NCBI RefSeq assembly: GCF_001316005.1
Contig: NZ_BBBJ01000006.1
Span: 1-64,000, forward strand
Direction of reading: 5' to 3'
DNA: 64,000 bases
Source of the DNA: Vulcanisaeta distributa JCM 11217
Lineage (GTDB): Archaea > Thermoproteota > Thermoprotei > Thermoproteales > Thermocladiaceae
Position numbers and translations under genes: made by a program. Of the stretch, positions 1-64,000 are shown one piece after another. Positions within the stretch are counted from its first letter, which is position 1; each line of letters starts with the position of its first letter. The notes below the pieces were generated by a model. That model worked only from the letters and a program-made list of their open reading frames with translations. It did no database searches and was not told where the DNA came from.

Positions 1-961
1 AGGATAAGGGTGGTTTAGCAGCTATTGTGGAGTTGATTAGGGAGTCCACGTGGCCCATTATAATGACTGCGAATAATCCATGGGATCCCAAGTTCAGGGA
101 GTTGAGGGATGAGGCTGAGGTTATTCAGTTGAAGCCTCTTGATGAGGGTGATATAATGACTATACTAAGGAGGATATGTAATGCTGAGGGCATTAAGTGC
201 GAGGAGGATGCGCTTAAGCTTATTGCAGAGTCATCGGGTGGTGATGTTAGGGCCGCAATAAATGATCTTCAGGCTGCCGCTGAGGGTAAGAAGGTCTTGA
301 CCAAGGATGACGTCACAGTCACCGAGAGGGCGCATCAATATGATATGTTTAAAATTCTCGATAAGGTATTCCACGCAAGGAGGTTTGAGGAGGCTAGGTC
401 GGTCACCTTCCTGCCGAGTTTTGACTGGGAGAGTTATTACCCATGGGCGCTGGATAACATACCATCCGTATACGCAAAGTCTATTGAGGCTGTCAATGAG
501 GCTCTCGATAACCTATCCCTCTCAGACGTGGTTAAGGGTAGGATCGCAAAGACCAGGAGTGGGAGTTGATGCCTTACATGCTTGAGTTGATGACAGCCGG
601 GGGGGTAGCGCTAGTGCATAATAAGCCCCCGCTTGCTAGGTTTGTTAGGTTGTCATTTCCTGAAAGGATTAGGTTATTGGCTAAGACCAAGGAAGTTAGG
701 CAGATGAGGGATGCCCTGGTTAATAGGCTTAGGACTGAGCTCCACGTTAGTAGCTCTGAGGTCTCACTATACTACATGCCACTACTCAGGATAATGGCGA
801 CAAGCGACGTATTTAAGAAGAAACTTCTTGAACGCCTAATGAAGATAATGGGCTACTCACTGGAGAGTGTTGAGAAGACCCTCGGCATTGAGGAGGTGAG
901 CACAGGTGGCGAGGGTGAGAGGGCTAAACGTGAGTCGGCGAAAAGATCCAGGGGGGGGTAA
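1..961 (+). CDS. rfcL: Replication factor C large subunit, 3' part, frameshifted
   Basis: RfcL is the large AAA+ subunit of the clamp loader that opens PCNA and loads it on primed DNA. The window begins inside the ATPase domain: from base 3 one reads DKGGLAAIVEL, then the sensor stretch IIMTANNPWDP, the lid (VIQLKPLDEGD) and the collar domain (LMPYMLELMTA, KPPLARFVRLSFPERI). The first frame stops at 567-569, but homologous sequence resumes one frame over from about 554 (QEWELMPYML), so one base is missing near 552-554, probably a C of a CCC run. The G7 run at 599-605 gives MTAGGVALV; from memory of the family one glycine is usual. The stop at 959-961 directly follows a G8 run. The N-terminus lies before the window. 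Family call is firm; the break looks like an indel error. Confidence 0.9.
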
Positions 962-965
962 TTAC

Positions 966-1139
966 GTGGCAGCAATGGACCTGGAGACCTATGAGTCATT
1001 AAGTCAATTAATCAATAAGTTAGGCCTCAATGCCGAGTTCATGGGCAACGTAGTGGTGGTTAGGGACAAATCATGGAGCCGAATCTATAAGTTGGTGAAT
1101 AAAGCCCGTGAATTGGGTATTAACGTGAATGAGGATTAA
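966..1139 (+). CDS. Small hypothetical protein downstream of rfcL
   Basis: A short reading frame of about 57 codons follows rfcL within 5 bases and is probably co-transcribed. GTG at 966 is 8 bases after a purine-rich G8 run that could serve as ribosome binding site; ATG at 975 is the alternative start. The product (MDLETYESLSQLINKLG..) looks like a compact alpha/beta fold, with two amphipathic helices around a VVVVRD strand. I do not recognise the family. Its last 20 bases overlap the end of the convergent TRIC gene. It could also be an rfcL tail if the G8 run has the wrong length, but it does not resemble a PCNA-binding tail. Confidence 0.45.
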   Translation: MAAMDLETYESLSQLINKLGLNAEFMGNVVVVRDKSWSRIYKLVNKARELGINVNED

Positions 1140-1803
1140 CATCATGCCTAACATTCTTCACGTCTCTCGCTGGTTTATACGGCGATAGGTGTATCGTCAC
1201 GTAGGCCCTGTCTAGACCCCTCATTATTATTATGAACCTGGTAATCACTATGATAATGGCTGTAGCCAACACCGCTGTCTCACTCCCCAGCATCGACCTA
1301 AACACGAGGTATATCGCACCACCAAGTACGGCCACCGTTGCGTAAATATCACGCCTAAATATTGTGGGTATTTCACCGGCCAGTACGTCCCTGACAACAC
1401 CGCCACCAGCAGCCGTGACTGCCGCCATCAATACCACACCAAGAACGTTAAGTCCATGTTCAGCCGCTACCTCAGCGCCCACGGCGGAGAATGTGCCTAG
1501 GCCGATTGCGTCGGCGTACATGAGGGCATTCCTATACCTGGAAATGCATGGGTAGAATACGTAGGCTGCTAATGACGCTACTATAGCCGTTACTGGATAA
1601 GGTAGGTAAACGATGTTTGTTGGTGGGAATACGCCAATGAGGACGTCCCTAATTATACCGCCGGCTAAGGCCACCGAAGAGCCAAGAACGATGCCACCCA
1701 GTATATCCAGGTTCTTCTCATATGCCTTAAAGGCGCCTGATGCCGCGAACGCCACTATCCCAATATAATTGAATATATTTATTAATAGACTTACGAGACC
1801 CAC
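1120..1803 (-). CDS. TRIC-type cation channel family membrane protein (UPF0126)
   Basis: Membrane protein of the prokaryotic TRIC/UPF0126 family, trimeric channels for monovalent cations. Two repeated glycine-rich halves are visible, each with the GGxxRD signature: ALAGGIIRDVLIG and TAAGGGVVRDVLAGEIP, on about seven hydrophobic helices. The frame is open back to 1854, but GTG at 1803 fits the family start (LLINIFNYIGIVAFAASGAF) and has a TATA-like element 17-30 bp upstream. The C-terminal 30 residues are charged and not conserved in the family. The gene is intact and convergent with the small gene after rfcL. Confidence 0.85.
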   Translation of the reverse strand: MGLVSLLINIFNYIGIVAFAASGAFKAYEKNLDILGGIVLGSSVALAGGIIRDVLIGVFPPTNIVYLPYPVTAIVASLAAYVFYPCISRYRNALMYADAIGLGTFSAVGAEVAAEHGLNVLGVVLMAAVTAAGGGVVRDVLAGEIPTIFRRDIYATVAVLGGAIYLVFRSMLGSETAVLATAIIIVITRFIIIMRGLDRAYVTIHLSPYKPARDVKNVRHDVNPHSR

Positions 1804-1819
1804 GGAAGACGAAGCACGT

Positions 1820-1833
1820 ATTAAGTATTTAAT
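1820..1833 (-). promoter_or_regulatory. TATA-like box A for the TRIC channel gene
   Basis: ATTAAGTATTTAAT, almost self-complementary, lies 17-30 bp upstream of the GTG at 1803. That is the usual place for an archaeal TATA box in a leaderless transcript and is the main reason for choosing this start. Confidence 0.45.
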
Positions 1834-2197
1834 TCTAACTATCCATTTAATCAACTCTGCTTTAGGATAAGCACGCCTCGGGATCCCTAACCCTCACGGC
1901 CAACGTCTCCCATAGTACAAAGCCATGGGTCCCATTCTCAGGACCTAGATACGTTAATGCCGTATCGACGCCCATAGTTAAATTGATGCGTGAACAACAA
2001 TAATGCTGTATCGTCTCTTAGGCTGAGGAATAATGATTATGTCCTTAACTAAGGATTTAATCCTTGTTAATTACGTGATGCTTGTTCTTTCAATAATCGT
2101 TAGAAATCATAATTAGTATGGGGGGGTTAAAGCTCAATGCTAATTTCAATGAAATTTAAACTTAAGCTTATTAAATAGTAATTTACTTTAGCAGTTC
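1834..2197. other. Gene-poor divergent intergenic region with a short orphan frame
   Basis: About 360 bp between the TRIC gene (minus) and the molybdopterin oxidoreductase (plus). On the minus strand 1862-1975 holds a 37-codon frame with protein-like composition (ALTYLGPENGTHGFVLWET), perhaps the tail of a decayed gene, as stops close the region upstream. A G7 run sits at 2120-2126. The AT-rich stretch 2150-2185 is a plausible promoter for the gene starting at 2198. Nothing else is recognised. Confidence 0.4.
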
Positions 2198-2865
2198 GTG
2201 ATCGATACAGCCGATGGTATTTTTAAGACCGCATTGAGTAGGCCGTGCGATAAATTATTTTATAGGCGTGAATTACCACCGAATCAGAAGGTCATACCTC
2301 GTTTCATAATATATGATGTTTACGACCCTCCCCCAGGGTATTGATATATTCAACTACAAATTAAGGGTGGTGGGGGGGGCTCGTTGAGAGAGGTTGAGAT
2401 ACCGTATATAGACCTAATCACGAAAGCGCCTGTGTAGATCTAATCGCTGATTTCCACTGTGTCACTGGCTGGAGTGTGCTTAACGTGGAATGGAGGGGTA
2501 TACCAACCAAGTACTTAATGGATATGGCTAAGCCCAGGGGTAGTTACGTAATGGCTGTGGGCATTGATGGTTATACCACGAATCTACCATTAAATGCGTT
2601 GCTTGAGGAGACAACAATAATTGCCTACGCAATGAATGGGAAAATACTACCTAGAGAGCATGGTTTTCCACTGAGACTTGTTGTGCCGTCGCGCTACGGT
2701 TGGAAAAGCGCTAAGTATCTTAGTGAGTTAATTGTCATGGATAGTAATGAACCGGGTTATTGGGAATTACTTGGTTACCATGATAATGGTGATCCATGGC
2801 TTGAGGAGAGGTTTAGCGAGGGTGAACCAGTAACTATGAGGAGGAGGGTTAGGATTGTGAGGTGA
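2198..2865 (+). CDS. Sulfite-oxidase-like molybdopterin oxidoreductase, broken in three places
   Basis: Member of the sulfite oxidase/YedY fold family, which binds molybdopterin. From GTG 2198 the N-terminal PRFIIYDVYDPPP motif is read, then IDIFNYKLRVVGG, then REVEIPYIDLITKAP, then the Mo-ligand segment DFHCVTGWSV (the cysteine), and finally WRGIPTKYLM, LPREHGFPLRLVVPSRYGWK and YWELLGYHDNGDPW. Frames change near 2338, at the G8 run 2372-2379 and near 2433. No transmembrane partner gene is adjacent. All conserved blocks survive in order, so indel errors are as likely as gene decay. The DUF89 gene follows 6 bases later. Confidence 0.75.
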
Positions 2866-2870
2866 TTGTG

Positions 2871-3742
2871 ATGGGTGGCCCATGGTACGTAAGCGTTGGT
2901 GACTGCCTGCTCTGCGTCCTTGAGTCCAGGTTCAGTGAGTTGAGGAGACTTGGGATTAACAATGCCAAGCCATTTATTGAGTTGGGTAGGGTCGTGATGG
3001 ATTTAGCACCACTGGTAGAGCAACAGTGTTTATTGAATCATTCAATTACTTAACTAAGTCCCTGGGCATGGTCGACCCACACGGTGATGAGAAATCAATG
3101 CTTGAGAAAGTTGCGGGCGAATTAATTAGTAGGTTAGGCCTTGGCGATGATGTTATTAATTATGTGAAGCTCGCGGCCTCTGCGAACTCCGTCGATATAC
3201 CAATGAGGGGGGGTTACGACTTTAGCATCGATGATTTTGTGAGGAACATACTTGAGGAACCAACTTGGTTAGGTACTAATCCCGAGGATCTAAGGAGTAG
3301 ACTTAACCATGCGGGGGGGAGTATTGCCTACCTAGTTGATAATGCTGGTGAGTTTCAGTTTGACTTGCTACTCATTAGGAGGTTATCCTCAATGGGTATT
3401 AAGGTCGTGGTATACGCGAGGAATAAGCCGTACGAGGTTGACGTTGCGCATGACTACGTCACTAGTAAAGTAAGAAGCGTGGGCGCAATGGCTAAGGCAT
3501 TGCCAGGGGGGGATTACTCAGCCTTTTGGTATGATGATGTGGTGAGGGAGTTAATGGGCTATGACCTAGTTATTTCTAAAGGCCTTGATAACCTGGAGAC
3601 CTTTATGGAGAGAAGGCCAGGGCTCAATAACGTGCTTTTCCTATTTAGGGCTAAATGCCCATTAATAGCTAAGTTACTAAATGTTAATAAGAACAAGCCG
3701 GTCATTTTAATGGGGGGCCGATATTTTAAACGCCCTGTTTAA
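2871..3742 (+). CDS. DUF89/ARMT1-like damage-control phosphatase, frameshifted
   Basis: Metal-dependent phosphatase family that removes harmful phosphometabolites. The N-terminus has the CLLC motif and the core shows YLVDNAGEFQFDLLLIRRL, the Asp-Asn metal-binding signature, followed by VVYARNKPYEVDV and DLVISKGLDNLE. The frame breaks near 3020-3026: the first frame ends after VEQQ and the second resumes with VFIESFNYL, consistent with one lost base. G7 runs at 3207, 3313 and 3506 each code Gly-Gly. The usual archaeal length, about 290 aa, matches the joined frame. Confidence 0.8.
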
Positions 3743-3745
3743 TCA

Positions 3746-5640
3746 TCAACCGTAATTAATCAATGCATTAGTCCCGGCATTAATCATTATGGAGAGCTGT
3801 ATCCACAAACCATTACTCAGATAAAGCCTACCACTCAACGCTGGCATGTACGTAACCATTAAACGCCCGGTACAACTTACCGTCGTTCCCTGCGAAACCT
3901 CGACACCGCCCGACCCACTCAGGCTAGACACTCCAGTAATTACGCCATTACTAATAGACAGCCCTAATTCAAGGGCTCCCTGAGAATTAGCCTTCACCTC
4001 AATGGCGCTGGAGAACGTGCATGTCAACCCACCAATGCTGAACCCACTTATGTATAGGCTTTCCTGCGTTGGATTCGTTACGTTTATAATCAATTCAGCA
4101 CTCCCATTAGAACTTATCGACAATTCACCACTTGCGCTAGGACTATCGTTACCCAGCCACCCATTGGTACGTATGTGTGAGGTCCCACGGGTATTCCAAG
4201 GCAGCCAGCGACTAATGATGGTGTCGAATTAATGACGCTTCTTAAATACTCATTTATTAGGGCTTGGGCTCCATCGGCGTTAATGTCCCGTTAAACATCG
4301 CCCTGAGTATTGAGGTTAAATTACCTATTATACTGCTGTTAAGCCTCACATAGCACAACATGGGTGTTGCACCGCCAATCCCATACTGCCTCGCTAGGCT
4401 CCAAATGGTGGAGTTTACATAAGTTAAGTAATTCCTTGTTGAGCCCATGACCCAAATCGCGTAGTAGGACTCCCTCTCATAGCTTTGGATCCTTGATTCG
4501 CATTGATTCAGCACCTGCCTTATTAACGTGGCATTACCACTACTGAAGGCACTAATCAACTCAGACCTGCACTGTAGGTATTGATTGAGTACGTACGGTG
4601 TTAAACTCGGTAAGCCAGAACTATTTAATACCTTAATTATGTTAGTAAACCTCGTAATCACCGCCTGTGTGACATTTGTTTCATTGACTAGCATCCTAAC
4701 CTGCCCTAGGCAGGCTATGTAACTATTAACGAACTCGTTAGCCTCAACATACACCTCAGGCTCGCTCAATGACCCATTTATCAACGGCATCAACGTCTCA
4801 TTAACCTCACCCATGCACTGCATATAGCTGCGGCATTGGCATCGTAGTGTTCAACATCGTCGATAGTTGATTAAGGGCCCTCGAAACATTCCTACTTAGT
4901 AATGCGATATAAGGCATTACCACCCGCGTTATCATGTGGGCCCTTACACTCGGAGGCGTCAATAATGAGATTGTTATTATCTCAAGCTTAATAATAATTA
5001 ATTGTTTAGTTGTTGAGTTAAGCCCGGCACTCATTAGCTCGTTGTACGCCGTGTTCAATACGTTAATTGCCGTATTTAAGCCCAGGAGGGCGCTGGGCGG
5101 TACATACGGATATAGGCACCTCTCCTCATTACTAAGTATTGCCACGCTCATGCTTGCTAAGTACGTGGCATTACTACTACTCCTCAATGCTGATAAAGCC
5201 CTTAATGTGAAGTTGGCTATCGTCTCATTACTTACTAAATTACTAGTTACAGTGCTATTCATGGCTGATGCCAATGAAGTGTAATTATTAATAACCGCCT
5301 GAGTTGAATTAATACGCGCACTAGCCATCAACTGGGCGGCTAGGTTAATGGCGTTGTTTAGCGTGATAATGGCCTCCAGGTAATTGCCAGCGTTGGCGTA
5401 GGACTTAGCCTCATTAATTAACTCAATAACCGCTGTTGAATTGATACCACTTGCATTCAGAGCCCCCCCAACCCAGCGCTCGGCTATGATTAAATGAACG
5501 TAGTAAGACGCAACAAGGCCCGTGGCACTAACATTCCCATTAGCGCTGGCTGAGGAATTAACTCCCTGGGCATGTAAAACAGAGATGCTCATTATAACCA
5601 GTAAAGCGATCCCCACTGCGAGGACTATTGGTGATCTCAT
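3746..5640 (-). CDS. Secreted N-glycosylated surface protein, frameshifted
   Basis: About 630 residues when joined. It begins with a signal peptide (MRSPIVLAVGIALLVIM.. ending near LHAQG) and then a Ser/Asn/Thr-rich, mostly helical ectodomain with dozens of N-x-S/T sequons; the last third (SISSNGSAELIINV, YMPALSGRLYLSNG) is beta-rich. No C-terminal membrane anchor is seen. Frames change near 4815, near 4257 and near 4165, the last between WLGND and SPSASGELS. No family recognised. It is probably an exported cell-surface or S-layer-associated protein. Confidence 0.6.
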
Positions 5641-5797
5641 CAGAATTGAATTTAAGAAATAGAGATATTTAAGGAAGCACCCGTGGAAAGACCGTGAAAA
5701 GCCAGAAATACCGCATTTAAATGTTGCAAATAGACGAAAAGACCGTAACCAACACCATTACAATACAATATTCACATCCTCAGCAATGAATGGTTGG

Positions 5798-5899
5798 AGC
5801 CCCCCCGGCCGGGATTCGAACCCGGGACCTCCCGCTTACGAGGCTTGCACGGGGCCCTCGCCCCCCCAGGGCGCTCCGACCGGGCTGAGCTACCGGGCT
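5798..5899 (-). tRNA. tRNA-Thr (CGT) with an intron in the anticodon stem
   Basis: On the minus strand the D arm (GCTC..GAGC), T arm (CCGGG-TTCGAAT-CCCGG) and anticodon loop CTCGTAA (anticodon CGT, threonine) are clear. The 3' stem half GCGGG pairs perfectly only if CCC at the end of the D-arm side joins GC before the loop. That places a roughly 24-nt intron, beginning TGGGGGGG, at the non-canonical position 29/30. The 3' acceptor strand contains a G7 run (plus 5800-5806) where G3 or G4 is needed to pair. With G4 the stem would be CCGGGGC and the discriminator U, as expected for archaeal tRNA-Thr, but the 5' strand then lacks one C. Confidence 0.8.
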
Positions 5900-6035
5900 G
5901 AGCAATTGCTGCGCCGCATGAGTTTTAAATTTTTCGTGAGTTATCCCTTATCGGTCATTTAATAATATTTGGTTAGTGGCTTACGGTCGCTATTGCTGAT
6001 TTTTAGTATTGATACCATGTCTCTACTTTGTTTAT

Positions 6036-6701
6036 TTAAAAGCCTTGACTAGACATTATATCCTCAACTGCCTGGTTAAATAGGTAACCTATTTCGTGAA
6101 TCTTAACGGTATCCTCATGCCTAGGCCTCATTACTGTGGCTATGTAAACTCCATAGTCCGAGTGATTGCCCTCCTCCGGCCCCCCCTGTGGATTCCCGTA
6201 GGGTGAGAACAGTATTATGTGGGTTATGTCACTCCTCATAATTAAAGTTCTCAATGCTCTGTCGAGTTGATTGTATATTTCGCACTTAAGTTGTGGCTTT
6301 GCGTGCAGGAACCTATCAAGCGCATTTATTGATGCTATTACGGGCTTCGTCTGCGCCTCGGCTATTATAGTGCTTATTACATTATTTATTTCCGTTGCTG
6401 GATCCACTTCCTGGCTCATCCTAATGCTGTACCTGCCGTAGGTTGGGTCCGTTATTGGTATGTTTATTAGCGACGCCCTAGTCAATTTAACGAGCGGTGA
6501 CTGCATTGGGTCTATGTTTGGTATCTCCTTTACTGGTTCCATCATTAACACAGACCACCATGACCTGTCTGGGTATTGCGGTTTTCTATTCTCCGTAACA
6601 CCCCTCTCTATCGAGTTCATTAATGATAGTAGGAAGTTTGTTTCGCACTCCATGAATCCTTGATATTCAAGCCCTAAGACGCCTAATAATATTGGCTGCA
6701 T
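6036..6701 (-). CDS. Hypothetical protein
   Basis: An intact 221-residue frame, function not recognised. The N-terminus (MQPILLGVLGLEYQGF) resembles the first strand of alkaline-phosphatase/phosphodiesterase superfamily proteins, and the C-terminal HSDYGVYIATVMRP segment faintly recalls their late His motif, but the metal ligands of that family cannot be placed. One C7 run (6180-6186) codes Gly-Gly within NPQGGPEEG. The gene stands alone between tRNA-Thr and truD. Confidence 0.5.
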   Translation of the reverse strand: MQPILLGVLGLEYQGFMECETNFLLSLMNSIERGVTENRKPQYPDRSWWSVLMMEPVKEIPNIDPMQSPLVKLTRASLINIPITDPTYGRYSIRMSQEVDPATEINNVISTIIAEAQTKPVIASINALDRFLHAKPQLKCEIYNQLDRALRTLIMRSDITHIILFSPYGNPQGGPEEGNHSDYGVYIATVMRPRHEDTVKIHEIGYLFNQAVEDIMSSQGF

Positions 6702-6770
6702 CCTGTTGCGTCACTGCTTTGCCTTTAATATCATTTCTTTGTCATATTTATGACTTAATAATGAGACAAT

Positions 6771-8135
6771 TCATGCGAAGTCAACCTCAGGCTTCCTACT
6801 CTTTATAAATTCCCTGAGGAATACCGTGGCATAATTACCGCGGGGGGGTAGTCTAAAGACTATGTTCAATTCATCATTAACCGGGTTAATATCAATGATA
6901 ATGGGCTTGGTAAATAATGGTCTATAGCCACCCCTAACCGATAATCTAGGTATTGACTTAACCATAAACATCGATAAATCCACACCCTCCCTCTTAAGCA
7001 CACTAAGCTCTATATCACCTTGAGGGCTTGGTGGAAACTTAGTGTTATAACCTATCAGGTGTCCCACAGGTACTGCGCGCCCCCCCTTCATTATTAACTC
7101 ATTAACCTTATCCACCATTGATTCATTCACATAAATAACATGCTTAGTTGGTAGACCATGCTCATCAAGTAGGGCCACCATATCGCCAATTAACGCCCTA
7201 TTTATCGGCAGGCCCCCTGCCGATCCGCTCGCTTAAGGTTAGGTTAAATAAGTATGATTGATAGGACTCAACATAGAGATTTAGCAATTCGCGAGGTAAC
7301 TTCCTTAAGGCACCCACGAAATCCCTGGGATTACTGGCTAGTTGCTTAAGCACGGCTCTCTCTGGGTAATACCTGTAACTCCTCGGAATTAATTCAAGGG
7401 CCTTTGAGTAATCACCTGTTCTCGCAATGAACTCCCTAGCCTCCCTTATCCTCGGAGGTTCCATTGGGTAGGCATGGCTAGTAATTCATTTACAGCCTCC
7501 TCAAACTCACCGAAGACAATGTGCTTACCTATAACGTGGGAGTTCGGTCTCTTTAAGCCAAATCTCTGATACCCATAATACGTGGGTAAACCCCCCCTCT
7601 CCATCAATTGATTAATTACGCAGTTAATGCCATCCTTCTTAGAGACGTCAATGTTCCTAACCTTTATGGTGAATTCGTTGCCCCCCCAAATATCGCCTGT
7701 TGTGAAGGCCCTATCCATACTAACTACGTTGAGTACCTTGATATCCCTACCGAAGTCATTGGGCACTTCATTAATTGAGACACCACGTACGGAGACCACC
7801 TGTGATGTGATGGCTATCGCATCCTTAAGACCGCCAAAGCTGACGTCACGAGGATTAACACCGAGCTTCCTACTTATTATCAACGATAGTGTTATTGCGT
7901 CAATCCCCCCCCTCTTCTCAATTATCATCCAGACCCAGGGACCTGGTTTACTAACGATCTTAGGTAGTGGCTTACCCGTAATGCTTGTGGGTACGATTTG
8001 CCCATCAATAAGCACCTCCTCAACTATGAAGTCCTCAAGTTTCTCCTTAATCCTACCGCCAATACCCTCGCAGTCAGTGATGTAGTAATTCATTCCAACA
8101 TACCTGTCAAGCCAGGCCTCTGATGCCAACGGCAT
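6771..8135 (-). CDS. truD: tRNA pseudouridine(13) synthase TruD, frameshifted
   Basis: TruD converts U13 (archaea: also other sites) of tRNA to pseudouridine. The N-terminal EDFIVEEV box, the catalytic motif FGGLKDAIAITSQ (Asp after Lys), GNEFTIKVRNI, LPTYYGYQRFG and SYQSYLFNLTLSERI follow in family order. Two breaks: near 7455 (MPTQWNLRG against EPPRIREAR, one G missing from TGGG), and at C5 7213-7217, where GLPINRALIGDM needs G4 but G5 is present. The second break lies inside a 9-bp inverted repeat at 7204-7224. Joined length, about 454 aa, fits archaeal TruD. Confidence 0.92.
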
Positions 8136-8171
8136 TTTTACTAACCCGGCAACAAGGAACGTAGATTTAAA

Positions 8172-8471
8172 TCACTTTATAAGGCATTCATTCATTAACT
8201 CAGTAATGCCCAGGTAAGTCTTATCAACGCAGTACTGACACACAGTCCTGCCAACCCTATTACCCACTATCTCCACATAACCAAGCTCCTCATGCCTAAC
8301 CCATCGGCCGCACACCGAACACCTCCTAAGCCCAAGTAACCTATTTACCTCACCAACTATTTCAGATGCCTCATTATTTACTAAGACGTGCTTCTCACCA
8401 TTTATTGAGATCACCGCAATGACTAATCCCCCCCTAACCCTCATCAGTGAAAGTTTTCTGAATTTACCCAT
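8172..8471 (-). CDS. Small zinc-ribbon protein
   Basis: 99 residues starting at ATG 8471. Two CxxC pairs (CSVC and CQYC, about 26 residues apart) form a likely zinc ribbon in the C-terminal half; the N-terminal half is a short beta-hairpin region (GLVIAVISINGEKHVLV). It lies just upstream of truD in the same direction. Its target is unknown. The C7 run at 8428-8434 codes RGG. Confidence 0.55.
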   Translation of the reverse strand: MGKFRKLSLMRVRGGLVIAVISINGEKHVLVNNEASEIVGEVNRLLGLRRCSVCGRWVRHEELGYVEIVGNRVGRTVCQYCVDKTYLGITELMNECLIK

Positions 8472-8550
8472 CAATTAACTACTCTCTCTGCGATTAATAA
8501 ATTACTTCCAGGCTTATGTATACACCAGGTAACAGAGCTAACTAAAACTT

Positions 8551-9465
8551 TCACTTCACCTCCTGCCCACGACTCGATAAGCAATACTCAATAAGCTCGT
8601 CAACGCGAGTAAACGGCGATCTACGCACATTATACCCCATACCCATTAATTTACCAACTAGGGATAAGTAATCGCTAAGCCCCATACTCTGGGGGGGTAA
8701 GGAGACGAATACATTACCAACGCAATAATTGACATCCGTCTTAACATCCATGGACTTTGGTAAGGTGAGTACGAAGTCCTTACCAACAGCCCTACTCACA
8801 GCCCTAGCACTAAACCTAACAATGGCTGAGAAGACCGGGTCCGAAACCTCAACACCCTCAACTCTAGACACCGCGAACTTACTATACGGTATTAAGCCAG
8901 GGTTAGACCAATCAACCACGTAGATGCCAGACTCATACTGCCTGGATAAGTGGACAGAGAACGACCTCTTAACAACCATGCACCTAGCCTCCAGGTCGAT
9001 CGTGAGCTCCTTACTAACTAGCTTATTTGGGACCAGGTCGGCGGGTTCCCTAACGCCAGCCAGTATGGATTCGGGATTCTCATAGAATATGGCGAGCCCA
9101 AGATCTAGGATATTAATGTCATTAACAAGCTTGAGGTAGTTATTCATCATTATGAGATCAACCAGGGAGAAACTCCTCCTGCTAAGCAAATCAATTAACG
9201 CCCCCCCCACCAAATCCACCTCCTTAATCAAACCCCCCCTCCTATATTGAATGGCCAGTGCGTGAACATCCTCAATAAAACTAGCATTGCCCGTCAACCC
9301 ATTCCAAACCCTCAGGAATACGCTATTGATTGACTCATCGTAGCCGCCGCCAACCATCACGATAAGTGAGAGGGCTTGCTTCATGTTCTTCATTAGTAAA
9401 TTGTCCAGTGCCACGTAGTCCTCGATTAAGCGTCGCCATTCTGGGTAATCAATGTATGCGAGCAC
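8551..9465 (-). CDS. Hypothetical protein, about 304 aa
   Basis: Intact frame with GTG start at 9465 and no recognised domain. The first half is helical (IEDYVALDNLLMKNMKQALSL); the second half has strands around VYVVDWSNPG-like and FVLTLPKSMDV segments. It carries a C8 and three 7-base G/C runs, all kept in frame (GG or PP). It is the divergent neighbour of the dephospho-CoA kinase gene, with an inverted repeat between the two starts. Archaeal-specific protein of unknown role. Confidence 0.55.
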   Translation of the reverse strand: MLAYIDYPEWRRLIEDYVALDNLLMKNMKQALSLIVMVGGGYDESINSVFLRVWNGLTGNASFIEDVHALAIQYRRGGLIKEVDLVGGALIDLLSRRSFSLVDLIMMNNYLKLVNDINILDLGLAIFYENPESILAGVREPADLVPNKLVSKELTIDLEARCMVVKRSFSVHLSRQYESGIYVVDWSNPGLIPYSKFAVSRVEGVEVSDPVFSAIVRFSARAVSRAVGKDFVLTLPKSMDVKTDVNYCVGNVFVSLPPQSMGLSDYLSLVGKLMGMGYNVRRSPFTRVDELIEYCLSSRGQEVK

Positions 9466-9480
9466 GCGATATTCCTTATT

Positions 9481-9502
9481 AATGGCTTGTTAATAAGCCA
9501 TT
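9481..9502. promoter_or_regulatory. Inverted repeat between divergent genes
   Basis: AATGGCTT-GTTAAT-AAGCCATT is a perfect 8-bp inverted repeat with a 6-bp spacer. It sits 16 bp upstream of the minus-strand start at 9465 and about 8 bp before the likely plus-strand start near 9510. It could be a shared operator, or a short hairpin at one of the two 5' ends. Confidence 0.4.
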
Positions 9503-9509
9503 GCTGTGT

Positions 9510-10033
9510 ATGTACTCGTTAGTAAGTGGGCTAGGTCTATGATGCTTGGCCACTTGGTATAGCGATTAGTAAGGAGGCGCCTGAGTCGATTATTAGGGTA
9601 AGGAGTGAGTATGATAACTACTTCCTTATAACGGTTGGTGATGTGGTCACGATGAACACGATAAAGTATTGGAGAGTTCCTGACCTAGCCTTCATGGACC
9701 TAAAGACCAGAAGGACCATTGGCATGAGTGGTGTTGAGACCATAGGTTTTAACAGAGTCATTAATATAGTTAATAAACCAGCCACATTGAGTGTTGAGGT
9801 GATTAATACCGTGAGAGACGCAATGAGGGATGCGATTAATGGCATTCACGTGCTCGTACAGGTTGACGGCGAGGAGGACCTACTCGCTATACCCGCTGTG
9901 CTCCTGGCGCCAAGGGGGCTCCCTGGTGCTGTACGGTCTCTATACCGGCTACTTAATCGCCATACCCATTACCGATGAGTATAAGTTGGCAATGCTAAAA
10001 TTATTCTCAATGATGAAGCCAAGTAATGCCTAA
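9510..10033 (+). CDS. GTP-dependent dephospho-CoA kinase (DUF359), frameshifted
   Basis: Archaeal DPCK family, which phosphorylates dephospho-CoA with GTP in the last step of CoA synthesis. Readable blocks are EYDNYFLITVGDVVT (9610 on), DLAFMDLKTRR and the strong signature VDGEEDLLAIPAVLLAP. The frame breaks at G5 9914-9918: APRGSLVLYG needs G4. The 5' end is also disturbed; the frame before GIAISKEAPESIIRVRSEYDN has no start codon after the stop at 9532, so ATG 9510 in another frame is only a guess. It overlaps the next gene by 8 bases, so the two are likely an operon. Confidence 0.8.
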
Positions 10034-10703
10034 GCCCTACGTCATTATAGTCTCGGCGGCCTCGGTAGACGGTAGAATAGCCAGTAAGACCGGTTACTCA
10101 AGGCTTTCATGCCCCCCCTTCGACCTAAAGAAGCTTCATGAGGTTAGAGCAAGCGTTGACGCAATAATGGTTGGGGCTAATACCATAATTAATGACGACC
10201 CAACACTAACGCCTAGGTATGTTAAGGCTGTTAGAAACCCTATAAGGGTCGTTATTGATGGGAAATTAAGAATACCACTAACAGCTAAGGTGGTCACGAA
10301 TAAGGAGGCACCAACAATAATAGTCACCACGGAACAGGCTGACCATAGCAAGATCACTCAATTAATGAACATGGGCGTTGAGGTGTGGGTAATGGGTAAG
10401 GAGCGTGTTAACCTTAAAGACGTCCTTGAGAGGTTGTTCACGGAGAAGGGCGTTAAGAAGGTCCTTGTGGAGGGTGGTGGGCACCTTAATTGGGAATTGA
10501 TTAAGGAGGGACTTGTGGACGAGATTAGGCTCACGATATCACCATACGTATTTGGGGGGGCAGGTACATCATTCATAGAGGGCGAGGGATACCCAACAAC
10601 GATGGAGGGGCCTAGGTTAAGGCTTAAGTCCGTCAACGTATGCGAATGCGGTCAGGAGGTTATAATTAACTATGTCGTTGAGAGGTGTTGTTCGTCAATA
10701 TGA
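10026..10703 (+). CDS. arfC: 2,5-diamino-6-ribosylamino-pyrimidinone 5'-phosphate reductase
   Basis: Archaeal riboflavin-pathway reductase of the RibD C-terminal (DHFR-like) fold, using NADPH to reduce the ribosyl side chain. The 225-aa length is typical. Motifs seen: IVSAASVDGRIA, VDAIMVGANTIINDDPTLTPR, NPIRVVIDG, KKVLVEGGGHLNWELIKEGLVDEI and a C-terminal beta strand. Intact, with ATG start inside the end of the DPCK gene. Two 7-base runs (10112, 10554) are kept in frame, the second giving VFGGAGTSF. Confidence 0.92.
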   Translation: MPKPYVIIVSAASVDGRIASKTGYSRLSCPPFDLKKLHEVRASVDAIMVGANTIINDDPTLTPRYVKAVRNPIRVVIDGKLRIPLTAKVVTNKEAPTIIVTTEQADHSKITQLMNMGVEVWVMGKERVNLKDVLERLFTEKGVKKVLVEGGGHLNWELIKEGLVDEIRLTISPYVFGGAGTSFIEGEGYPTTMEGPRLRLKSVNVCECGQEVIINYVVERCCSSI

Positions 10704-10880
10704 ACTTCGCCAGAAATAGCGATGGTCGTGATTGCCAAAGAAACCATGTGATACTTATTTACCTTAATTCGCTACTTAAGGTTATTAATCAACCTCATTA
10801 TTGATGCTTCCTAAACCTTTAATATTATTAATTGTGGTCAATGTCATTAAACACTTGGCGTTGCTTAATAAAAAGGTTCT

Positions 10881-10898
10881 TAAGTACTTTTGTACTTA
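10881..10898. promoter_or_regulatory. Palindromic operator candidate of vapBC
   Basis: TAAGTACTTTTGTACTTA is a perfect 7-bp inverted repeat around TTTT. It ends 21 bp before the antitoxin ATG (10920) and overlaps the TATA-like ACTTATAT. Ribbon-helix-helix antitoxins bind such palindromes, alone or with the toxin, so this is the likely autoregulatory site. Confidence 0.6.
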
Positions 10899-10919
10899 TA
10901 TTTCCTTAGTGTTTGGTTT

Positions 10920-11195
10920 ATGAGTAAGGGTAAGAGAGATGTTGAGGTTATTAAGGTTGAGTTGCCTAGGGATTTGGCTGAGAGATTTCGTAGGTACGTG
11001 GCTGAGAGGTATGGGCTTAGGAAGGGTTCGTTATCGAGGGCTGTCGCTGATTTAATAGCCAGGGAACTCGCGCTTTATGGTGAGACTAATGGTAGTATTG
11101 ATGCTATTGTGGGCCTTGGCCTTCAGTCCGATTATCAATGGAGTGGTGAGGACCTCGTCGAGGCCTTAAGGAGGAGGACCCATGTATCTAATTGA
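10920..11195 (+). CDS. vapB: Ribbon-helix-helix antitoxin, VapB type
   Basis: 91 residues from ATG 10920. The N-terminus EVIKVELPRDLAERFRRY is a classic ribbon-helix-helix DNA-binding motif (strand, helix, helix). The C-terminal arm (SGEDLVEALRRR) would wrap the toxin. The stop overlaps the toxin start by 14 bases, and the purine-rich AAGGAGGAGG before the toxin ATG is a good ribosome binding site. It is expected to bind the palindrome at 10881-10898 and repress its own promoter. Confidence 0.8.
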   Translation: MSKGKRDVEVIKVELPRDLAERFRRYVAERYGLRKGSLSRAVADLIARELALYGETNGSIDAIVGLGLQSDYQWSGEDLVEALRRRTHVSN

Positions 11196-11583
11196 TGCCA
11201 ACATATTCCTGGAGGTAATATACAGAAGGGATAAGTGGGCTGAATGCTATGAGCTCCTTAACAGGGTTAAGAAAGGAGACATTAGGGCTTACGCTCTTCA
11301 TTTCACTATACATGCCATATCAGCCATTCTGGGTAAGCCTGACTTAGTAAGTAAGTTCCTGTCTGAGATAAGTACTTGGCGTGGGCTCGTAATAATCGAT
11401 TCACCGGTTGATGAGGAGGTTATGGCCGCGGAGCTTGCGTTTAAGGTAGGCTTGGACTTTGACGATGGTCTTCATTATTACTACGCTAAGAAGATGGGCC
11501 TCAAATTGATATCATTTGATAAGGACTTCGATAGAACTGACATAGAGAGGTTAGAACCACATGATATATTACGGACGTCATAG
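11182..11583 (+). CDS. vapC: PIN-domain ribonuclease toxin, VapC type
   Basis: 133 residues, a normal VapC length. The PIN acidic residues are visible: Asp in YLIDANIFLE, and two later Asp clusters in GLDFDDGLHYYYAKK and SFDKDFD. These bind Mg for single-strand RNA cleavage. It is translationally coupled to the upstream antitoxin. Sequence is intact and free of long G runs, unlike most neighbours. Confidence 0.85.
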   Translation: MYLIDANIFLEVIYRRDKWAECYELLNRVKKGDIRAYALHFTIHAISAILGKPDLVSKFLSEISTWRGLVIIDSPVDEEVMAAELAFKVGLDFDDGLHYYYAKKMGLKLISFDKDFDRTDIERLEPHDILRTS

Positions 11584-11726
11584 TGATAGGGCGTACCTCT
11601 ATTAATGGCACTCCATTCTAAGTAACTAATTTAGGAAATAGCTAATAAAAGTCGTTAGAGGGAGCCATATTACCGAGAGAAAGCAGGATAAAGCATAATA
11701 TAGCCCATAATTAGGGTTATTAATTA

Positions 11727-12468
11727 ATGAGAAATATCCTGATAGGCACCTGTGGATTTCCCACAGCGCGATCAAGGTATTACTCATTATTTAAGGTTGT
11801 GGAGTTACAGGAGACCTTTTATGACTTGCCAACACAGGAGAGAATGAGTAGCCTGAGGAGGGAGGCCCCTGCTGATTTTCAGTTTGCCGTTAAGGTGTTT
11901 CAGGGTTTGACGCATACCAGTGATTCACCGACTTGGCGCAGGATAAGGAGGGCTAAGTTAACGGGTAATCTGGGTAATTATGGCTTGCTTAGACCTACGA
12001 GGGAGAATCTCGAGCTTTGGGATGAATTTGTTAACGTGACTAAGCCACTTAACCCTGTGTTTTATGTCTTTCAGACGCCGCCTTCCATGGAGGTGACTGA
12101 GGATAGTGTTAGGGATGTTGTTGAGTTCTTCCGCACGATAGGTGGTGGCGATAGGATTGGTTGGGAACCTAGGGGGTGTTAGTTACAATAATGTGGATTT
12201 GTTAAGGAGGGTTTTTGAGGAGGTGGATATAGTCCATGTTGTTGATCCCTTTAAGCATGAGGTACTCGTTACCCGCGACACTGCCTACTTCAGACTTCAT
12301 GGGATTGGTAAGGGCGAGGTTAATTACTCATATAAGTACACCGATGATGACCTTGGGAGACTTAAGGCAATCATCGATGATACAAAGTCATCCACGGTAT
12401 ACGTGATGTTTAATAACGTACACATGCTTGATGATGCCCTCAGATTCATGAAGTTGATTGGGAAGTAA
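11727..12468 (+). CDS. DUF72 (YecE-like) family protein, frameshifted
   Basis: TIM-barrel DUF72 family of unknown biochemical role. Family blocks: ILIGTCGFP near the N-terminus, VVELQETFYDLPT, FQFAVKVFQGLTH, GWEPRG, TAYFRLHG and VYVMFNNV. The frame breaks at G5 12172-12176: WEPRGVSYNN needs G4 but G5 is present, so translation stops at 12182. The joined product is about 247 aa, as usual. It is followed by the DUF364 gene after 1 base, so they are probably co-transcribed. Confidence 0.85.
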
Positions 12469-12469
12469 T

Positions 12470-13249
12470 ATGGTGAGCACCTTTAGTGGGCGTCTCGCTG
12501 AAGAGGTCCTGAAATTACTCGGTAATGACTATGTTGAGGTTCTTGATCAATGCAACTGCCTTAATTATACGTACGTGCTCATAAGGACTAGGCTTGGGGA
12601 GTTCCTCGGTATTGCCTATACGCCGGTTGAGGATTTAAGGGCTGGTGAGATTGGTGTGATCCCCAAGGTTGAGAAACTCCCTGAACTCGTCATCAACCTG
12701 GACTCGTTGGTTAGGGCATTGGGTATTGCGTTGGTTAATGCATTATCCCATTACTTAATTGCACGTGAGGGGGGGCTCAGGCTTGCCCAGGGTGATTTAA
12801 AGCGTGAGATCCTGAGATTCGCTAAATCCCCATGTACTGCCTGCTTTATTGGTAGTATTACGCCAGTTGCCGAGGCGCTTAGAGGTCAGTGTACTGTTTA
12901 TCAACTCGAGAGGAGGAGTGATTTAAGGCACGATAGTTATCCCGACATTGATGCACCACTCATAATACCTAATTGCGACATACTCGTGATAACAGGCTCG
13001 GCAATCGTAAATAACACAATCGATCAAATACTGGCCATGAGGAGGAGTGGGGGGGCTATTACAATATTGAGCGGCCCAACAGCCGCTGCCTATCCTCCAG
13101 TGCTGCATGAACTGGGTATTGATGCTGTTGGTAGTTCCTTAGTCAAGGAACCACGCTCCGTTATTGAGCTACTTAAGCTTGGAGCCGGCTATAGATTGCT
13201 TGATAGGAGGGGGTTATTGTTTAAGTACGTATCTGTAAGAGGTGCTTAA
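12470..13249 (+). CDS. DUF364/DUF4213 putative heavy-metal chelation protein
   Basis: Intact, about 259 aa. The C-terminal domain shows the DUF364 pattern: PNCDILVITGSAIVNNTID, then GGAITILSGPTAAAYPPVLHELG. The N-terminal enolase-like DUF4213 part contains LGEFLGIAYTP. Such proteins are suggested to handle metal or cofactor ligands, but no reaction is proven. It sits directly after the DUF72 gene, and its final base is the first base of the next gene. G7 runs at 12769 and 13049 are in frame. Confidence 0.8.
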   Translation: MVSTFSGRLAEEVLKLLGNDYVEVLDQCNCLNYTYVLIRTRLGEFLGIAYTPVEDLRAGEIGVIPKVEKLPELVINLDSLVRALGIALVNALSHYLIAREGGLRLAQGDLKREILRFAKSPCTACFIGSITPVAEALRGQCTVYQLERRSDLRHDSYPDIDAPLIIPNCDILVITGSAIVNNTIDQILAMRRSGGAITILSGPTAAAYPPVLHELGIDAVGSSLVKEPRSVIELLKLGAGYRLLDRRGLLFKYVSVRGA

Positions 13250-13846
13250 TGGGTAGGAGAGTTGCCGTCATTATTAATTGCAGCAGAAGGAAATCAATCG
13301 ATGTAGAGCAAGTTATGAAGAGACTCGGTAGGATGCCGGGCTTTGATCTTGAGCGTGAGAGTGAGTATAGGAGGTTGTTAGGTGATTTAATGAGGCCCGC
13401 CCTGGACATGTATGATGGGCCTGAGTTCAGGGTTCTCAGGCAGTTCAGGGGTTGTGCCGATGTCTTCATACTGTCCGCGAGGTACGGCATAATAAGTGGT
13501 GATAGGTGGATAATACCCTACGATGCGTATTTAGGGCATGCCGATGAGTCTATATTAAGTAAGTGGATGGCTTACGGCAACCCCCGACCTGAATCAATTG
13601 ATGAGCGGTAAGTGGGATTACGTAATAATTAGGTTGTCTAAGACGTACATGAAGTACTTTGGGAAGCTAATACGTGACCCCTGTGGGTTAGGTAGGGAAA
13701 TTCACATAATCAGTGGTAGGGGGGGTAATGCCCTTAGCTGTGGTAATGTTGTTTATCATCGCATTAGAGGGCCTGGCGATTCCCAACTAGTTCTCAGGAA
13801 ATTATTGGTTGGGATTTGTCCTTCAATTTCTAATTACTCTAAATAG
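13249..13846 (+). CDS. YaaA/DUF6884-like protein, frameshifted
   Basis: Start VAVIINCSRRKS and the middle ILSARYGIISGDRWIIPYDAYL match the DUF6884/YaaA-like fold, whose members are tied to oxidative stress or nucleotide chemistry. The first frame stops at 13611; the second resumes with LMSGKWDYVIIRLSKTYMKYF. The indel probably lies between 13560 and 13600. The G7 run at 13719 gives SGRGGNAL. It is the last gene of the DUF72-DUF364 cluster. Confidence 0.65.
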
Positions 13847-13968
13847 AAAATTTTTAAAAGTAATCATAAATAATACAGATTCCCCACGGTTATACGCAGC
13901 GGATACTTTAGTAAAAAGCAGTTAGTTTTTTAAAGACCACGTTTCTATGATATCATAAAGTCATAAAT

Positions 13969-15419
13969 ATGAACAATCATATAAATAATAATTTGCGTAA
14001 CAGCGTAAGTGAGGTAGGTCTGCGTAGGGTATTGGGATTTTGGGACGTATTCTTCGCAAGCCTAGGTGGGCAATCACCATTCCTCAGTGACCTGACCTAC
14101 GCCTCAGCAACCCTCGCCATAGCCGGCTTAGCTGGCCCTGTGGCGATAATCATTGGAACCATCGTAGCCTTTATCAATGGTTTCGTGGTTGCTCGACTCA
14201 GTAAGAGGGTTACTGAGGCCGGCGGTTATTATAAGTACGCCACTAAGTACCTAGGTGGTAAATCAACGGGGGGGTTCTTCATTGGTTGGAACTACCTATT
14301 CTATGCTATTCTCTATGGTGCGGCCTACGTGGTTGGCGCATCATACCTCGCTCAATGGATTTTGGGGGGGATCCCTGGCAAATTAGTTTGCCCATATCCC
14401 TGATAATAATGACTATACTGGCGTATCTGGGTATTAGGATCTCGGCAAAGTACGCAATTTTTGCAGGCTCGCTTGAGATGGCAGCCCTAATATTGATATC
14501 TATAGTATTGCTCCTGATCCCTCATGGAGTACTCTTCAATCCATTCGCTTACACGGGCTCAATACCGCTATCAACTTTTATGGTGGCTGTGGTTTATGCA
14601 ATAGCTATTCCCACGGGCTATGGTACAATAGCACCATTAAGTGGCGAGGTTAAGAGGGCTAGAGAAACGGTTAGTCGAGCAGTGGAGGCGGTTATAATCA
14701 CTGGTGGCGCCTTGGCGGCATTAGCTATTTACTCAACGGCGGTCGCCGGCTTATCGTACATGAATACTCACGAGTTCATTCGATTCCTAAATGAGGCCAC
14801 TGGTAGGGGGGGCTTATCACCCGTCGTAATAATACTGCATCACTTCCTTGGCGTACTACTAGACCCAATAGTAATCTTTGCTATGATTAATGACGGTGTA
14901 CTTGGCGCTTTGGCTTATGTACTTGCATCATCAAGGACTCTATACGCTATGGCTGATGATGGGCAATTACCAGGTTTATTATCGTTGGTTAACAGTAAGG
15001 GTAACCCAGTAATCTCAGTGCTGATTAGTGCGTTGGCCCTTGACGCAATTGCGTTGGTGACTACCTACTTACTCGGGCCCTTCAATGCCTTTCTACTCCT
15101 TGGTTTTCTATCAATGCTCGCTAATTTAATAGTTCACCTATCAGCTAACTTTGCCCTGCTTAGGGCCGCTACGATGAAGATAAAGGCCGTGCTTTACGGC
15201 GTTGACACCATTAGGTGGTTGGATAAGGTGGTGTCTGTGGTGGCGGCTCTAATAACGATATTCACAGCCGTGGAATCCGTGCTCGGCATAAACATAGTTG
15301 AGTTAACACCGTACTTCATAGTCCTTGCGATTATCGCGGCTTACCTAACGGCAAGGGCATTGCTAATTCGAGGGACATTCTCTGGGTCGGGTGTCCGTAA
15401 TTACAAGGTGATTAGGTAA
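13969..15419 (+). CDS. APC-family amino acid permease, frameshifted at a G7 run
   Basis: Membrane transporter of the amino acid-polyamine-organocation superfamily. The first helix has the family motif (FASLGGQSPFLSD), and long hydrophobic helices alternate through the protein. The frame breaks exactly at G7 14364-14370: ILG..DPWQISLP continues one frame over and needs 5 or 8 G. A second G7 (14268) gives TGGFFIGW. Joined length, about 484 aa, is typical. The end overlaps the convergent MFS gene by 8 bp. Confidence 0.85.
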
Positions 15420-16509
15420 CCCTCGTAAACCTGAGCAGCGGTAGGAGTACTAAGGATATAAGTATCATTAATATCCAGGGCAATGAGTATGATATGACCA
15501 TGGTCTCCGTAAACACCACACTAAGCCACATGCCAATAACCATATTCAGGGCATTCAATGTCGCCAACGAGAGGGCCGGGTTTTCATGCTTAGCAACTAA
15601 CGTGTATGCCGCGGTTAATGCCAACTCATTCGTGAAGCCCATTAAACCCCCAGCAATTATTATGGCTGCGATATTTAACGTGGGTATGAAGATTAACGGT
15701 ACGGTACCCAATATAGTCAACACCACTATTAATAAGACCCTATTTCTAATGGCATCGATGATTCGGCCAGAGAGCCCTCCGAATATGCTTGAGAAGAGCA
15801 TTATCGAGGTTAACAACGAAGATACGTATAGGGGTAAACCCCCCCTACTAACGGCATAAGTAGGTAATAAATTACCAGCTGCATAATAAGCACCCCCCCA
15901 GAAGCCACTCGTTGCTATACCAATTACTACCGCATCATGACTAAATCTAATGCGTGGCCTATGTATGTAGCCACCCTGGATGAAAAATACTATTAATGCC
16001 AATGGAACCCCAACGGCACTGAGTAATAATGTTGATAGTCTCCACCCAAGGAACGCGTATGTAACACCCCACGCCAAACCTATCCCAGAGCCGAGGCCGA
16101 AGGCCGCATTGTAAATACCAAGTAATGTACCAACCCTTTCAGGGTATGCCGTTGATAGTATTGCAGCACCTGTTGAGAAGAATAATGCAGCGCCAATACC
16201 CGCAATTAACCTGAGGATTAATACCTCATAGAAATTAATACTAAAGGGCACTAATAGTCCCGTAATTGCCATCGTGAATAGGCCAAGGCCCGCGGTCCTG
16301 GCATTACCCAGGTGGCTTGCTATGATGCCTGCCGGTATTTGAAATGATGCCGCACCAACGATGAATATGAATGGGACCAAGCCAAGTAATGCCTTACTAA
16401 TTCTAAACTCAATACCAATTATTGGTAATGCTGGAGCTAGGTAAAACCAATACGCACTATATATTACCCTAGCCAATATTATGATAATTGCAATAACGGA
16501 TCTCCTCAT
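15412..16509 (-). CDS. Major facilitator superfamily transporter
   Basis: 365 residues of near-continuous hydrophobic helices, consistent with the 12-helix MFS fold in a compact form. Loop 2-3 has ASHLGNARTAGLG, and GLSGRIIDAIRNR recalls the Gly-Arg signature loop repeated between the two halves. Substrate cannot be predicted. Intact; C7 runs at 15839 and 15893 are in frame. It converges on the permease gene. Confidence 0.75.
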   Translation of the reverse strand: MRRSVIAIIIILARVIYSAYWFYLAPALPIIGIEFRISKALLGLVPFIFIVGAASFQIPAGIIASHLGNARTAGLGLFTMAITGLLVPFSINFYEVLILRLIAGIGAALFFSTGAAILSTAYPERVGTLLGIYNAAFGLGSGIGLAWGVTYAFLGWRLSTLLLSAVGVPLALIVFFIQGGYIHRPRIRFSHDAVVIGIATSGFWGGAYYAAGNLLPTYAVSRGGLPLYVSSLLTSIMLFSSIFGGLSGRIIDAIRNRVLLIVVLTILGTVPLIFIPTLNIAAIIIAGGLMGFTNELALTAAYTLVAKHENPALSLATLNALNMVIGMWLSVVFTETMVISYSLPWILMILISLVLLPLLRFTRVT

Positions 16510-16654
16510 TTAACCACCATTGTTTTGCGTGGCATTTATTTTTATCGTTAATCGTTACCTTACGTATTTATATATCATTTAAATAAATAAATAGCATAAA
16601 TATAAGAAGTAAAAAGCACATTCTAATCTAAGTATTAATTATTCATTATCCTGT

Positions 16655-17203
16655 ATGAGTGGTATATCTAGCATGGCTCTGGCCGCAACAGACCTTGTGT
16701 ATATAGTTGGCGGTGCCATGCTGATAACGGTTGGTGGTGTTAACATGAATATTGGGAAGAAGAATGAGCCCAGGGACTTGGGTATTGTCTTTATAAGTGG
16801 TGGAATCATGTTATTGATAGGTACCTTATTTGATGTGCTCGCAGGTAATGCCCTAGCCGCGGCAGCCACTGCCGTGTTTGATGCGCTTCTCTGGATGATT
16901 GGTATAGCAGCAACCATTGGTAAGAGTAACCTATTTGCCATGAACCACGTATTGCTATACTCAGGGATATACTTCCTATTCGTCACTGCCCTAGCAGGTT
17001 TAACTGGGCAAATACTATTGGCATTGGCACTGCTCTTCCTGTCACTACAGGTATTAACCGCGGCAATAGCAGGTTATAAGGCGAGTGCCAGACTGCATTG
17101 GACCTCGGGTCTCTTGGCGATTATCGATGGCGCGTTATTTCTGATACTTGGTGCCGTGGTATCGCTGGGAATACCGCCACCACTCGGTATTATACCACCA
17201 TGA
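16655..17203 (+). CDS. Small polytopic membrane protein
   Basis: 182 residues with six predicted hydrophobic helices, rich in Ala, Leu and Ile and few charges (IGKKNEPRD marks one loop). Size and topology resemble AmiS/UreI or acetate-channel families, but their signatures are absent, so no substrate is proposed. A monocistronic gene without long G runs. Confidence 0.5.
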   Translation: MSGISSMALAATDLVYIVGGAMLITVGGVNMNIGKKNEPRDLGIVFISGGIMLLIGTLFDVLAGNALAAAATAVFDALLWMIGIAATIGKSNLFAMNHVLLYSGIYFLFVTALAGLTGQILLALALLFLSLQVLTAAIAGYKASARLHWTSGLLAIIDGALFLILGAVVSLGIPPPLGIIPP

Positions 17204-17225
17204 AGTAGGAAAGCTTAAGTTAAAT

Positions 17226-18154
17226 TTAATTAATTTTATTTTCTATTTCCCCCCCATTCTCAACATCAATACCCATATCCCTCAATAAGTAAGTTGCATT
17301 CTCATAGAATATCGACTCTAAATCGCGCCTAGGCAATCCTGATGACTCAATGCAATTTAGGTTCTTAATTACCTGCCTAAGCCTTAGGTATGGGTAGCCA
17401 CCACCATAAAGTATTCTATCGGTGCCTACTGACTTCACGAAGCTCCTACCCATTGATGTATTGAATAATATGCATGAAATACCTGTGGACTCTATGTAAA
17501 CCCTGTCATACCTCTTCATTATCCTGCTATTCTCTCAAGCCATGGATAAGCCATGCTTTCGGAAATGCCCAAGGCAGATAAGACCAGGGTGATACTATAC
17601 CTCTCAAGTAACTCATTGAGTATGTCAGGCATGAGACCTTTGAAGCATATATCCACATTATATGGGCAGGGATCAAGGTGCATTATAAGAAGTATGTTGT
17701 TTCTCTCAACATACTCAAGTATTGCCCTGAACGATCTCGTATTTATTGGATCAAACAATTGGAGTGTAGGTGATACAACAATACCCCCCCTAACGTTGAG
17801 GCCCTCCAATTCATTGAGTTTTTCATAGACATACTTAATGCCGAGGGATGGATTAATGCTGGCAAGCGGTATGAAAAAGTCACCGTAATGCGCCGCTTCA
17901 TACCAGAGCTTCACGTTATCGTACATCCTCGGCGACCACATACTCGTTAACCTAAGGATAAACTTACTCCAAAGTAATGCTGAATGTGAATCCTCATTCA
18001 ATAATTTCCTGAAGAAATCACTGGGTAGTAAATGAAATAATGGCAATGCGTCTATTGGCTGTAAAACAACTCTCGTAACCCTTATTAACGAAAGTCTGTC
18101 CTTAATTAAGGATAGATCTACAGAGGGGGGGCATGCATGGAAATCAATTATCAT
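17226..18154 (-). CDS. Amidohydrolase-2-like metal-dependent hydrolase, frameshifted
   Basis: TIM-barrel hydrolase. It starts with the metal motif MIIDFHACP; ILLIMHLDPCP supplies a later His, and DRILYGGGYPYLRL corresponds to the usual GTDYP motif near the end. The frame breaks near 17520, between WLERIAG and MKRYDRVYIEST, with one base missing. Normal D and H residues are partly replaced, so substrate and activity are unsure. It lies downstream of the acyl-CoA ligase gene on the same strand. Confidence 0.7.
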
Positions 18155-18212
18155 ATAGAATGCATATAGCTGCTGTGCTTTTAAATGCTAATTAATATAT
18201 ACTCTATATATT

Positions 18213-19919
18213 TCATGCCGAAAGCACGTTCTTATAAAGTTCTCTAAGCACCTTCTTATCGGCCTTAGCTGTACTCGTCTTTGGCAATTCCTTCTCACTA
18301 ATTATTACCTTGTCTGGTATCCACCACTTCGGTATCTCACCCCCCCTCTCCACAAACTGCATAAGGTAATTCTTGATATCATCTTCCGTAACCCTTTGAC
18401 CAGGCTTAGGCACGACAACCGCCACAGGCCTCTCACCCCCCCACTTAGGATGAGGAACACCAATCACGGCAACCTCACCAACCGCAGGATGAGTACTAAT
18501 TATGTCCTCCAATTTCGTACTCACGATCCACTCACCACCGCTCTTAATTACATCCTTAAGCCTATCCATAATCCATATATGACCATCAGAATCCCAAACA
18601 GCCACATCACCCGTGTGCAACCAGCCACCACGCCATAACTCCCTCGTCTTCTCAGGATCCTTAAAGTAGGCCGGTGTTAACCAGGGTGATCTAACCACGA
18701 TCTCGCCGATGGTCTTACCATCCCTCGGAACATCCCTACCATACTCATCAACAACCCTAATGAATGTCAGTGGTATTTGCCTAAGCCCCTTCATTAGATA
18801 ATTCTCCTTCCTATCCTCAGGCCAGTTCAGTGTTGAGGCCTTAAATAATGCCTGGGCAATCACAGGCGCTGTTTCGGATAAACCATAACCATTAATTACT
18901 ATGATACCCCCCCTAGACCTGGCCAGCTTGTAAAGTCCCTCAGGCATTGCCGAGCCACCGTTGCCATACTTAAGACCCCCCCTAAGATCATACTTTGGCG
19001 AGTCAGGGTGAGTGAGCAGTAGGTATAATATGACGGAACCCCCCCATATACGTAGGTGACCTTCTCCTCACTTATCGTCCTCAGTATATAGCCCCCAATC
19101 CATACGTCCAGTGAATACGTACTTTTGACCAGCGAGGAACATGGCATGTGGGCCTCCCCACGCATGAACGTGATACATGGGCACTAGCGGCATTACGACG
19201 TCCCTAATACTGAGTTCATAGGGTGGAGCGGCGGTTGATATGGCAATGGCCATGGCATGGAGAACCAACTGCCTATGGGTGAAGAATACGCCCTTTGGTG
19301 GTCCTGTGGTACCTGATGTATAGAATAGTGTGGCTACGGTCCTCTCGTCAAGGTCCTTAAAGTCGTACGGGCTCGAGCTCTTTATTAAGTCCTCATAATT
19401 ATATACCTCAACTCCAGGAAGCTTTACCTGCGGTGGCTCCGGCTTATCAGTCATTAAAACGACCTTTTTAACGGTCTTAAGCTTCGGCATTATCGCTTGA
19501 AGCAGTGGTAGGAACTCATCCTTAACGAATAGTATCTCATCACCTGCGTGATTAATAGTGTAAGCTATATCCTCTGGTGAATACCTCACATTAACCGTAT
19601 GCAGTACTGCGCCAAGTCCCGGAACCGCGTAATAAAGCTCTAGGTATCTATGCGAGTTCCACTCTAACGCGCCAACCCTAGTACCCAGCTTTTTGGGATC
19701 ACCCGGCTTAACACCGAGTTGCTCAAGCGCCGTGGCAAGTCTCCTAACCCTATCCCAGATCTGCGCGAAGGTGAACCTAAGCTTAGGCGCGTCCGGTGGC
19801 GCATAGACTATTTCCTGCTCCGGAAATGTATCAACACCCCACTTTATGAGGTTGGTCAGTGTTAATGGGAAATCGTAAAATTCCGAAGCCCTCTCCACCA
19901 ACTCCTCAATAGACATCAT
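18213..19919 (-). CDS. AMP-forming acyl-CoA synthetase, frameshifted
   Basis: ANL-superfamily ligase making an acyl-CoA from acid, ATP and CoA. P-loop LFYTSGTTGPPKGV, then MYHVHAWG, NGYGLSETAP, WLHTGDVAVWDSDGHIWIMDRLKD and the C-terminal lysine in PKTSTAKADKK. Breaks: near 19087, where GRMDWGYILRT needs G4 but G5 is present, and at C7 19039-19045. After that run VILYLLLTHPDSPKYDL is in a third frame. ATG 19919 or 19916 start. The divergent neighbours are an acyl-CoA dehydrogenase and a 4-hydroxybutyryl-CoA dehydratase homologue, so a 4-hydroxybutyrate or medium-chain substrate is plausible (inference). Confidence 0.88.
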
Positions 19920-20171
19920 TAAATAAAACTTAAAAGAAGCCTTAGGCTTAATCCTTATCATAAATATATAGCCATATTTAGATATTTGATAAAATAAAAA
20001 TATAAAACCGATAAAAATAAAACAATAACAAAGACTAAAGAATTAGGATACAGTTAATAAGATACATCACTCAATTTAATATGGCAAATTCAGCATCGTT
20101 AAATAACGTGCTGTTAAATAGCATCAATACCAAGCACATATATAGGATATTTACTGATTAGACTTAAGTAC

Positions 20172-21404
20172 GTGAAAACCAGGTCTGACTTAATGACCGA
20201 TATTCTGGATTTGTTCCCGCAATACGCAGAGGAACTGAAATTACTAAGAAAAACTGCGAGAGAATTCGCCCAGAGAAACTTCTCGCCCGAGCTCGCCAGG
20301 GAATATGAGAGAAAGGAGGAGTTTCCGTGGGACCTATATAAGAAGGCTGGTGAACTCGGTTTACTTGCTCCATCAATACCTACCGAGTATGGCGGTGGTG
20401 GATTCACGACATACCTAGCGGATATGGTGGTTACTGAGGAGCTTGTTAGGGCGGAGCAACCCTTGGCGAGGCAATAATGTCGGGGGCCCTTCAGCTCACA
20501 TCTCCTCTATTTCTTTGGTACTGAGGAACAGAAGAAGAAGTACTTGCCACCTGTCTATAGAGGTGAAACCACGTTCTTTGGCGCATATACCGAGCCCGAG
20601 CATGGTACCGACATAACGCAGTTATCAACGGTTGCTGAGAGGAAGGGTGATAAGTTCATACTTAGAGGCGTGAAGACATTCATAACAAACGCGCCAACGG
20701 CTAAGTACGGAATAGTACTTGCACAGACGGACCCAGAGAAGAGACATAGGGGTCAGACACTATTCATAATACACACCGACTGGCCTGGCGTTCAAATAAG
20801 GAAGTTAAGTGGTAAGATGGGACAAAGGGCATCTCCAGTTGGGGGGGAGATAACGCTCGATAATGTGGAGGTACCCATTGATTACGTGGTCGGCGGTGAG
20901 AAGGGCATTAACCAGGGCTTCTATTGGACGCTGGCTTACTTCAACGTATCTAGGTTAGGACCTGCCGCAATAGCCCTAGGCATAATGCTGGCCGCATTTG
21001 ATAAGGCCCTCGAGTACGCTCAGAAGAGGATTCAATTTGGGCAGCCAATAATCAACTTCCAGCTTATTCAGGAAAAGCTCGCCAGGATGGCTATGTTAAT
21101 TGAGGTTTCAAGGAGCATGTTATATAGGGCTGCGTATTACGTTGATTCATACATAAAGTTCCAAATTGACCCTAGGGCCATGGCTGCGATAACCTCAGCG
21201 ACCAAGGTATTCATAACCGACGCCGCTAACCAGGTTATTGATGAGGCGATACAGATACATGGTGGTTATGGGTACTTCGAGGAGTTTGATGTGGAGAGGT
21301 ATTGGAGAGATCACAGGGTTACGAGGATTTATGAGGGAACAAATGAAATAAACCTATTAACGATAACTGACGCATTAAGAAGGGGGGGTGTATGGAAACC
21401 ATAA
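20172..21404 (+). CDS. Acyl-CoA dehydrogenase, with compensating indels
   Basis: FAD-dependent oxidation of an acyl-CoA to the enoyl-CoA. Motifs: GLLAPSIPTEYGG, YTEPEHGTD, ITNAPTAKYGIV, FGQPIINFQLIQ, QIHGGYGYFEEFDVER and RIYEGTNEINLLTI. Frame 3 holds a TAA at 20475-20477. Just there the other frame gives AIMSGA, so a lost base near 20470 and a gained C near 20492 cancel out. G7 20841-20847 yields ASPVGGEI where one Gly is usual. Start GTG 20172; ATG 20193 is the alternative. Likely expressed with the dehydratase homologue downstream. Confidence 0.88.
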
Positions 21405-21512
21405 TACTTTTTCCTTAAATTAATTTTAAACTTAAGTAAAATAAATTGCGTTAAGTGTTCATGCCTATATATAAGCTATACTTATTTACCCTGGGGGGGT
21501 TATAGGTTATTC

Positions 21513-22934
21513 ATGCCTAGGTCAGCAGCAGACTACATAAACTCGGTTAGAGATGGCAGAGTTGTTTATTACAGGGGGGGTAAGAGGGTTGATGATATAA
21601 CGACGCATCCAATCATTAGTATAGCCGTTAAGCATGCGGCTGACCTATTCGATGTTAAGGATAGGCTTTATGATGACCCTAATTATGGTCGTATAAGCAG
21701 GTACTTCAAAGTTCCTAGGAATACGAATGACTTACTCGAGAGATACAAGTTAATTTATGAGGATACCCTTAGGTTTGACGGACTATTTAATATAGTTCAG
21801 GCAATAGGTAGTGACGCGCTCTTCTCATTGATGATAGTGGCTAGGAAGGTTGATAGGAAATATGGCACTAATTATTATGACAGGGTAATGAAGTACTACG
21901 AGTATGTTGTTAAGAATGACCTGGCGATAGCGGTTGCTCAGACCGACGTTAAGGGTAATAGGGCGAAGAGACCCCATGAGCAGGAGGATAGGGATATGTA
22001 CCTTAGGGTTGTTGAGGTTCGTGATGATGGTATTGTGGTTAATGGCGCGAAGATACACACTACGCAGGGGGGGCCTGTGGCTAATGAGATAATTGTACTG
22101 CCATACAGGGCCATGGTTGAGGGTGATAAGGATTACGCCGTTGCTTTTGCTGTGCCTGCTAACACGAAGGGTCTCAAGTTCATTGTTAGGCCTGTGCTTG
22201 AGTATGATGGTAATCCAAACGCTGTTAATGCGGCGAGTAGGTTTGAGGTTGAGTCATTGACAATTTTTGATCATGTGTTCGTGCCCTGGGACAGAGTATT
22301 CATGTTCGGGGGGGAGTGGGACTTGGCTGGGCAGTTGGCTTGGACCTTCGCAACTTATCATAGGTTCACGGCAATATCGTATAGGGCGGCCACGGCTAAT
22401 TTATACCTGGGCGCCGCACTTTATGCTGCCAGGGCTAATGGGATTGAGAATGCGCCACACGTTAGGGATTGGCTAGTTCAGATGATTATGTATAAGGAGA
22501 TAATGAGGATGGGGGCCATGGCGGCCGCCCTGGAGCCCTGGATTGACGAGGGCATTGCAGTACCAAACCCCCCCGTATACACAAACGTAAGTAAGCTGTA
22601 CGCTAATGCCCACTTCATAGACGTGGTGCATGGGCTCATAGACATTGCAGGCGGTTTAATAGCCACAATGCCATCACACGATGATTACATAAACCCAGAG
22701 GAGAGACAATACATTAGTAAGTACCTCAGAGGCGCGGTTGATGGTGATACGAGATATAAGATAATGAGCCTGGTCAGGGAATTAGGCGCGAGCCACCTAA
22801 TGGGTTACCTATTAACGGCCATGATACATGCGGAGGGCTCCGAAGCAGCGAGTAAGATAGGAATGCTGAGGGAATACAATTATAAAGAAGCAGAAGAATT
22901 AATAAATAAAGTATTGAGTAAAATAAAACTTTAA
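21513..22934 (+). CDS. 4-hydroxybutyryl-CoA dehydratase homologue lacking all cysteines
   Basis: 473 aa, intact, of the 4-hydroxybutyryl-CoA dehydratase / 4-hydroxyphenylacetate monooxygenase family (acyl-CoA dehydrogenase-like FAD fold). Recognised by DDITTHPIISIAVKHAA, LAIAVAQTDVKGNR, the HxxQGGPV region and LAWTFATYHRFTAISYR. The [4Fe-4S] enzyme needs three Cys and one His; here the His of ATYHRF is kept but the Cys seven residues later is Tyr, and the whole protein has no Cys. This matches the second, cluster-less paralogue known in crenarchaea using the 4-hydroxybutyrate cycles; its role is unproven. Five 7-base G/C runs inside the gene stay in frame; a sixth lies 14 bp upstream. Confidence 0.85.
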   Translation: MPRSAADYINSVRDGRVVYYRGGKRVDDITTHPIISIAVKHAADLFDVKDRLYDDPNYGRISRYFKVPRNTNDLLERYKLIYEDTLRFDGLFNIVQAIGSDALFSLMIVARKVDRKYGTNYYDRVMKYYEYVVKNDLAIAVAQTDVKGNRAKRPHEQEDRDMYLRVVEVRDDGIVVNGAKIHTTQGGPVANEIIVLPYRAMVEGDKDYAVAFAVPANTKGLKFIVRPVLEYDGNPNAVNAASRFEVESLTIFDHVFVPWDRVFMFGGEWDLAGQLAWTFATYHRFTAISYRAATANLYLGAALYAARANGIENAPHVRDWLVQMIMYKEIMRMGAMAAALEPWIDEGIAVPNPPVYTNVSKLYANAHFIDVVHGLIDIAGGLIATMPSHDDYINPEERQYISKYLRGAVDGDTRYKIMSLVRELGASHLMGYLLTAMIHAEGSEAASKIGMLREYNYKEAEELINKVLSKIKL

Positions 22935-23063
22935 TCAATAAATATTTCGTAAAATAAAAATAAAATACTAATTATTGCATTTATTAAATTATAAAAAAGT
23001 AATCGAATTTGATACTAAAAATAACAAATCTATTTAAATCTCTTGATACTAAAAATAACAATA

Positions 23064-24338
23064 ATGAGCCTTGAAGAATTCAATCCCTGGTGGAGGGGGG
23101 GTAGGGAATATATTGAGGAGGATCCCGATATCATTAAATGGCACAACGCCAGGGTCAAGTGGATACCCAAAGAGGTTAATGCCGTGTCGCTTAAGCCATT
23201 TTCTCTAAATTTCATTTATGGACCTAGGCAGGTGGGTAAGACTACAATGATCAAATTAATAATTAAGAACTTACTTCATGAAGTTAGGCCTGAGGCCATT
23301 TTTTATTATAGCTGTGACTTGCTCACTGATTATGAAGAATTAATTGATGTTTTAAAGAGGTATATTAAAATAAAGGAGGAACGCGGTATTAAAACAAGCT
23401 ATATATTCCTTGACGAGATAACTTACGTAAATGATTGGTTTAGAGCGATTAAGTACGGCATAGATAGGGGGGGATTATTTAAAGATGATGTTATTACCAT
23501 AACGGGCTCAACAAGCATCGCTTTAAGGGGGGGTGACATAGAGACATTCCCCCCCGGCAGGAGGGGGGGCTTTGGTGCGGATATTGTTCTATATCCTCTT
23601 AGTTTTCGATCATACATAAAGGCCCTAAGGCCGGAGATTGAGGCGGTGCCTGGCTGGTATGAGGAGATTAAGAACCTATTCGAAAAGTACTTAATGACTG
23701 GTGGTTTTCCTTTATCAATAAATTCCTACTTTAGTTTTGGCATGATAACGAGCGACGTTTATAAATCGTACATTGATTGGATAATTTATGATACTAAGAG
23801 GGCTGGTAAGGATGAGGGATTACTCAAGGAGATACTCTCGATATTGCTTGAAAAGGCTGGCTCTCGAATAAGCCATAACTCAATAGCTAAGGATCTTGGC
23901 ATTTCGCACAGAACTGTTTCAGAATACATAGATTTACTGAATAAGATGTTCTTAATTACTGTGCTTAACTACATTGATGTTAACACGGGGGGGAATAAAG
24001 ACTATAGAAAATTGATTAAGGTCCACTTCATGGATCCATTCGTATACCGAGTAGTTTCGTTCTGGACTGGTGTAAACGTGCCCGATGAGTCAATAATCGT
24101 TGAAGGGGGGGTTGTAGCGTCGCACCTAGCTAGAATTAGCGAGGTTGGTTATACCACGATTGGCAGTAGGGAGATTGATGTTATTTCGCTCAGTGACTTC
24201 ACCGGTTATGAGGTGAAGTACGGAAGAAGAAGTGAGCATGTGAGTGCCAGGGCAGGTAAAATGAAGAGAGTAATAACAATATCGAGAGATAGAGAGGATG
24301 TTGATGTAATCCCTGTCCACGTATTTTTATCAGGCTAA
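23064..24338 (+). CDS. AAA ATPase with DUF4143-like C-terminus
   Basis: Archaeal P-loop ATPase: Walker A GPRQVGKTT and Walker B SYIFLDEI. A winged-helix segment (SIAKDLGISHRTVSEYIDLLN) follows, then the C-terminal domain with REIDVISLSDFTGYEVKYG, which resembles a PD-(D/E)xK nuclease core (E..D..ExK). ATG 23064 is chosen over the upstream in-frame codon. Role unknown; such ATPases are often linked to mobile or toxin-like elements. Seven G7/C7 runs lie in the gene, and all are in frame. Confidence 0.8.
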   Translation: MSLEEFNPWWRGGREYIEEDPDIIKWHNARVKWIPKEVNAVSLKPFSLNFIYGPRQVGKTTMIKLIIKNLLHEVRPEAIFYYSCDLLTDYEELIDVLKRYIKIKEERGIKTSYIFLDEITYVNDWFRAIKYGIDRGGLFKDDVITITGSTSIALRGGDIETFPPGRRGGFGADIVLYPLSFRSYIKALRPEIEAVPGWYEEIKNLFEKYLMTGGFPLSINSYFSFGMITSDVYKSYIDWIIYDTKRAGKDEGLLKEILSILLEKAGSRISHNSIAKDLGISHRTVSEYIDLLNKMFLITVLNYIDVNTGGNKDYRKLIKVHFMDPFVYRVVSFWTGVNVPDESIIVEGGVVASHLARISEVGYTTIGSREIDVISLSDFTGYEVKYGRRSEHVSARAGKMKRVITISRDREDVDVIPVHVFLSG

Positions 24339-24351
24339 ACGCATGAATGCT

Positions 24352-24825
<474 letters not shown>

Positions 24826-24837
24826 TTAGTATTGGAA

Positions 24838-26007
24838 CTATAGGTGAAGTGTTTTTATCATGCCCGTGGGCTTTGGGCGGGGGCAGTTTAGTTTTGTCAT
24901 TGCCTTGGTTATCCCCCCCCAAGCTCTCTTTTTGTTATCTTCGCGTATTGCCTCGTCGAGCATTCTCTTCAATACCTCACATACCTTGGCGGCGAGCTCT
25001 GGGTGTTTCCTGATTGCGTCCATGCCCATGTAAACCACGAAGTAACTGCCCCGCTTACTCAGCTTAGTCTCCTCATAGCCAGCGCTCTTCAGTCTATCCA
25101 AAATGGCCCTCGCCTCCTCACAGTCCTTGCGAGTGACCTTTAACTCCACAATGCCCTTGTTATTCACACCAACGTTCATCTTTACGCCAACAACCTCGAT
25201 TGATGACTTGCCCTTCGGCTTAATCCTCATGCTCGATAGCGTAATTAAGTTCCTAAGCTTCTCCGCATCAGGCAAGGTGCTTAAGTCCTCGATCAATGCC
25301 TTGATTAACGCATCACTAAGCATTTTCCTGATAAGATTAACAGCCCTCGAGGACCAAGCCACGTACGTTATTTTATGTTTCTCATTCCTCTCCCTAAACC
25401 CGAGGCTCCTCAACCTCTCGATTATGTTGCCCCACAGCTTGTGCTTTAACTCACCCATGTAGAGCCTAACCAACTCCTTCTTAACGTCTACATAACCATC
25501 GCCAAGCACAGCGAAAAACAAGAAGACCATGAAGTCATCATTAACCAATTTGCTTACTTCCTCAGCAACCTCAGCCTTACTCCAAAACACGCCCTTATGG
25601 TCAATAGCCATTAGATTCCACGTGATGCCCACGCAGTCATTAACGCCCACGCCATCTATGCGCATATAATTACTCCCGGGCCAAGCCATTAGCCAGGCGA
25701 TGACTTGCCAAAGCTGGTTCGTACCCATCTCTGGGTAGCCCTTCTTATTAATTGACCCGTCAGTCAATAACAGCCCATACTGCATCACCCTTAGCATATT
25801 TTCACTGAAGAGCTTTGGCATGACTATGTGGAAGCCACCGAGCCCAGTTAAGTACAGCGCTATTGTCACACTCCCCGACTTAGCCACCCTCGCCACATTA
25901 ACCGCCAGATTCTCCGTGAATAGATGCACCATGAGGCTCTTGTCCTTATCAAACGGCTCTCCGCTGATGATTATCCTCGCCTTATTGTTCCTTAACTCCT
26001 CAATCAA
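24838..26007 (-). CDS. PaREP2b-like repeat-family protein
   Basis: 389 residues, intact. LLLTDGSINKKGYPEMGTN, WQVIAWLMAWPGSNYMRIDG, EEVSKLVNDDFMVFLFFAVLGDG and the LRSLGFRERNEKHKI block match what I recall of PaREP2b proteins, a dispersed multi-copy family of Thermoproteales genomes. AVLGDGYVD loosely resembles a LAGLIDADG motif, so an endonuclease-like role is possible. The C-terminus is charged and helical. It lies between the two trpB fragments on the same strand. Assigned from memory, without a search. Confidence 0.6.
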   Translation of the reverse strand: MIEELRNNKARIIISGEPFDKDKSLMVHLFTENLAVNVARVAKSGSVTIALYLTGLGGFHIVMPKLFSENMLRVMQYGLLLTDGSINKKGYPEMGTNQLWQVIAWLMAWPGSNYMRIDGVGVNDCVGITWNLMAIDHKGVFWSKAEVAEEVSKLVNDDFMVFLFFAVLGDGYVDVKKELVRLYMGELKHKLWGNIIERLRSLGFRERNEKHKITYVAWSSRAVNLIRKMLSDALIKALIEDLSTLPDAEKLRNLITLSSMRIKPKGKSSIEVVGVKMNVGVNNKGIVELKVTRKDCEEARAILDRLKSAGYEETKLSKRGSYFVVYMGMDAIRKHPELAAKVCEVLKRMLDEAIREDNKKRAWGGITKAMTKLNCPRPKPTGMIKTLHL

Positions 26008-26015
26008 CTCCCCCC

Positions 26016-26387
26016 CTAGCTCTCGCTTATAGACTTTAAGCCATTTTCCCTGGCTTCCTCGGCTAGCCTTAGCATTTTCTCTCCGGCATTGAGCATTGCC
26101 CTCCTCAGGTTGGCTATGCCTTCGTCGTTGCCTTCATTAATCTTCTCCCCCCCAATCTTTGGCAGCCAATCACTCAACGCCTTGATTGACTCATCAAACG
26201 GCGTTGCCTCATTATTAAGCAGTACACCTTTATGTCTCTCGACCCTATTGAGGAACTCGTTGATTAGCCTATTAACTTCCTCAATGACCCTTGGGTCATT
26301 GACCAATTCACCACACCTTAATCGTCTCGAGCCTCTTACCCTCACACCCCCCCAGCAGATTTTTGGTTTAATGACTTCAAGAGCCAT
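26016..26387 (-). CDS. PaREP2a-like partner protein, possibly truncated
   Basis: 123-residue frame ending 9 bases before the PaREP2b-like start, same direction. The first part (ICWGGVRVRGSRRLRCGELV) is basic with one Cys; the rest is a long charged helix (RRAMLNAGEKMLRLAEEAREN), probably a coiled coil. PaREP2a genes often precede PaREP2b in this group, which is the basis of the call. Upstream frames 26388-26740 are disturbed and its true start is unclear. Confidence 0.45.
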   Translation of the reverse strand: MALEVIKPKICWGGVRVRGSRRLRCGELVNDPRVIEEVNRLINEFLNRVERHKGVLLNNEATPFDESIKALSDWLPKIGGEKINEGNDEGIANLRRAMLNAGEKMLRLAEEARENGLKSISES

Positions 26388-26697
26388 GAGACATCCATGG
26401 ATTTAACTCCCAACGAGACTAATAAATCACTACCAGGGAAGTACTGAACTGGCTTAAGCACTTGATTGAATGGAGCCTTGGTCCACGTGGAGGTTGAGGT
26501 AAAAAAGTCAATGAGCAGTGACTTACTTAAGCCGAGGTACAAACTCACGTACATCATAACGAGCAACGAGCCGAGGACAGTCAAGGTTAGGTACGCATGC
26601 AAAGATAAAAATTAACGAACGAGAGGTAACCCTAAGCAAGACAATGAGGTACGTGGTCGAGTTGTTTAGGGATTCATGAGAGCTGGCCATGGGTTTA

Positions 26698-27182
<485 letters not shown>

Positions 27183-27299
27183 CTATTTTTCCTTTATAAG
27201 TATTATCCAGTCATACATAAACTACTGTACTTTAGGTGCGTTATTATGGATAATATTTACATCGACAATTGCCAATGCGAATGCATGATTATCAAGACG

Positions 27300-29113
27300 T
27301 TATTTTGATGAACGCTTAATTTTCAGTATCTCCTTAAGTAGGGCTATTTCGTCCTCCGTTAACTGATCCTTGAACTGTGTCATTAGCGTTATCGCGTGTT
27401 CCTCAGGCACGTCAACGTATAACTCATCACCCTCCTTAATCTGCCTACCAACCATTATGTTACCCTCTATAGATATTGCAACCTCCATACCCTTCTTAGC
27501 CTCTGGTATGTTCTTACCCTTATCCTGAATCTGCATTATCGTGCCCACCTCCTACCATCACCCCCCCTAATCAGTGGGTATCCAGGCTTTATCAATCCCT
27601 CAAGCACGGCAATACCAACAATGACCGGATTACTCCTCCTGAATACATAGCCAGGGAGTATCCTTATCTTCCCAGGCCTTATGTACTTATCAAGCTCCAT
27701 CTCAATGAGCTTCGTCTTCTGCTCCTTATACCACTGGGTGAATTCCTCGACGAGTCTATACAGGATCTCATTCCTAAATATCTTCACCCCCCCATACTGC
27801 ATGGCCTCTACCTCGACCTCATGAGGAACCTTAACGTTGAACGCCAGGACAACGCCGTAGAGCGGGTTCTTCTTCCTGACTATAGAGGCCTCGACAACGT
27901 CCCTCCTACTTACATTACCAACATCAGCCTTTCTAACGGGTATGCCCTGACTCCTGAGGTAGATGACCATTGCCTCAAGGGTACCCAATGTATCGGCCTT
28001 GGCAATGACACCCTCCTTATCAGTCTCAATCTTAACCTCCGAAACCTCCTCCTTAACCAACTTCACGTACTCATCCAGTGAAGCCTCTTGAGGAACAACA
28101 AAGACAGGCGCGCCTGGGACGACTTGGTCAAGGCCATCGGCGATTATCTTGACGCCAGCCGCGGCCTTAACCTCGTCCATAAACATATATCTATCCTCAG
28201 GATCCCTCATCTCGTCAAGCGGCTTTGGCATGACGAGCATCTTAACCTTAGTGCTTACTGGGCCCTCAAGCCCTGCCGTAACTATTAAGTCTCCCTTCCT
28301 AATCACCCCCCCATCATAAAGCACGACATCTGCCGTGGCACCCCCCCAACCCTTCTCCTCCCTAATCTCCATGACTACGCCCTTACCTGGCCCATACGTA
28401 ACCCTCAACTTCTCCCTATTAAACCTCTGGCTTAAACCAGCAAGTACAACTAATAAGTCGGCTAGTCCCTCGCCGGTGACCGCACTCGTGGGTACAATAG
28501 GCACTTGCGTATTAAAGTCCCTAACCCTGTCATACCTGTCTGCGTCCATACCTAGTTTATTGAATTCCTCGATTATCCTCGCAATCGCCTCCTCAACCCT
28601 ACCCTGAACATCCTCCCTCTGCTTCTCGTATGAATCAAGAAATGGCGCATTCTCATGAGGTTCCCAACCATATATCCTATCGAGCTTATTAGCCGCAACA
28701 ACAAACGGTATATTCCTAGATCTAATTAGGGTGAGACTCTCGTAGGTCTGCTCCTCAAACCCCCCCTTTGTAATGTCTATAACTAACACGGCTAAGTCAG
28801 CCACGGAGCCGCCCCCCTACGCCTCAGGTTTGAAAAGGCTGCATGACCTGGGGTATCCACCATGAGGAAGCCCTTAATCCATACCTTACCCTTAAGCCTA
28901 AACTTCGTGAGCAATGGGTCGGCTATTTTCTCCACGGCGCTCCAGGGTATGAATGATAGGCCTATGTGCTGCGTTATCATGCCTGGCTCCCTATAGGCCA
29001 CGAAGGTCCCCCCTTATCTTGTCAAGGAGTAGTGTCTTGCCTACATCGACGTGACCAACAACTACGGTGATTGGTGGTCTGTAATCCATTAATGATGCAT
29101 CAACCTTACTCAT
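27300..29113 (-). CDS. infB: Translation initiation factor aIF5B, frameshifted
   Basis: GTPase that joins ribosomal subunits at initiation. Order: P-loop [18 protein letters not shown] (start ATG 29113), [13 protein letters not shown] (switch 1), [32 protein letters not shown], beta domains and the C-terminal [17 protein letters not shown]. Three breaks: C6 29008-29013 (RGTFVAYR expects G5), C6 28812-28817 ([11 protein letters not shown] expects G4), and near 27547 (DGRRVGTI lacks one G of GGG). Several Gly insertions sit at C7 runs, e.g. TKGGFEEQ and [10 protein letters not shown]. Joined length of about 600 aa is right for an essential gene. Confidence 0.95.
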
Positions 29114-29149
29114 AATTATCTAGAATGATGGGTAGGCTTGATTTAAAAA

Positions 29150-29677
29150 TCATTTTTCTTTATGACGCAGTAATTCAGGCATTACCTTCTTTAGTAGTAA
29201 GGTTATTAGGAATAGAGTGAGGATAGAAAGCGACGAAGAAAGCACCAATACGAAATAATAAGCATTAATACCCAGTATTACCATGTACGTAGATATTACG
29301 CGACTTAATAACGCATATAAGTAATAGGTAAGTACGATAGACAATGCAAGAACTATCAACGATATTAAGAAAATAGGGATACTAAACAATTTATTTAATA
29401 GCAGAAACACCATAAGAGCAGTAAGCACGAATAACGAAAGAATTAACGCATAATACACACCCGCATGCACCAGGAATAACTCACTAATTGAGTATGCCTC
29501 AATAATAATAAAGAGATATTGCAAGTACACGGGCCTTACGGCGATTATCACGTATGATAATAAGATAGCAGTAATGCCAATCATGCCAAGAACCCTTAGC
29601 CCTAATTCATAAGTTAGTAAATTAACTATTAATAAGATCGTGACTCCCGCGGCCACCGACAGCTCTAAACGTCTCAT
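29150..29677 (-). CDS. Polytopic membrane protein after a DUF58 gene
   Basis: 175 residues, about six hydrophobic helices, ending in a basic tail (LRHKEK). It starts 3 bases after the DUF58 stop and so is likely co-expressed with it and with the transglutaminase-like gene. No family recognised. Sequence is intact and AT-rich without long G runs. Confidence 0.5.
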   Translation of the reverse strand: MRRLELSVAAGVTILLIVNLLTYELGLRVLGMIGITAILLSYVIIAVRPVYLQYLFIIIEAYSISELFLVHAGVYYALILSLFVLTALMVFLLLNKLFSIPIFLISLIVLALSIVLTYYLYALLSRVISTYMVILGINAYYFVLVLSSSLSILTLFLITLLLKKVMPELLRHKEK

Positions 29678-29680
29678 AGA

Positions 29681-30834
29681 TCACTCACCAATGACGACCA
29701 CATTCACATCCCTAAGGTTGATATCGGCCTTGATTAAATCATTAAGTGACTCCTTAGTTATTAATAATAGGGAATTCTTACGTAAGTACTTACTAATAAT
29801 ATTGGCATCCTCCCTCGATAAACCGTAATCAGTCCCTGTTGGATAGAGGAGACGCATTAATTCATCAGCACTTACCTCCCTTACATACTTCCCAAGAATG
29901 CCCATAGCCCTATTAATTAATTCCTGCCTATCCTCAAAACCCATTACCAACTCCCTAAGCCTAAGCTCTAAATACGCCAATGAGGCGCTTGACGCCATGT
30001 TTAATGACCTCACCAGGCCATTACCAATTAGTACGAGTATGAAGTTCATACCCTTTAAATGGTTTAAATACATCAACGCCTCATCAATTGGTCTCATATC
30101 ACCCACGGGCTTAAGCATTCTCGAGTATACTCCATTATTATAAGCCTGGGCGCACTACCTGTCTCAGACCTCACCACACTTATTAAGTCATTAACCCTGG
30201 CGCTGGTCATCCAATGAATATTGCTGGCCGGTTCAAGGAAATCATAATTCCTTAGATACATGAAATCACCCATTCTAGACTCGGTCAACGCCGCACTATT
30301 CACGTAATCGCCAGACACCCTTTGACCACCCACCCTAAATAACACCTGCCTAACAGGCTCTATCGAAACTTCACGCCCAATCTTAATAAAGCGGGAATTC
30401 CTGATAATACCGAGTGGGTCCGAGACCTTAATTATGACCCCCCCCAGAACCTCGGCAACGCCAAACCACCTAGCCCTTACGTTTATTTGCTCCTGAGGCC
30501 CATTTATTACTACGTAATAATCATCATTACATAGCAGGTGGGGTGAGCAAATAAGGGATGCGTGAGTAGGTAGTTTTAAGCGTAATGGTGATGATAAGGC
30601 AATACTCAATATTATACCTTGCCCTGTTTGCGTTAGTTCATGGGTAATCCTAAGAGTTCTTAGGCTTACGGTGGTTAATAAGTCCCATGTTAGAAAGTAC
30701 GATGTAAATATTAGAAATAGGCCAACGCCAGTCAGTAATGGTGCTTCATTCCCAGCGTAAATCCCTAGGTACATTAATAGTGCCAATGCCACATAAATCA
30801 TTAAAATCGCATTATCCCTAATAATGGATCTCAT
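29681..30834 (-). CDS. DUF58 family protein, frameshifted
   Basis: DUF58 proteins have an N-terminal membrane part and a von Willebrand-like domain, and often pair with MoxR ATPases and transglutaminases at the cell surface. Two N-terminal helices (AILMIYVALALLMY, FTSYFLTWDLL) are followed by GDFMYLRNYDFLEPASNIHW, which corresponds to the family core (LReYxpGDxxRxIdW), here with altered residues. The frame breaks near 30112: EYTRE continues as MLKPVGDMRPIDEA. No MoxR gene lies in the window. The C8 run 30438 is in frame (LGGVII). Confidence 0.7.
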
Positions 30835-30907
30835 TTTCTCATGCCCACGCCAATTCTTATTATGTAACCCTTTAATTTAATAATTTTATTGAAGGGGAGG
30901 AACGAAC

Positions 30908-32195
30908 TCAGGACTTCTTATTTAAGTAATAATATATGTAGTACCCTATTATCCACGGAACCATCAGTAAAAGGGATACCAATGCCGTATATAATGCGAT
31001 TGACAATAACTGGGCATAATCATTAAACCGAGAGGTACTTATCGGCTCAAAGGCTACCCAACCAAAGTTCGTAAATGCCTCAACCCAGATTGCCGCACTA
31101 CCGCTTACGTGATACACATAGACATCACCACTCAGCCGCTCTCCAGTAAAGCCTAGCGCCGCCCTGGTTGGTATTCCCAATGACCTAAGTATTGCCATAG
31201 TTAATACTACGTAATCCATATAGCTACCGGTGCCATTAATCAGCGTATAATCAATGGGGGGGTATGTGGCGTTAGAGACCGTGAAGTGACCACTATTTAA
31301 ATAACTTAATAATTCCTTAATGGCCAAAATACCACTCGCATTGAATGATACGGGTATCAACCCCCATGGTATGTTAATGCTAAGTGGTTCCGCATAATCC
31401 CTGGCATACAGCGCCTCAATACCCGTGTAATTGAGGCTCGGAGATATACGGCATACTGTTAATTTAAAGACCGCGGCATTAATAGGATCTTTACTCATTA
31501 ATAAATCGCCAGGTTCAAGCATACTAACTTCAGAATATGGGATCACAGACATTAACGTTATGTTCGAAACTACGAATACTAATGACTTACCCATATTTAT
31601 AATGAATGGAATTGGTATTGCCTCAATAGGCTGTGAGAAGTTCTCATAAATAATGTAGGTATTGCAGTCCGTACCAACGGCAAGGTTTATCGTTATTGGC
31701 GGATAACTCGTAATTACTGGGATGGAGTTCCACGTATTAATTAATTCATTGCTTGTTGAGTTATAACTATCAAATACAAAATACCTTAGTAACACGGGTA
31801 TTTCTGACTTGATATATATCGTGAGGTTCGCACTGATTAAATTAGGTGATTCGGAGTATGATAATGTACCCGGCTTATTAACCTCGATCATCGGTATGAA
31901 TGTGCCCGTAAATGACGTACCATTTATTGAGCCCTCATAAAAACCTATGTAGTCCGTATTGTTGATGAAGTCGAGGATTCCCGGAAAAATTCCCTGCCCC
32001 CTCAACAGTATTAGGACCTACTAATTTAATTGATGCTCTCGGTATTATAATTACTGCATACTTAACTCCGCTCTGCTGCGTTAGTAATTCAATAATTACG
32101 TCACTATTAGTACTCGCAACTACGAAGTAAGGTGCGCTTATTGATATTGAGTAGGACACCGACGCGCCCGATGCTGCGGGTCTAATCGCAAGCAT
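30908..32195 (-). CDS. Secreted transglutaminase-like protein without catalytic Cys/His
   Basis: Extracellular protein with many N-x-S/T sequons, a C-terminal membrane helix (LLLMVPWIIGYYIYYY) and a transglutaminase-like core: YMDYVVLTMAILRSLGIPTRAALGF and IWVEAFTNFGWVAFEPIS. In active members the first block has Cys two residues before Asp and the second starts HAW; here they are Tyr and Ala-Ile-Trp, so it looks catalytically dead. The frame breaks at C5 31998-32002 (VEGQGIFPG expects G4). Start near 32195, 50 bp from a divergent start. Confidence 0.65.
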
Positions 32196-32244
32196 TACCC
32201 CCCTAGCAAAAGCATTATTAATGCATTCATTAATTAGTCCTCTA

Positions 32245-32804
32245 ATGAGCCTCAAAAAATTTCTTTTGCACTCCCTAATCCTTATTGCATTAATTATTGT
32301 ATTAATAAATGCGCAGGGCATTGAAGCATCAACGCAGGCGAATTACTTATATAGTGGTAATTACGAGCCATAGCATGGCCTATTATTAACGTAACGCTTA
32401 CGGTAAATGGTTCATTAATTAATGGTATAGTCATTGTGGTCTCCCCAAGTACTGAATCAATAAATGAGGCCTTCACTGGGTTACTCGTTTTACCTAATAA
32501 TACTTCCTATGTAATTACGGGTTTCCTGGGTAGCTCATCAATATACATAATTAGTATTGAGAGAATGCCCAATCAAAGCGTGATTAATACTCAATATGGG
32601 CAGTACTACAATACTGTGGAAAATAGGGTAATCAGGGAGAGTTCAGGCAATGCAGGTAATTCCGCCGCTCATTCATTAGCAGGTAATTTAAGTGGGACGG
32701 GAGGTACTAGGGAGATTGGTAGGCGTGAGATCACTTGGAGCATTAATTACCTATTTCCATTAATAATCATCGTTGTAATGCTCGTGATCATCCATCGTCA
32801 TTAA
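32245..32804 (+). CDS. Signal-peptide membrane-anchored surface protein, frameshifted
   Basis: ATG 32245 begins a signal peptide (MSLKKFLLHSLILIALIIVL..NAQG). The ectodomain, rich in Asn/Ser with several sequons, runs through INVTLTVNGSLINGIVIVVS, and a C-terminal helix (YLFPLIIIVVMLVII) anchors it before HRH. The frame shifts near 32366-32372 (NYEP..WPIINV), where one frame stops at TAG. Divergent from the transglutaminase-like gene, so perhaps co-regulated. Family not recognised. Confidence 0.6.
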
Positions 32805-32830
32805 TAACAATATACGTGAGAAGGGGGGGT

Positions 32831-33067
32831 ATGAGATACCCTGAGTGCCTTGAAAATGGCATCGTAAAGATTATACGGAGAATGAAGATTAATGAGCCAG
32901 GAATAACACATAGGGAATTGGGTAGTTACATAATTGATCGTATTCATGATCGGCAGACGGTTGAGGAGATGATAAGGCTATTTGAGGAGGGGGGGGTTTA
33001 TGGTAATAGGGAGATTGACTGCAGGAGATTCATGGCACTGGTTAAGAGAGTCCTCAGGAGGATTTGA
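32831..33067 (+). CDS. Small hypothetical protein
   Basis: About 78 residues from ATG 32831; a G7 run at 32823-32829 directly precedes the start and may replace the ribosome binding site. Basic, helical, with two Cys (YPECLENG, EIDCRRF). A G8 run at 32989-32996 codes EEGGVYG in frame. It lies 27 bases after the surface protein gene. No function assigned. Confidence 0.5.
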   Translation: MRYPECLENGIVKIIRRMKINEPGITHRELGSYIIDRIHDRQTVEEMIRLFEEGGVYGNREIDCRRFMALVKRVLRRI

Positions 33068-33108
33068 TTGCATAAACTTTAAAAATCATTATTGAGTACG
33101 GACGCTGT

Positions 33109-33303
33109 ATGAGAATATACACATGCGCCTTCTGTGGAAGACCAATACCGCCAGGCACTGGGATAATGTACGTTAAGGCTGACGGCACAGTACTTAGATT
33201 CTGCAGTAGGAAGTGCTTCGTAAGCGCCATTAAGTATAACCGCGACCCAAGGAAACTGGCCTGGGTAAGGAAGGAGACAAAGAGCGCTAAGGCACAGAAA
33301 TGA
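33109..33303 (+). CDS. rpl24e: Ribosomal protein L24e
   Basis: 64 residues. The zinc finger is complete: [13 protein letters not shown] then FCSRKCF (CxxC plus CxxxC). The basic tail ([11 protein letters not shown]) is typical of the archaeal protein, which sits at the subunit bridge of the 50S ribosome. Intact with no unusual runs. Confidence 0.95.
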
Positions 33304-33337
33304 GAGATTTTTAAGGAGGTCCTCATTAATTTAGGTA

Positions 33338-33853
33338 ATGGTCATAGTTTATAAAGGCAGGCGTGTTACGCTGGACGTATCTAGGGTAACTCTACCAAAC
33401 GGACATGAGATGAACCTGGAAAAGGTCGTTTTTCCTCATGCCGTAGCCGCATTACCGATTTATGAAGGTAATAAGGTCGTGCTACTACGCCAATTTAGAC
33501 CTGTTGTTAATGATTATATCATTGAAGTGCCGGCCGGTGTCGTAGAGAGTAATGAAAGGCCTGAACAGGCATTGATTAGGGAATTGAGAGAGGAGATTGG
33601 GGCTGAGGTTGATTACTTCGAGAAATTATTTGAAGGCTTCACATCTCCTGGATACTCAACTGAGTACATAACGATTTATTACGCTAATATTAAGAGCCTG
33701 AGGGAGCCGAAGCCTGAGCCTCATGAGGTTATTGATAGATTAATTATTGATTTTAAAGATGCCATAAATATGGTACTTAGCGGTAACATTAGGGATGCCA
33801 AGTCGGCATTGGCGATAACGCTATATATGCTTAAGCGGGGTATTAAGGCGTGA
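33338..33853 (+). CDS. Nudix hydrolase, ADP-ribose pyrophosphatase type
   Basis: 171 residues. The Nudix box GVVESNERPEQALIRELREEIG is intact (G-x5-E-x7-REUxEExGU), preceded by VVLLRQFRPVVNDYIIEVPAG, characteristic of ADP-ribose or NDP-sugar hydrolases. FTSPGYSTEYITIYYA completes the fold. It ends 4 bases into the nth reading frame region, so the two are probably an operon. Confidence 0.9.
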   Translation: MVIVYKGRRVTLDVSRVTLPNGHEMNLEKVVFPHAVAALPIYEGNKVVLLRQFRPVVNDYIIEVPAGVVESNERPEQALIRELREEIGAEVDYFEKLFEGFTSPGYSTEYITIYYANIKSLREPKPEPHEVIDRLIIDFKDAINMVLSGNIRDAKSALAITLYMLKRGIKA

Positions 33854-33858
33854 TTCAC

Positions 33859-34555
33859 ATGCGATTAACCGAGGAGTTTGTGCTAAGGGCCCTTGCCAAT
33901 GTCAAGATAGAGCCTAGGAAGTTCGCGGCATTATATGTGTTTAGGAGTAGTAATGACATTTTTAAGGCGCTCGTTGTAACCATATTAACGCAGAACACCA
34001 ATGATAAGAATGCGCTTAGGCTTATGAGAACCTCGTTAGGATTGCCGGTGATATAACGCCGCAGAAGTTAATTAGCCTTGGTGAGGATGCCCTCGCCGAT
34101 GCTATTAAACCCGCTGGTATGCATAGGATTAGGCTAGGAAGATCATTGAGTTGTCCAGGGTTATCCTTGAGAAGTACGGTGGCGACTTAACATGGATCAT
34201 AGACTCACCCTTAGATGAGGCTAGGAAAGCATTACTCGAACTCCCCGGCGTCGGTGAGAAGACCGCCGATGTCATACTAGTTAACCTGGGTAAGCCGACG
34301 TTTCCCGTCGATACTCACATTACTAGAATATCCATTCGACTCGGCATTGCTAAGTCGAGGAACTACCGCGAGATACAAAGGGCCTGGATGAGCATATTGA
34401 CTCCAGACCCAAATAGGTACTTGGAGGTCCACCTTAAGCTTATTCAGTTTGGTAGGGATGTATGTAAGGCGAGAAGCCCGAGGTGTGACGTGTGTGGGTT
34501 TAAGGATGTTTGTAATTACTACATGAGTAATGTAAAGACGAAGACTGCTCAATAG
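33859..34555 (+). CDS. nth: Endonuclease III-like DNA glycosylase/lyase, frameshifted
   Basis: Base-excision repair enzyme for oxidised pyrimidines. VVTILTQNTNDKNA, the helix-hairpin-helix LPGVGEKTADVIL with the catalytic Lys, the catalytic Asp in FPVDTHITR, and the [4Fe-4S] ligands C-x6-C-x2-C-x5-C (CKARSPRCDVCGFKDVC) are all present. Two breaks, near 34040 and near 34140, leave the middle (ITPQKLISLGEDALADAIKPAGM) in a third frame. No long G runs are involved here. Confidence 0.9.
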
Positions 34556-34558
34556 CTT

Positions 34559-35208
34559 TTATCGAATTAGCTCCTTTAGGTATGGCTCCGAATCAACTTC
34601 CTTATAGCCCTCCTTTGTTATCGTCACGACGTCAATACCCTCGCCACTTCCTGGATCGTGGTAAATGGCTGACCTGACCGCCCTAACCGCAAGCCTGATC
34701 GCGTCCTCAATGCTCATGTCCTTCCTATAGCCATCCTCAAGTACTCCAAATGCCGTTGGCGAACCACTACCTGTCGCCATGAACTCTGTCTCCCGGGTCA
34801 GCGTCCCGAAGAAATCAAGCATGTATATTACAGGTCCCTCGTCAGGATCCCAACCACCGAATATCATATGAACCAGGTAAATGAACGGCCTGCTTGAGAA
34901 CACAATGAGGGATGCATAGTTGGCCAGGGCCTTATTGATATTGGCTTGCCAGTCTCTATCTTATACTGTATTGCCGTCGCCGTTAATGCATCGAGCACCT
35001 TCTGCAGATCCGCAACACCACCACTCATCGTCGCCGCCACGTGATTGTCAATCCTCCAAATCTTAACACCCTTTCTCCTATGGGCTATGTAGTAACCGGC
35101 GGTTACCCTCCTATCTGTGGCTAGAACGACGCCGTCATTAACCACTATCCCTACCGTGGTTGTTCCAGTCATTAATCTATTAAGATTCTCATTGCCCGCT
35201 GTGAACAT
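34559..35208 (-). CDS. psmB: Proteasome beta subunit, frameshifted
   Basis: Catalytic 20S proteasome subunit. ATG 35208 (TATA-like AT-rich box 20-30 bp upstream) starts a short propeptide, MFTAGNENLNRLMTG, ahead of the nucleophilic Thr of TTTVGIVV. Then DRRVTAGYYIAH, KIWRIDNHVAATMSGG with the conserved Lys, and the C-terminal MATGSGSPTAFGVLEDGY. The frame breaks near 34925 (ISIRALANYASLIVFSSR), where a GGG appears as GG. Gene length is normal. Confidence 0.93.
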
Positions 35209-35259
35209 CAATCTCAATGAGAACTGCTTTATTAATAAATCTTAACCTGATCCTTTAAT

Positions 35260-36045
35260 TCACTGAGAGGATTGCTGTGCCTGCTGCGTCTCGGGCTTTG
35301 ACTCTGCCTGCTTCTCCTCAGCCTTAGCCTCCGCAGGCTTTGTCTCAGCCTCCCTCTTAATCTCTATTTCATCAACAAAGACTACCTTATTCACGCTTGT
35401 GAATCTATTCCCAATGTCATCGGCTATCCTGGCCTTTATCGTGCCTATGTTCTCCATGAATAAAGTCTCAATGGGTAGTTTTATCGTTACTATGGAGCCA
35501 CCTTCACTAAGCTCGACCTTGACCTTATCTATCTCAATCCTCGGTATGTACTGCTTAATTATGTACTTAACCTTATCCTCGGTTGTCTCGAGCTTCCTAA
35601 TTACCTTAGCCGTGACGATGAGTGTCTTACCCGCTAATGGATGGTTGAAGTCCAGGGTTACCCTACCGCCCGTTATGCTAACTACCCTGCCCTGTTGGTT
35701 ATTAACCTCAACAATATCACCAACCCTGGGCAATTTACCATACCTATAAAACTCCCTAATGGATATAACCCTGACCTTACTCGGATCCCTCTGGCCAAAG
35801 GCCTTGTCCGGCGGTATCTCCACGGTTATTTCCTGACCCTCACTTGAATTCATTATCGCCTGCTCCAATGGCTCAAAGAGCTTGGTCTCACCTATAATTA
35901 CTAATCGTGGTTCGTAAACCTCATCAGGCCTATAAATACCTGCCTCCTTAGCCTTATCCTCTACCGTGGTCTCCACGACCTTATTATCATCCTTATCAAC
36001 AACCGTGTACTCAAGCAGTACGTAATCACCCTTCTGAAACGGCAT
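35260..36045 (-). CDS. FKBP-type peptidyl-prolyl isomerase, SlyD-like
   Basis: 261 residues, intact. The N-terminal FKBP domain with inserted IF flap: GDYVLLEYTVVDKDDNKVVE, IGETKLFEPLEQAI, ITVEIPPDKAFGQRDPS, VTLDFNHPLAGKTLI. A second archaeal domain follows (IKQYIPRIEIDKVKVEL.. FVDEIEIK) and a low-complexity Ala/Glu/Gln/Lys tail. Acts as folding helper in the cytosol. Opposite to, and divergent from, the DUF131 genes. Confidence 0.9.
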   Translation of the reverse strand: MPFQKGDYVLLEYTVVDKDDNKVVETTVEDKAKEAGIYRPDEVYEPRLVIIGETKLFEPLEQAIMNSSEGQEITVEIPPDKAFGQRDPSKVRVISIREFYRYGKLPRVGDIVEVNNQQGRVVSITGGRVTLDFNHPLAGKTLIVTAKVIRKLETTEDKVKYIIKQYIPRIEIDKVKVELSEGGSIVTIKLPIETLFMENIGTIKARIADDIGNRFTSVNKVVFVDEIEIKREAETKPAEAKAEEKQAESKPETQQAQQSSQ

Positions 36046-36132
36046 CGGCTATGAAACGATTGACCGCCCCCTTTTAAATTTTAAGTCGCAGGAGAATTAG
36101 GTTTTAATTCCCCCTAGGAAATACACATTATA

Positions 36133-36428
36133 ATGAATATAGCTTACATAATTAGTATCGCAGTAACGCTATCGATAATACTGGCATTATTAGGTATCGT
36201 ACTTATAATAATCGATGTAATGAGAGGACATAGAAGGGAGGAACAGGAGAGGGGGGGTGAGAAGGAGGGTGAGGAGAGGAGGTCGGGGGGGGTTGGCGGT
36301 GTTGTTTTGATAGGGCCTGTGCGATAGTCTTTGGTAATGACCCATCCATCATTAAGTGGGCTATAATACTCACGATAATAATCGTAGTGTTATTCGTAAT
36401 ACTCACGTTACTGCCCGGTATTGTGTGA
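36133..36428 (+). CDS. DUF131 family membrane protein, frameshifted
   Basis: Small archaeal membrane protein. One helix (IAYIISIAVTLSIILALLGIVLIIID), a charged linker with G7 (36251) and G8 (36285) runs, the family signature GGVVLIGPVRIVFG, and a second helix (WAIILTIIIVVLFVILTLL). The frame breaks near 36322-36326 (GPVR/IVFG), one base missing. Function unknown. First of a tandem pair. Confidence 0.7.
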
Positions 36429-36438
36429 GGTGATTATC

Positions 36439-36755
36439 ATGAGACTTTACCAACTCGGCATTTTACTAATAATCCTCGCAGTTTTAATACCCATTATAGC
36501 CATTATAATGGCCATCGCCATGGGAGTAAGTAGTTCGTATACATCATCCCTAATGTGGGTGGTGCAATCGTCATATTCCCAATTGTGCCAATACCAATAC
36601 TCATAACCTTCGGTAAACCGCAGATAACTCAGCCCTTGATCTGGTTTACATACGTAATCTTCTTAATATTCCTAGCCCTAGTAATATTCTCTGTGGTGCA
36701 ATATTACAGGGCGAGGAGGGAATTAACGAGACGCTGGCAGGAAGAGCATAAATAG
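36439..36755 (+). CDS. Second DUF131-type membrane protein, frameshifted
   Basis: Starts at ATG 36439, 10 bases after the first copy. Helix (LGILLIILAVLIPIIAIIMAIAMG), signature GGAIVIFPIVPIPILITFG, helix (FTYVIFLIFLALVIFSVV) and a basic tail. The frame changes near 36556 between SSL and GGAIVIF. Same layout as its neighbour but low identity, so an old duplication. Function unknown. Confidence 0.7.
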
Positions 36756-36777
36756 GTTAAAGTCAAGTAAGGGCTTA

Positions 36778-37914
36778 ATGAGGCTATACTGGTCACCCGT
36801 TGAATTAGCCAGCCGGCTAGCGAGGAAGGGTGTTAAGTATAACTTCGCCAGTGGTGCGCCTGACCCAGGTTTATTACTAATTGATGAACTGAGGAAGTCC
36901 TTTGAAAGGGTTTATGAGGAGTTTGGTAAGGCAATCATAGCATACCCAGGTGCTGGTGGTTTAAAGGAGTTAAGGGTTGAACTATCGAGATACGTCAGTA
37001 GGACTCTCGGCATAAACGCCAATTGGAGGAACATAATAATAACCGCTGGTGCTCAACATGCCATTAAGTTATTATCGCAATTACTGATGAGGAGAAGGAC
37101 CACTGTTTATGTTGAGGACCCCCCCACGTTCGTAGAGACCGTGGCACCCATGAGGTTTCAGGGGGCTCGATTAATCGGCGTTCCCATTGATAATGATGGA
37201 ATGGACACGCATGAGTTGGAGAGGTTAGTTAAGAAGTACGGACCTGGCATTGTGTATACAGTGCCTAATTGCCACAATCCAACGGGTGTATCCCTCAGCA
37301 TGGATAGGAGGAAGCACCTAATTGAGATTGCGAGGGAGCATGGGTTAATAATTATTGAGGATGATCCATACACATCGCTATACCCCCCCAATACGGAACC
37401 CACCCTTAAATCTATGAGTGATGATGTGGTTTACGTTGGTACGTTATCAAAGGTGTTGGGGCCTGGTCTAAGGATTGGGTTTGTAATAACCAGTGGTGCG
37501 TTAAGGAATAACCTGGAAATGCTTGAGCAGCATGACTTTGCAGCATCAACACTTAGTCAATACCTAACCTACGACTTATTAAGGAGGGGCGTTGCTGATG
37601 ATGCCGTGAAAAGGGCGCGTGAGCTGTATCCTAGGAAGCTTAAGGAACTAATTGATGCGTTGGATGAGCATTTACCGAATGCCCTAATGTATAGGCCCCC
37701 CCATTGCGGGTTTTACGCATTCATAAATACTAGAGTAAATGCCTGGGAACTATTGAGAAGGAGTGTTAGGCAGGGTATAGTGTTTGTCCCTGGTGGTAGA
37801 TTCTTCATTAATAGGAAAATGGAGAACACGGCAAGACTTAGTATTGGTTCAATAAGTATTGACTTAATAAGGGAGGGTGTGAAGGCGTTAAGTGATATCA
37901 TCATGGCTACTTAA
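36778..37914 (+). CDS. PLP-dependent class I/II aminotransferase
   Basis: 378 residues, intact, fold type I. NFASGAPDPGLLL, the Gly-rich TAGAQHAIKLL, YTVPNCHNPTGVS (Asn and cofactor-binding segment), IIEDDPYTSLY, the Schiff-base Lys in YVGTLSKVLGPGLRIGF, and the C-terminal Arg in ENTARLSIGS. Resembles LysN/2-aminoadipate and aromatic aminotransferases; substrate unresolved. Three C7 runs encode Pro-Pro in frame. Confidence 0.88.
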   Translation: MRLYWSPVELASRLARKGVKYNFASGAPDPGLLLIDELRKSFERVYEEFGKAIIAYPGAGGLKELRVELSRYVSRTLGINANWRNIIITAGAQHAIKLLSQLLMRRRTTVYVEDPPTFVETVAPMRFQGARLIGVPIDNDGMDTHELERLVKKYGPGIVYTVPNCHNPTGVSLSMDRRKHLIEIAREHGLIIIEDDPYTSLYPPNTEPTLKSMSDDVVYVGTLSKVLGPGLRIGFVITSGALRNNLEMLEQHDFAASTLSQYLTYDLLRRGVADDAVKRARELYPRKLKELIDALDEHLPNALMYRPPHCGFYAFINTRVNAWELLRRSVRQGIVFVPGGRFFINRKMENTARLSIGSISIDLIREGVKALSDIIMAT

Positions 37915-39809
37915 TGATTACGTACTCATCACCACCAGATCCACCATTGCTTAACCCCCCCTTAATTATTGATGCAATTATTATGAGGAGCGTTAATAAG
38001 CCAAGTATTATCAATAATGATTTAATGCCTAACGCCCCCCCAAACGTCCAAACTCTGACATAGACGTTATTACTGGTTATATTAACCACATACACATCAC
38101 TACCGTAGATAACCATACCAATTGATGAGTTAACGGGCACGCAGTATCTGCCTGGACCAACGTAATATAGACTACCAATGTTTAACACCGCATTTGGTAA
38201 CGCATTATTTAATAGGTCCACAGGCGTGAAGCTTATCATGCGTGGATTAATCACGAGACTCCCTGGGCTGCTGCCATTTATCGTTATCTCACGCTGGTAA
38301 AGTAATGACCCGTTACCAAGCAGTTCCACTTGCACTTGACCACCAATTACAGCATTGGGTATACTCACCACTTGATTATTACCACTTAGTGGAATGGCGT
38401 ATTGATTACCGTCATACTTAATTAATAATTCCAGATTCAGGTCCGGGCATTTCCCTAGTATCGTTATGTTTAAGGTGTAGTTAGTAAATATAGGCACCTT
38501 CAATGAACTACCCTGGTAAATAGTGCTTGGGCCCAGGTTCATTAATTCACCATTAATTAATGCATACACGTCGTATGTACCCGGGTAAATACATGACCCA
38601 TTTATGAGCGGTATAAGCGTTCCATTAATGTTTAGGTAAATCAGGGCGTTTAATGGATTACCTGCCTCATCAATTATCGATATTTCTGAACGAGGAACCA
38701 AGGGGGGGAGACTTACCGTGACTGTCGATGTGGGTATTGAGTTTAGGTAAATGCCTATGGTCTTTATACCGCTAATGGTTACGTACAACGCCCTACTCAA
38801 TATGGGATTCACGGTTAAATTACTTACTAAGCCTATTATTGAGCCACCCCCCCTGTCGTTATAAATACGTTATTGCATCTCAATTCCTGCATTGAGGCGC
38901 CAATTATGTTTATGGTGATTGGATTAACCGAGGTGTTAATAGTGCAGTAGGGGGGGGTATATGATAAGTAGGTGGTCCATGGGGTTATTCCTGGAATTCC
39001 TGGGTTAGATGATGTGCAATTACTGTAGTGGTACTTAATCCATGGTGCGCCAGTAAGCATTATTATGGGGTTTGACGAAGTGGCTAGTATTAGGTTCTGA
39101 GTATTTGTTATTGGTACGTAGTAATATGGTGTTATTACTACGTACGTCGTCCCATTGACCGTAACATCCACATTACTCGAGTACGTGATGTACGTGGCTA
39201 TCTCAGCATACGTGCTTATTGAACCAATATTAACGTTTGAATACTCCATACCCAACTCCGCCGTTAAGTAATTGCCAATGCCAGCCTTAGCGGGCGATAT
39301 CGATATTAACCTAACGATTGAGAATAGATAATTTAGCCCTGGGATTGATGGTATTGATATGTTCATGGAGCCCTGGGTCAACGTATACGTAATGTTTGAG
39401 CCAGGTATTACCAAGCCTCAAGTGGGTATGAACCATACGAACCAATGCCAAGGTAAACGCCGTATATGGGTAATGAGCAATTAATCCACATACTAACATA
39501 TTTAGGGCTATAATTAATGACTGGAACGCTTATTGAGGAACCATTGTACAGTATTAGGGATGCAGACACTATGCCCAGGCTTGATAGTGGATCTAGATAT
39601 GCACTAAATAATACATTGCCTCCCTGCGAGCAGTACTGGTATATTGGTATTACTAATTGATTATTCGTTACGTTGATAGTCTCGGTATACGTCTGATTAC
39701 TATAGTAAATACTAACGCCTATATAATTAATGGTTATCTGCGCATAACCAAGAATAGGCAACATCGTAAATATCGCAATGATTACCATCCAAACTGCACG
39801 CCTTATCAC
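37907..39809 (-). CDS. Large secreted, membrane-anchored glycoprotein, frameshifted
   Basis: GTG 39809 begins a signal peptide (WMVIIAIFTMLPILGYAQ). A long beta-rich ectodomain with very many N-x-S/T sequons follows, and one C-terminal helix (SLLIILGLLTLLIIIASII) with a short cytosolic tail. Breaks: near 39415 (SYPLEAW/VIPGSN, one G of GGG missing) and at C7 38847-38853 (ITTGG/GSIIGLVSN, which needs 5 or 8). About 630 residues joined. Likely a cell-surface protein; family unknown. Confidence 0.6.
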
Positions 39810-39910
39810 GGTAATAACTAAGAAGGGATTATAAATAATACAAACACACAAAATAACCAAGTGATGATGCAGTTCGCGGAGGATTGAATGACAGAGCCTT
39901 CGAAAACTGA

Positions 39911-41564
39911 TCACGCATATATTGTGGTGTTCACGCTGTAAGGCGATGGCAACCCATGCTTCCTATTATAAGCAGCCCTTAGGAGCGCAACGAATAGCGG
40001 ATGCGGTCTCAGCGGTCTACTCCTGAATTCTGGGTGGAATTGAGTTGCCACGAAGAAGTAATGGCCTGGTATTTCTATCATCTCAACCCTGGGCACGTCA
40101 ACTCTCCAAGCGGAAAACACGAGACCCTTCTCCCTAAGTAAGTCGAAGAACTTGGGATTAACCTCATACCTATGCCTATGCCTTTCCCTAATCTCCGTGG
40201 TTCCATAAATGGCATGCGCGATTGTGCCCTTCACGATATTAATCCTCCTATCACCAAGTATCATTGTGCCGCCTAATTCCTCAACATCCTTCTCCTCAGG
40301 TGTTATGTCAATGACTGGGTAAGGCGTGTTTGGATCAACCTCAGTCGTGTGAGCACCCTTAAGACCCACGACATTCCTTGCAAACTCAACAACGGCAAGT
40401 TGCATCCCATAGCATATGCCGAGGAATGGAATGTTATTCTCACGCACGTATTTAATGGCCTCTATCTTACCCTCAACACCCCCCCTGGCGCCGAATCCCG
40501 GTAATACAATCACTGCATCCGCATTGTTAAGTTCTGCAACCTTAACATGGTCCCTCTCAATCTCCTCAGTATCGCACCAAATAATGTTTGGCTTAAGCCT
40601 TAATTTAGCGGCTGCATGCTTAATAGCCTCAACAATACTTATGTAAGAGTCGTGAAGCTTAACGTACTTACCGCACATGTAAACGTTGATCTCCTCCTTC
40701 CCATTCTCAAGGGCATTTACAAAGGCGACCCAATCATCGAGTTTAGGCTCCACCTGGCTAAGCCAAGCTTATTCAGTATATACTTACCCAGGCCTTGTTC
40801 CTCGAGTATTAGTGGTACCTTATAGATCGTGTCGACGTCATACGATGTGAAAACGGCGTCAAGGGGGGGTACGTTAGTGAATAGTGAGATCTTCCTCCTG
40901 GTCTGCTCATCTAACGGCTTAGGTGACCTGGCAATTATTATGTCTGGTTGAATACCAACCCTCCTAAGCTCAGCAACGCTATGCTGTAACGGCTTTGTCT
41001 TGAGTTCTCCTGTCGTTGATAATATGGGTACCAGGGCTACGTGCACGAATAATACATCATTGGGCATCTCAAGCCTCATTTGCCTCGCGGCTTCAAGGAA
41101 TGGTAATCCCTCATAATCACCCACGGTACCCCCCCAATCTCTATCAACACTATATCTGGCTTCTCCCTCTTCGTTACGAGCAAAATTCTTCTCTTCACCT
41201 CCTCAGTAACATGCGGTATTAACTGAACCGTTTGGCCAAGATACTTGCCCTTACGCTCCCTCCTTATGACTGTGTAATACACCTGCCCACTGGTTATGTT
41301 GTGGTACTTCGGGACCTCTATGTCGAGGAATCGCTCATAATGCCCAAGGTCCAGGTCCGTCTCACCGCCATCAAAGGTTACGAAGACCTCACCATGCTGG
41401 AATGGATTCATTGTGCCAGCATCAACGTTTAAGTACGGGTCTATCTTTATGGCCGTTACCCGATAGCCTCTAGCCTGTAGGATTTTTCCGATTGATGCTG
41501 TTGTGATACCCTTACCTAAGCCTGATAATACACCGCCAGTTATAAAGATGTATTTTGTCGTCAT
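39911..41564 (-). CDS. pyrG: CTP synthase, frameshifted at a G7 run
   Basis: Makes CTP from UTP and glutamine. N-terminal synthetase domain [20 protein letters not shown] and [21 protein letters not shown]; glutaminase domain with the nucleophile in [15 protein letters not shown] and the final [10 protein letters not shown]. At C7 41129-41135 the universal motif [15 protein letters not shown] is broken: G5 is needed and G7 is present. A second break near 40755 ([12 protein letters not shown]) lacks one C. ATG 41564 is preferred over GTG 41573. Normal length, about 545 aa, when joined. Confidence 0.95.
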
Positions 41565-41617
41565 AAAAAGCACGGTACAGCTTAATATTTAATACTTACT
41601 CTTATACTGATAAGTCA

Positions 41618-41908
41618 TTACTTAGCCTTGCTATTCATCAGTTCCTCATATACTCCCATTATTATTTCATGCCTCCTCTTCACCTTTTTCTCCAAGTCAT
41701 AGAGTTCGGTCCTCATCCTATAAAGCTCAACTCTCAACCCATTAACCCTATTGATTAGGTCCAACTCGCTTGGTGATAATAGGTACTCGAACTTGGCGTC
41801 TGGTTTCAATGTCCTGAGTATTAGGTATATGTCCAGCTTACTGAAACCCTTGCTTCTTAGCTCACTTACTATGCTCTTTATGTCCTTAGCTTGTGAAATT
41901 GAAAGCAT
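41618..41908 (-). CDS. Coiled-coil hypothetical protein
   Basis: 96 residues from ATG 41908. A helix-turn-helix-like N-terminal half (DIKSIVSELRSKGFSKLDIYLILRTL) leads to a heptad-rich helix (LRVELYRMRTELYDLEKKVKRRHEII), so probably a dimer. It follows the pilin-like gene with an overlapping end, suggesting they act together. Function unknown. Confidence 0.55.
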   Translation of the reverse strand: MLSISQAKDIKSIVSELRSKGFSKLDIYLILRTLKPDAKFEYLLSPSELDLINRVNGLRVELYRMRTELYDLEKKVKRRHEIIMGVYEELMNSKAK

Positions 41909-42122
41909 TAGAAACCACCTTCTGAAGGTCATTAATGAAACCGCTCAATGCATTATTAACAGAGCCCTGCAAATGCATTATTCCAGTAACTGCATTACCA
42001 AATAAACCACTTATCAGTGATACTAGAGCCACGAGCACAGCCATTGATATCGCTATGAGTAAAACCTCCTCAATGAATATGTCTCCCCCCCTATTCCTAA
42101 CATTCCTCATTTTTACGCCCAT
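41886..42122 (-). CDS. Type IV pilin-like small membrane protein
   Basis: 78 residues. A short basic leader (MRNVRNRGG) is followed by DIFIEEVLLIAISMAVLVAL, a hydrophobic segment with Glu early in it, as in archaeal class III signal peptides cut by PibD/FlaK. The rest is a short amphipathic tail. C7 42085-42091 gives the extra Gly of RNRGGD. Low-level evidence, but leader, length and helix fit a pilin-like subunit. Confidence 0.5.
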   Translation of the reverse strand: MGVKMRNVRNRGGDIFIEEVLLIAISMAVLVALVSLISGLFGNAVTGIMHLQGSVNNALSGFINDLQKVVSNAFNFTS

Positions 42123-42161
42123 CAATTAGTAATACTCAACTCGATATATAAGGCACTACAT

Positions 42162-43161
42162 CTAAGTAATAACTCTGACACCCTTCCTAAAGCCCAACTT
42201 CCCAACTACGTACGGTATTAATATGGGTAACACCACAGTGGCATCCTCAAGGATAAACGCCTGCCTCGCCGTTGGCTTCACCTTACCCCCCCATGTGATA
42301 GCCTCCTTCGGGCGAGCACCACTTAATGACCCATCCCACTCAACAGCCATTGTTATGTAAACCACGTAATCAAGCCCACCGGCAAATTGACTCCACCAAA
42401 TTACGTGGTGCTTAGATATACCGCCACCAATTATTAATGCACCTAGGGATTTACTTGAATAGACTATGTCCATTAGCTCATGCTCATCCTTAAGAACATC
42501 AACCCTAACCTGCCTACCTCCAGTCCTAGTCCTCTGCATCTCATTATAGGTGAGTATTGCCGTGCCAAAGGCGCCATCCACAAACCCAGGCACGTAAATG
42601 GGAACTCTAGCCTTTGACGCTGCTCTCAATATTGAGTAATCATCATCAATTCTCTTACCCATCTCCCAAAGCAACTCCCTAACACCCCCCCCACTCCTCC
42701 TTAATCCTCGATAGGTCCTCAAGCGAAGAATGCACGAACTTCTCGATTAACGGTCCATAATGCTCCTTCCTAACCGCAACATTACCAATCCTATGAATAC
42801 CCGCCTTACTCATCTCAACATCATCAACATCAAAGTAGCTCTGGTAATACTTACCACCCATTGATTTGGCTATGTCGTGGTCCAGGGTACCCGCTGTCGT
42901 GATTACAACATCCGCAAAACCCCTCTCAATGAACTTGGCTATTAAGCCTCGCAGCCCTGTAGAGACCAGGTTTGCCGTGAATGATAGGAAGACCGTGGTA
43001 TTTAAGTCACTGTACATGCTTAGTAGTACGTCGGCGGCCTCCGCTATGTACCTACCCTGAAAACCACCGATACGTCTATAGGCCTCTATTAGGTCATCTA
43101 TGGTGTTTATTCCAACGTCCAAGTCATAAACCTCACTTGATATGAATGGCGAACTGCTCAT
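42162..43161 (-). CDS. dys: Deoxyhypusine synthase, frameshifted, active-site insertion
   Basis: Transfers the butylamine of spermidine to a lysine of aIF5A, an essential step. Blocks: FLSFTANLVSTGLRG, DVVITTAGTLDHDIAKSMG, PIYVPGFVDGAFGTA, LIIGGGISKHHVIWWSQFAGGLDYVVYIT and the active-site EAITWGGKVKP. The catalytic motif in the family is WGK; the C7 run 42286-42292 adds a Gly next to the lysine. C8 42685-42692 breaks the frame (EEWGVRELLWEMG expects G4). Joined length of about 330 aa is typical. Confidence 0.92.
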
Positions 43162-43205
43162 TGATTGGTTCAGGTTTACTTATTTTTAATGTTTTACGAA
43201 CCCAA

Positions 43206-43967
43206 TTACTTAATGACCCTTACCTCCTTAATGAGTCCCTGCTTCATCAGCTCGTTCACTATATTCCTAACGCTCCTTATCGTTAGTTGGGTCTTATTCG
43301 ATATTTCCTCAATGGATCTATTTCCATCAATTAACTCGAGTATTTCCAAGTACTTCTCATTGAGTTGGGCATTCCTTAACTTCTCCTCCAAACCATCAAC
43401 GGGTATTGGTATTTCAAGACCCGGTATCTTATATAGGTATATCTTATGGCTCCTCCACTCCTCGTATAGATCCTCCACAATTAATGGCTTCCAACCAGGG
43501 ACCTCAAAATCGTGAGACACAACCCTGGTACTCGGCTTTAACTCACGCTCAAGCTTAGGCCTTATTCTTTCATTAACGCTTGTGAGCAAGTACATAGTTA
43601 CTACGTCGGCCTCAGATAGGTTCTCCTCAAAGAAATTGCCGTAGATCACACGAACCCTATCCTCAAGCCCCAGATCCTTGACCCTCCTAAGGGTTTGCTC
43701 GTATAGATCCTTCCTAATTTCGATACATGCAGCCTGCGCGCCGAATTCCCTGGCAGCCATTATGACTATCCTACCATCGCCACAGCCAAGATCGTAAACA
43801 ACCTCATCCCTTTTAACATTGGCTAATTGAAGCATTCTCCTGACCACGACCTCTGGCGTGGGCACGAATGGAACATCGTAAGGCATATTGAAATACGCAA
43901 AAAAGTTGGGGGGGCTATATATATCCTTCTCTAGTGCGTTTTCATAATAATCATCGAAGTCACTCAC
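43206..43967 (-). CDS. aKMT-like protein methyltransferase fused to a winged helix
   Basis: 253 residues, intact. SAM-binding motif VVYDLGCGDGRIVIMAA, preceded by DVPFVPTPEVVVRRML, and later ADVVTMYLLTSVNERIRPKLERELKPSTRVVSHDF, which matches the archaeal broad-specificity protein-lysine methyltransferase (aKMT, Dot1-like fold). Residues 180-253 add a winged helix: EILELIDGNRSIEEIS, then TQLTIRSVRNIVNELMKQG. The enzyme alone is about 160 aa, so the fusion suggests recruitment to DNA or chromatin. The upstream gene overlaps by 4 bases. Confidence 0.82.
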   Translation of the reverse strand: MSDFDDYYENALEKDIYSPPNFFAYFNMPYDVPFVPTPEVVVRRMLQLANVKRDEVVYDLGCGDGRIVIMAAREFGAQAACIEIRKDLYEQTLRRVKDLGLEDRVRVIYGNFFEENLSEADVVTMYLLTSVNERIRPKLERELKPSTRVVSHDFEVPGWKPLIVEDLYEEWRSHKIYLYKIPGLEIPIPVDGLEEKLRNAQLNEKYLEILELIDGNRSIEEISNKTQLTIRSVRNIVNELMKQGLIKEVRVIK

Positions 43968-44386
43968 GAACCTAGGTCACTAGCCCTATTTATTATCTTT
44001 ATCTTAAGTCCCTCACTATCATAGTTAACATCGAGGTCGATGGCACCCTTTTTCTTAAGGATCCTAATTGCATCGATAAGCAATTGCCTCTCCTGCAGCG
44101 TTACCCTACTTAATGCGTCGTTTAAGTCCTCAGAATTATTGATTATATCCATGTACTTCCTCAGTAACGCCGAGTTGAGATTAATCAATGATGGACTTCC
44201 CTCAAGCATGAGTTCGTGAATTGCCGAGTCAGTCATTGAGTATATGCCCATTAATACATCTGATAACGACACGCATTTTGTTATTACATCATTTATTAAT
44301 GATGATAATTCCGATAATTCAGGATACTTAGTCTCTAACCTACTAATTAACATCCTCAACTCACTCATTTTCTCAATTAAGTCCAT
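43964..44386 (-). CDS. Hypothetical helical protein upstream of aKMT
   Basis: About 140 residues from ATG 44386. Nearly all helix (EKMSELRMLISRLETKYPELSEL, LNDALSRVTLQERQLLIDAIRILKKKG). The start of the methyltransferase gene lies within its last codons, so translation is probably coupled. No family recognised. Confidence 0.5.
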   Translation of the reverse strand: MDLIEKMSELRMLISRLETKYPELSELSSLINDVITKCVSLSDVLMGIYSMTDSAIHELMLEGSPSLINLNSALLRKYMDIINNSEDLNDALSRVTLQERQLLIDAIRILKKKGAIDLDVNYDSEGLKIKIINRASDLGS

Positions 44387-44449
44387 GTATACGCCGTAGC
44401 TAGGAACAAAAATTAAACTAACCACTAAATAACAACGAAATATAGCGAG

Positions 44450-45705
44450 TCACTGTAAGATCCTGACCAACCTACTCGATACCGAGGGATGCGATGCGAA
44501 GACCCTTAATCTCCTACTCATTAATTCATTATGCAATTCCCTCCAGGTAACCCTAATTAACGCCATGGCGAGACTCCTCCTAGGTACGAACCTAAGGGCA
44601 TACTTATCCGCTGAATACTCACTTAGCTTCATTATGGAGATTATGCCCAATATTTCAAGGAACACCGCGGTTATTAATATTGGTATTGCCGGTAGCTCAT
44701 TAATGGAATTATGTACGTTATTAGCGCAATATTCACCAACTGAGCCAGTGATATTAGGAAGAGGGTCTTAGCGGAATCTCCATGGATTATGTGACCAATC
44801 TCATGCATTATTACGGCAGCTAGCTCATCAGTGTTTAAGCATGACACAAGCCTTGAGGTTAGGACTATGTAATTAATGCCGGGTAGTCCTATGGATGCCG
44901 CATTGCATTGGTTCACGTTAACTAGGTAAATACCGTAATTATTCCTAATCCCTAATTTATTGAGTAATGAGTTAACGTCTATCTCCTCCTCATAGAAATT
45001 TTGGGGGGGTTTTGTCCTGGCGTCATTAATTAATGAAATCAAGAACCTCCTAATCTCACTTAATGATTTCGTACTTTCAATTCTAGACAAAAGCCGCAAA
45101 GCCTCATTAAACCTCCTTTCCTCAAAATCCCCCCCATACTCCAAAACAAATTTTATAATTCGTGAACCCCTTAAATCACCGTGCCTCACCCTTAACTGAA
45201 GAATGTATGAGTAAATTATTGGTATGAGGAGGGGCGATAAAAGTAGTATTATTATTAGGTGTATTGATGGTATTACATTAATAATCCTCAGCACCGCGAT
45301 AATTATTGATAATGCCATGATCGATACCAACATAAGCCCTATTAGGCCAATTGACGGCGAGTAGGCCCTTGGCAATTCATTAACCCTATAAATCCTATTA
45401 CCTCTCTGCAACAGGAGTATTGTTATTCTACGCATACCATCAGTGCCTAAGTACCTTAAGACCAGGGCGTTCATGAGATCCCTCATTTTGCCGTGCCCCC
45501 CCCTTACCCTAACCTCATGATTAATGCTTAACTCGGCATCTCCATCATTTCCATTCACGATTAGCCTGGTGGCGTCACCATCAACTTCCTTAGCCGCGTA
45601 CGTCAGTCCAGCAATCCTCAGTAAATAATCCTCTACGTAATTAATTAGGGATTGAGGATCTTTAACTAAATCACGGATTACCTGATATGTTTTTATTCCC
45701 ACCAT
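44450..45705 (-). CDS. M48-type membrane zinc metalloprotease, frameshifted
   Basis: Two central helices (IGLIGLMLVSIMALSIIIAVL, SIHLIIILLLSPLLIPIIYSY) place the enzyme in the membrane. GLPGINYIVLTSRLVSCLNTDELAAVIMHEIGHIIHGD holds the HExxH zinc motif; after a frameshift near 44690, EYSADKYALRF supplies the third ligand (Glu). The first 100 residues are unlike HtpX. C8 45496 and C7/G7 runs at 45129 and 45003 are in frame. Probably a quality-control protease. Confidence 0.8.
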
Positions 45706-46132
45706 TCGTGGCTGTCTGTGCTAGGTTTATTTTTTGGGCATTAGCTAATTCCCTCAGCATATTTATACTTGTATTACTTCTCCTTGCAGATTTATAACCA
45801 TCAATGAAGGATAGTATCTCATGGACATTATTATGCTCAAGAATCAGCCAGAACTCCGTATTCCTCATTATGCCGTATACCTTACCCCCCCTGGCACTCC
45901 TCTTAATAACCCTAATGAGACCAAGCTCAACAAGCTCCTCAAGGAAGTTCCTAACTATGACAGACTCCGAACGTGGGCTTTTCCTAGTCCATATGGATAT
46001 GTCCTGGGCAACCTTAGCAGGTCTAAAGGTTATTAATTGACCCTTTGCATTAAGGACCATGTCCTTCAACATCTGGAGTATTAGGATTTTCACCTTCTTT
46101 GTATCCACCATTAAATTTTCCGAGGCTGTCAT
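45671..46132 (-). CDS. Winged-helix regulator
   Basis: About 153 residues from ATG 46132, which has an AT-rich TATA-like box about 30 bp upstream. KVKILILQMLKDMV starts the fold, the recognition helix is in SESVIVRNFLEELVELGLIRVI, and the wing is RSARGGKVYGI (C7 45885-45891 adds a Gly). The C-terminal tail is Asn-rich. It overlaps the protease gene by 35 bases, so it may control that gene. Confidence 0.6.
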   Translation of the reverse strand: MTASENLMVDTKKVKILILQMLKDMVLNAKGQLITFRPAKVAQDISIWTRKSPRSESVIVRNFLEELVELGLIRVIKRSARGGKVYGIMRNTEFWLILEHNNVHEILSFIDGYKSARRSNTSINMLRELANAQKINLAQTATNGGNKNISGNP

Positions 46133-46231
46133 TAGGGCACCAGGGTTCCCGTATATATCCACTTAAATAAATAAATTGAGAATTGGAGACACTCTCGTAC
46201 TGAATATACGCTAGAGTTTCATGAAATCTCT

Positions 46232-47669
46232 TTATAATAAACCGTGTGAATTCTTTTTCAATTTATCATCAAGCTCCAATATCCTTTCAAGGAGTTTCTC
46301 ATCTGCGTCTAATATTCTCTCTATTTCATTAATCTTATCACGTAGATTGACAACCTCCCTTTCCAACTCCGTCACCTGCTTCCTAAATAGGGAATCACCG
46401 TCACTAATCATGGAATTATTAACCAACGCAGTCTCATTACTAGAGTTAACTCGTCCCGCAGATGCTTTACCGCCGTCGTTATCTTTACTACTCAAATCCT
46501 CACTAACCTTACTAACCCTAGTAGTATTGATAATACCAGCCTCATTATTACCTACTTTACTACTCAACTCTTCGTTAAACCATCATTACTTACTGGGGGG
46601 GAGGTTCTTTGAGGTGTTGCGGCTCTTAAATCATTGAAGCTTCTGATAATTATATGCGTTGGCTCAATGACTGCCTTTAATGGCCTTACCTTAGTAATGC
46701 CTTTACTCGTTATTACTATTGCCTCCTCCGTGGATATTTCATTCAATTTATTAATCAGATTCCTGGAGAAAGACACCTCATTGTCCAGGAGTTCAGGGTT
46801 TATCTTAAACAGTACTATATTGCAATGTTTCAATATCGATGACTTAGGCACAGCATTACTAACTAGGATTGCCCTTAATCCATACTTAGCCAACTCCATT
46901 ATAATATGATCAATGATTGAGTAGCTGGGACCACTCATGTCGAGCAGGTTCTGGGCCTCCTCAATAATCAACACGTGCCTAACACCCTTCTCGATCAAGC
47001 CCCTCCTCATGTAATGCATGTATAACGCAGCTAATATTAGCGAGGAGACGAGTTTCTTCTCCTCAATAATCGTTAAGTCACTAAGGTCTATAATGGCATC
47101 ACCCTCCATGAGAGACTCAATGCCTATAATACCCCTGCCAATATTCATGCAGAATACTCAAGCCTCCTTAGTATTGCAGCCTTCATCTCGGCCTCCGTCC
47201 TTGTACTTACGAGGTAATTATCGATCTTGCTTATCAAGTCATTAAAGTTCGTGTAATTACCGTCACGGATCATCCTATAGAGCATGTACATACTCGGCTC
47301 ATTAAGTCCCAACCCAAAGCCTAAGATCTCAGTCAATAACTTTGGCGGTATCTTCTCAAGGTCTATGTTAATCGCCGAGGTCGGCAATGTGGGTAGTAAT
47401 CCTGAGTATTCGCCGTGCCAATCAAGTACCGTGACCACGTACTTCCGTCGCAGCCCCCCCTTAATCATGGCCTTAACGAGCGATGATTTACCACCCCCCC
47501 TAGTAGGGCCTAGAATGCACAGGTGCTTATCGAGTGGTACCTTGTAGGGTATCATGAAGCGCGTGCCTACCGTAACGTTGTCCCCAGAGAACTCCCTCGC
47601 TAATGATGCCATGGCCAGTGAGGCAGGTATTACTACCGCACTAATGCCCAGTACGTCCATAGGCTTCAT
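46232..47669 (-). CDS. HerA-like hexameric ATPase with coiled-coil tail, frameshifted
   Basis: HerA/FtsK-type DNA-pumping ATPase. A short N-terminal part is followed by Walker A LGPTRGGGKSS, VLDWHGEYSGL, and Walker B VLIIEEAQNLL; later LAKYGLRAILVSNAVPKSS and an arginine-finger region. The normal Walker A spacing is GxxxxGKS; C7 47494-47500 adds one Gly and breaks it. Frames change near 47147 (EYSA/MNIGRG) and near 46566 (GLTK/ELSSKV). The extra C-terminal domain (VTELEREVVNLRDKINEIER) is a coiled coil. The XPD-like helicase gene lies 46 bp upstream. Confidence 0.85.
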
Positions 47670-47714
47670 TATGATACTCCCAGCGGGATTTATAAGGCAC
47701 TATGATTACCTCGT

Positions 47715-49319
47715 TCATCGCCATATCGATGTGTTTAGAAACTGAAATAACCTCACGGGCTTCATCCTGGACACAAGCCACTTAGGCATGTACCTCCTAT
47801 AACGATAAAACCTCCCATCCAGTAAAACCGCGACCTTCCTATACCTGTCTAAATCCCTCAGCAACCTACCAATTATTTGCGTCGTTGTTGATACGGCTGG
47901 GAATAAGTACGTAGTCGTAAATCCATTAATTCCCAGCTTCCGTAGTAACGAGATTTTAAGAAACTCCACTGACTGTATTGGGGTAGTGGAAACCCAATAA
48001 TCATGACCCCCCCAATTAACTCCTGCTCAAGGAAGTTAACGCCCTCGCCAATTGGGTTTTGGGCATATGTTATTATTAATGACTTAGTAGCCCTGGCACT
48101 CTCCTTAAATGCCCCCCCGATGGCATTTACGGCCTCAGAACTATCCCTAAGAATAAAGGTCGGCACCCCCCCAAACCGGTGGTGCGTACTGATTAACGTA
48201 TGAGTTTAAGTATTCAATGCTTGGGAAGAAAACGGCTAAACCGCCGATTGGCGGTGATGACTCAATAAACACCTTAATACCCCCCCTATTAACTATGTCC
48301 AGGTATTCCCTCAATAGTCTATTCCTGTGCGTGAACTCGATATCCACTATGGAAAAGATAATAAGGTTTTCCTGGTATTCCCTTGGTAGGGAGTCCACAG
48401 CCATGTAGTACGATGACTTGGAATAAATACTCATGATGTATGAAAATCTCTTACTAATTGATGCCGTTAGGAGAAGGGCCTTTTGCGACTTCATTATTAA
48501 GTCATGAATGGGCTTAAGAGAGAGGCACCTAAGTCTGACCAACTTACCATCATACGTGAATGCGCATAGGTCATTTCCAAAGTGCGTTAGTATCTCAATA
48601 ACCTTATCATTAATTGATTCTGATCCCTTCAGTAAATCGTCAATGTCGAACTTCCTCAAAACCACGACCTCCCTCTGCGGTATGTAATTACTAACCCTAT
48701 CGAGTAATTTACTGGCTATGTCATTGCCATGTGATGCCCACTGTCTCAACTCATCAATACTAATACTTATTGATTCCTCAAGGCCGGCGGCGACGTTGTG
48801 GAACTCATCAATTATTACTAAAGGCTTATTCCAGGTGTTTACTATGTCCATTATTCTACCGTAAAGTTCAGGGCTTGATAGATATGCATGGGTTGATATG
48901 ACGATGGGTAATTGATAGGCAAGCGCCTCATTAACTTCGTATGGGCATAAACCATAGTTAAATAGGTCAAGGGGATTGCAGGTCACTATGGGCTGTGCCA
49001 CCTCGGTCTTACTAACCCTGCACTTACCGCTTAACCTATATAGAAGGCATTGCTTGGAGTTGTGCGCATTAAATGGGCACATTAATTCCCTGCCGAGAAA
49101 TAACGATACCCTATCCCTAATGCCAACCTGCCTTGTAAATTCGCAAAGCTGCAGCGCCTCTGCCCTGGACCTGGTTATTATTAATACCTGGCCACCATCA
49201 TCAACCCACCTCTTGGCTATTGCCACTGCTATCCTAGACTTACCAAAGCCAGGATACGCATTTAGTAGGACTACATCTCTCTCCCTCAATATTGAGTATA
49301 CGTAATCGGTAATATCCAT
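47715..49319 (-). CDS. XPD/Rad3-like iron-sulfur DNA helicase, frameshifted
   Basis: SF2 helicase. Walker A NAYPGFGKSRIAVAIA (start ATG 49319), a Cys-rich Fe-S insertion (LMCPF, KQCLLY, GKC, CNP and GLCPYE), the DEAH-box variant VIIDEFHNVA, LLLTASI and motif VI TQIIGRLLRDLDRYRKVAVLLDGR. Breaks: C7 48166-48172 (VWGVPTFILRD) and near 47970 (YSQ/VEFLKISLLRK). About 530 aa joined. Paired with a HerA-like ATPase and a small helical protein upstream. Confidence 0.85.
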
Positions 49320-49361
49320 TACTCAATAAGACTTTGCTCAAATCAATTAATTAGGCACTGA

Positions 49362-49783
49362 TTATGCAGAGGGTTCGATAATCCTCGTCTTAGAACCCTC
49401 GAGGAATTTCTTCTTTATGTCCTTCATGCTTTCAAGGGCATTGTTAATGGCATTAAGCACCTTGTGTCTGTCTTAACCTCATCAAGGTCCTTGCAATTAT
49501 CCAAAACCTTCTCAAACAATTCATCAACTATCTTATCAGGGAGTCTCTCGAGGGCCTCTCCATAAATCTTTGGTAATTCATTGCTTATGAACTCCACAAT
49601 ATGATCTACATCCTTCCAATTATCTTCGGCCTGCCTAATTATTGATAGTATGGTCTCCAGGCTATATCTCTCATCAGCCGATAACTTGGAGTCATCTAGC
49701 TCTAGGTAAGCCCTGTTTAGGCAGTACCTAACGAATCTGTAAATTAATGGGTTTATGCTGAGTGTTGACATCGAGTTACGCAA
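49362..49783 (-). CDS. Small helical protein upstream of XPD-like helicase, frameshifted
   Basis: About 140 residues, all helical (EDNWKDVDHIVEFISNELPKIY). The first frame runs to 49424, but after a shift near 49472 it continues KVLNAINNALESMKDIKKKF and stops at 49362. It begins the gene cluster that contains the helicase and HerA-like genes, so may be a partner of these motors. Family not recognised. Confidence 0.5.
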
Positions 49784-49880
49784 TAATGGCTCTTTAAAAA
49801 CCTATACTTAACGCCCAGCTCTGTTGAGCCAAAATAAATTAATTTATAGGGGGGGTGGCTATTCACGGTGCTTAGTAGCC

Positions 49881-50646
49881 TTGATAGACACGCACGCGCA
49901 TTTGAGTCGGTGGGATGTGTATGGTCACGTGGATGAATTAATTAATGAGGCCCGCAGAGAGGGGTTATTGGCTATAATCAATGTTACAATGAGGCTCAGT
50001 GAGGTGAGGAATGCATTAAGTCTTGTGAGTAGGTATGGGGGGGGTTTTGTCTATACGGCGTTGGGTTACGACTATGGAGGCTTTGATGTTAGGGGAGGTT
50101 CAGGAGATCATGAGGGTGATTAATGAGAGGAGGGATTTGATTGTCGGGATTGGTGAGGTTGGGCTTGACTATAGTGTTGTTAGGGATAGAATGCTTAGGG
50201 AGATCTCACGACACATATTTACCAAGTGGGTGTTGCTTGCTAAGGACCTTGACTTACCATTAATAATTCATTCGAGAGACGCCGAGAATGATGTTATTAA
50301 GTTATTGAGTAAGTATGGGCCTGTTAAATGTGTGATGCACGCATTCAATGGCAGTAGGGAACAGGTAATGAAATTGCTTGAGCTTGGTTGCTACTTCTCA
50401 ATACCGCCAACCATAACTAGGTCCAGGCAGAAGAGGGAATTGGCAATGATGCTACCCCCCCTAAATCGAGTACTCCTTGAAAGTGACACGCCAGAGCTTG
50501 GACCCAACCCTGGTGAGGAGTCAAGGCCTGTGCATGTTAAGGTTGTTTTAATGGAGCTCTCAAGGATCCTAAATATCGACCCAGTGGAGTTGGGCAATAT
50601 CACCGTTGAAAATGCACTATCGGTGTTTCGACTAGGTAGGAGGTGA
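49881..50646 (+). CDS. tatD: TatD-family metal-dependent DNase, frameshifted
   Basis: TIM-barrel hydrolase. Metal ligands in order: LIDTHAHL (HxH), VGIGEVGLDYS (Glu), LIIHSRDAE (His), VMHAFNGS (His), LLESDTPELGP (Asp). The start is probably TTG 49881 just before IDTHAHL. The frame shifts near 50090, where FDVREVQEIM expects AGGGAG but AGGGGAG is read. A G7 run precedes the gene (49849) and another (50038) codes RYGGGFV. Length about 255 aa is standard. Confidence 0.88.
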
Positions 50647-50700
50647 CTCAGTCCTGCGTGGTCTCTTCACTGCTCATCTCACCGGTCCTCATCACTCATT
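50645..50700 (-). ncRNA. Possible C/D box sRNA
   Basis: On the minus strand a perfect C box (GTGATGA, plus 50689-50695) and D box (CTGA, plus 50648-50651) are 48 nt apart end to end, a normal archaeal length, in the gap after tatD. The internal C'/D' boxes are poor (GAGATGA and GGTGA), so only one guide may be used. No methylation target was assigned. Confidence 0.35.
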
Positions 50701-50766
50701 TTAGTGACTCCCTGAGGGTAATAAATAATTTATTAACCCGTCATGGCTATTAGCTGAGGAATTACC

Positions 50767-51309
50767 ATGAGGATTATTGATAGAGTCATTGAAGAATTGA
50801 GAAATAGGGGATTCAGGATTAGGATTGTTCGTGATGACTCAGTGAAGGCTGACCTTAATAAGCTGAAAGCCAAGGTCTGGGTTGTTCCGGGGGATTACTT
50901 CCCATGGTGGTCAAACCCTCTTGACATGATTGAGGAGCTTGATATTAATGACGTTAATGCATTATTTGTTGTTTCTGAAAGGCCATATGTAATTAGTGAT
51001 TACATTGTTAATAATTTGTCGAGGGCTCGTTATTGGTTTAATAAGGAATTGAATATTAAAGTATACGCAATAAACATTGATAGGCTGGAGGAGGACCTTG
51101 AGGATGGCATTAACCTTGCAATAACGAACTTCTATAGGGAGGTCAGCAACGTTACGTTGAGAGGAAATGCCTGCCCAAGCTGTGGCTCGCCAATGACCTT
51201 AATGTATTCCTCGAGGTATTACTCACGTAGGTGGAGAACGTGGGTTAACGAGTACGTTGAGGTTTGCGAAAGATGTAAAGTTGTTTCCCATAGATTGGCT
51301 CTTTCATGA
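50767..51309 (+). CDS. Hypothetical zinc-ribbon protein
   Basis: 180 residues, intact. The N-terminal half is a Rossmann-like alpha/beta domain (KVWVVPGDYFPWW, NALFVVSERPYVISDY), perhaps a restriction-like or NTP-binding core without clear motifs. The C-terminus is a zinc ribbon: NACPSCGSP and EVCERCK. Function unknown; a nucleic-acid role is plausible. No long G runs. Confidence 0.5.
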   Translation: MRIIDRVIEELRNRGFRIRIVRDDSVKADLNKLKAKVWVVPGDYFPWWSNPLDMIEELDINDVNALFVVSERPYVISDYIVNNLSRARYWFNKELNIKVYAINIDRLEEDLEDGINLAITNFYREVSNVTLRGNACPSCGSPMTLMYSSRYYSRRWRTWVNEYVEVCERCKVVSHRLALS

Positions 51310-51366
51310 TTATAACGGTGGGTTTTACTCGAAAATAATACTTATTAACCACTAAAATGATAATTT

Positions 51367-51853
51367 ATGGAAGCAGGTTTTATGCCTGATTTACCATTTA
51401 TGCCGTTAGATGCGAGGTTCGCAGACGTGCTCGGATTAATAGACACACTCGCTAATGAGTTTAAGGGGGGCAGGCTGACATATTCATGATTGCGAAGGAG
51501 ATGGAGTCTGACATCGATGATTTAATGCCGGCGTTAACGCGGCTGTTTACCTTGGGTTTGTCGAGGTTAAGGGTGGTGATGTTAAGATCACGAGCGAGGG
51601 TAGGGAGTTCCTGAACGCCAAGATTAGCGATAGGAAGAAGATACTTCGGCAAAAGCTGCTTAATCTTGAGCCGTTCCACACAGCCTATAGTTTGGGGGGG
51701 TTGCGTAAGCCATTCACCATCGATGATCTTATCGAGGAATTGAATGAGAAAGGCTACGTAGAGGCTAGGGAGCCAGGTATTAGGCACTTACTCGAAATAC
51801 TACTGGCCGAGTGGGGGGGCGTATTCGCCGGCATGCTTAAGAAGAGGGGGTGA
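51367..51853 (+). CDS. AAA-associated C-terminal domain protein, frameshifted
   Basis: Matches the domain normally found at the end of some ABC ATPases but here alone: LPFMPLDARFADVLGLIDTL, then GGQADIFMIAKEMESDIDDLMPAL, AAVYLGFVEVKGGDVKITSEGREFL and ILRQKLLNLEPF. Breaks: the G6 run at 51465-51470 (KGQADIF expects G4) and near 51540. The end is AEWGGVFAGMLKKRG before TGA 51851-51853. G7 runs 51694 and 51813 are in frame. Likely a helix-turn-helix-type regulator (inference). Confidence 0.65.
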
Positions 51854-51882
51854 CATGTACATTGCAATACCATGAAATTTAA

Positions 51883-52340
51883 TCACTTATTAACCTTTAC
51901 AAACACCATACCAGAAACAATGACCTCCTCAATAACACCATCATTCAGTAATTGATTATAGATTAGGCGCCAATTATCAGGAACATTACTGTTAAGCCAC
52001 TCCTCAAACTGAGGCTTTGGCACCATTCCCTGAATCTCGCTCCTCATTTTATCCACAATCCTCTGGAGATTCAACTTATTCTTACCATTACTCAAATCAC
52101 TGACTCCGCTCCTCGTATTACTAATTATAGCATCCCCAATAACCCTCCTCTTTATGTAGAATGTGCCGTCCAACGTACTATACATAACCTCGAAGAAGCC
52201 CGACCTACTTAATTTATTTATTAAATCCATGCTTATCTTTATACCCAGTAAGTGCTCCACCTCATCAATACTAACCCACTTATCGTCAATAACCCCCCCA
52301 TCAACCTCCTTATTAAATCATCACTTATTGCCAATGTCAT
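51883..52340 (-). CDS. Hypothetical protein, frameshifted
   Basis: ATG 52340 gives MTLAISDDLIRRL, and after C7 52293-52299 the frame changes to VIDDKWVSIDEVEHLLGIK, which continues to 51883. The run probably should be 5. The product, about 150 residues, is helical with a late beta hairpin (VIEEVIVSGMVFVKV), and could be a winged-helix protein. Divergent from the next gene (start 52399). No family recognised. Confidence 0.5.
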
Positions 52341-52398
52341 GCGAGAAATGATGCATACTAATATAAATCTTAAATAATTAATTTAAAAAGAACAATCA

Positions 52399-53123
52399 AT
52401 GATAACCTCCTTCAAGGTACCCACAGTGCTAGTGATTGGTAGGGTTGGTGGAGAATTAGCTGTGTGGAGTATTGATGGGACCACCACGACCCTAGGCGGT
52501 GTTAATGGTATTGAATTAGTGAATGAACTTAAAGTGGATGGGCAAGTGATGGGCCACGTAGCCATTGCATCCTTTGGGCAGTACGTAATTAAGGCCATGG
52601 ACATGGGCAGTAGGTATGGCTCATACACATTGAGTGAGGAGTCACTGGTCAGGATACCCAGTAGGGGGGGTGGTGTCGACCTCAGGAAGTATAATGATTG
52701 GATGACCATAAGAAACGCCTTCATATTAATTGGAGACCCAAATTCCGGCTATTCCAATTATTACCCATTGATATGCCCCCCCTACAGGGTTGGCGATACG
52801 TTATTTATCAATGTTGGTTACGCAGGTTTAGGGAGTATTAGGACTGTGCTGACGATACTCGGCATTCTACGTAATTACACCAACGTGGGTCGAGTAAACG
52901 CATCCTGCATGTGCAGGATACCATCAATGCCGCTGGAGATAGCCTGATAAGTGGTGATAAGTACTTGCTGGTTAGGACGTACATGAATGATGGGCAGGCG
53001 GTAATGGGTAATAAGTACCTAATCCTATTGACTAAGGGTGGTAATGTAATTAGTAAGTATTCAACGAATGATGACCCAATAGATACAGTGGTTAAGATGC
53101 TCAATGAGATGAGGAGTGTTTAG
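52399..53123 (+). CDS. Hypothetical protein, frameshifted
   Basis: About 240 residues. The N-terminal part has repeated beta strands (VPTVLVIGRVGGELAVWSID, GHVAIASFGQYVIKAM), a CMC pair, and after a frameshift near 52915 the tail DKYLLVRTYMNDGQAVMGNK and LILLTKGGNVISKY. It may be a beta-rich fold with two similar halves. The G7 and C7 runs 52664 and 52776 are in frame. Not recognised. Confidence 0.5.
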
Positions 53124-53170
53124 GGAGTGTAAAAGTAAGGATTAATAGTGTCAATGCATTGTATTAATCC

Positions 53171-54112
53171 GTGAGTATAAGCACAGGGCTTGAATTCGCC
53201 GCCGAGAACGTACTGCCAATAATAAGGAGCCTAATTGCCAAGAGACTACTTGAGAGTGGGTATAGCCAGCTTAAGGTGGCTAGGATACTCGGCGTAACTC
53301 AACCGGCGGTTAATAGGTACGTGAGCAGGAATTACGAAGAATTACTCAGTAAGGCCGAGTCACTCGGTATTGATAGGGGGGGTTGGGTGCTCGAAGTCGT
53401 TAAAAACGTCGTGGAATTAATACTGAGTGATAAGGAGTACGAAGCCCTCGAATACCTAACCAACGCGGTACTAATGGAACTGGGCTCCCTAAGGCTTTGC
53501 GATGCCCATAAAAGGCTTGTCCCCCCCTCATTACCAATAAACTGCAATGTATGCTCAGTATTAATTACAGGCATTTCAGACTCAATAATTAGGAACGTGG
53601 AAAGGGCATTATTGATCCTCGAGTCTCACCCCCCCGAAATCCAGGCTGTAATACCGAGGGTTTTAATGAACATTGTCGAGGCTAAGCCAGGCGCGGTGAC
53701 GGAGGATGATGTTGTCGGCGTTCCCGGTAGGATTGATGCCCATGATGGGAGGGTCATCATAGGCTCAAGACCAACCTACGGTGGGAGTAAGCACCTAGGC
53801 AGGTTGATTATTAAATGCATGAACGTGAACTCGAGGTATAGGTCTGTGGCGAGTATTAAGTATGACAGTAAGGTAGAGGACGCACTTAGGGAACTTGGTA
53901 TTCGTTACGCCAAGGCCGGTCCCCCCCATGAAAGCCCCCCCAGTGAGGATGATGTCATAAATGCCGTGGTTAACTCATTGACTAAGGACCCAGCACTAGA
54001 GGCCGTGATTGACCTTGGTGGTTATGCCTTAGAGCCCGTCACCTACGTGTTTGGTCTTGATGCGGTGGATGTTGCGTTGAAGGTTGTGAGGATAGCCTCG
54101 AGGATAACCTAA
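53171..54112 (+). CDS. ThiR-like regulator: HTH plus ThiN domain
   Basis: 313 residues, intact. Residues 20-55 are a helix-turn-helix (YSQLKVARILGVTQPAVNRYVSR). The C-terminal 170 residues are a ThiN domain (thiamine phosphate synthase-like): VGVPGRIDAHDGRVIIG, GGSKHLGRLIIKCM, YRSVASIKYDSKVEDALRELG, AVIDLGGYALEPVTYVFG. This architecture is that of archaeal ThiR, a repressor of thiamine genes that senses thiamine phosphate. The thi4 gene at 62.6 kb is a possible target. Five 7-base runs are in frame. Confidence 0.8.
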   Translation: MSISTGLEFAAENVLPIIRSLIAKRLLESGYSQLKVARILGVTQPAVNRYVSRNYEELLSKAESLGIDRGGWVLEVVKNVVELILSDKEYEALEYLTNAVLMELGSLRLCDAHKRLVPPSLPINCNVCSVLITGISDSIIRNVERALLILESHPPEIQAVIPRVLMNIVEAKPGAVTEDDVVGVPGRIDAHDGRVIIGSRPTYGGSKHLGRLIIKCMNVNSRYRSVASIKYDSKVEDALRELGIRYAKAGPPHESPPSEDDVINAVVNSLTKDPALEAVIDLGGYALEPVTYVFGLDAVDVALKVVRIASRIT

Positions 54113-55019
54113 GCCCTTATCTTATTAATTAAGTGATTCACGATGTACTTAGCCGGATTGATCCCAGTGGCCCTTTTGAATCCTTGCCAGGACATTGTTG
54201 GGTTAACCTCAAGTATGAAGTAGCCATCCCTGGTCTCGGCAATGTCGACACCGCCATAATCAAGTCCGAGAACCTCAATGGCCCTTAGCGCCAACTCACC
54301 CAGTTCATTAGTGACCTTAGCGGGCTCGGGCTTGGCGCCCTGGGCCACATTACTCTTCCAGGTGATGCCCCCCCTCCTAAACTCGGCACCTATCACCTCA
54401 TTACCAACAACCACAACCCTATAGTCACCATTACCAACCTTATCAAGGAACCTCTGCACGTACATGGGCTTATTCAGGTTTGTTAAATAGCTGAATATGT
54501 GCATGGCAACATCAGCATCATCAACCTGAAAAACCCCCCCAAAGCCCATGGCACCCCCCCTAATCTGCTTAATAACGGACTTACCAAACTCCCTAACCGT
54601 GTTATACGCGACAAACATGTTCTCACTGACCACAGTATCGGGAACTGGCAACCCGTGCTTAGCCAATAGCATTAATGATATGAACTTATCGCTAGCCATC
54701 ATCCAATTCATCACAGGATTCATTACATAAACCCCACTAAGCTCAAGGGCCCTAACAACCCATAACCTATGCACGAACTGCTCAAAATCCCTGATCACCC
54801 TATGTGCCTGAGTATTGCGCCTGATACACTCAATTCCTCATAATTAGACCTACCAATTAATTGATAATAATCAATACGGCCCTTACCAAACCTAACACCA
54901 ACCATGTCAATGTAGATCCTCTTAACCCTATGGCCTAGGGACCTAATTGCATCCTCTAGGTCAACCACATCCTCAGGGTTATACTCAACCTCGTAAGGCC
55001 TAATAATACCGATATCCAC
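54109..55019 (-). CDS. RimK-like ATP-grasp ligase, frameshifted
   Basis: ATP-grasp family ligases add an amino acid (often Glu) to a protein or cofactor. MDIGIIRPYEVEYNPEDV at the start, MNPVMNWMMASDKFISLMLL, IKQIRGGAMGFGGVFQV (ATP-binding loop), RVVVVGNEVIGAEFRR, LGLDYGGVDIAET and FILEVNPTMSWQGF (Mg ligands). The frame breaks near 54797 between ILRHIG and IRDFEQFVHRL. The two C7 runs 54534 and 54554 each add a Gly to the ATP loop. Substrate (LysX-, MptN- or RimK-like) unresolved. Convergent with the ThiR-like gene, overlapping by 4 bases. Confidence 0.8.
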
Positions 55020-55091
55020 ATCACGGCATTTTAAAACCTCCCTTTTATTAATTAGCCAGGTAATAATTACTAAAGAAAGATTGAGAGAAAT

Positions 55092-55116
55092 AGTATACGT
55101 AAAGTAAACGTATACT
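55092..55116. promoter_or_regulatory. Perfect 9-bp inverted repeat before the ATP-grasp gene
   Basis: AGTATACGT-AAAGTAA-ACGTATACT lies between the UbiD stop (55116-55118) and the ATP-grasp start at 55019, 73 bp from it. It may be an operator for the ATP-grasp gene or a transcript-end hairpin of the UbiD gene. No T-rich tract follows on the minus strand, which favours the first reading. Confidence 0.4.
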
Positions 55117-56471
55117 CACCTAAGCCTAATTTTACTTAAATCAACGGAGGCAGGAATAACCCCCCCTTCCTAAACCTACTCACATCGGAGTTGAGTGGTC
55201 TCGTGGCGTCAATACCAACCTTAGTGGTTATGCCCTGTATGGGGGGGTCGATGGCGACAGGGTCTAGCGTCGAGCCCCCCCTGGCATATTTTATAAGCAC
55301 CAGGTCTTCATCAGCCTAAACCTAGTTGCTATCGCCCACTCAATCTCGCTTGGGTCATCAATGTTTACGTCATCATCAACCACCACGACGTGCTTAAGGC
55401 TCGGGTGAGCTGCGAAGCCGCCATGATCGCGTTCTTAGGATCACCATCACTCTGCTTCTTAATGGCAATAACCGCATGAAGCCATCCACAACCACCATCG
55501 GTGAGCCTGACAGCCTTGACTTCAGGGACTACATTACTAACGAACTGCCAGATCTTAGCCTCCTTCTCAATACCCATTAGTAGCTTATGCTCAGAATAAC
55601 CAGCCACGAGGGCTTGGGCAATTAATGGGCTGTCCCTCCTAACGTAAATTCTCGTGACCCTAACGACGGGTTGTTCCCTAACCTCATCATACGTACCCAG
55701 TATGTCCATGCACGGCCCCCCCTCCCTGGCGGTCTCTTTGGCCGATATATAGCCCTCCATCACGACCTCCGCATACGCAGGTGCGGGCACTCCATTATCT
55801 AGGACCTTAACCTTAAGTGAACCATCAAGTAGGGCATTGGCCATGTTTAGCTCGAAGACGCCGAAGGATGGTGATGAGGCCGCAGCGACCAAGATGGCCG
55901 GGTGTAGACCCCATGAGATCGATATTGGCGTGTCCTTACCGATTTCCCTATTCCTCATGTAAATCCTGTATAGGTGCCTGGGCACGAGCCTAATGACGAA
56001 TTTATCAGGGCCTATTGGGGTTAGCCTATGGATGCTTGCGTTTAATATGCCGTCTTTAACATCCATACCCACGACAACCGCGCTCGTTAGACAAGGCCCC
56101 GGCTCAAGCTCGAAGTACCTAGGTATGGGTATTTTTGTTAAGTCAACATTGGGTAAGGGGGGGTCATAAACAGCATCGTTGGTCTCGCTCGGCTTATAAG
56201 ATGATGCGGCATCCTCAGCCCAAAGAAGTCTTTTGTAAAATTCGACATCGTTCCTCACATTGAGCGCCCTGTACACCTTATCCCTGGTATTAACTACATT
56301 ACCAACCACGTGGACCCCCTTGAACTCACGCACGTTAGTGAACTCCAGTGTTGGCCCCTTGTCAAACCGCGTGATTACGTAGGGTATTTCATAGTTAATA
56401 CTCAGTTCCTCATCAACAAACCTCAAAACACCCTCATCCCTTAAACCCATTAGGTACTTTCTTAAATCCAT
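55116..56471 (-). CDS. UbiD-family prenyl-FMN decarboxylase, frameshifted
   Basis: UbiD enzymes (de)carboxylate aromatic or alpha,beta-unsaturated acids with prenylated FMN. Motifs: [82 protein letters not shown] and [19 protein letters not shown]. Breaks: near 55422 ([14 protein letters not shown]), near 55313 ([11 protein letters not shown]), and C7 55160-55166 ([14 protein letters not shown] expects 5). G7/C7 runs 55241, 55275, 55716 and 56157 stay in frame. ATG start 56471. No UbiX gene is adjacent. Confidence 0.85.
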
Positions 56472-56514
56472 CAATTCTGCGTTAATTTTAAAGTAAAATA
56501 GTTTTTCCGTGTTG

Positions 56515-57623
56515 TTAGAGTTGGTGTTGTGGTTTTAGTTTTATGCCTATTCCCGGCGTCTCTGGCACGTAGACCTTGCCATTCCTCGCATACATTATTG
56601 ACTTGGGCTCGTCAAATACGTCGAATATGGCACTCCTAAGTGGGTTGTCGGGTGCCGTGTACTCAATCCACATGGTACCTGGCTTAGCGGCAACGAGGTG
56701 GGCACTGACTATTGGCATTAGGTGTGGTGAGACAGGTATTCCATAGGCCCTAGCCAATGCCCAAACCCTGAGCCACTCGGTAATGCCGCCCACATGGCCC
56801 ACATCCGGCTGGACAATATCAACAGCTTCACTCTCGAGTAGTAGCTTGAAGTCGTAGACCGTGTGATGCTGCTCACCGGCAGCAATTGGTATACCGCAAA
56901 CCCTCTTCAACCTTTTATAACCCTCAAGGTTGTCTGGGTGTACGGGCTCCTCAATCCAAAACAACTCATACCTCTCCCACTTCCTGCACATTCTCATTGC
57001 CAGGTTTAGGTCGTAGGTGCCGTTCAAGTCAACCATCAACTTAACATCAGGTCCAACAGCCTCCCTAACAGCCTTAATGCGCTCGGTGGCCTCCTCAGGG
57101 CTAACGGCCGTTAAGGAGCCCCTAATCTTAACAGCATCAAAACCCTGCTTAACATACTCAAGGGCCTTGGCTGCGAGCTCCTTGGGCGGTAGTTGATGGG
57201 CCGTGTTCGCGTATGTAGCACCTCACTCCTATAACCACCGAGCAATCTCCAAAGGGGGGGCTTATTAGCCTCCTTAGCCAGTAGGTCCCAGATGGCTATG
57301 TCAACACCACTAATTGCGTGGATAACAAAGCCCCTCCTACCCCACCTGGTCAACCTCTGGAAAAGCTCATCCCAAATAGCCTCATACTCAGTAGTGTCCC
57401 TACCAACAACAAACCTGGCAATAACCCTCCTAATGAACTCTGCGAGTAGGTCGGAGAAGTAAACACCCTCCTTAATGTGGTGGTAATCAGTCACATAACC
57501 AATACCCTCACTACCATCCTCACCAACAACCTTAACAACAACCATATCATTCGCAGAACCAAAATCCGGAATCTCAAGACCAGCCCTAAAAACCCCCCCA
57601 ACCCTAACCTCCCTAATCTTCAC
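56515..57623 (-). CDS. Enolase-superfamily (MR/MLE) dehydratase, frameshifted
   Basis: Mandelate racemase/muconate lactonising family. N-terminal cap (REVRVGGVFRAG), SGVDIAIWDLLAKEANKPPLWRLLGG, then after breaks near 57215 and 57040-57110 the barrel with Mg ligands MMVDLNGTYD, FWIEEPVHPDN and AAGEQHHTVYD, plus SPHLMPIVSAH (general base His). Substrate is probably a sugar acid, in line with other crenarchaeal members (inference). The C7 run 57593 gives VRVGGVF, and G7 57254 (plus strand) gives KPPLW. Confidence 0.82.
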
Positions 57624-57679
57624 AATTAACTGTGGGCACCTTAACTTATAAGTTATGATTATTACTTATTCAGTTAAAC

Positions 57680-57873
57680 TTATCGGGCCTTAACCTGCTC
57701 AAATATTGTGTAACCGCACTTACCGCAAGCCCATCTAGGCACTGGGACTTTGTGATAAGCCATTACTGAGCCGCACCTTGGCAAATTCTCCTAAGAAACT
57801 TTATGGTACCCTTCTCATAATCAACTTCATACCACGTGTGCGCCCTTGCCTTAACCTCCTTTGGCACAGTCAT
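57680..57873 (-). CDS. rps27ae: Ribosomal protein S27ae, frameshifted
   Basis: Small 30S zinc protein. ATG 57873 starts [20 protein letters not shown]; then [16 protein letters not shown] and [15 protein letters not shown] give two CxxC pairs. The frame shifts near 57785: the second residue after the first Cys lacks one C of CCC (ICQGAAQ-stop in the uncorrected frame). Stop at 57680-57682. It was identified by hand because the frameshift leaves only short open frames. Confidence 0.85.
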
Positions 57874-57927
57874 GGCTTAACGCATCCCTTATAAAGATTT
57901 TTCCTTCGTCGCGGTGGGTCATAAAAT

Positions 57928-57936
57928 CCTTATAAG
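57928..57936 (+). promoter_or_regulatory. TATA-like box for the C/D sRNA candidate
   Basis: CCTTATAAG lies about 25 bp upstream of the proposed 5' end of the sRNA at 57957, the distance expected for archaeal TATA-dependent initiation. It gives independent support to the RNA call. Confidence 0.4.
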
Positions 57937-57956
57937 GAACTTGCTGATTTACTGCT

Positions 57957-58012
57957 TGCGATGATTGATGTGGCCAGGGCTGAGCCGTGATGTAAGGTCT
58001 CCCTTCCTGATT
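57957..58012 (+). ncRNA. C/D box sRNA candidate
   Basis: Between rps27ae and the glycosyltransferase gene. C box ATGATTG (57961-57967, imperfect), guide, D' box CTGA (57980-57983), C' box GTGATGT (57987-57993, one mismatch), guide, D box CTGA (58007-58010). Spacing of both guides is about 12 nt, which is right for archaeal 2'-O-methylation guides, and a TATA-like box precedes it. Targets were not searched. Confidence 0.55.
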
Positions 58013-58013
58013 C

Positions 58014-59234
58014 TCACCACTGCGACACCCACTTTGTATTTTCATACTCCTCAAGTACGTCTTGGTAAACCTTCTTAGTCCAGCGGGCGATCCTATCCCA
58101 GGTATACCACCTGAGCACGGAGTCTCTCGCATTCCTTGCTATGTTTCTCCTCAACTCATCATTACTGAGTAGTATCTTGGCGGCATTTATTATCTCATCA
58201 ACGTTATTAGGCGCTACCTTAACGCCGTTGTACCAATCACGCACTATCTCATCAGGTCCGCCAATCCTCGTCGTGATTACGGCCAAGCCCGCGGCCATGG
58301 CCTCGAGTATTGTTATTCCAAAGGGCTCATACCTACTTGGCAGTATTGCCAGGTCTGATACCTTCAATATTGAGTAGAGCGTCTCATCATCAACCCTACC
58401 CGTGAAGTATACCTTATTCCAAATGCCCCAGTCATGGGCCAGTCCCATTAAGTACTCCCTCATTGGACCATCACCAACAATAAGAAGCTTCAGGTTCCAA
58501 TCCCACCTCAGTAATTCCTTAAATGCCGCCAGTACTAGGTCAGGCCCCTTCTCATGAACAAGCCTACCAACGAAGACTATTATCTTCTCACTGGGCATTG
58601 CGTATAAATCCCTAAAGTCAGGCCTCACACTTACCGAGTCTATGTAGGACACGTCAATGCCGTTGGGTATCATTATCAGTTTATCCTTTGGTATCCCATG
58701 CACCATCGAGACCTCGCTCATCATGTAATTACTACAGACAATAACCTTCCACGCCTCGTAAGTCGTCCTCCATTCCCACGAGTGTATTATGAATTGCTCC
58801 TCATTATGGATCCCGCCGCGCCTACCGGCTTCGGTGGCGTGTATCGTGGCGATTAAGGGCTTATGAAGTAAATGCTTTAACGCAATGCCTGCGGGCCCTG
58901 TTAGCCAGTCATGAACGTGTATTAAATCGAACTCCCACTCATCATAGAGCCTGAGGGCCTCCTCAATCATCTCCTCGTTGAAGTTTAGAACCCACGTGAT
59001 GAAGCCCGTGGACCTGAACCTGAATGGATCAACTCTCCTAACATGGACTCCCTCAACCTTCTCGGAAGACGGTGAGCCGGGTAGCGCTATGCTCATTACG
59101 GTGGTATCAACGCCATCCTTAACCAAGTGCCTGGTAATATGATAAACATGCCTTCCCAACCCACCGACCATGTGGGGGGTGGGTATTCCCAGGATAGGTG
59201 GAGAACGCGAATTACCACGGGTATAAATTCCCAT
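58014..59234 (-). CDS. GT4-family glycosyltransferase, glycogen-synthase-like
   Basis: 406 residues, intact. PHMVGGLGRHVYHI near the N-terminus (acceptor glycine loop), FDLIHVHDWLTGPA, IPNGIDVSYID, FVGRLVHEKGPDLVL and the donor-site signature LPSRYEPFGITILEAMAAG. This pattern is close to the archaeal glycogen/starch synthases and sucrose-synthase-like GT4 enzymes, so it may elongate glycogen. No branching or debranching gene is nearby. The 3' end faces the sRNA candidate. Confidence 0.88.
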   Translation of the reverse strand: MGIYTRGNSRSPPILGIPTPHMVGGLGRHVYHITRHLVKDGVDTTVMSIALPGSPSSEKVEGVHVRRVDPFRFRSTGFITWVLNFNEEMIEEALRLYDEWEFDLIHVHDWLTGPAGIALKHLLHKPLIATIHATEAGRRGGIHNEEQFIIHSWEWRTTYEAWKVIVCSNYMMSEVSMVHGIPKDKLIMIPNGIDVSYIDSVSVRPDFRDLYAMPSEKIIVFVGRLVHEKGPDLVLAAFKELLRWDWNLKLLIVGDGPMREYLMGLAHDWGIWNKVYFTGRVDDETLYSILKVSDLAILPSRYEPFGITILEAMAAGLAVITTRIGGPDEIVRDWYNGVKVAPNNVDEIINAAKILLSNDELRRNIARNARDSVLRWYTWDRIARWTKKVYQDVLEEYENTKWVSQW

Positions 59235-59303
59235 ACTTATTTAAAAGTAAGATTCTACGATAAGTAAGCGGGTAAGCAACCGTGTAATAAAATTTAAAAT
59301 TCA

Positions 59304-59921
59304 ATGGGAATAACTTACCGTGTGAAGATCGTACTTGTTGCCGTACCTGGCAGTGGTAAGTCAACGACGCTGAAGTTCGTTAAGGAGATGCTCCCTGACA
59401 TAACCATTGTTAACTACGGTGATTACATGCTTGAGATTGCCAGGAGACAGTACGGAATTACCAATAGGGATGATATGAGGAAGAAGTTACCTGTGGAGGA
59501 GTATAGGAAGGTTCAGGAGCTCGCGGCTGAGGAAATCGCTAAACTACCTGGGGATGTGATCATAGATACTCACGCAAGCATTAAGGTTCAGGGAGGGTTT
59601 TACCCAGGCCTTCCTGACAGGATAATAACTAAGCTCAAGCCAGATGCCATAGTCCTCATGGAGTTTGACCCAAAGGACATACTTGAGAGGAGGGCTAAGG
59701 ACGTGGGTCTTAGAGATAGAGAGCAGGAGTCGCCTGAGGATATTGAGATGCATCAATTAGCCAATAGGTACTACGCCTTCGCTGCGGCCAACGCAGGTGA
59801 GTGCTCCGTGTACATACTGGACTTTAGGAAGAAGCCTCAATCAAGGCCCTTTGAACATGCCGAGATTGCCGCGAGGTTCATCGTTGATTTAATACTGAGG
59901 AATAGAGGTGCTAGTAAGTAA
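59304..59921 (+). CDS. adkA: Archaeal adenylate kinase
   Basis: 205 residues, intact. P-loop VLVAVPGSGKSTTLKFV, VIIDTHASIKVQGGFYPGLP (AMP site), LMEFDPKDILERRAKD and the lid segment REQESPEDIEMHQLANR. Typical trimeric archaeal adenylate kinase, making two ADP from ATP and AMP. ATG 59304. No long G runs. Confidence 0.93.
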   Translation: MGITYRVKIVLVAVPGSGKSTTLKFVKEMLPDITIVNYGDYMLEIARRQYGITNRDDMRKKLPVEEYRKVQELAAEEIAKLPGDVIIDTHASIKVQGGFYPGLPDRIITKLKPDAIVLMEFDPKDILERRAKDVGLRDREQESPEDIEMHQLANRYYAFAAANAGECSVYILDFRKKPQSRPFEHAEIAARFIVDLILRNRGASK

Positions 59922-59977
59922 AGTCATTATCAAGGCGCGAAATGCTTAAAATAGTATGAGGTTTCTCGAAGGGTTGT

Positions 59978-60502
59978 ATGAAGGCCTTAATCATAGTTGC
60001 CGATGTATCGTATAAGGGGGGGAGTACTCAATGACAGTACAGGCACTTAGGCAGTTGGGTATGGAGGTTAGTACTGGGTTGGTAAGTAAGACTGCCGATG
60101 TTAATTTCGACATTGATCTAACGGATAAGTTTAGTGAGGATGTACTTGATGGTTACGATGTCGTAGCTTCATAGGTGGTTATTGGGCCTACTATGCCGTT
60201 ACCGGTAAGGAAATCCCAGGTAGAGTCAAGCCCATGGTTAATAAGGAGGCCTTCGAGAAATTACTTACGCACTCAATAAATAGTGGTAAGAAGACAATAC
60301 TTCCCTTGGCAACTCCAGCTATGCAGCTAAGCTTGGCTTGTTAAGAGGTAGGAAGGCGACGGTATACCCAACCACGGATTTAATAAATATTCTCAGGAAT
60401 AACGGCGTTGATTACGTGAATGAGGATTTCGTAATCGATAACAACGTTGTAACCCTTAAGAGGATGGCCGTGGAATTCCTTACCAAGGCCCTTAGTAAGT
60501 AA
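59978..60502 (+). CDS. DJ-1/PfpI-family protein, heavily frameshifted
   Basis: MKALIIVADVSYKG starts at 59978, then after G7 60016-60022 SMTVQALRQLGMEVSTGLVS, DVLDGYDVV, after a shift near 60166 FIGGYWAYYAVTGKEIPGRVKP, and after shifts near 60310 and 60325 KLGLLRGRKATVYPTTDLI and ITLKRMAVEFL-like tail. The family's nucleophilic Cys should follow the glutamate-containing block; it is not obvious here because the elbow segment LPLATPAY lacks Cys. Length fits, about 170 aa. Four frames in one small gene. Confidence 0.6.
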
Positions 60503-60601
60503 TCATTATCCTAGAATTGCTAACTTAATAGATTGAGTATTTCCCTGACTAAGAATAAAGAAATAATTTAAATTTATCCGCATGCCTCGTCTATATTAAT
60601 A

Positions 60602-61684
60602 ATGGCTTCGACACAGCGTAAAGCATTGGAGATGTACGAGATTCCTCGGGTCGTGGTATTCGGACCAAACGCCATCAGTAAAGTACCCGAGATATTAAGT
60701 AAGGTGGGGGGGCTTAATGGATTAAGGGGGGGTTTAGTCCTCATTGGTCCTCACTTCGGTAAGCACTTAATTGATAAAATCGAGTGTAGGACCTGCGATG
60801 TTGAGGAAATTGATGAAATAAGTTCCGATAGGATCATCGAATTATCGAGTAGGTACGCCCACATTACTGATTATATAATAGCCCTCGGTGGTGGTAGGAT
60901 AATTGACTTTGGTAAGGCCATGGCGTACATCATGAATGTACCCTACGTATCAATACCAACAATAGCATCCCACGATGGCATAGCGAGCCCCTACGTATCT
61001 CACGTACTTCAACTCGATCTTAATAAGCATGGAGTTGGTAAGGTTCAGAGGTCGCCAATAGCTATTATTGCCGATACGTCAATAATACTCGAGGCGCCAA
61101 GGAGGTACTTACTGGCTGGCATTGGTGAGTTGGTTGGTAAGTTGATAGCCGTTAAAGATTGGGAATTAGCGGTTAGGGTTAAGGGTGAGGAGTTCAGCGA
61201 GTATGCGGCGGCCCTCGCCAGGGATAGCGCATTAATAGTCCTTAGGAATAGGGATAGGCTAAAGGTCCATAGTGAGGAGAGTGTTAGAATAGTGGTGAAG
61301 GCTTTGCTCGGCTGTGGGGTTGCGATGGCCATTGCCGGCAGTTCAAGGCCGTGCAGTGGTTCCGAGCACTTGTTCAGCCACGCAATAGACCTGTTAGCTA
61401 GGGAGAGGGGGGGGTTTAGACCCGCACTGCATGGTGAGCAGGTGGCGCTTGGCGCGATAATGATGGCCTACCTACACGGTATGAAATGGAGAAGGATTAA
61501 GTCATTCCTACAGAGCCTAAACATACCGGTTACGGCTAAGGAACTCGGTCTTGACAGAGACGTAATAATTGAGGCATTAACGATCGCGCATAACGTGAGA
61601 CCTGATAGATTCACCATATTAGGGGGGGCGGGCTTGACGCGCAAGGCAGCTGAGAACGTCGTTGAAATTACGGGTGTTGCCTAA
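60602..61684 (+). CDS. egsA: Glycerol-1-phosphate dehydrogenase
   Basis: Makes sn-glycerol-1-phosphate, the backbone of archaeal lipids. 360 residues, intact. VVFGPNAISKVPEIL, ALGGGRIIDFGKAMAY, SIPTIASHDGIASPY (Zn ligand Asp), SGSEHLFSHAIDLL and ALHGEQVALGAI (His ligands). G7 runs 60706, 60726, 61622 and G8 61407 stay in frame, giving SKVGG, LRGGLV, ILGGAGL and RERGGFR; the extra glycines are not typical of the family. ATG start after an AT-rich promoter. Confidence 0.93.
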   Translation: MASTQRKALEMYEIPRVVVFGPNAISKVPEILSKVGGLNGLRGGLVLIGPHFGKHLIDKIECRTCDVEEIDEISSDRIIELSSRYAHITDYIIALGGGRIIDFGKAMAYIMNVPYVSIPTIASHDGIASPYVSHVLQLDLNKHGVGKVQRSPIAIIADTSIILEAPRRYLLAGIGELVGKLIAVKDWELAVRVKGEEFSEYAAALARDSALIVLRNRDRLKVHSEESVRIVVKALLGCGVAMAIAGSSRPCSGSEHLFSHAIDLLARERGGFRPALHGEQVALGAIMMAYLHGMKWRRIKSFLQSLNIPVTAKELGLDRDVIIEALTIAHNVRPDRFTILGGAGLTRKAAENVVEITGVA

Positions 61685-61690
61685 CGCGGA

Positions 61691-62582
61691 CTAAATGACC
61701 CTAATCAATACGTAGCTAAACACGAGACCAATAATTATCGATACTATGAAGCCAAGTATTAACTCGTTGAAGTACCTCAGGTTTATTATCCTAAACCTAT
61801 GAGCTGCCCCCCCGACACCCACTAAGCCGAAGGACGTGGTTACCGTGACAGGCATTGGCACTGAGTATATGGTCCCGATTTCCATGGCCATGAATGAGAA
61901 TAACTGAACCGTGAAGCTGGTTAAAGGACCCAGCGTGAATAGGCCTGTGCTGAGTCTATACAGTGTTCTCCAACCAATTAGTAATACGCCAAGTATTGAA
62001 CTAATGATAATAAGCAATAACCCCTTATAACTAAAGTTTAGTAGTGCCCATAGTAACCCAAGGTTATTTGCACCGAAGGAGAAGGATAGCAGGAAGACTG
62101 TGAGTATGGATAATACGCGGTAAATGCCCACGTACCTAAACGATAATCTCGAGAGGGCGCCTAGGGATTTATAGAGAATGTATGAAAGAAGCATAACGAT
62201 TATGGGCAGGGACAACCAATAACTAAGTACGAAGACCGCGTTCCTCAGCACACGCCCCAACGCCAGCGAGGCACCCACTAGGCTTGCGTATAAGGAGCCT
62301 GTTAGTGACATTGGAACCCTCATGCTTTCGCCGACTATGAATATCACTATGGTAACGGCCATGGCCACCATGCAACATCGCCACTCACCACATTAGCCTC
62401 ATGTAAGTACCTTGCAGCCATAACCCAAGTACATAGCCAAGTAATGCAATTACTACGGCGTACTTATAATCAATTGACTTGGAACCAACGGCAGCACCAG
62501 CGTTGGCTGATAGGTTATTTCCAGAGACTAGGAACGAAAGCGAGAATGCCAAAGCGTAATTTATAAACAGCGTATACGCCAT
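61691..62582 (-). CDS. PiT-family inorganic phosphate transporter, frameshifted
   Basis: ATG 62582 begins MAYTLFINYALAFSLSFLV, then the PiT signature NNLSANAGAAVGSKSI and later SFGANNLGLLWALLN as its second copy, on about 10 hydrophobic helices. These GANxxxN repeats mark the Pi:cation symporter family. The frame shifts near 62380 (YMRLMW/MVAMAV). The C7 run at 61807 gives VGVGGAAHR. It converges on egsA with 6 bp between stops. Confidence 0.82.
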
Positions 62583-62632
62583 ACTAGGCGGGTATGACCC
62601 TTTAATAGCTTTTAAACTCAACCTACGTACTA

Positions 62633-63419
62633 TTATCGCCTCAAATCATTAATTATTAACTCGGCAACCCTCTTACCACTCATTATCATTGAGCCGAATA
62701 TAGGCCCCCATCCTCGGTAGCCCATACACGGCAGCAACCGCCATACCCGTCACGTAAAGACCCTCCATAACCCTACCCGTGTACTTAACGACTAAGTCCT
62801 CGGCAATCGAGGCATACGCCGACTTCTCACCAGGCACCTTTAAGCCAAGGTCTGGGTTTTTCCTCGCGGCCACCGTCACGACCTCGGCATCATGCCCTGT
62901 GGCGTCGACTACGGCCCTAGCCTCTATGAAGAATGGGTCTGTGTGTATGTTAGCCATTTGTATTGATGACCAGTAAACAGCGAGACCTGCTATTCTCGGG
63001 GGATTATCCCTAATTATGACATCCTCAACGTTAATTCCAAGCAAAAACTTAGCGCCTGCATCGATGGCCCTAGTTGCGAGTTTTGCCATCATTTCGGCAG
63101 GGTCAATGGTGAATAACCCATCACCCATGTCCTGAAGCCTAACGCCGAAATCCTCGCTAAGGATCTCAGAGGCCGGGGTCTCAATGACTATGCTCGGTAA
63201 GTGGCTTGCAGCACCGCCAATACCACCACCAAAGGAAAACCTCCTCTCAAGCACCACGGTCTTTAAACCAGCCCTCGCCAGGTAGTAAGCCGCCGTCATG
63301 CCCGATGGACCAGCGCCAACAATAGCCACATCAACGCTTGAATACTCATCAAGTATTTTCAGGGCACTCCTTATTATTGCACGGGTAATGCTCGACTCCG
63401 AGATTGATACGCCCGCCAT
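62633..63419 (-). CDS. thi4: Thiazole synthase Thi4 (sulfide-dependent type), frameshifted
   Basis: Builds the thiazole of thiamine from NAD and glycine; also annotated ribose 1,5-bisphosphate isomerase. Start ATG 63419. AIVGAGPSGMTAAYYLARAG (dinucleotide binding), FGGGIGGAA, FTIDPAEMMAKLA, and VDATGHDAEVV are readable. The active site NIHTDPF has His where the sulfur-donating Cys of suicidal Thi4 enzymes sits, so free sulfide should be used. The last 20 residues (MGPIFGSMIMSGKRVAEL) need G4 at 62706-62710, but G5 is read. The ThiR-like gene lies in this window. Confidence 0.88.
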
Positions 63420-63548
63420 ACAATCACCAAATTATTATTCATAAATAAACAAGTTATAAATTAATTCCCCCCCTTATTAACTAATGACCTGCCCAAAGCC
63501 CGTGAACTTAAAACAAAACAAAACCCACAGGAACTAACACCAGGGTGG

Positions 63549-63626
63549 CGCCCCCCCGGCCGGGATTTGAACCCGGGTCTGCGGCTCGACAGGCCGCCAT
63601 ACTAGACCGGGCTATACCACCGGGGC
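63549..63626 (-). tRNA. tRNA-Asp (GTC), acceptor stem disrupted by G7
   Basis: Minus strand: acceptor GCCCCGG, D arm, anticodon stem-loop GCGGC-CTGTCGA-GCCGC with anticodon GTC, T arm CCGGG-TTCAAAT-CCCGG, then CCGGGGGGGCG. The 5' strand pairs with CCGGGGC, and G73 is the Asp identity discriminator. The actual G run (plus C7 63551-63557) is 7 where 4 is needed, three bases too long. No intron. Confidence 0.9.
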
Positions 63627-63806
63627 TACGTAGTGATTGGCTTTGTTGAGAATTTAAGTTTTTTGCCCTGATTGTTTGTTGGCGCCGTGCTAGGAGACTT
63701 CTTATTATAGTTATTATGGATTTAAATGCGGTGTTGCGTCTGCATTTCCTGTCTAATTATTGACTGAGTAAACGCTTTAAATTGGCAGTTCCCCCCCGCC
63801 TTAGGT

Positions 63807-64000
63807 ATGGCGGTGAATAATATGAATAGTAACATGGGTGATAAGGAGGATGAGGAGTTGAGCAAGTTATTAGAGAAGAAGGCTAAGGAGTTGGCTAGGG
63901 CTGTGGGCAATGAGCCTGTTGAGTTAAGTGCTGATAGTTTTGACGATTTCATAAGGAGTAGGAGGGTTGTGGTTGTTGATTTCTGGGCGCCTGGTGTGCA
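63807..64000 (+). CDS. Thioredoxin-like protein, 5' part
   Basis: Starts at ATG 63807 with a charged N-terminal extension (GDKEDEELSKLLEKKAKELARA) before the thioredoxin strand VELSADSFDDFIRSRRVVVVDFWAP. The active site should read WAPWC; the sequence has WAPGV, consistent with a T missing before GGTGTGCA at 63990-63994, so a frameshift sits at the redox centre. The C7 run at 63791-63797 lies just upstream. Cut by the window end. Confidence 0.8.
   Translation, partial: MAVNNMNSNMGDKEDEELSKLLEKKAKELARAVGNEPVELSADSFDDFIRSRRVVVVDFWAPGV

What the first reader, a model, noticed from the sequence alone, without database searches (positions are those of the whole stretch)
1..64000. G/C homopolymers of exactly 7 are enormously over-represented
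Counting by eye gives about 118 runs of exactly 7 G or C, about 12 of 8, about 5 of 6, and none of 9 or more. A random sequence with this composition should have only two or three runs of 7 and more runs of 6. The runs occur in genes, intergenic DNA and tRNA. Candidate causes: a base-calling or assembly artefact; slippage toward a preferred length in an organism without mismatch repair (Pyrobaculum aerophilum has been reported to have unstable G/C runs); or a functional motif.
Basis: seen in the sequence. Interest (0 to 1): 0.85.

Follow-up and report, generated by a model that had tools for sequence, protein, structure and literature searches.

The report
Sequencing artefact: G/C runs lengthened to 7
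The striking excess of seven-letter G or C runs is very probably a sequencing error in this draft genome, in which true runs of four were written as seven, and not a property of the organism's DNA.

Summary
In detail: 117 G/C runs of exactly 7, 13 of 8, 6 of 6, none longer, with runs of 4 and 5 depleted and A/T runs normal. It holds across the genome (3,857 exact G7/C7). It is very probably not biology. Of 405 genomes of the phylum counted, three show it: this one, one congener and one genome of another genus in the family. The other 10 genomes of the genus have 0-5. Aligned to six relatives, 72 of 81 informative runs of 7 replace stretches of 4 bases, and 4 of 4 informative runs of 8 replace 5. 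The change falls inside this genome's 23S rRNA (16 of 22 informative runs of 7 are runs of 4 in a relative) and in the window's tRNA-Asp, where one acceptor strand has G7 and its partner CCCC. The affected congener is V. distributa JCM 11216, NZ_BBBI01; BBBK01, a draft of V. souniana, is reported as Ion Torrent PGM, while the Illumina + Nanopore genome of V. souniana has 5 such runs. Best explanation: an Ion Torrent run-length overcall at true G/C length 4 or more. The platform of this assembly is inferred.

The parts
1..64000 (.). 117 G/C runs of exactly 7 and 13 of 8, scattered through the window; runs of 4-6 depleted
   Evidence: genome-wide counts
21513..22934 (+). 4-hydroxyphenylacetate 3-hydroxylase-like gene (HpaB_N + HpaB): matched stretch 12 bases longer than in G053, G054 and G058 = four runs, each lengthened by 3
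   Evidence: Pfam; 1,419 against 1,407 bases matched (1,404 in G059 and G061); alignment
21574..21580 (+). G7 where G053, G054 and G055 have G4 (G052 has GAGG and no long run)
22067..22073 (+). G7; codon alignment implies a true run of 4 (GGA or GGT of G053, G054, G055 is GGG here); G052 also has 7
22308..22314 (+). G7; codon alignment implies a true run of 4 (AGG of G052 and G055, AGA of G053 and G054, is GGG here)
22568..22574 (+). C7; codon alignment implies a true run of 4 (CCA of G053, G054, G055 is CCC here); G052 also has 7
63551..63626 (-). tRNA-Asp (GTC) whose 3' acceptor strand reads GGGGGGG opposite a 5' strand with CCCC: three surplus Gs by reading of the stem

Best explanation
A systematic sequencing artefact. 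Where the real DNA has a run of four or more G (or C), the signal-to-length step of the sequencer, or its flow-space consensus, often wrote a run that is too long, usually by three. True 4 mostly becomes 7; true 5 becomes 7 or 8; true 6 becomes 7 or 8. Runs of 3, and A/T runs, keep their length. The platform is most likely Ion Torrent PGM in the JCM (Japan Collection of Microorganisms) draft-genome series. Shown: the length rule; its occurrence in rRNA and tRNA; its absence in 10 of 12 genomes of the genus, one of them sequenced by Illumina + Nanopore; its presence in JCM 11216. Inferred: that this assembly belongs to that series, that its reads were PGM reads, and that the fault lies in homopolymer calibration rather than in the assembler.
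For: Site lengths against six relatives (modal length of the replaced stretch, two identical flanking bases required; G058 and G061 cover only about 18 and 9 kb of the window): of 117 runs of 7, 36 had no usable relative; of the other 81, 72 replace 4 bases, 5 replace 5, 2 replace 6, 2 replace 7. Of 13 runs of 8, 9 were unusable and 4 of 4 replace 5. Of 6 runs of 6, 3 were unusable; 2 replace 4 and 1 replaces 5. Own 23S stretch (C10:1-2500) against G053: 36 runs of 7, 14 without matching flanks (some lie beyond the gene); of 22, 16 are 4, 4 are 5, 1 is 6, 1 is a substituted 4; runs of 3 keep length 3 in 83 of 84 informative, 77 of them as the same run. G048 16S is 1,580 against 1,506 bases in G049; of its 22 runs of 7, 6 lacked flanks, and of 16, 10 are 4, 4 are 5, 1 each a substituted 4 and 5. 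tRNA-Asp: partner strand 4, this strand 7. 15 of 29 tRNA matches of this genome read hold a G/C run of 6 or more (37 were found; 30 fetched; one, cut by a contig end, not counted). 3 of 405 genomes affected. PMC9872577 (whole text): V. souniana draft BBBK01 is Ion Torrent PGM; the complete Illumina + Nanopore genome has 2,432,148 bp, the length of G054, which has 2 + 3 runs. G055 and G056 (JCM 14467, JCM 16159; platform not seen) show a smaller shift of the same kind on A/T.
Against: The accession and platform of this assembly could not be read: no record of the window's own genome was returned. The error is not obligatory: 72 runs of 4 remain, and 45 of the 47 informative ones replace 4 bases; no rule was found for which are hit. 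It is not an exact rule either: of 13 informative window runs of 5, 8 replace 4 bases and 5 replace 5. Two informative runs of 7 replace 7 bases. tRNA-Asp is still recognised by Rfam and ARAGORN, so the damage to its stem is read from the sequence, not tested. Low completeness is not specific: G056 (63%) and G057 (54%) are low without the peak. Raw reads were not available.
Confidence: 0.96

Rival explanations
1. Real expansion by replication slippage toward a preferred length of 7 in an organism without mismatch repair.
For: No MutS_V match in any of 12 genomes of the genus. In coding DNA the usual change, 4 to 7, keeps the frame.
Against: 10 of the 12 genomes of the genus equally lack MutS_V and have 0-5 runs of 7. 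rRNA and tRNA are changed in ways expected to damage them. A slippage equilibrium should give a smoother spread, not 6 runs of 6, 117 of 7 and none of 9. Expanded sites hardly agree between G000 and G052 beyond the base rate (19 of 24 against 11 of 16; small numbers, no test run). Non-coding sites show the same 4 to 7 (4 of 4).
Confidence: 0.02
2. A functional G7/C7 motif or G-quadruplex element.
For: Number and scatter; archaeal G-quadruplex surveys mention Thermocladium modestius JCM 10088 for such sequences (PMC7565180 and PMC8044849, passages only).
Against: The runs replace ordinary stretches of 4 in genes, non-coding DNA, rRNA and tRNA, and 10 congeners lack them. The three species named in PMC8044849 are called evolutionary distant there, and each bears a JCM number.
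Confidence: 0.01
3. An artefact, but from another platform or step (for example 454, or a faulty polishing or conversion step), not Ion Torrent base-calling.
For: Platform of this assembly not seen; the step from 4 to 7 is larger than the usual one-base homopolymer error (recalled).
Against: The neighbouring accession series BBBK01 is reported as Ion Torrent PGM, and BBBI01 shows the peak.
Confidence: 0.2

Closest known systems
Homopolymer length errors of flow-based sequencing (Ion Torrent PGM, 454)
   Same: Confined to homopolymers, length only, G and C alike; PMC3283564 mentions hand-checking for homopolymer indels from 454 data (passage).
   Different: The usual error is plus or minus one base (recalled); here the jump is usually three, starts sharply at true length 4, and touches G/C only.
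Unstable G/C runs of Pyrobaculum aerophilum
   Same: G/C runs in a MutS-less relative of the order (recalled).
   Different: Three genomes of a same-order genus, g6 (taken to be Pyrobaculum by inference), show smoothly falling run counts, 4 > 5 > 6 > 7, with no peak at 7 (G064, G066, G072; 20-60 kb each).
[quoted passage not shown]
   Same: Long G runs scattered up to several hundred times; all three are JCM strains, as is V. distributa JCM 11216; possibly the same artefact (inference).
   Different: Those genomes were not identified or examined here; the paper gives n > 7.

Membership tests
Flow-sequencing homopolymer artefact | Run length differs from independently sequenced relatives while flanking bases agree | tested here: met
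   72 of 81 informative runs of 7 replace 4 bases; 36 more had no usable relative
Flow-sequencing homopolymer artefact | Hits every sequence class, including rRNA and tRNA | tested here: met
   23S of this genome, 16S of G048; tRNA-Asp
Flow-sequencing homopolymer artefact | Follows the sequencing batch and not the phylogeny | tested here: inconclusive
   3 of 405 genomes, in two genera, with unaffected sisters; but the record is known only for G052, and its platform only by the neighbouring BBBK01
Flow-sequencing homopolymer artefact | The assembly was made from Ion Torrent or 454 reads | not testable with these tools
   record of the window's genome not returned
Slippage in a mismatch-repair-deficient lineage | No MutS | tested here: met
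   0 of 12 genomes of the genus match PF00488; control rings in 11 of 14
Slippage in a mismatch-repair-deficient lineage | Relatives with the same deficiency share the pattern | tested here: not met
   10 of 12 genomes of the genus have 0-5 exact runs of 7
Slippage in a mismatch-repair-deficient lineage | Long runs avoided where they break function | tested here: not met
   23S rRNA and a tRNA acceptor strand affected

The most novel reading that the evidence does not exclude
Something in the native DNA of these thermophiles, such as a base modification or a very stable G-tract structure that survives library preparation, makes runs of four or more G/C give an abnormal signal on one platform, so that the artefact would report a real chemical property of G tracts. 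The Illumina + Nanopore genome of V. souniana, which shows no lengthening, does not rule this out, because its chemistry differs.
Probability: 0.02. Interest if true: 0.5.

Novelty: not a real feature. Interest (0 to 1): 0.07.

Why it matters
It matters as a warning. Three public genomes of this family have thousands of G/C runs that appear lengthened by about three bases: one surplus residue per site in many proteins, and frameshifts expected where 5 or 6 become 7 or 8. Their rRNA genes are hard to recognise: the 23S search found nothing in G052 and G048 and only pieces in this genome, against one full match in each of 4 unaffected relatives, though contig breaks may share the blame. Thermocladium modestius JCM 10088 appears in a table of G-quadruplex sequence densities (PMC7565180), and PMC8044849 reports unexplained G-run repeats in three distant JCM strains; the words artefact, artifact and sequencing error do not occur in the main text of PMC8044849. 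Affected genomes should be left out of analyses of G runs, repeats, slippage or protein insertions.

Tried and rejected
Slippage without mismatch repair, and functional or quadruplex motif: rejected on the rRNA, tRNA and congener evidence. Sequence context: base frequencies six positions either side of the runs show no strong motif for the runs of 7; the base just after is T somewhat more often (0.54, against 0.39 after runs of 3 and 0.43 after runs of 4). Exact +3 rule: not exact, since in rRNA true 5 becomes 7 as well as 8, and true 6 becomes 7 or 8. Selection for frame as the source of +3: rejected because non-coding sites (4 of 4) and rRNA show the same change. Literature: nine searches. 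In what was listed (20 of 638 papers, 20 of 88, full lists in the others) no title or abstract start describes this artefact; two searches found 0 papers. That the Torrent base caller applies homopolymer recalibration from length 4 by default is recalled and was not confirmed.

Faulty or rough steps. In one search three of eight rows (G058, G061, G056) were given in the wrong orientation and are not used. One search aligned a 16S in the wrong orientation and was repeated correctly. In one search stretches of one genome were joined without a spacer for run counts (at most three junctions per genome). The coding/non-coding split is crude (stop-to-stop frames of 100 codons or more in relatives). 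The minimum-energy fold of tRNA-Asp printed is not a cloverleaf and is not used.
Full report
Observation. The count is right: 117 G/C runs of exactly 7, 13 of 8, 6 of 6 and none of 9 or more, against 72 of 4 and 22 of 5; A/T runs fall off normally. Two features were not in the finding. Runs of 4 and 5 are depleted about four-fold against an order-2 Markov model, and the sum of 4s and 7s here (189 in 64 kb) is close to the number of 4s alone in relatives (125, 193 and 194 in 60 kb of G053, G054 and G055, 239 in 80 kb of G056). The runs of 7 look like displaced runs of 4. The pattern covers the genome: 2,031 + 1,826 exact runs in 2.08 Mb, and 243 of 7 in 120 kb taken from contigs C1-C5.

Who has it. 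Exact G7/C7 counts were taken in 81 genomes of the class and 398 of the phylum, 405 distinct genomes by handle. Three stand out: G000 (this one; 3,857), G052 (same genus; 4,803) and G048 (another genus of the family; 7,958). The next highest is G197 with 340. The other 10 members of the genus have 0 to 5. In the genus of G048, G049 has 43 and G050 has 119. The affected genomes have estimated completeness 67, 67 and 47%, but some unaffected congeners are as low (G057, 54%; G056, 63%).

Site by site. Each run was compared with the aligned stretch in six relatives without the G/C peak, requiring two identical bases on each side (two of the six cover only about 18 and 9 kb of the window). Of 117 runs of 7, 36 had no usable relative. 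Of the other 81, the replaced stretch is 4 bases in 72, 5 in 5, 6 in 2 and 7 in 2. Of 13 runs of 8, 4 were informative and all replace 5 bases. Of 72 runs of 4, 47 were informative and 45 replace 4. Of 22 runs of 5, 13 were informative: 8 replace 4 and 5 replace 5. Of 6 runs of 6, 3 were informative: 2 replace 4 and 1 replaces 5. A replaced stretch of 4 is often not itself a pure run in the relative, because of ordinary substitutions; counting pure runs only, window runs of 7 are 4 in 12 of 13 cases against G053 and 20 of 21 against G056. The HpaB-like gene at 21513-22934 shows it plainly: 1,419 matched bases against 1,407 in three relatives, with four runs of 7, each explained by three extra bases.

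The deciding test. Genes for structural RNA have no reading frame to protect and little tolerance for insertions. The partial 23S gene of this genome (contig C10, bases 1-2500) was aligned to G053. Of 36 runs of 7, 14 lacked matching flanks (some lie beyond the gene); of 22, 16 are 4, 4 are 5, 1 is 6 and 1 is a substituted 4. Runs of 8 (7 informative of 15) replace 4, 5 or 6 bases. Runs of 3 keep length 3 in 83 of 84 informative. Runs of 4 that were left (11 informative of 14) replace 4 bases in all 11. G048 16S is 1,580 bases against 1,506 in G049, with insertions of 2, 3, 4 and 6 bases that by eye lie at G/C runs, and one single-base deletion; its 10 informative runs of 4 are all 4 in G049. 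No 16S was recognised in G000, perhaps because its 23S begins at a contig end. In the window, tRNA-Asp ends in GGGGGGG where its own 5' acceptor strand has CCCC, although Rfam and ARAGORN still recognise it. Of 29 tRNA matches of this genome read, 15 hold a G/C run of 6 or more. It is hard to see how a living cell could carry all of this (inference).

Batch, not lineage. The announcement of the complete V. souniana genome (PMC9872577, whole text) says that its draft BBBK01 was made on the Ion Torrent PGM. The complete genome, from Illumina and Nanopore, has 2,432,148 bp, the length of G054, and G054 has 5 such runs. G055 and G056, from JCM 14467 and JCM 16159 (platform not seen), lack the G/C peak but show a smaller shift of the same kind on A/T: of their A/T runs of 7 with usable flanks, 5 of 8 replace 6 bases in G053 and 4 of 4 replace 6 in G054. 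PMC8044849 (passages) reports up to several hundred scattered G-run repeats in three distant archaea, all JCM strains, one of them Thermocladium modestius JCM 10088. G048 may be that species, but this was not tested.

Against mismatch-repair loss. MutS_V has no match in 12 of 12 genomes of the genus, control rings in 11 of 14, so its absence cannot set the affected genomes apart. Three genomes of a same-order genus (G064, G066, G072) show smoothly falling G/C run counts with no peak at 7. Sites expanded in G000 are expanded in G052 in 19 of 24 comparable cases, and sites not expanded in G000 in 11 of 16; shared inheritance should have made these differ more, though the numbers are small and no test was run.

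Mechanism. The error is a step: length 3 is right, and lengths of 4 or more of G or C are often overcalled, usually by three (range one to four). It is not obligatory: if 4s and 7s are pooled, 72 of 189 were left at 4. This fits a fault in converting flow signal to run length above a threshold, specific to two nucleotides. Shown: the step, its base specificity, its spread over genes, non-coding DNA, rRNA and tRNA. Inferred: the platform for this assembly, and whether base-calling or flow-space consensus is to blame.

Verdict. An artefact, with confidence 0.96; Ion Torrent PGM as its source about 0.8.

Noticed in passing
L083-L089 (G056, JCM 16159; G055, JCM 14467): A/T runs of 6 are scarce and runs of 7 or 8 in excess (6 against 18+1 in 80 kb of G056; 2 against 7+3 in 60 kb of G055); of runs of 7 with usable flanks, 5 of 8 replace 6 bases in G053 and 4 of 4 in G054. 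A related overcall, for A/T and starting at 6.
   Followed up: partly
G000:C10:1-2500 (L094): The 23S gene of this genome begins inside the molecule close to the end of the contig, and no 16S was recognised in the genome; a contig break, the lengthened runs, or both may be the cause.
   Followed up: partly
window 27536-28804: IF-2-like open frame looks cut at both ends: the GTPase profile matches only from position 92 of 188, starting at residue 1, and the last domain only to position 39 of 86, as expected if indel errors split the gene.
   Followed up: no
papers PMC7565180, PMC8044849: Thermocladium modestius JCM 10088 appears in a table of G-quadruplex sequence densities, beside other JCM strains, and G-run repeats are reported in three distant JCM strains; possibly the same artefact (passages seen).
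   Followed up: partly
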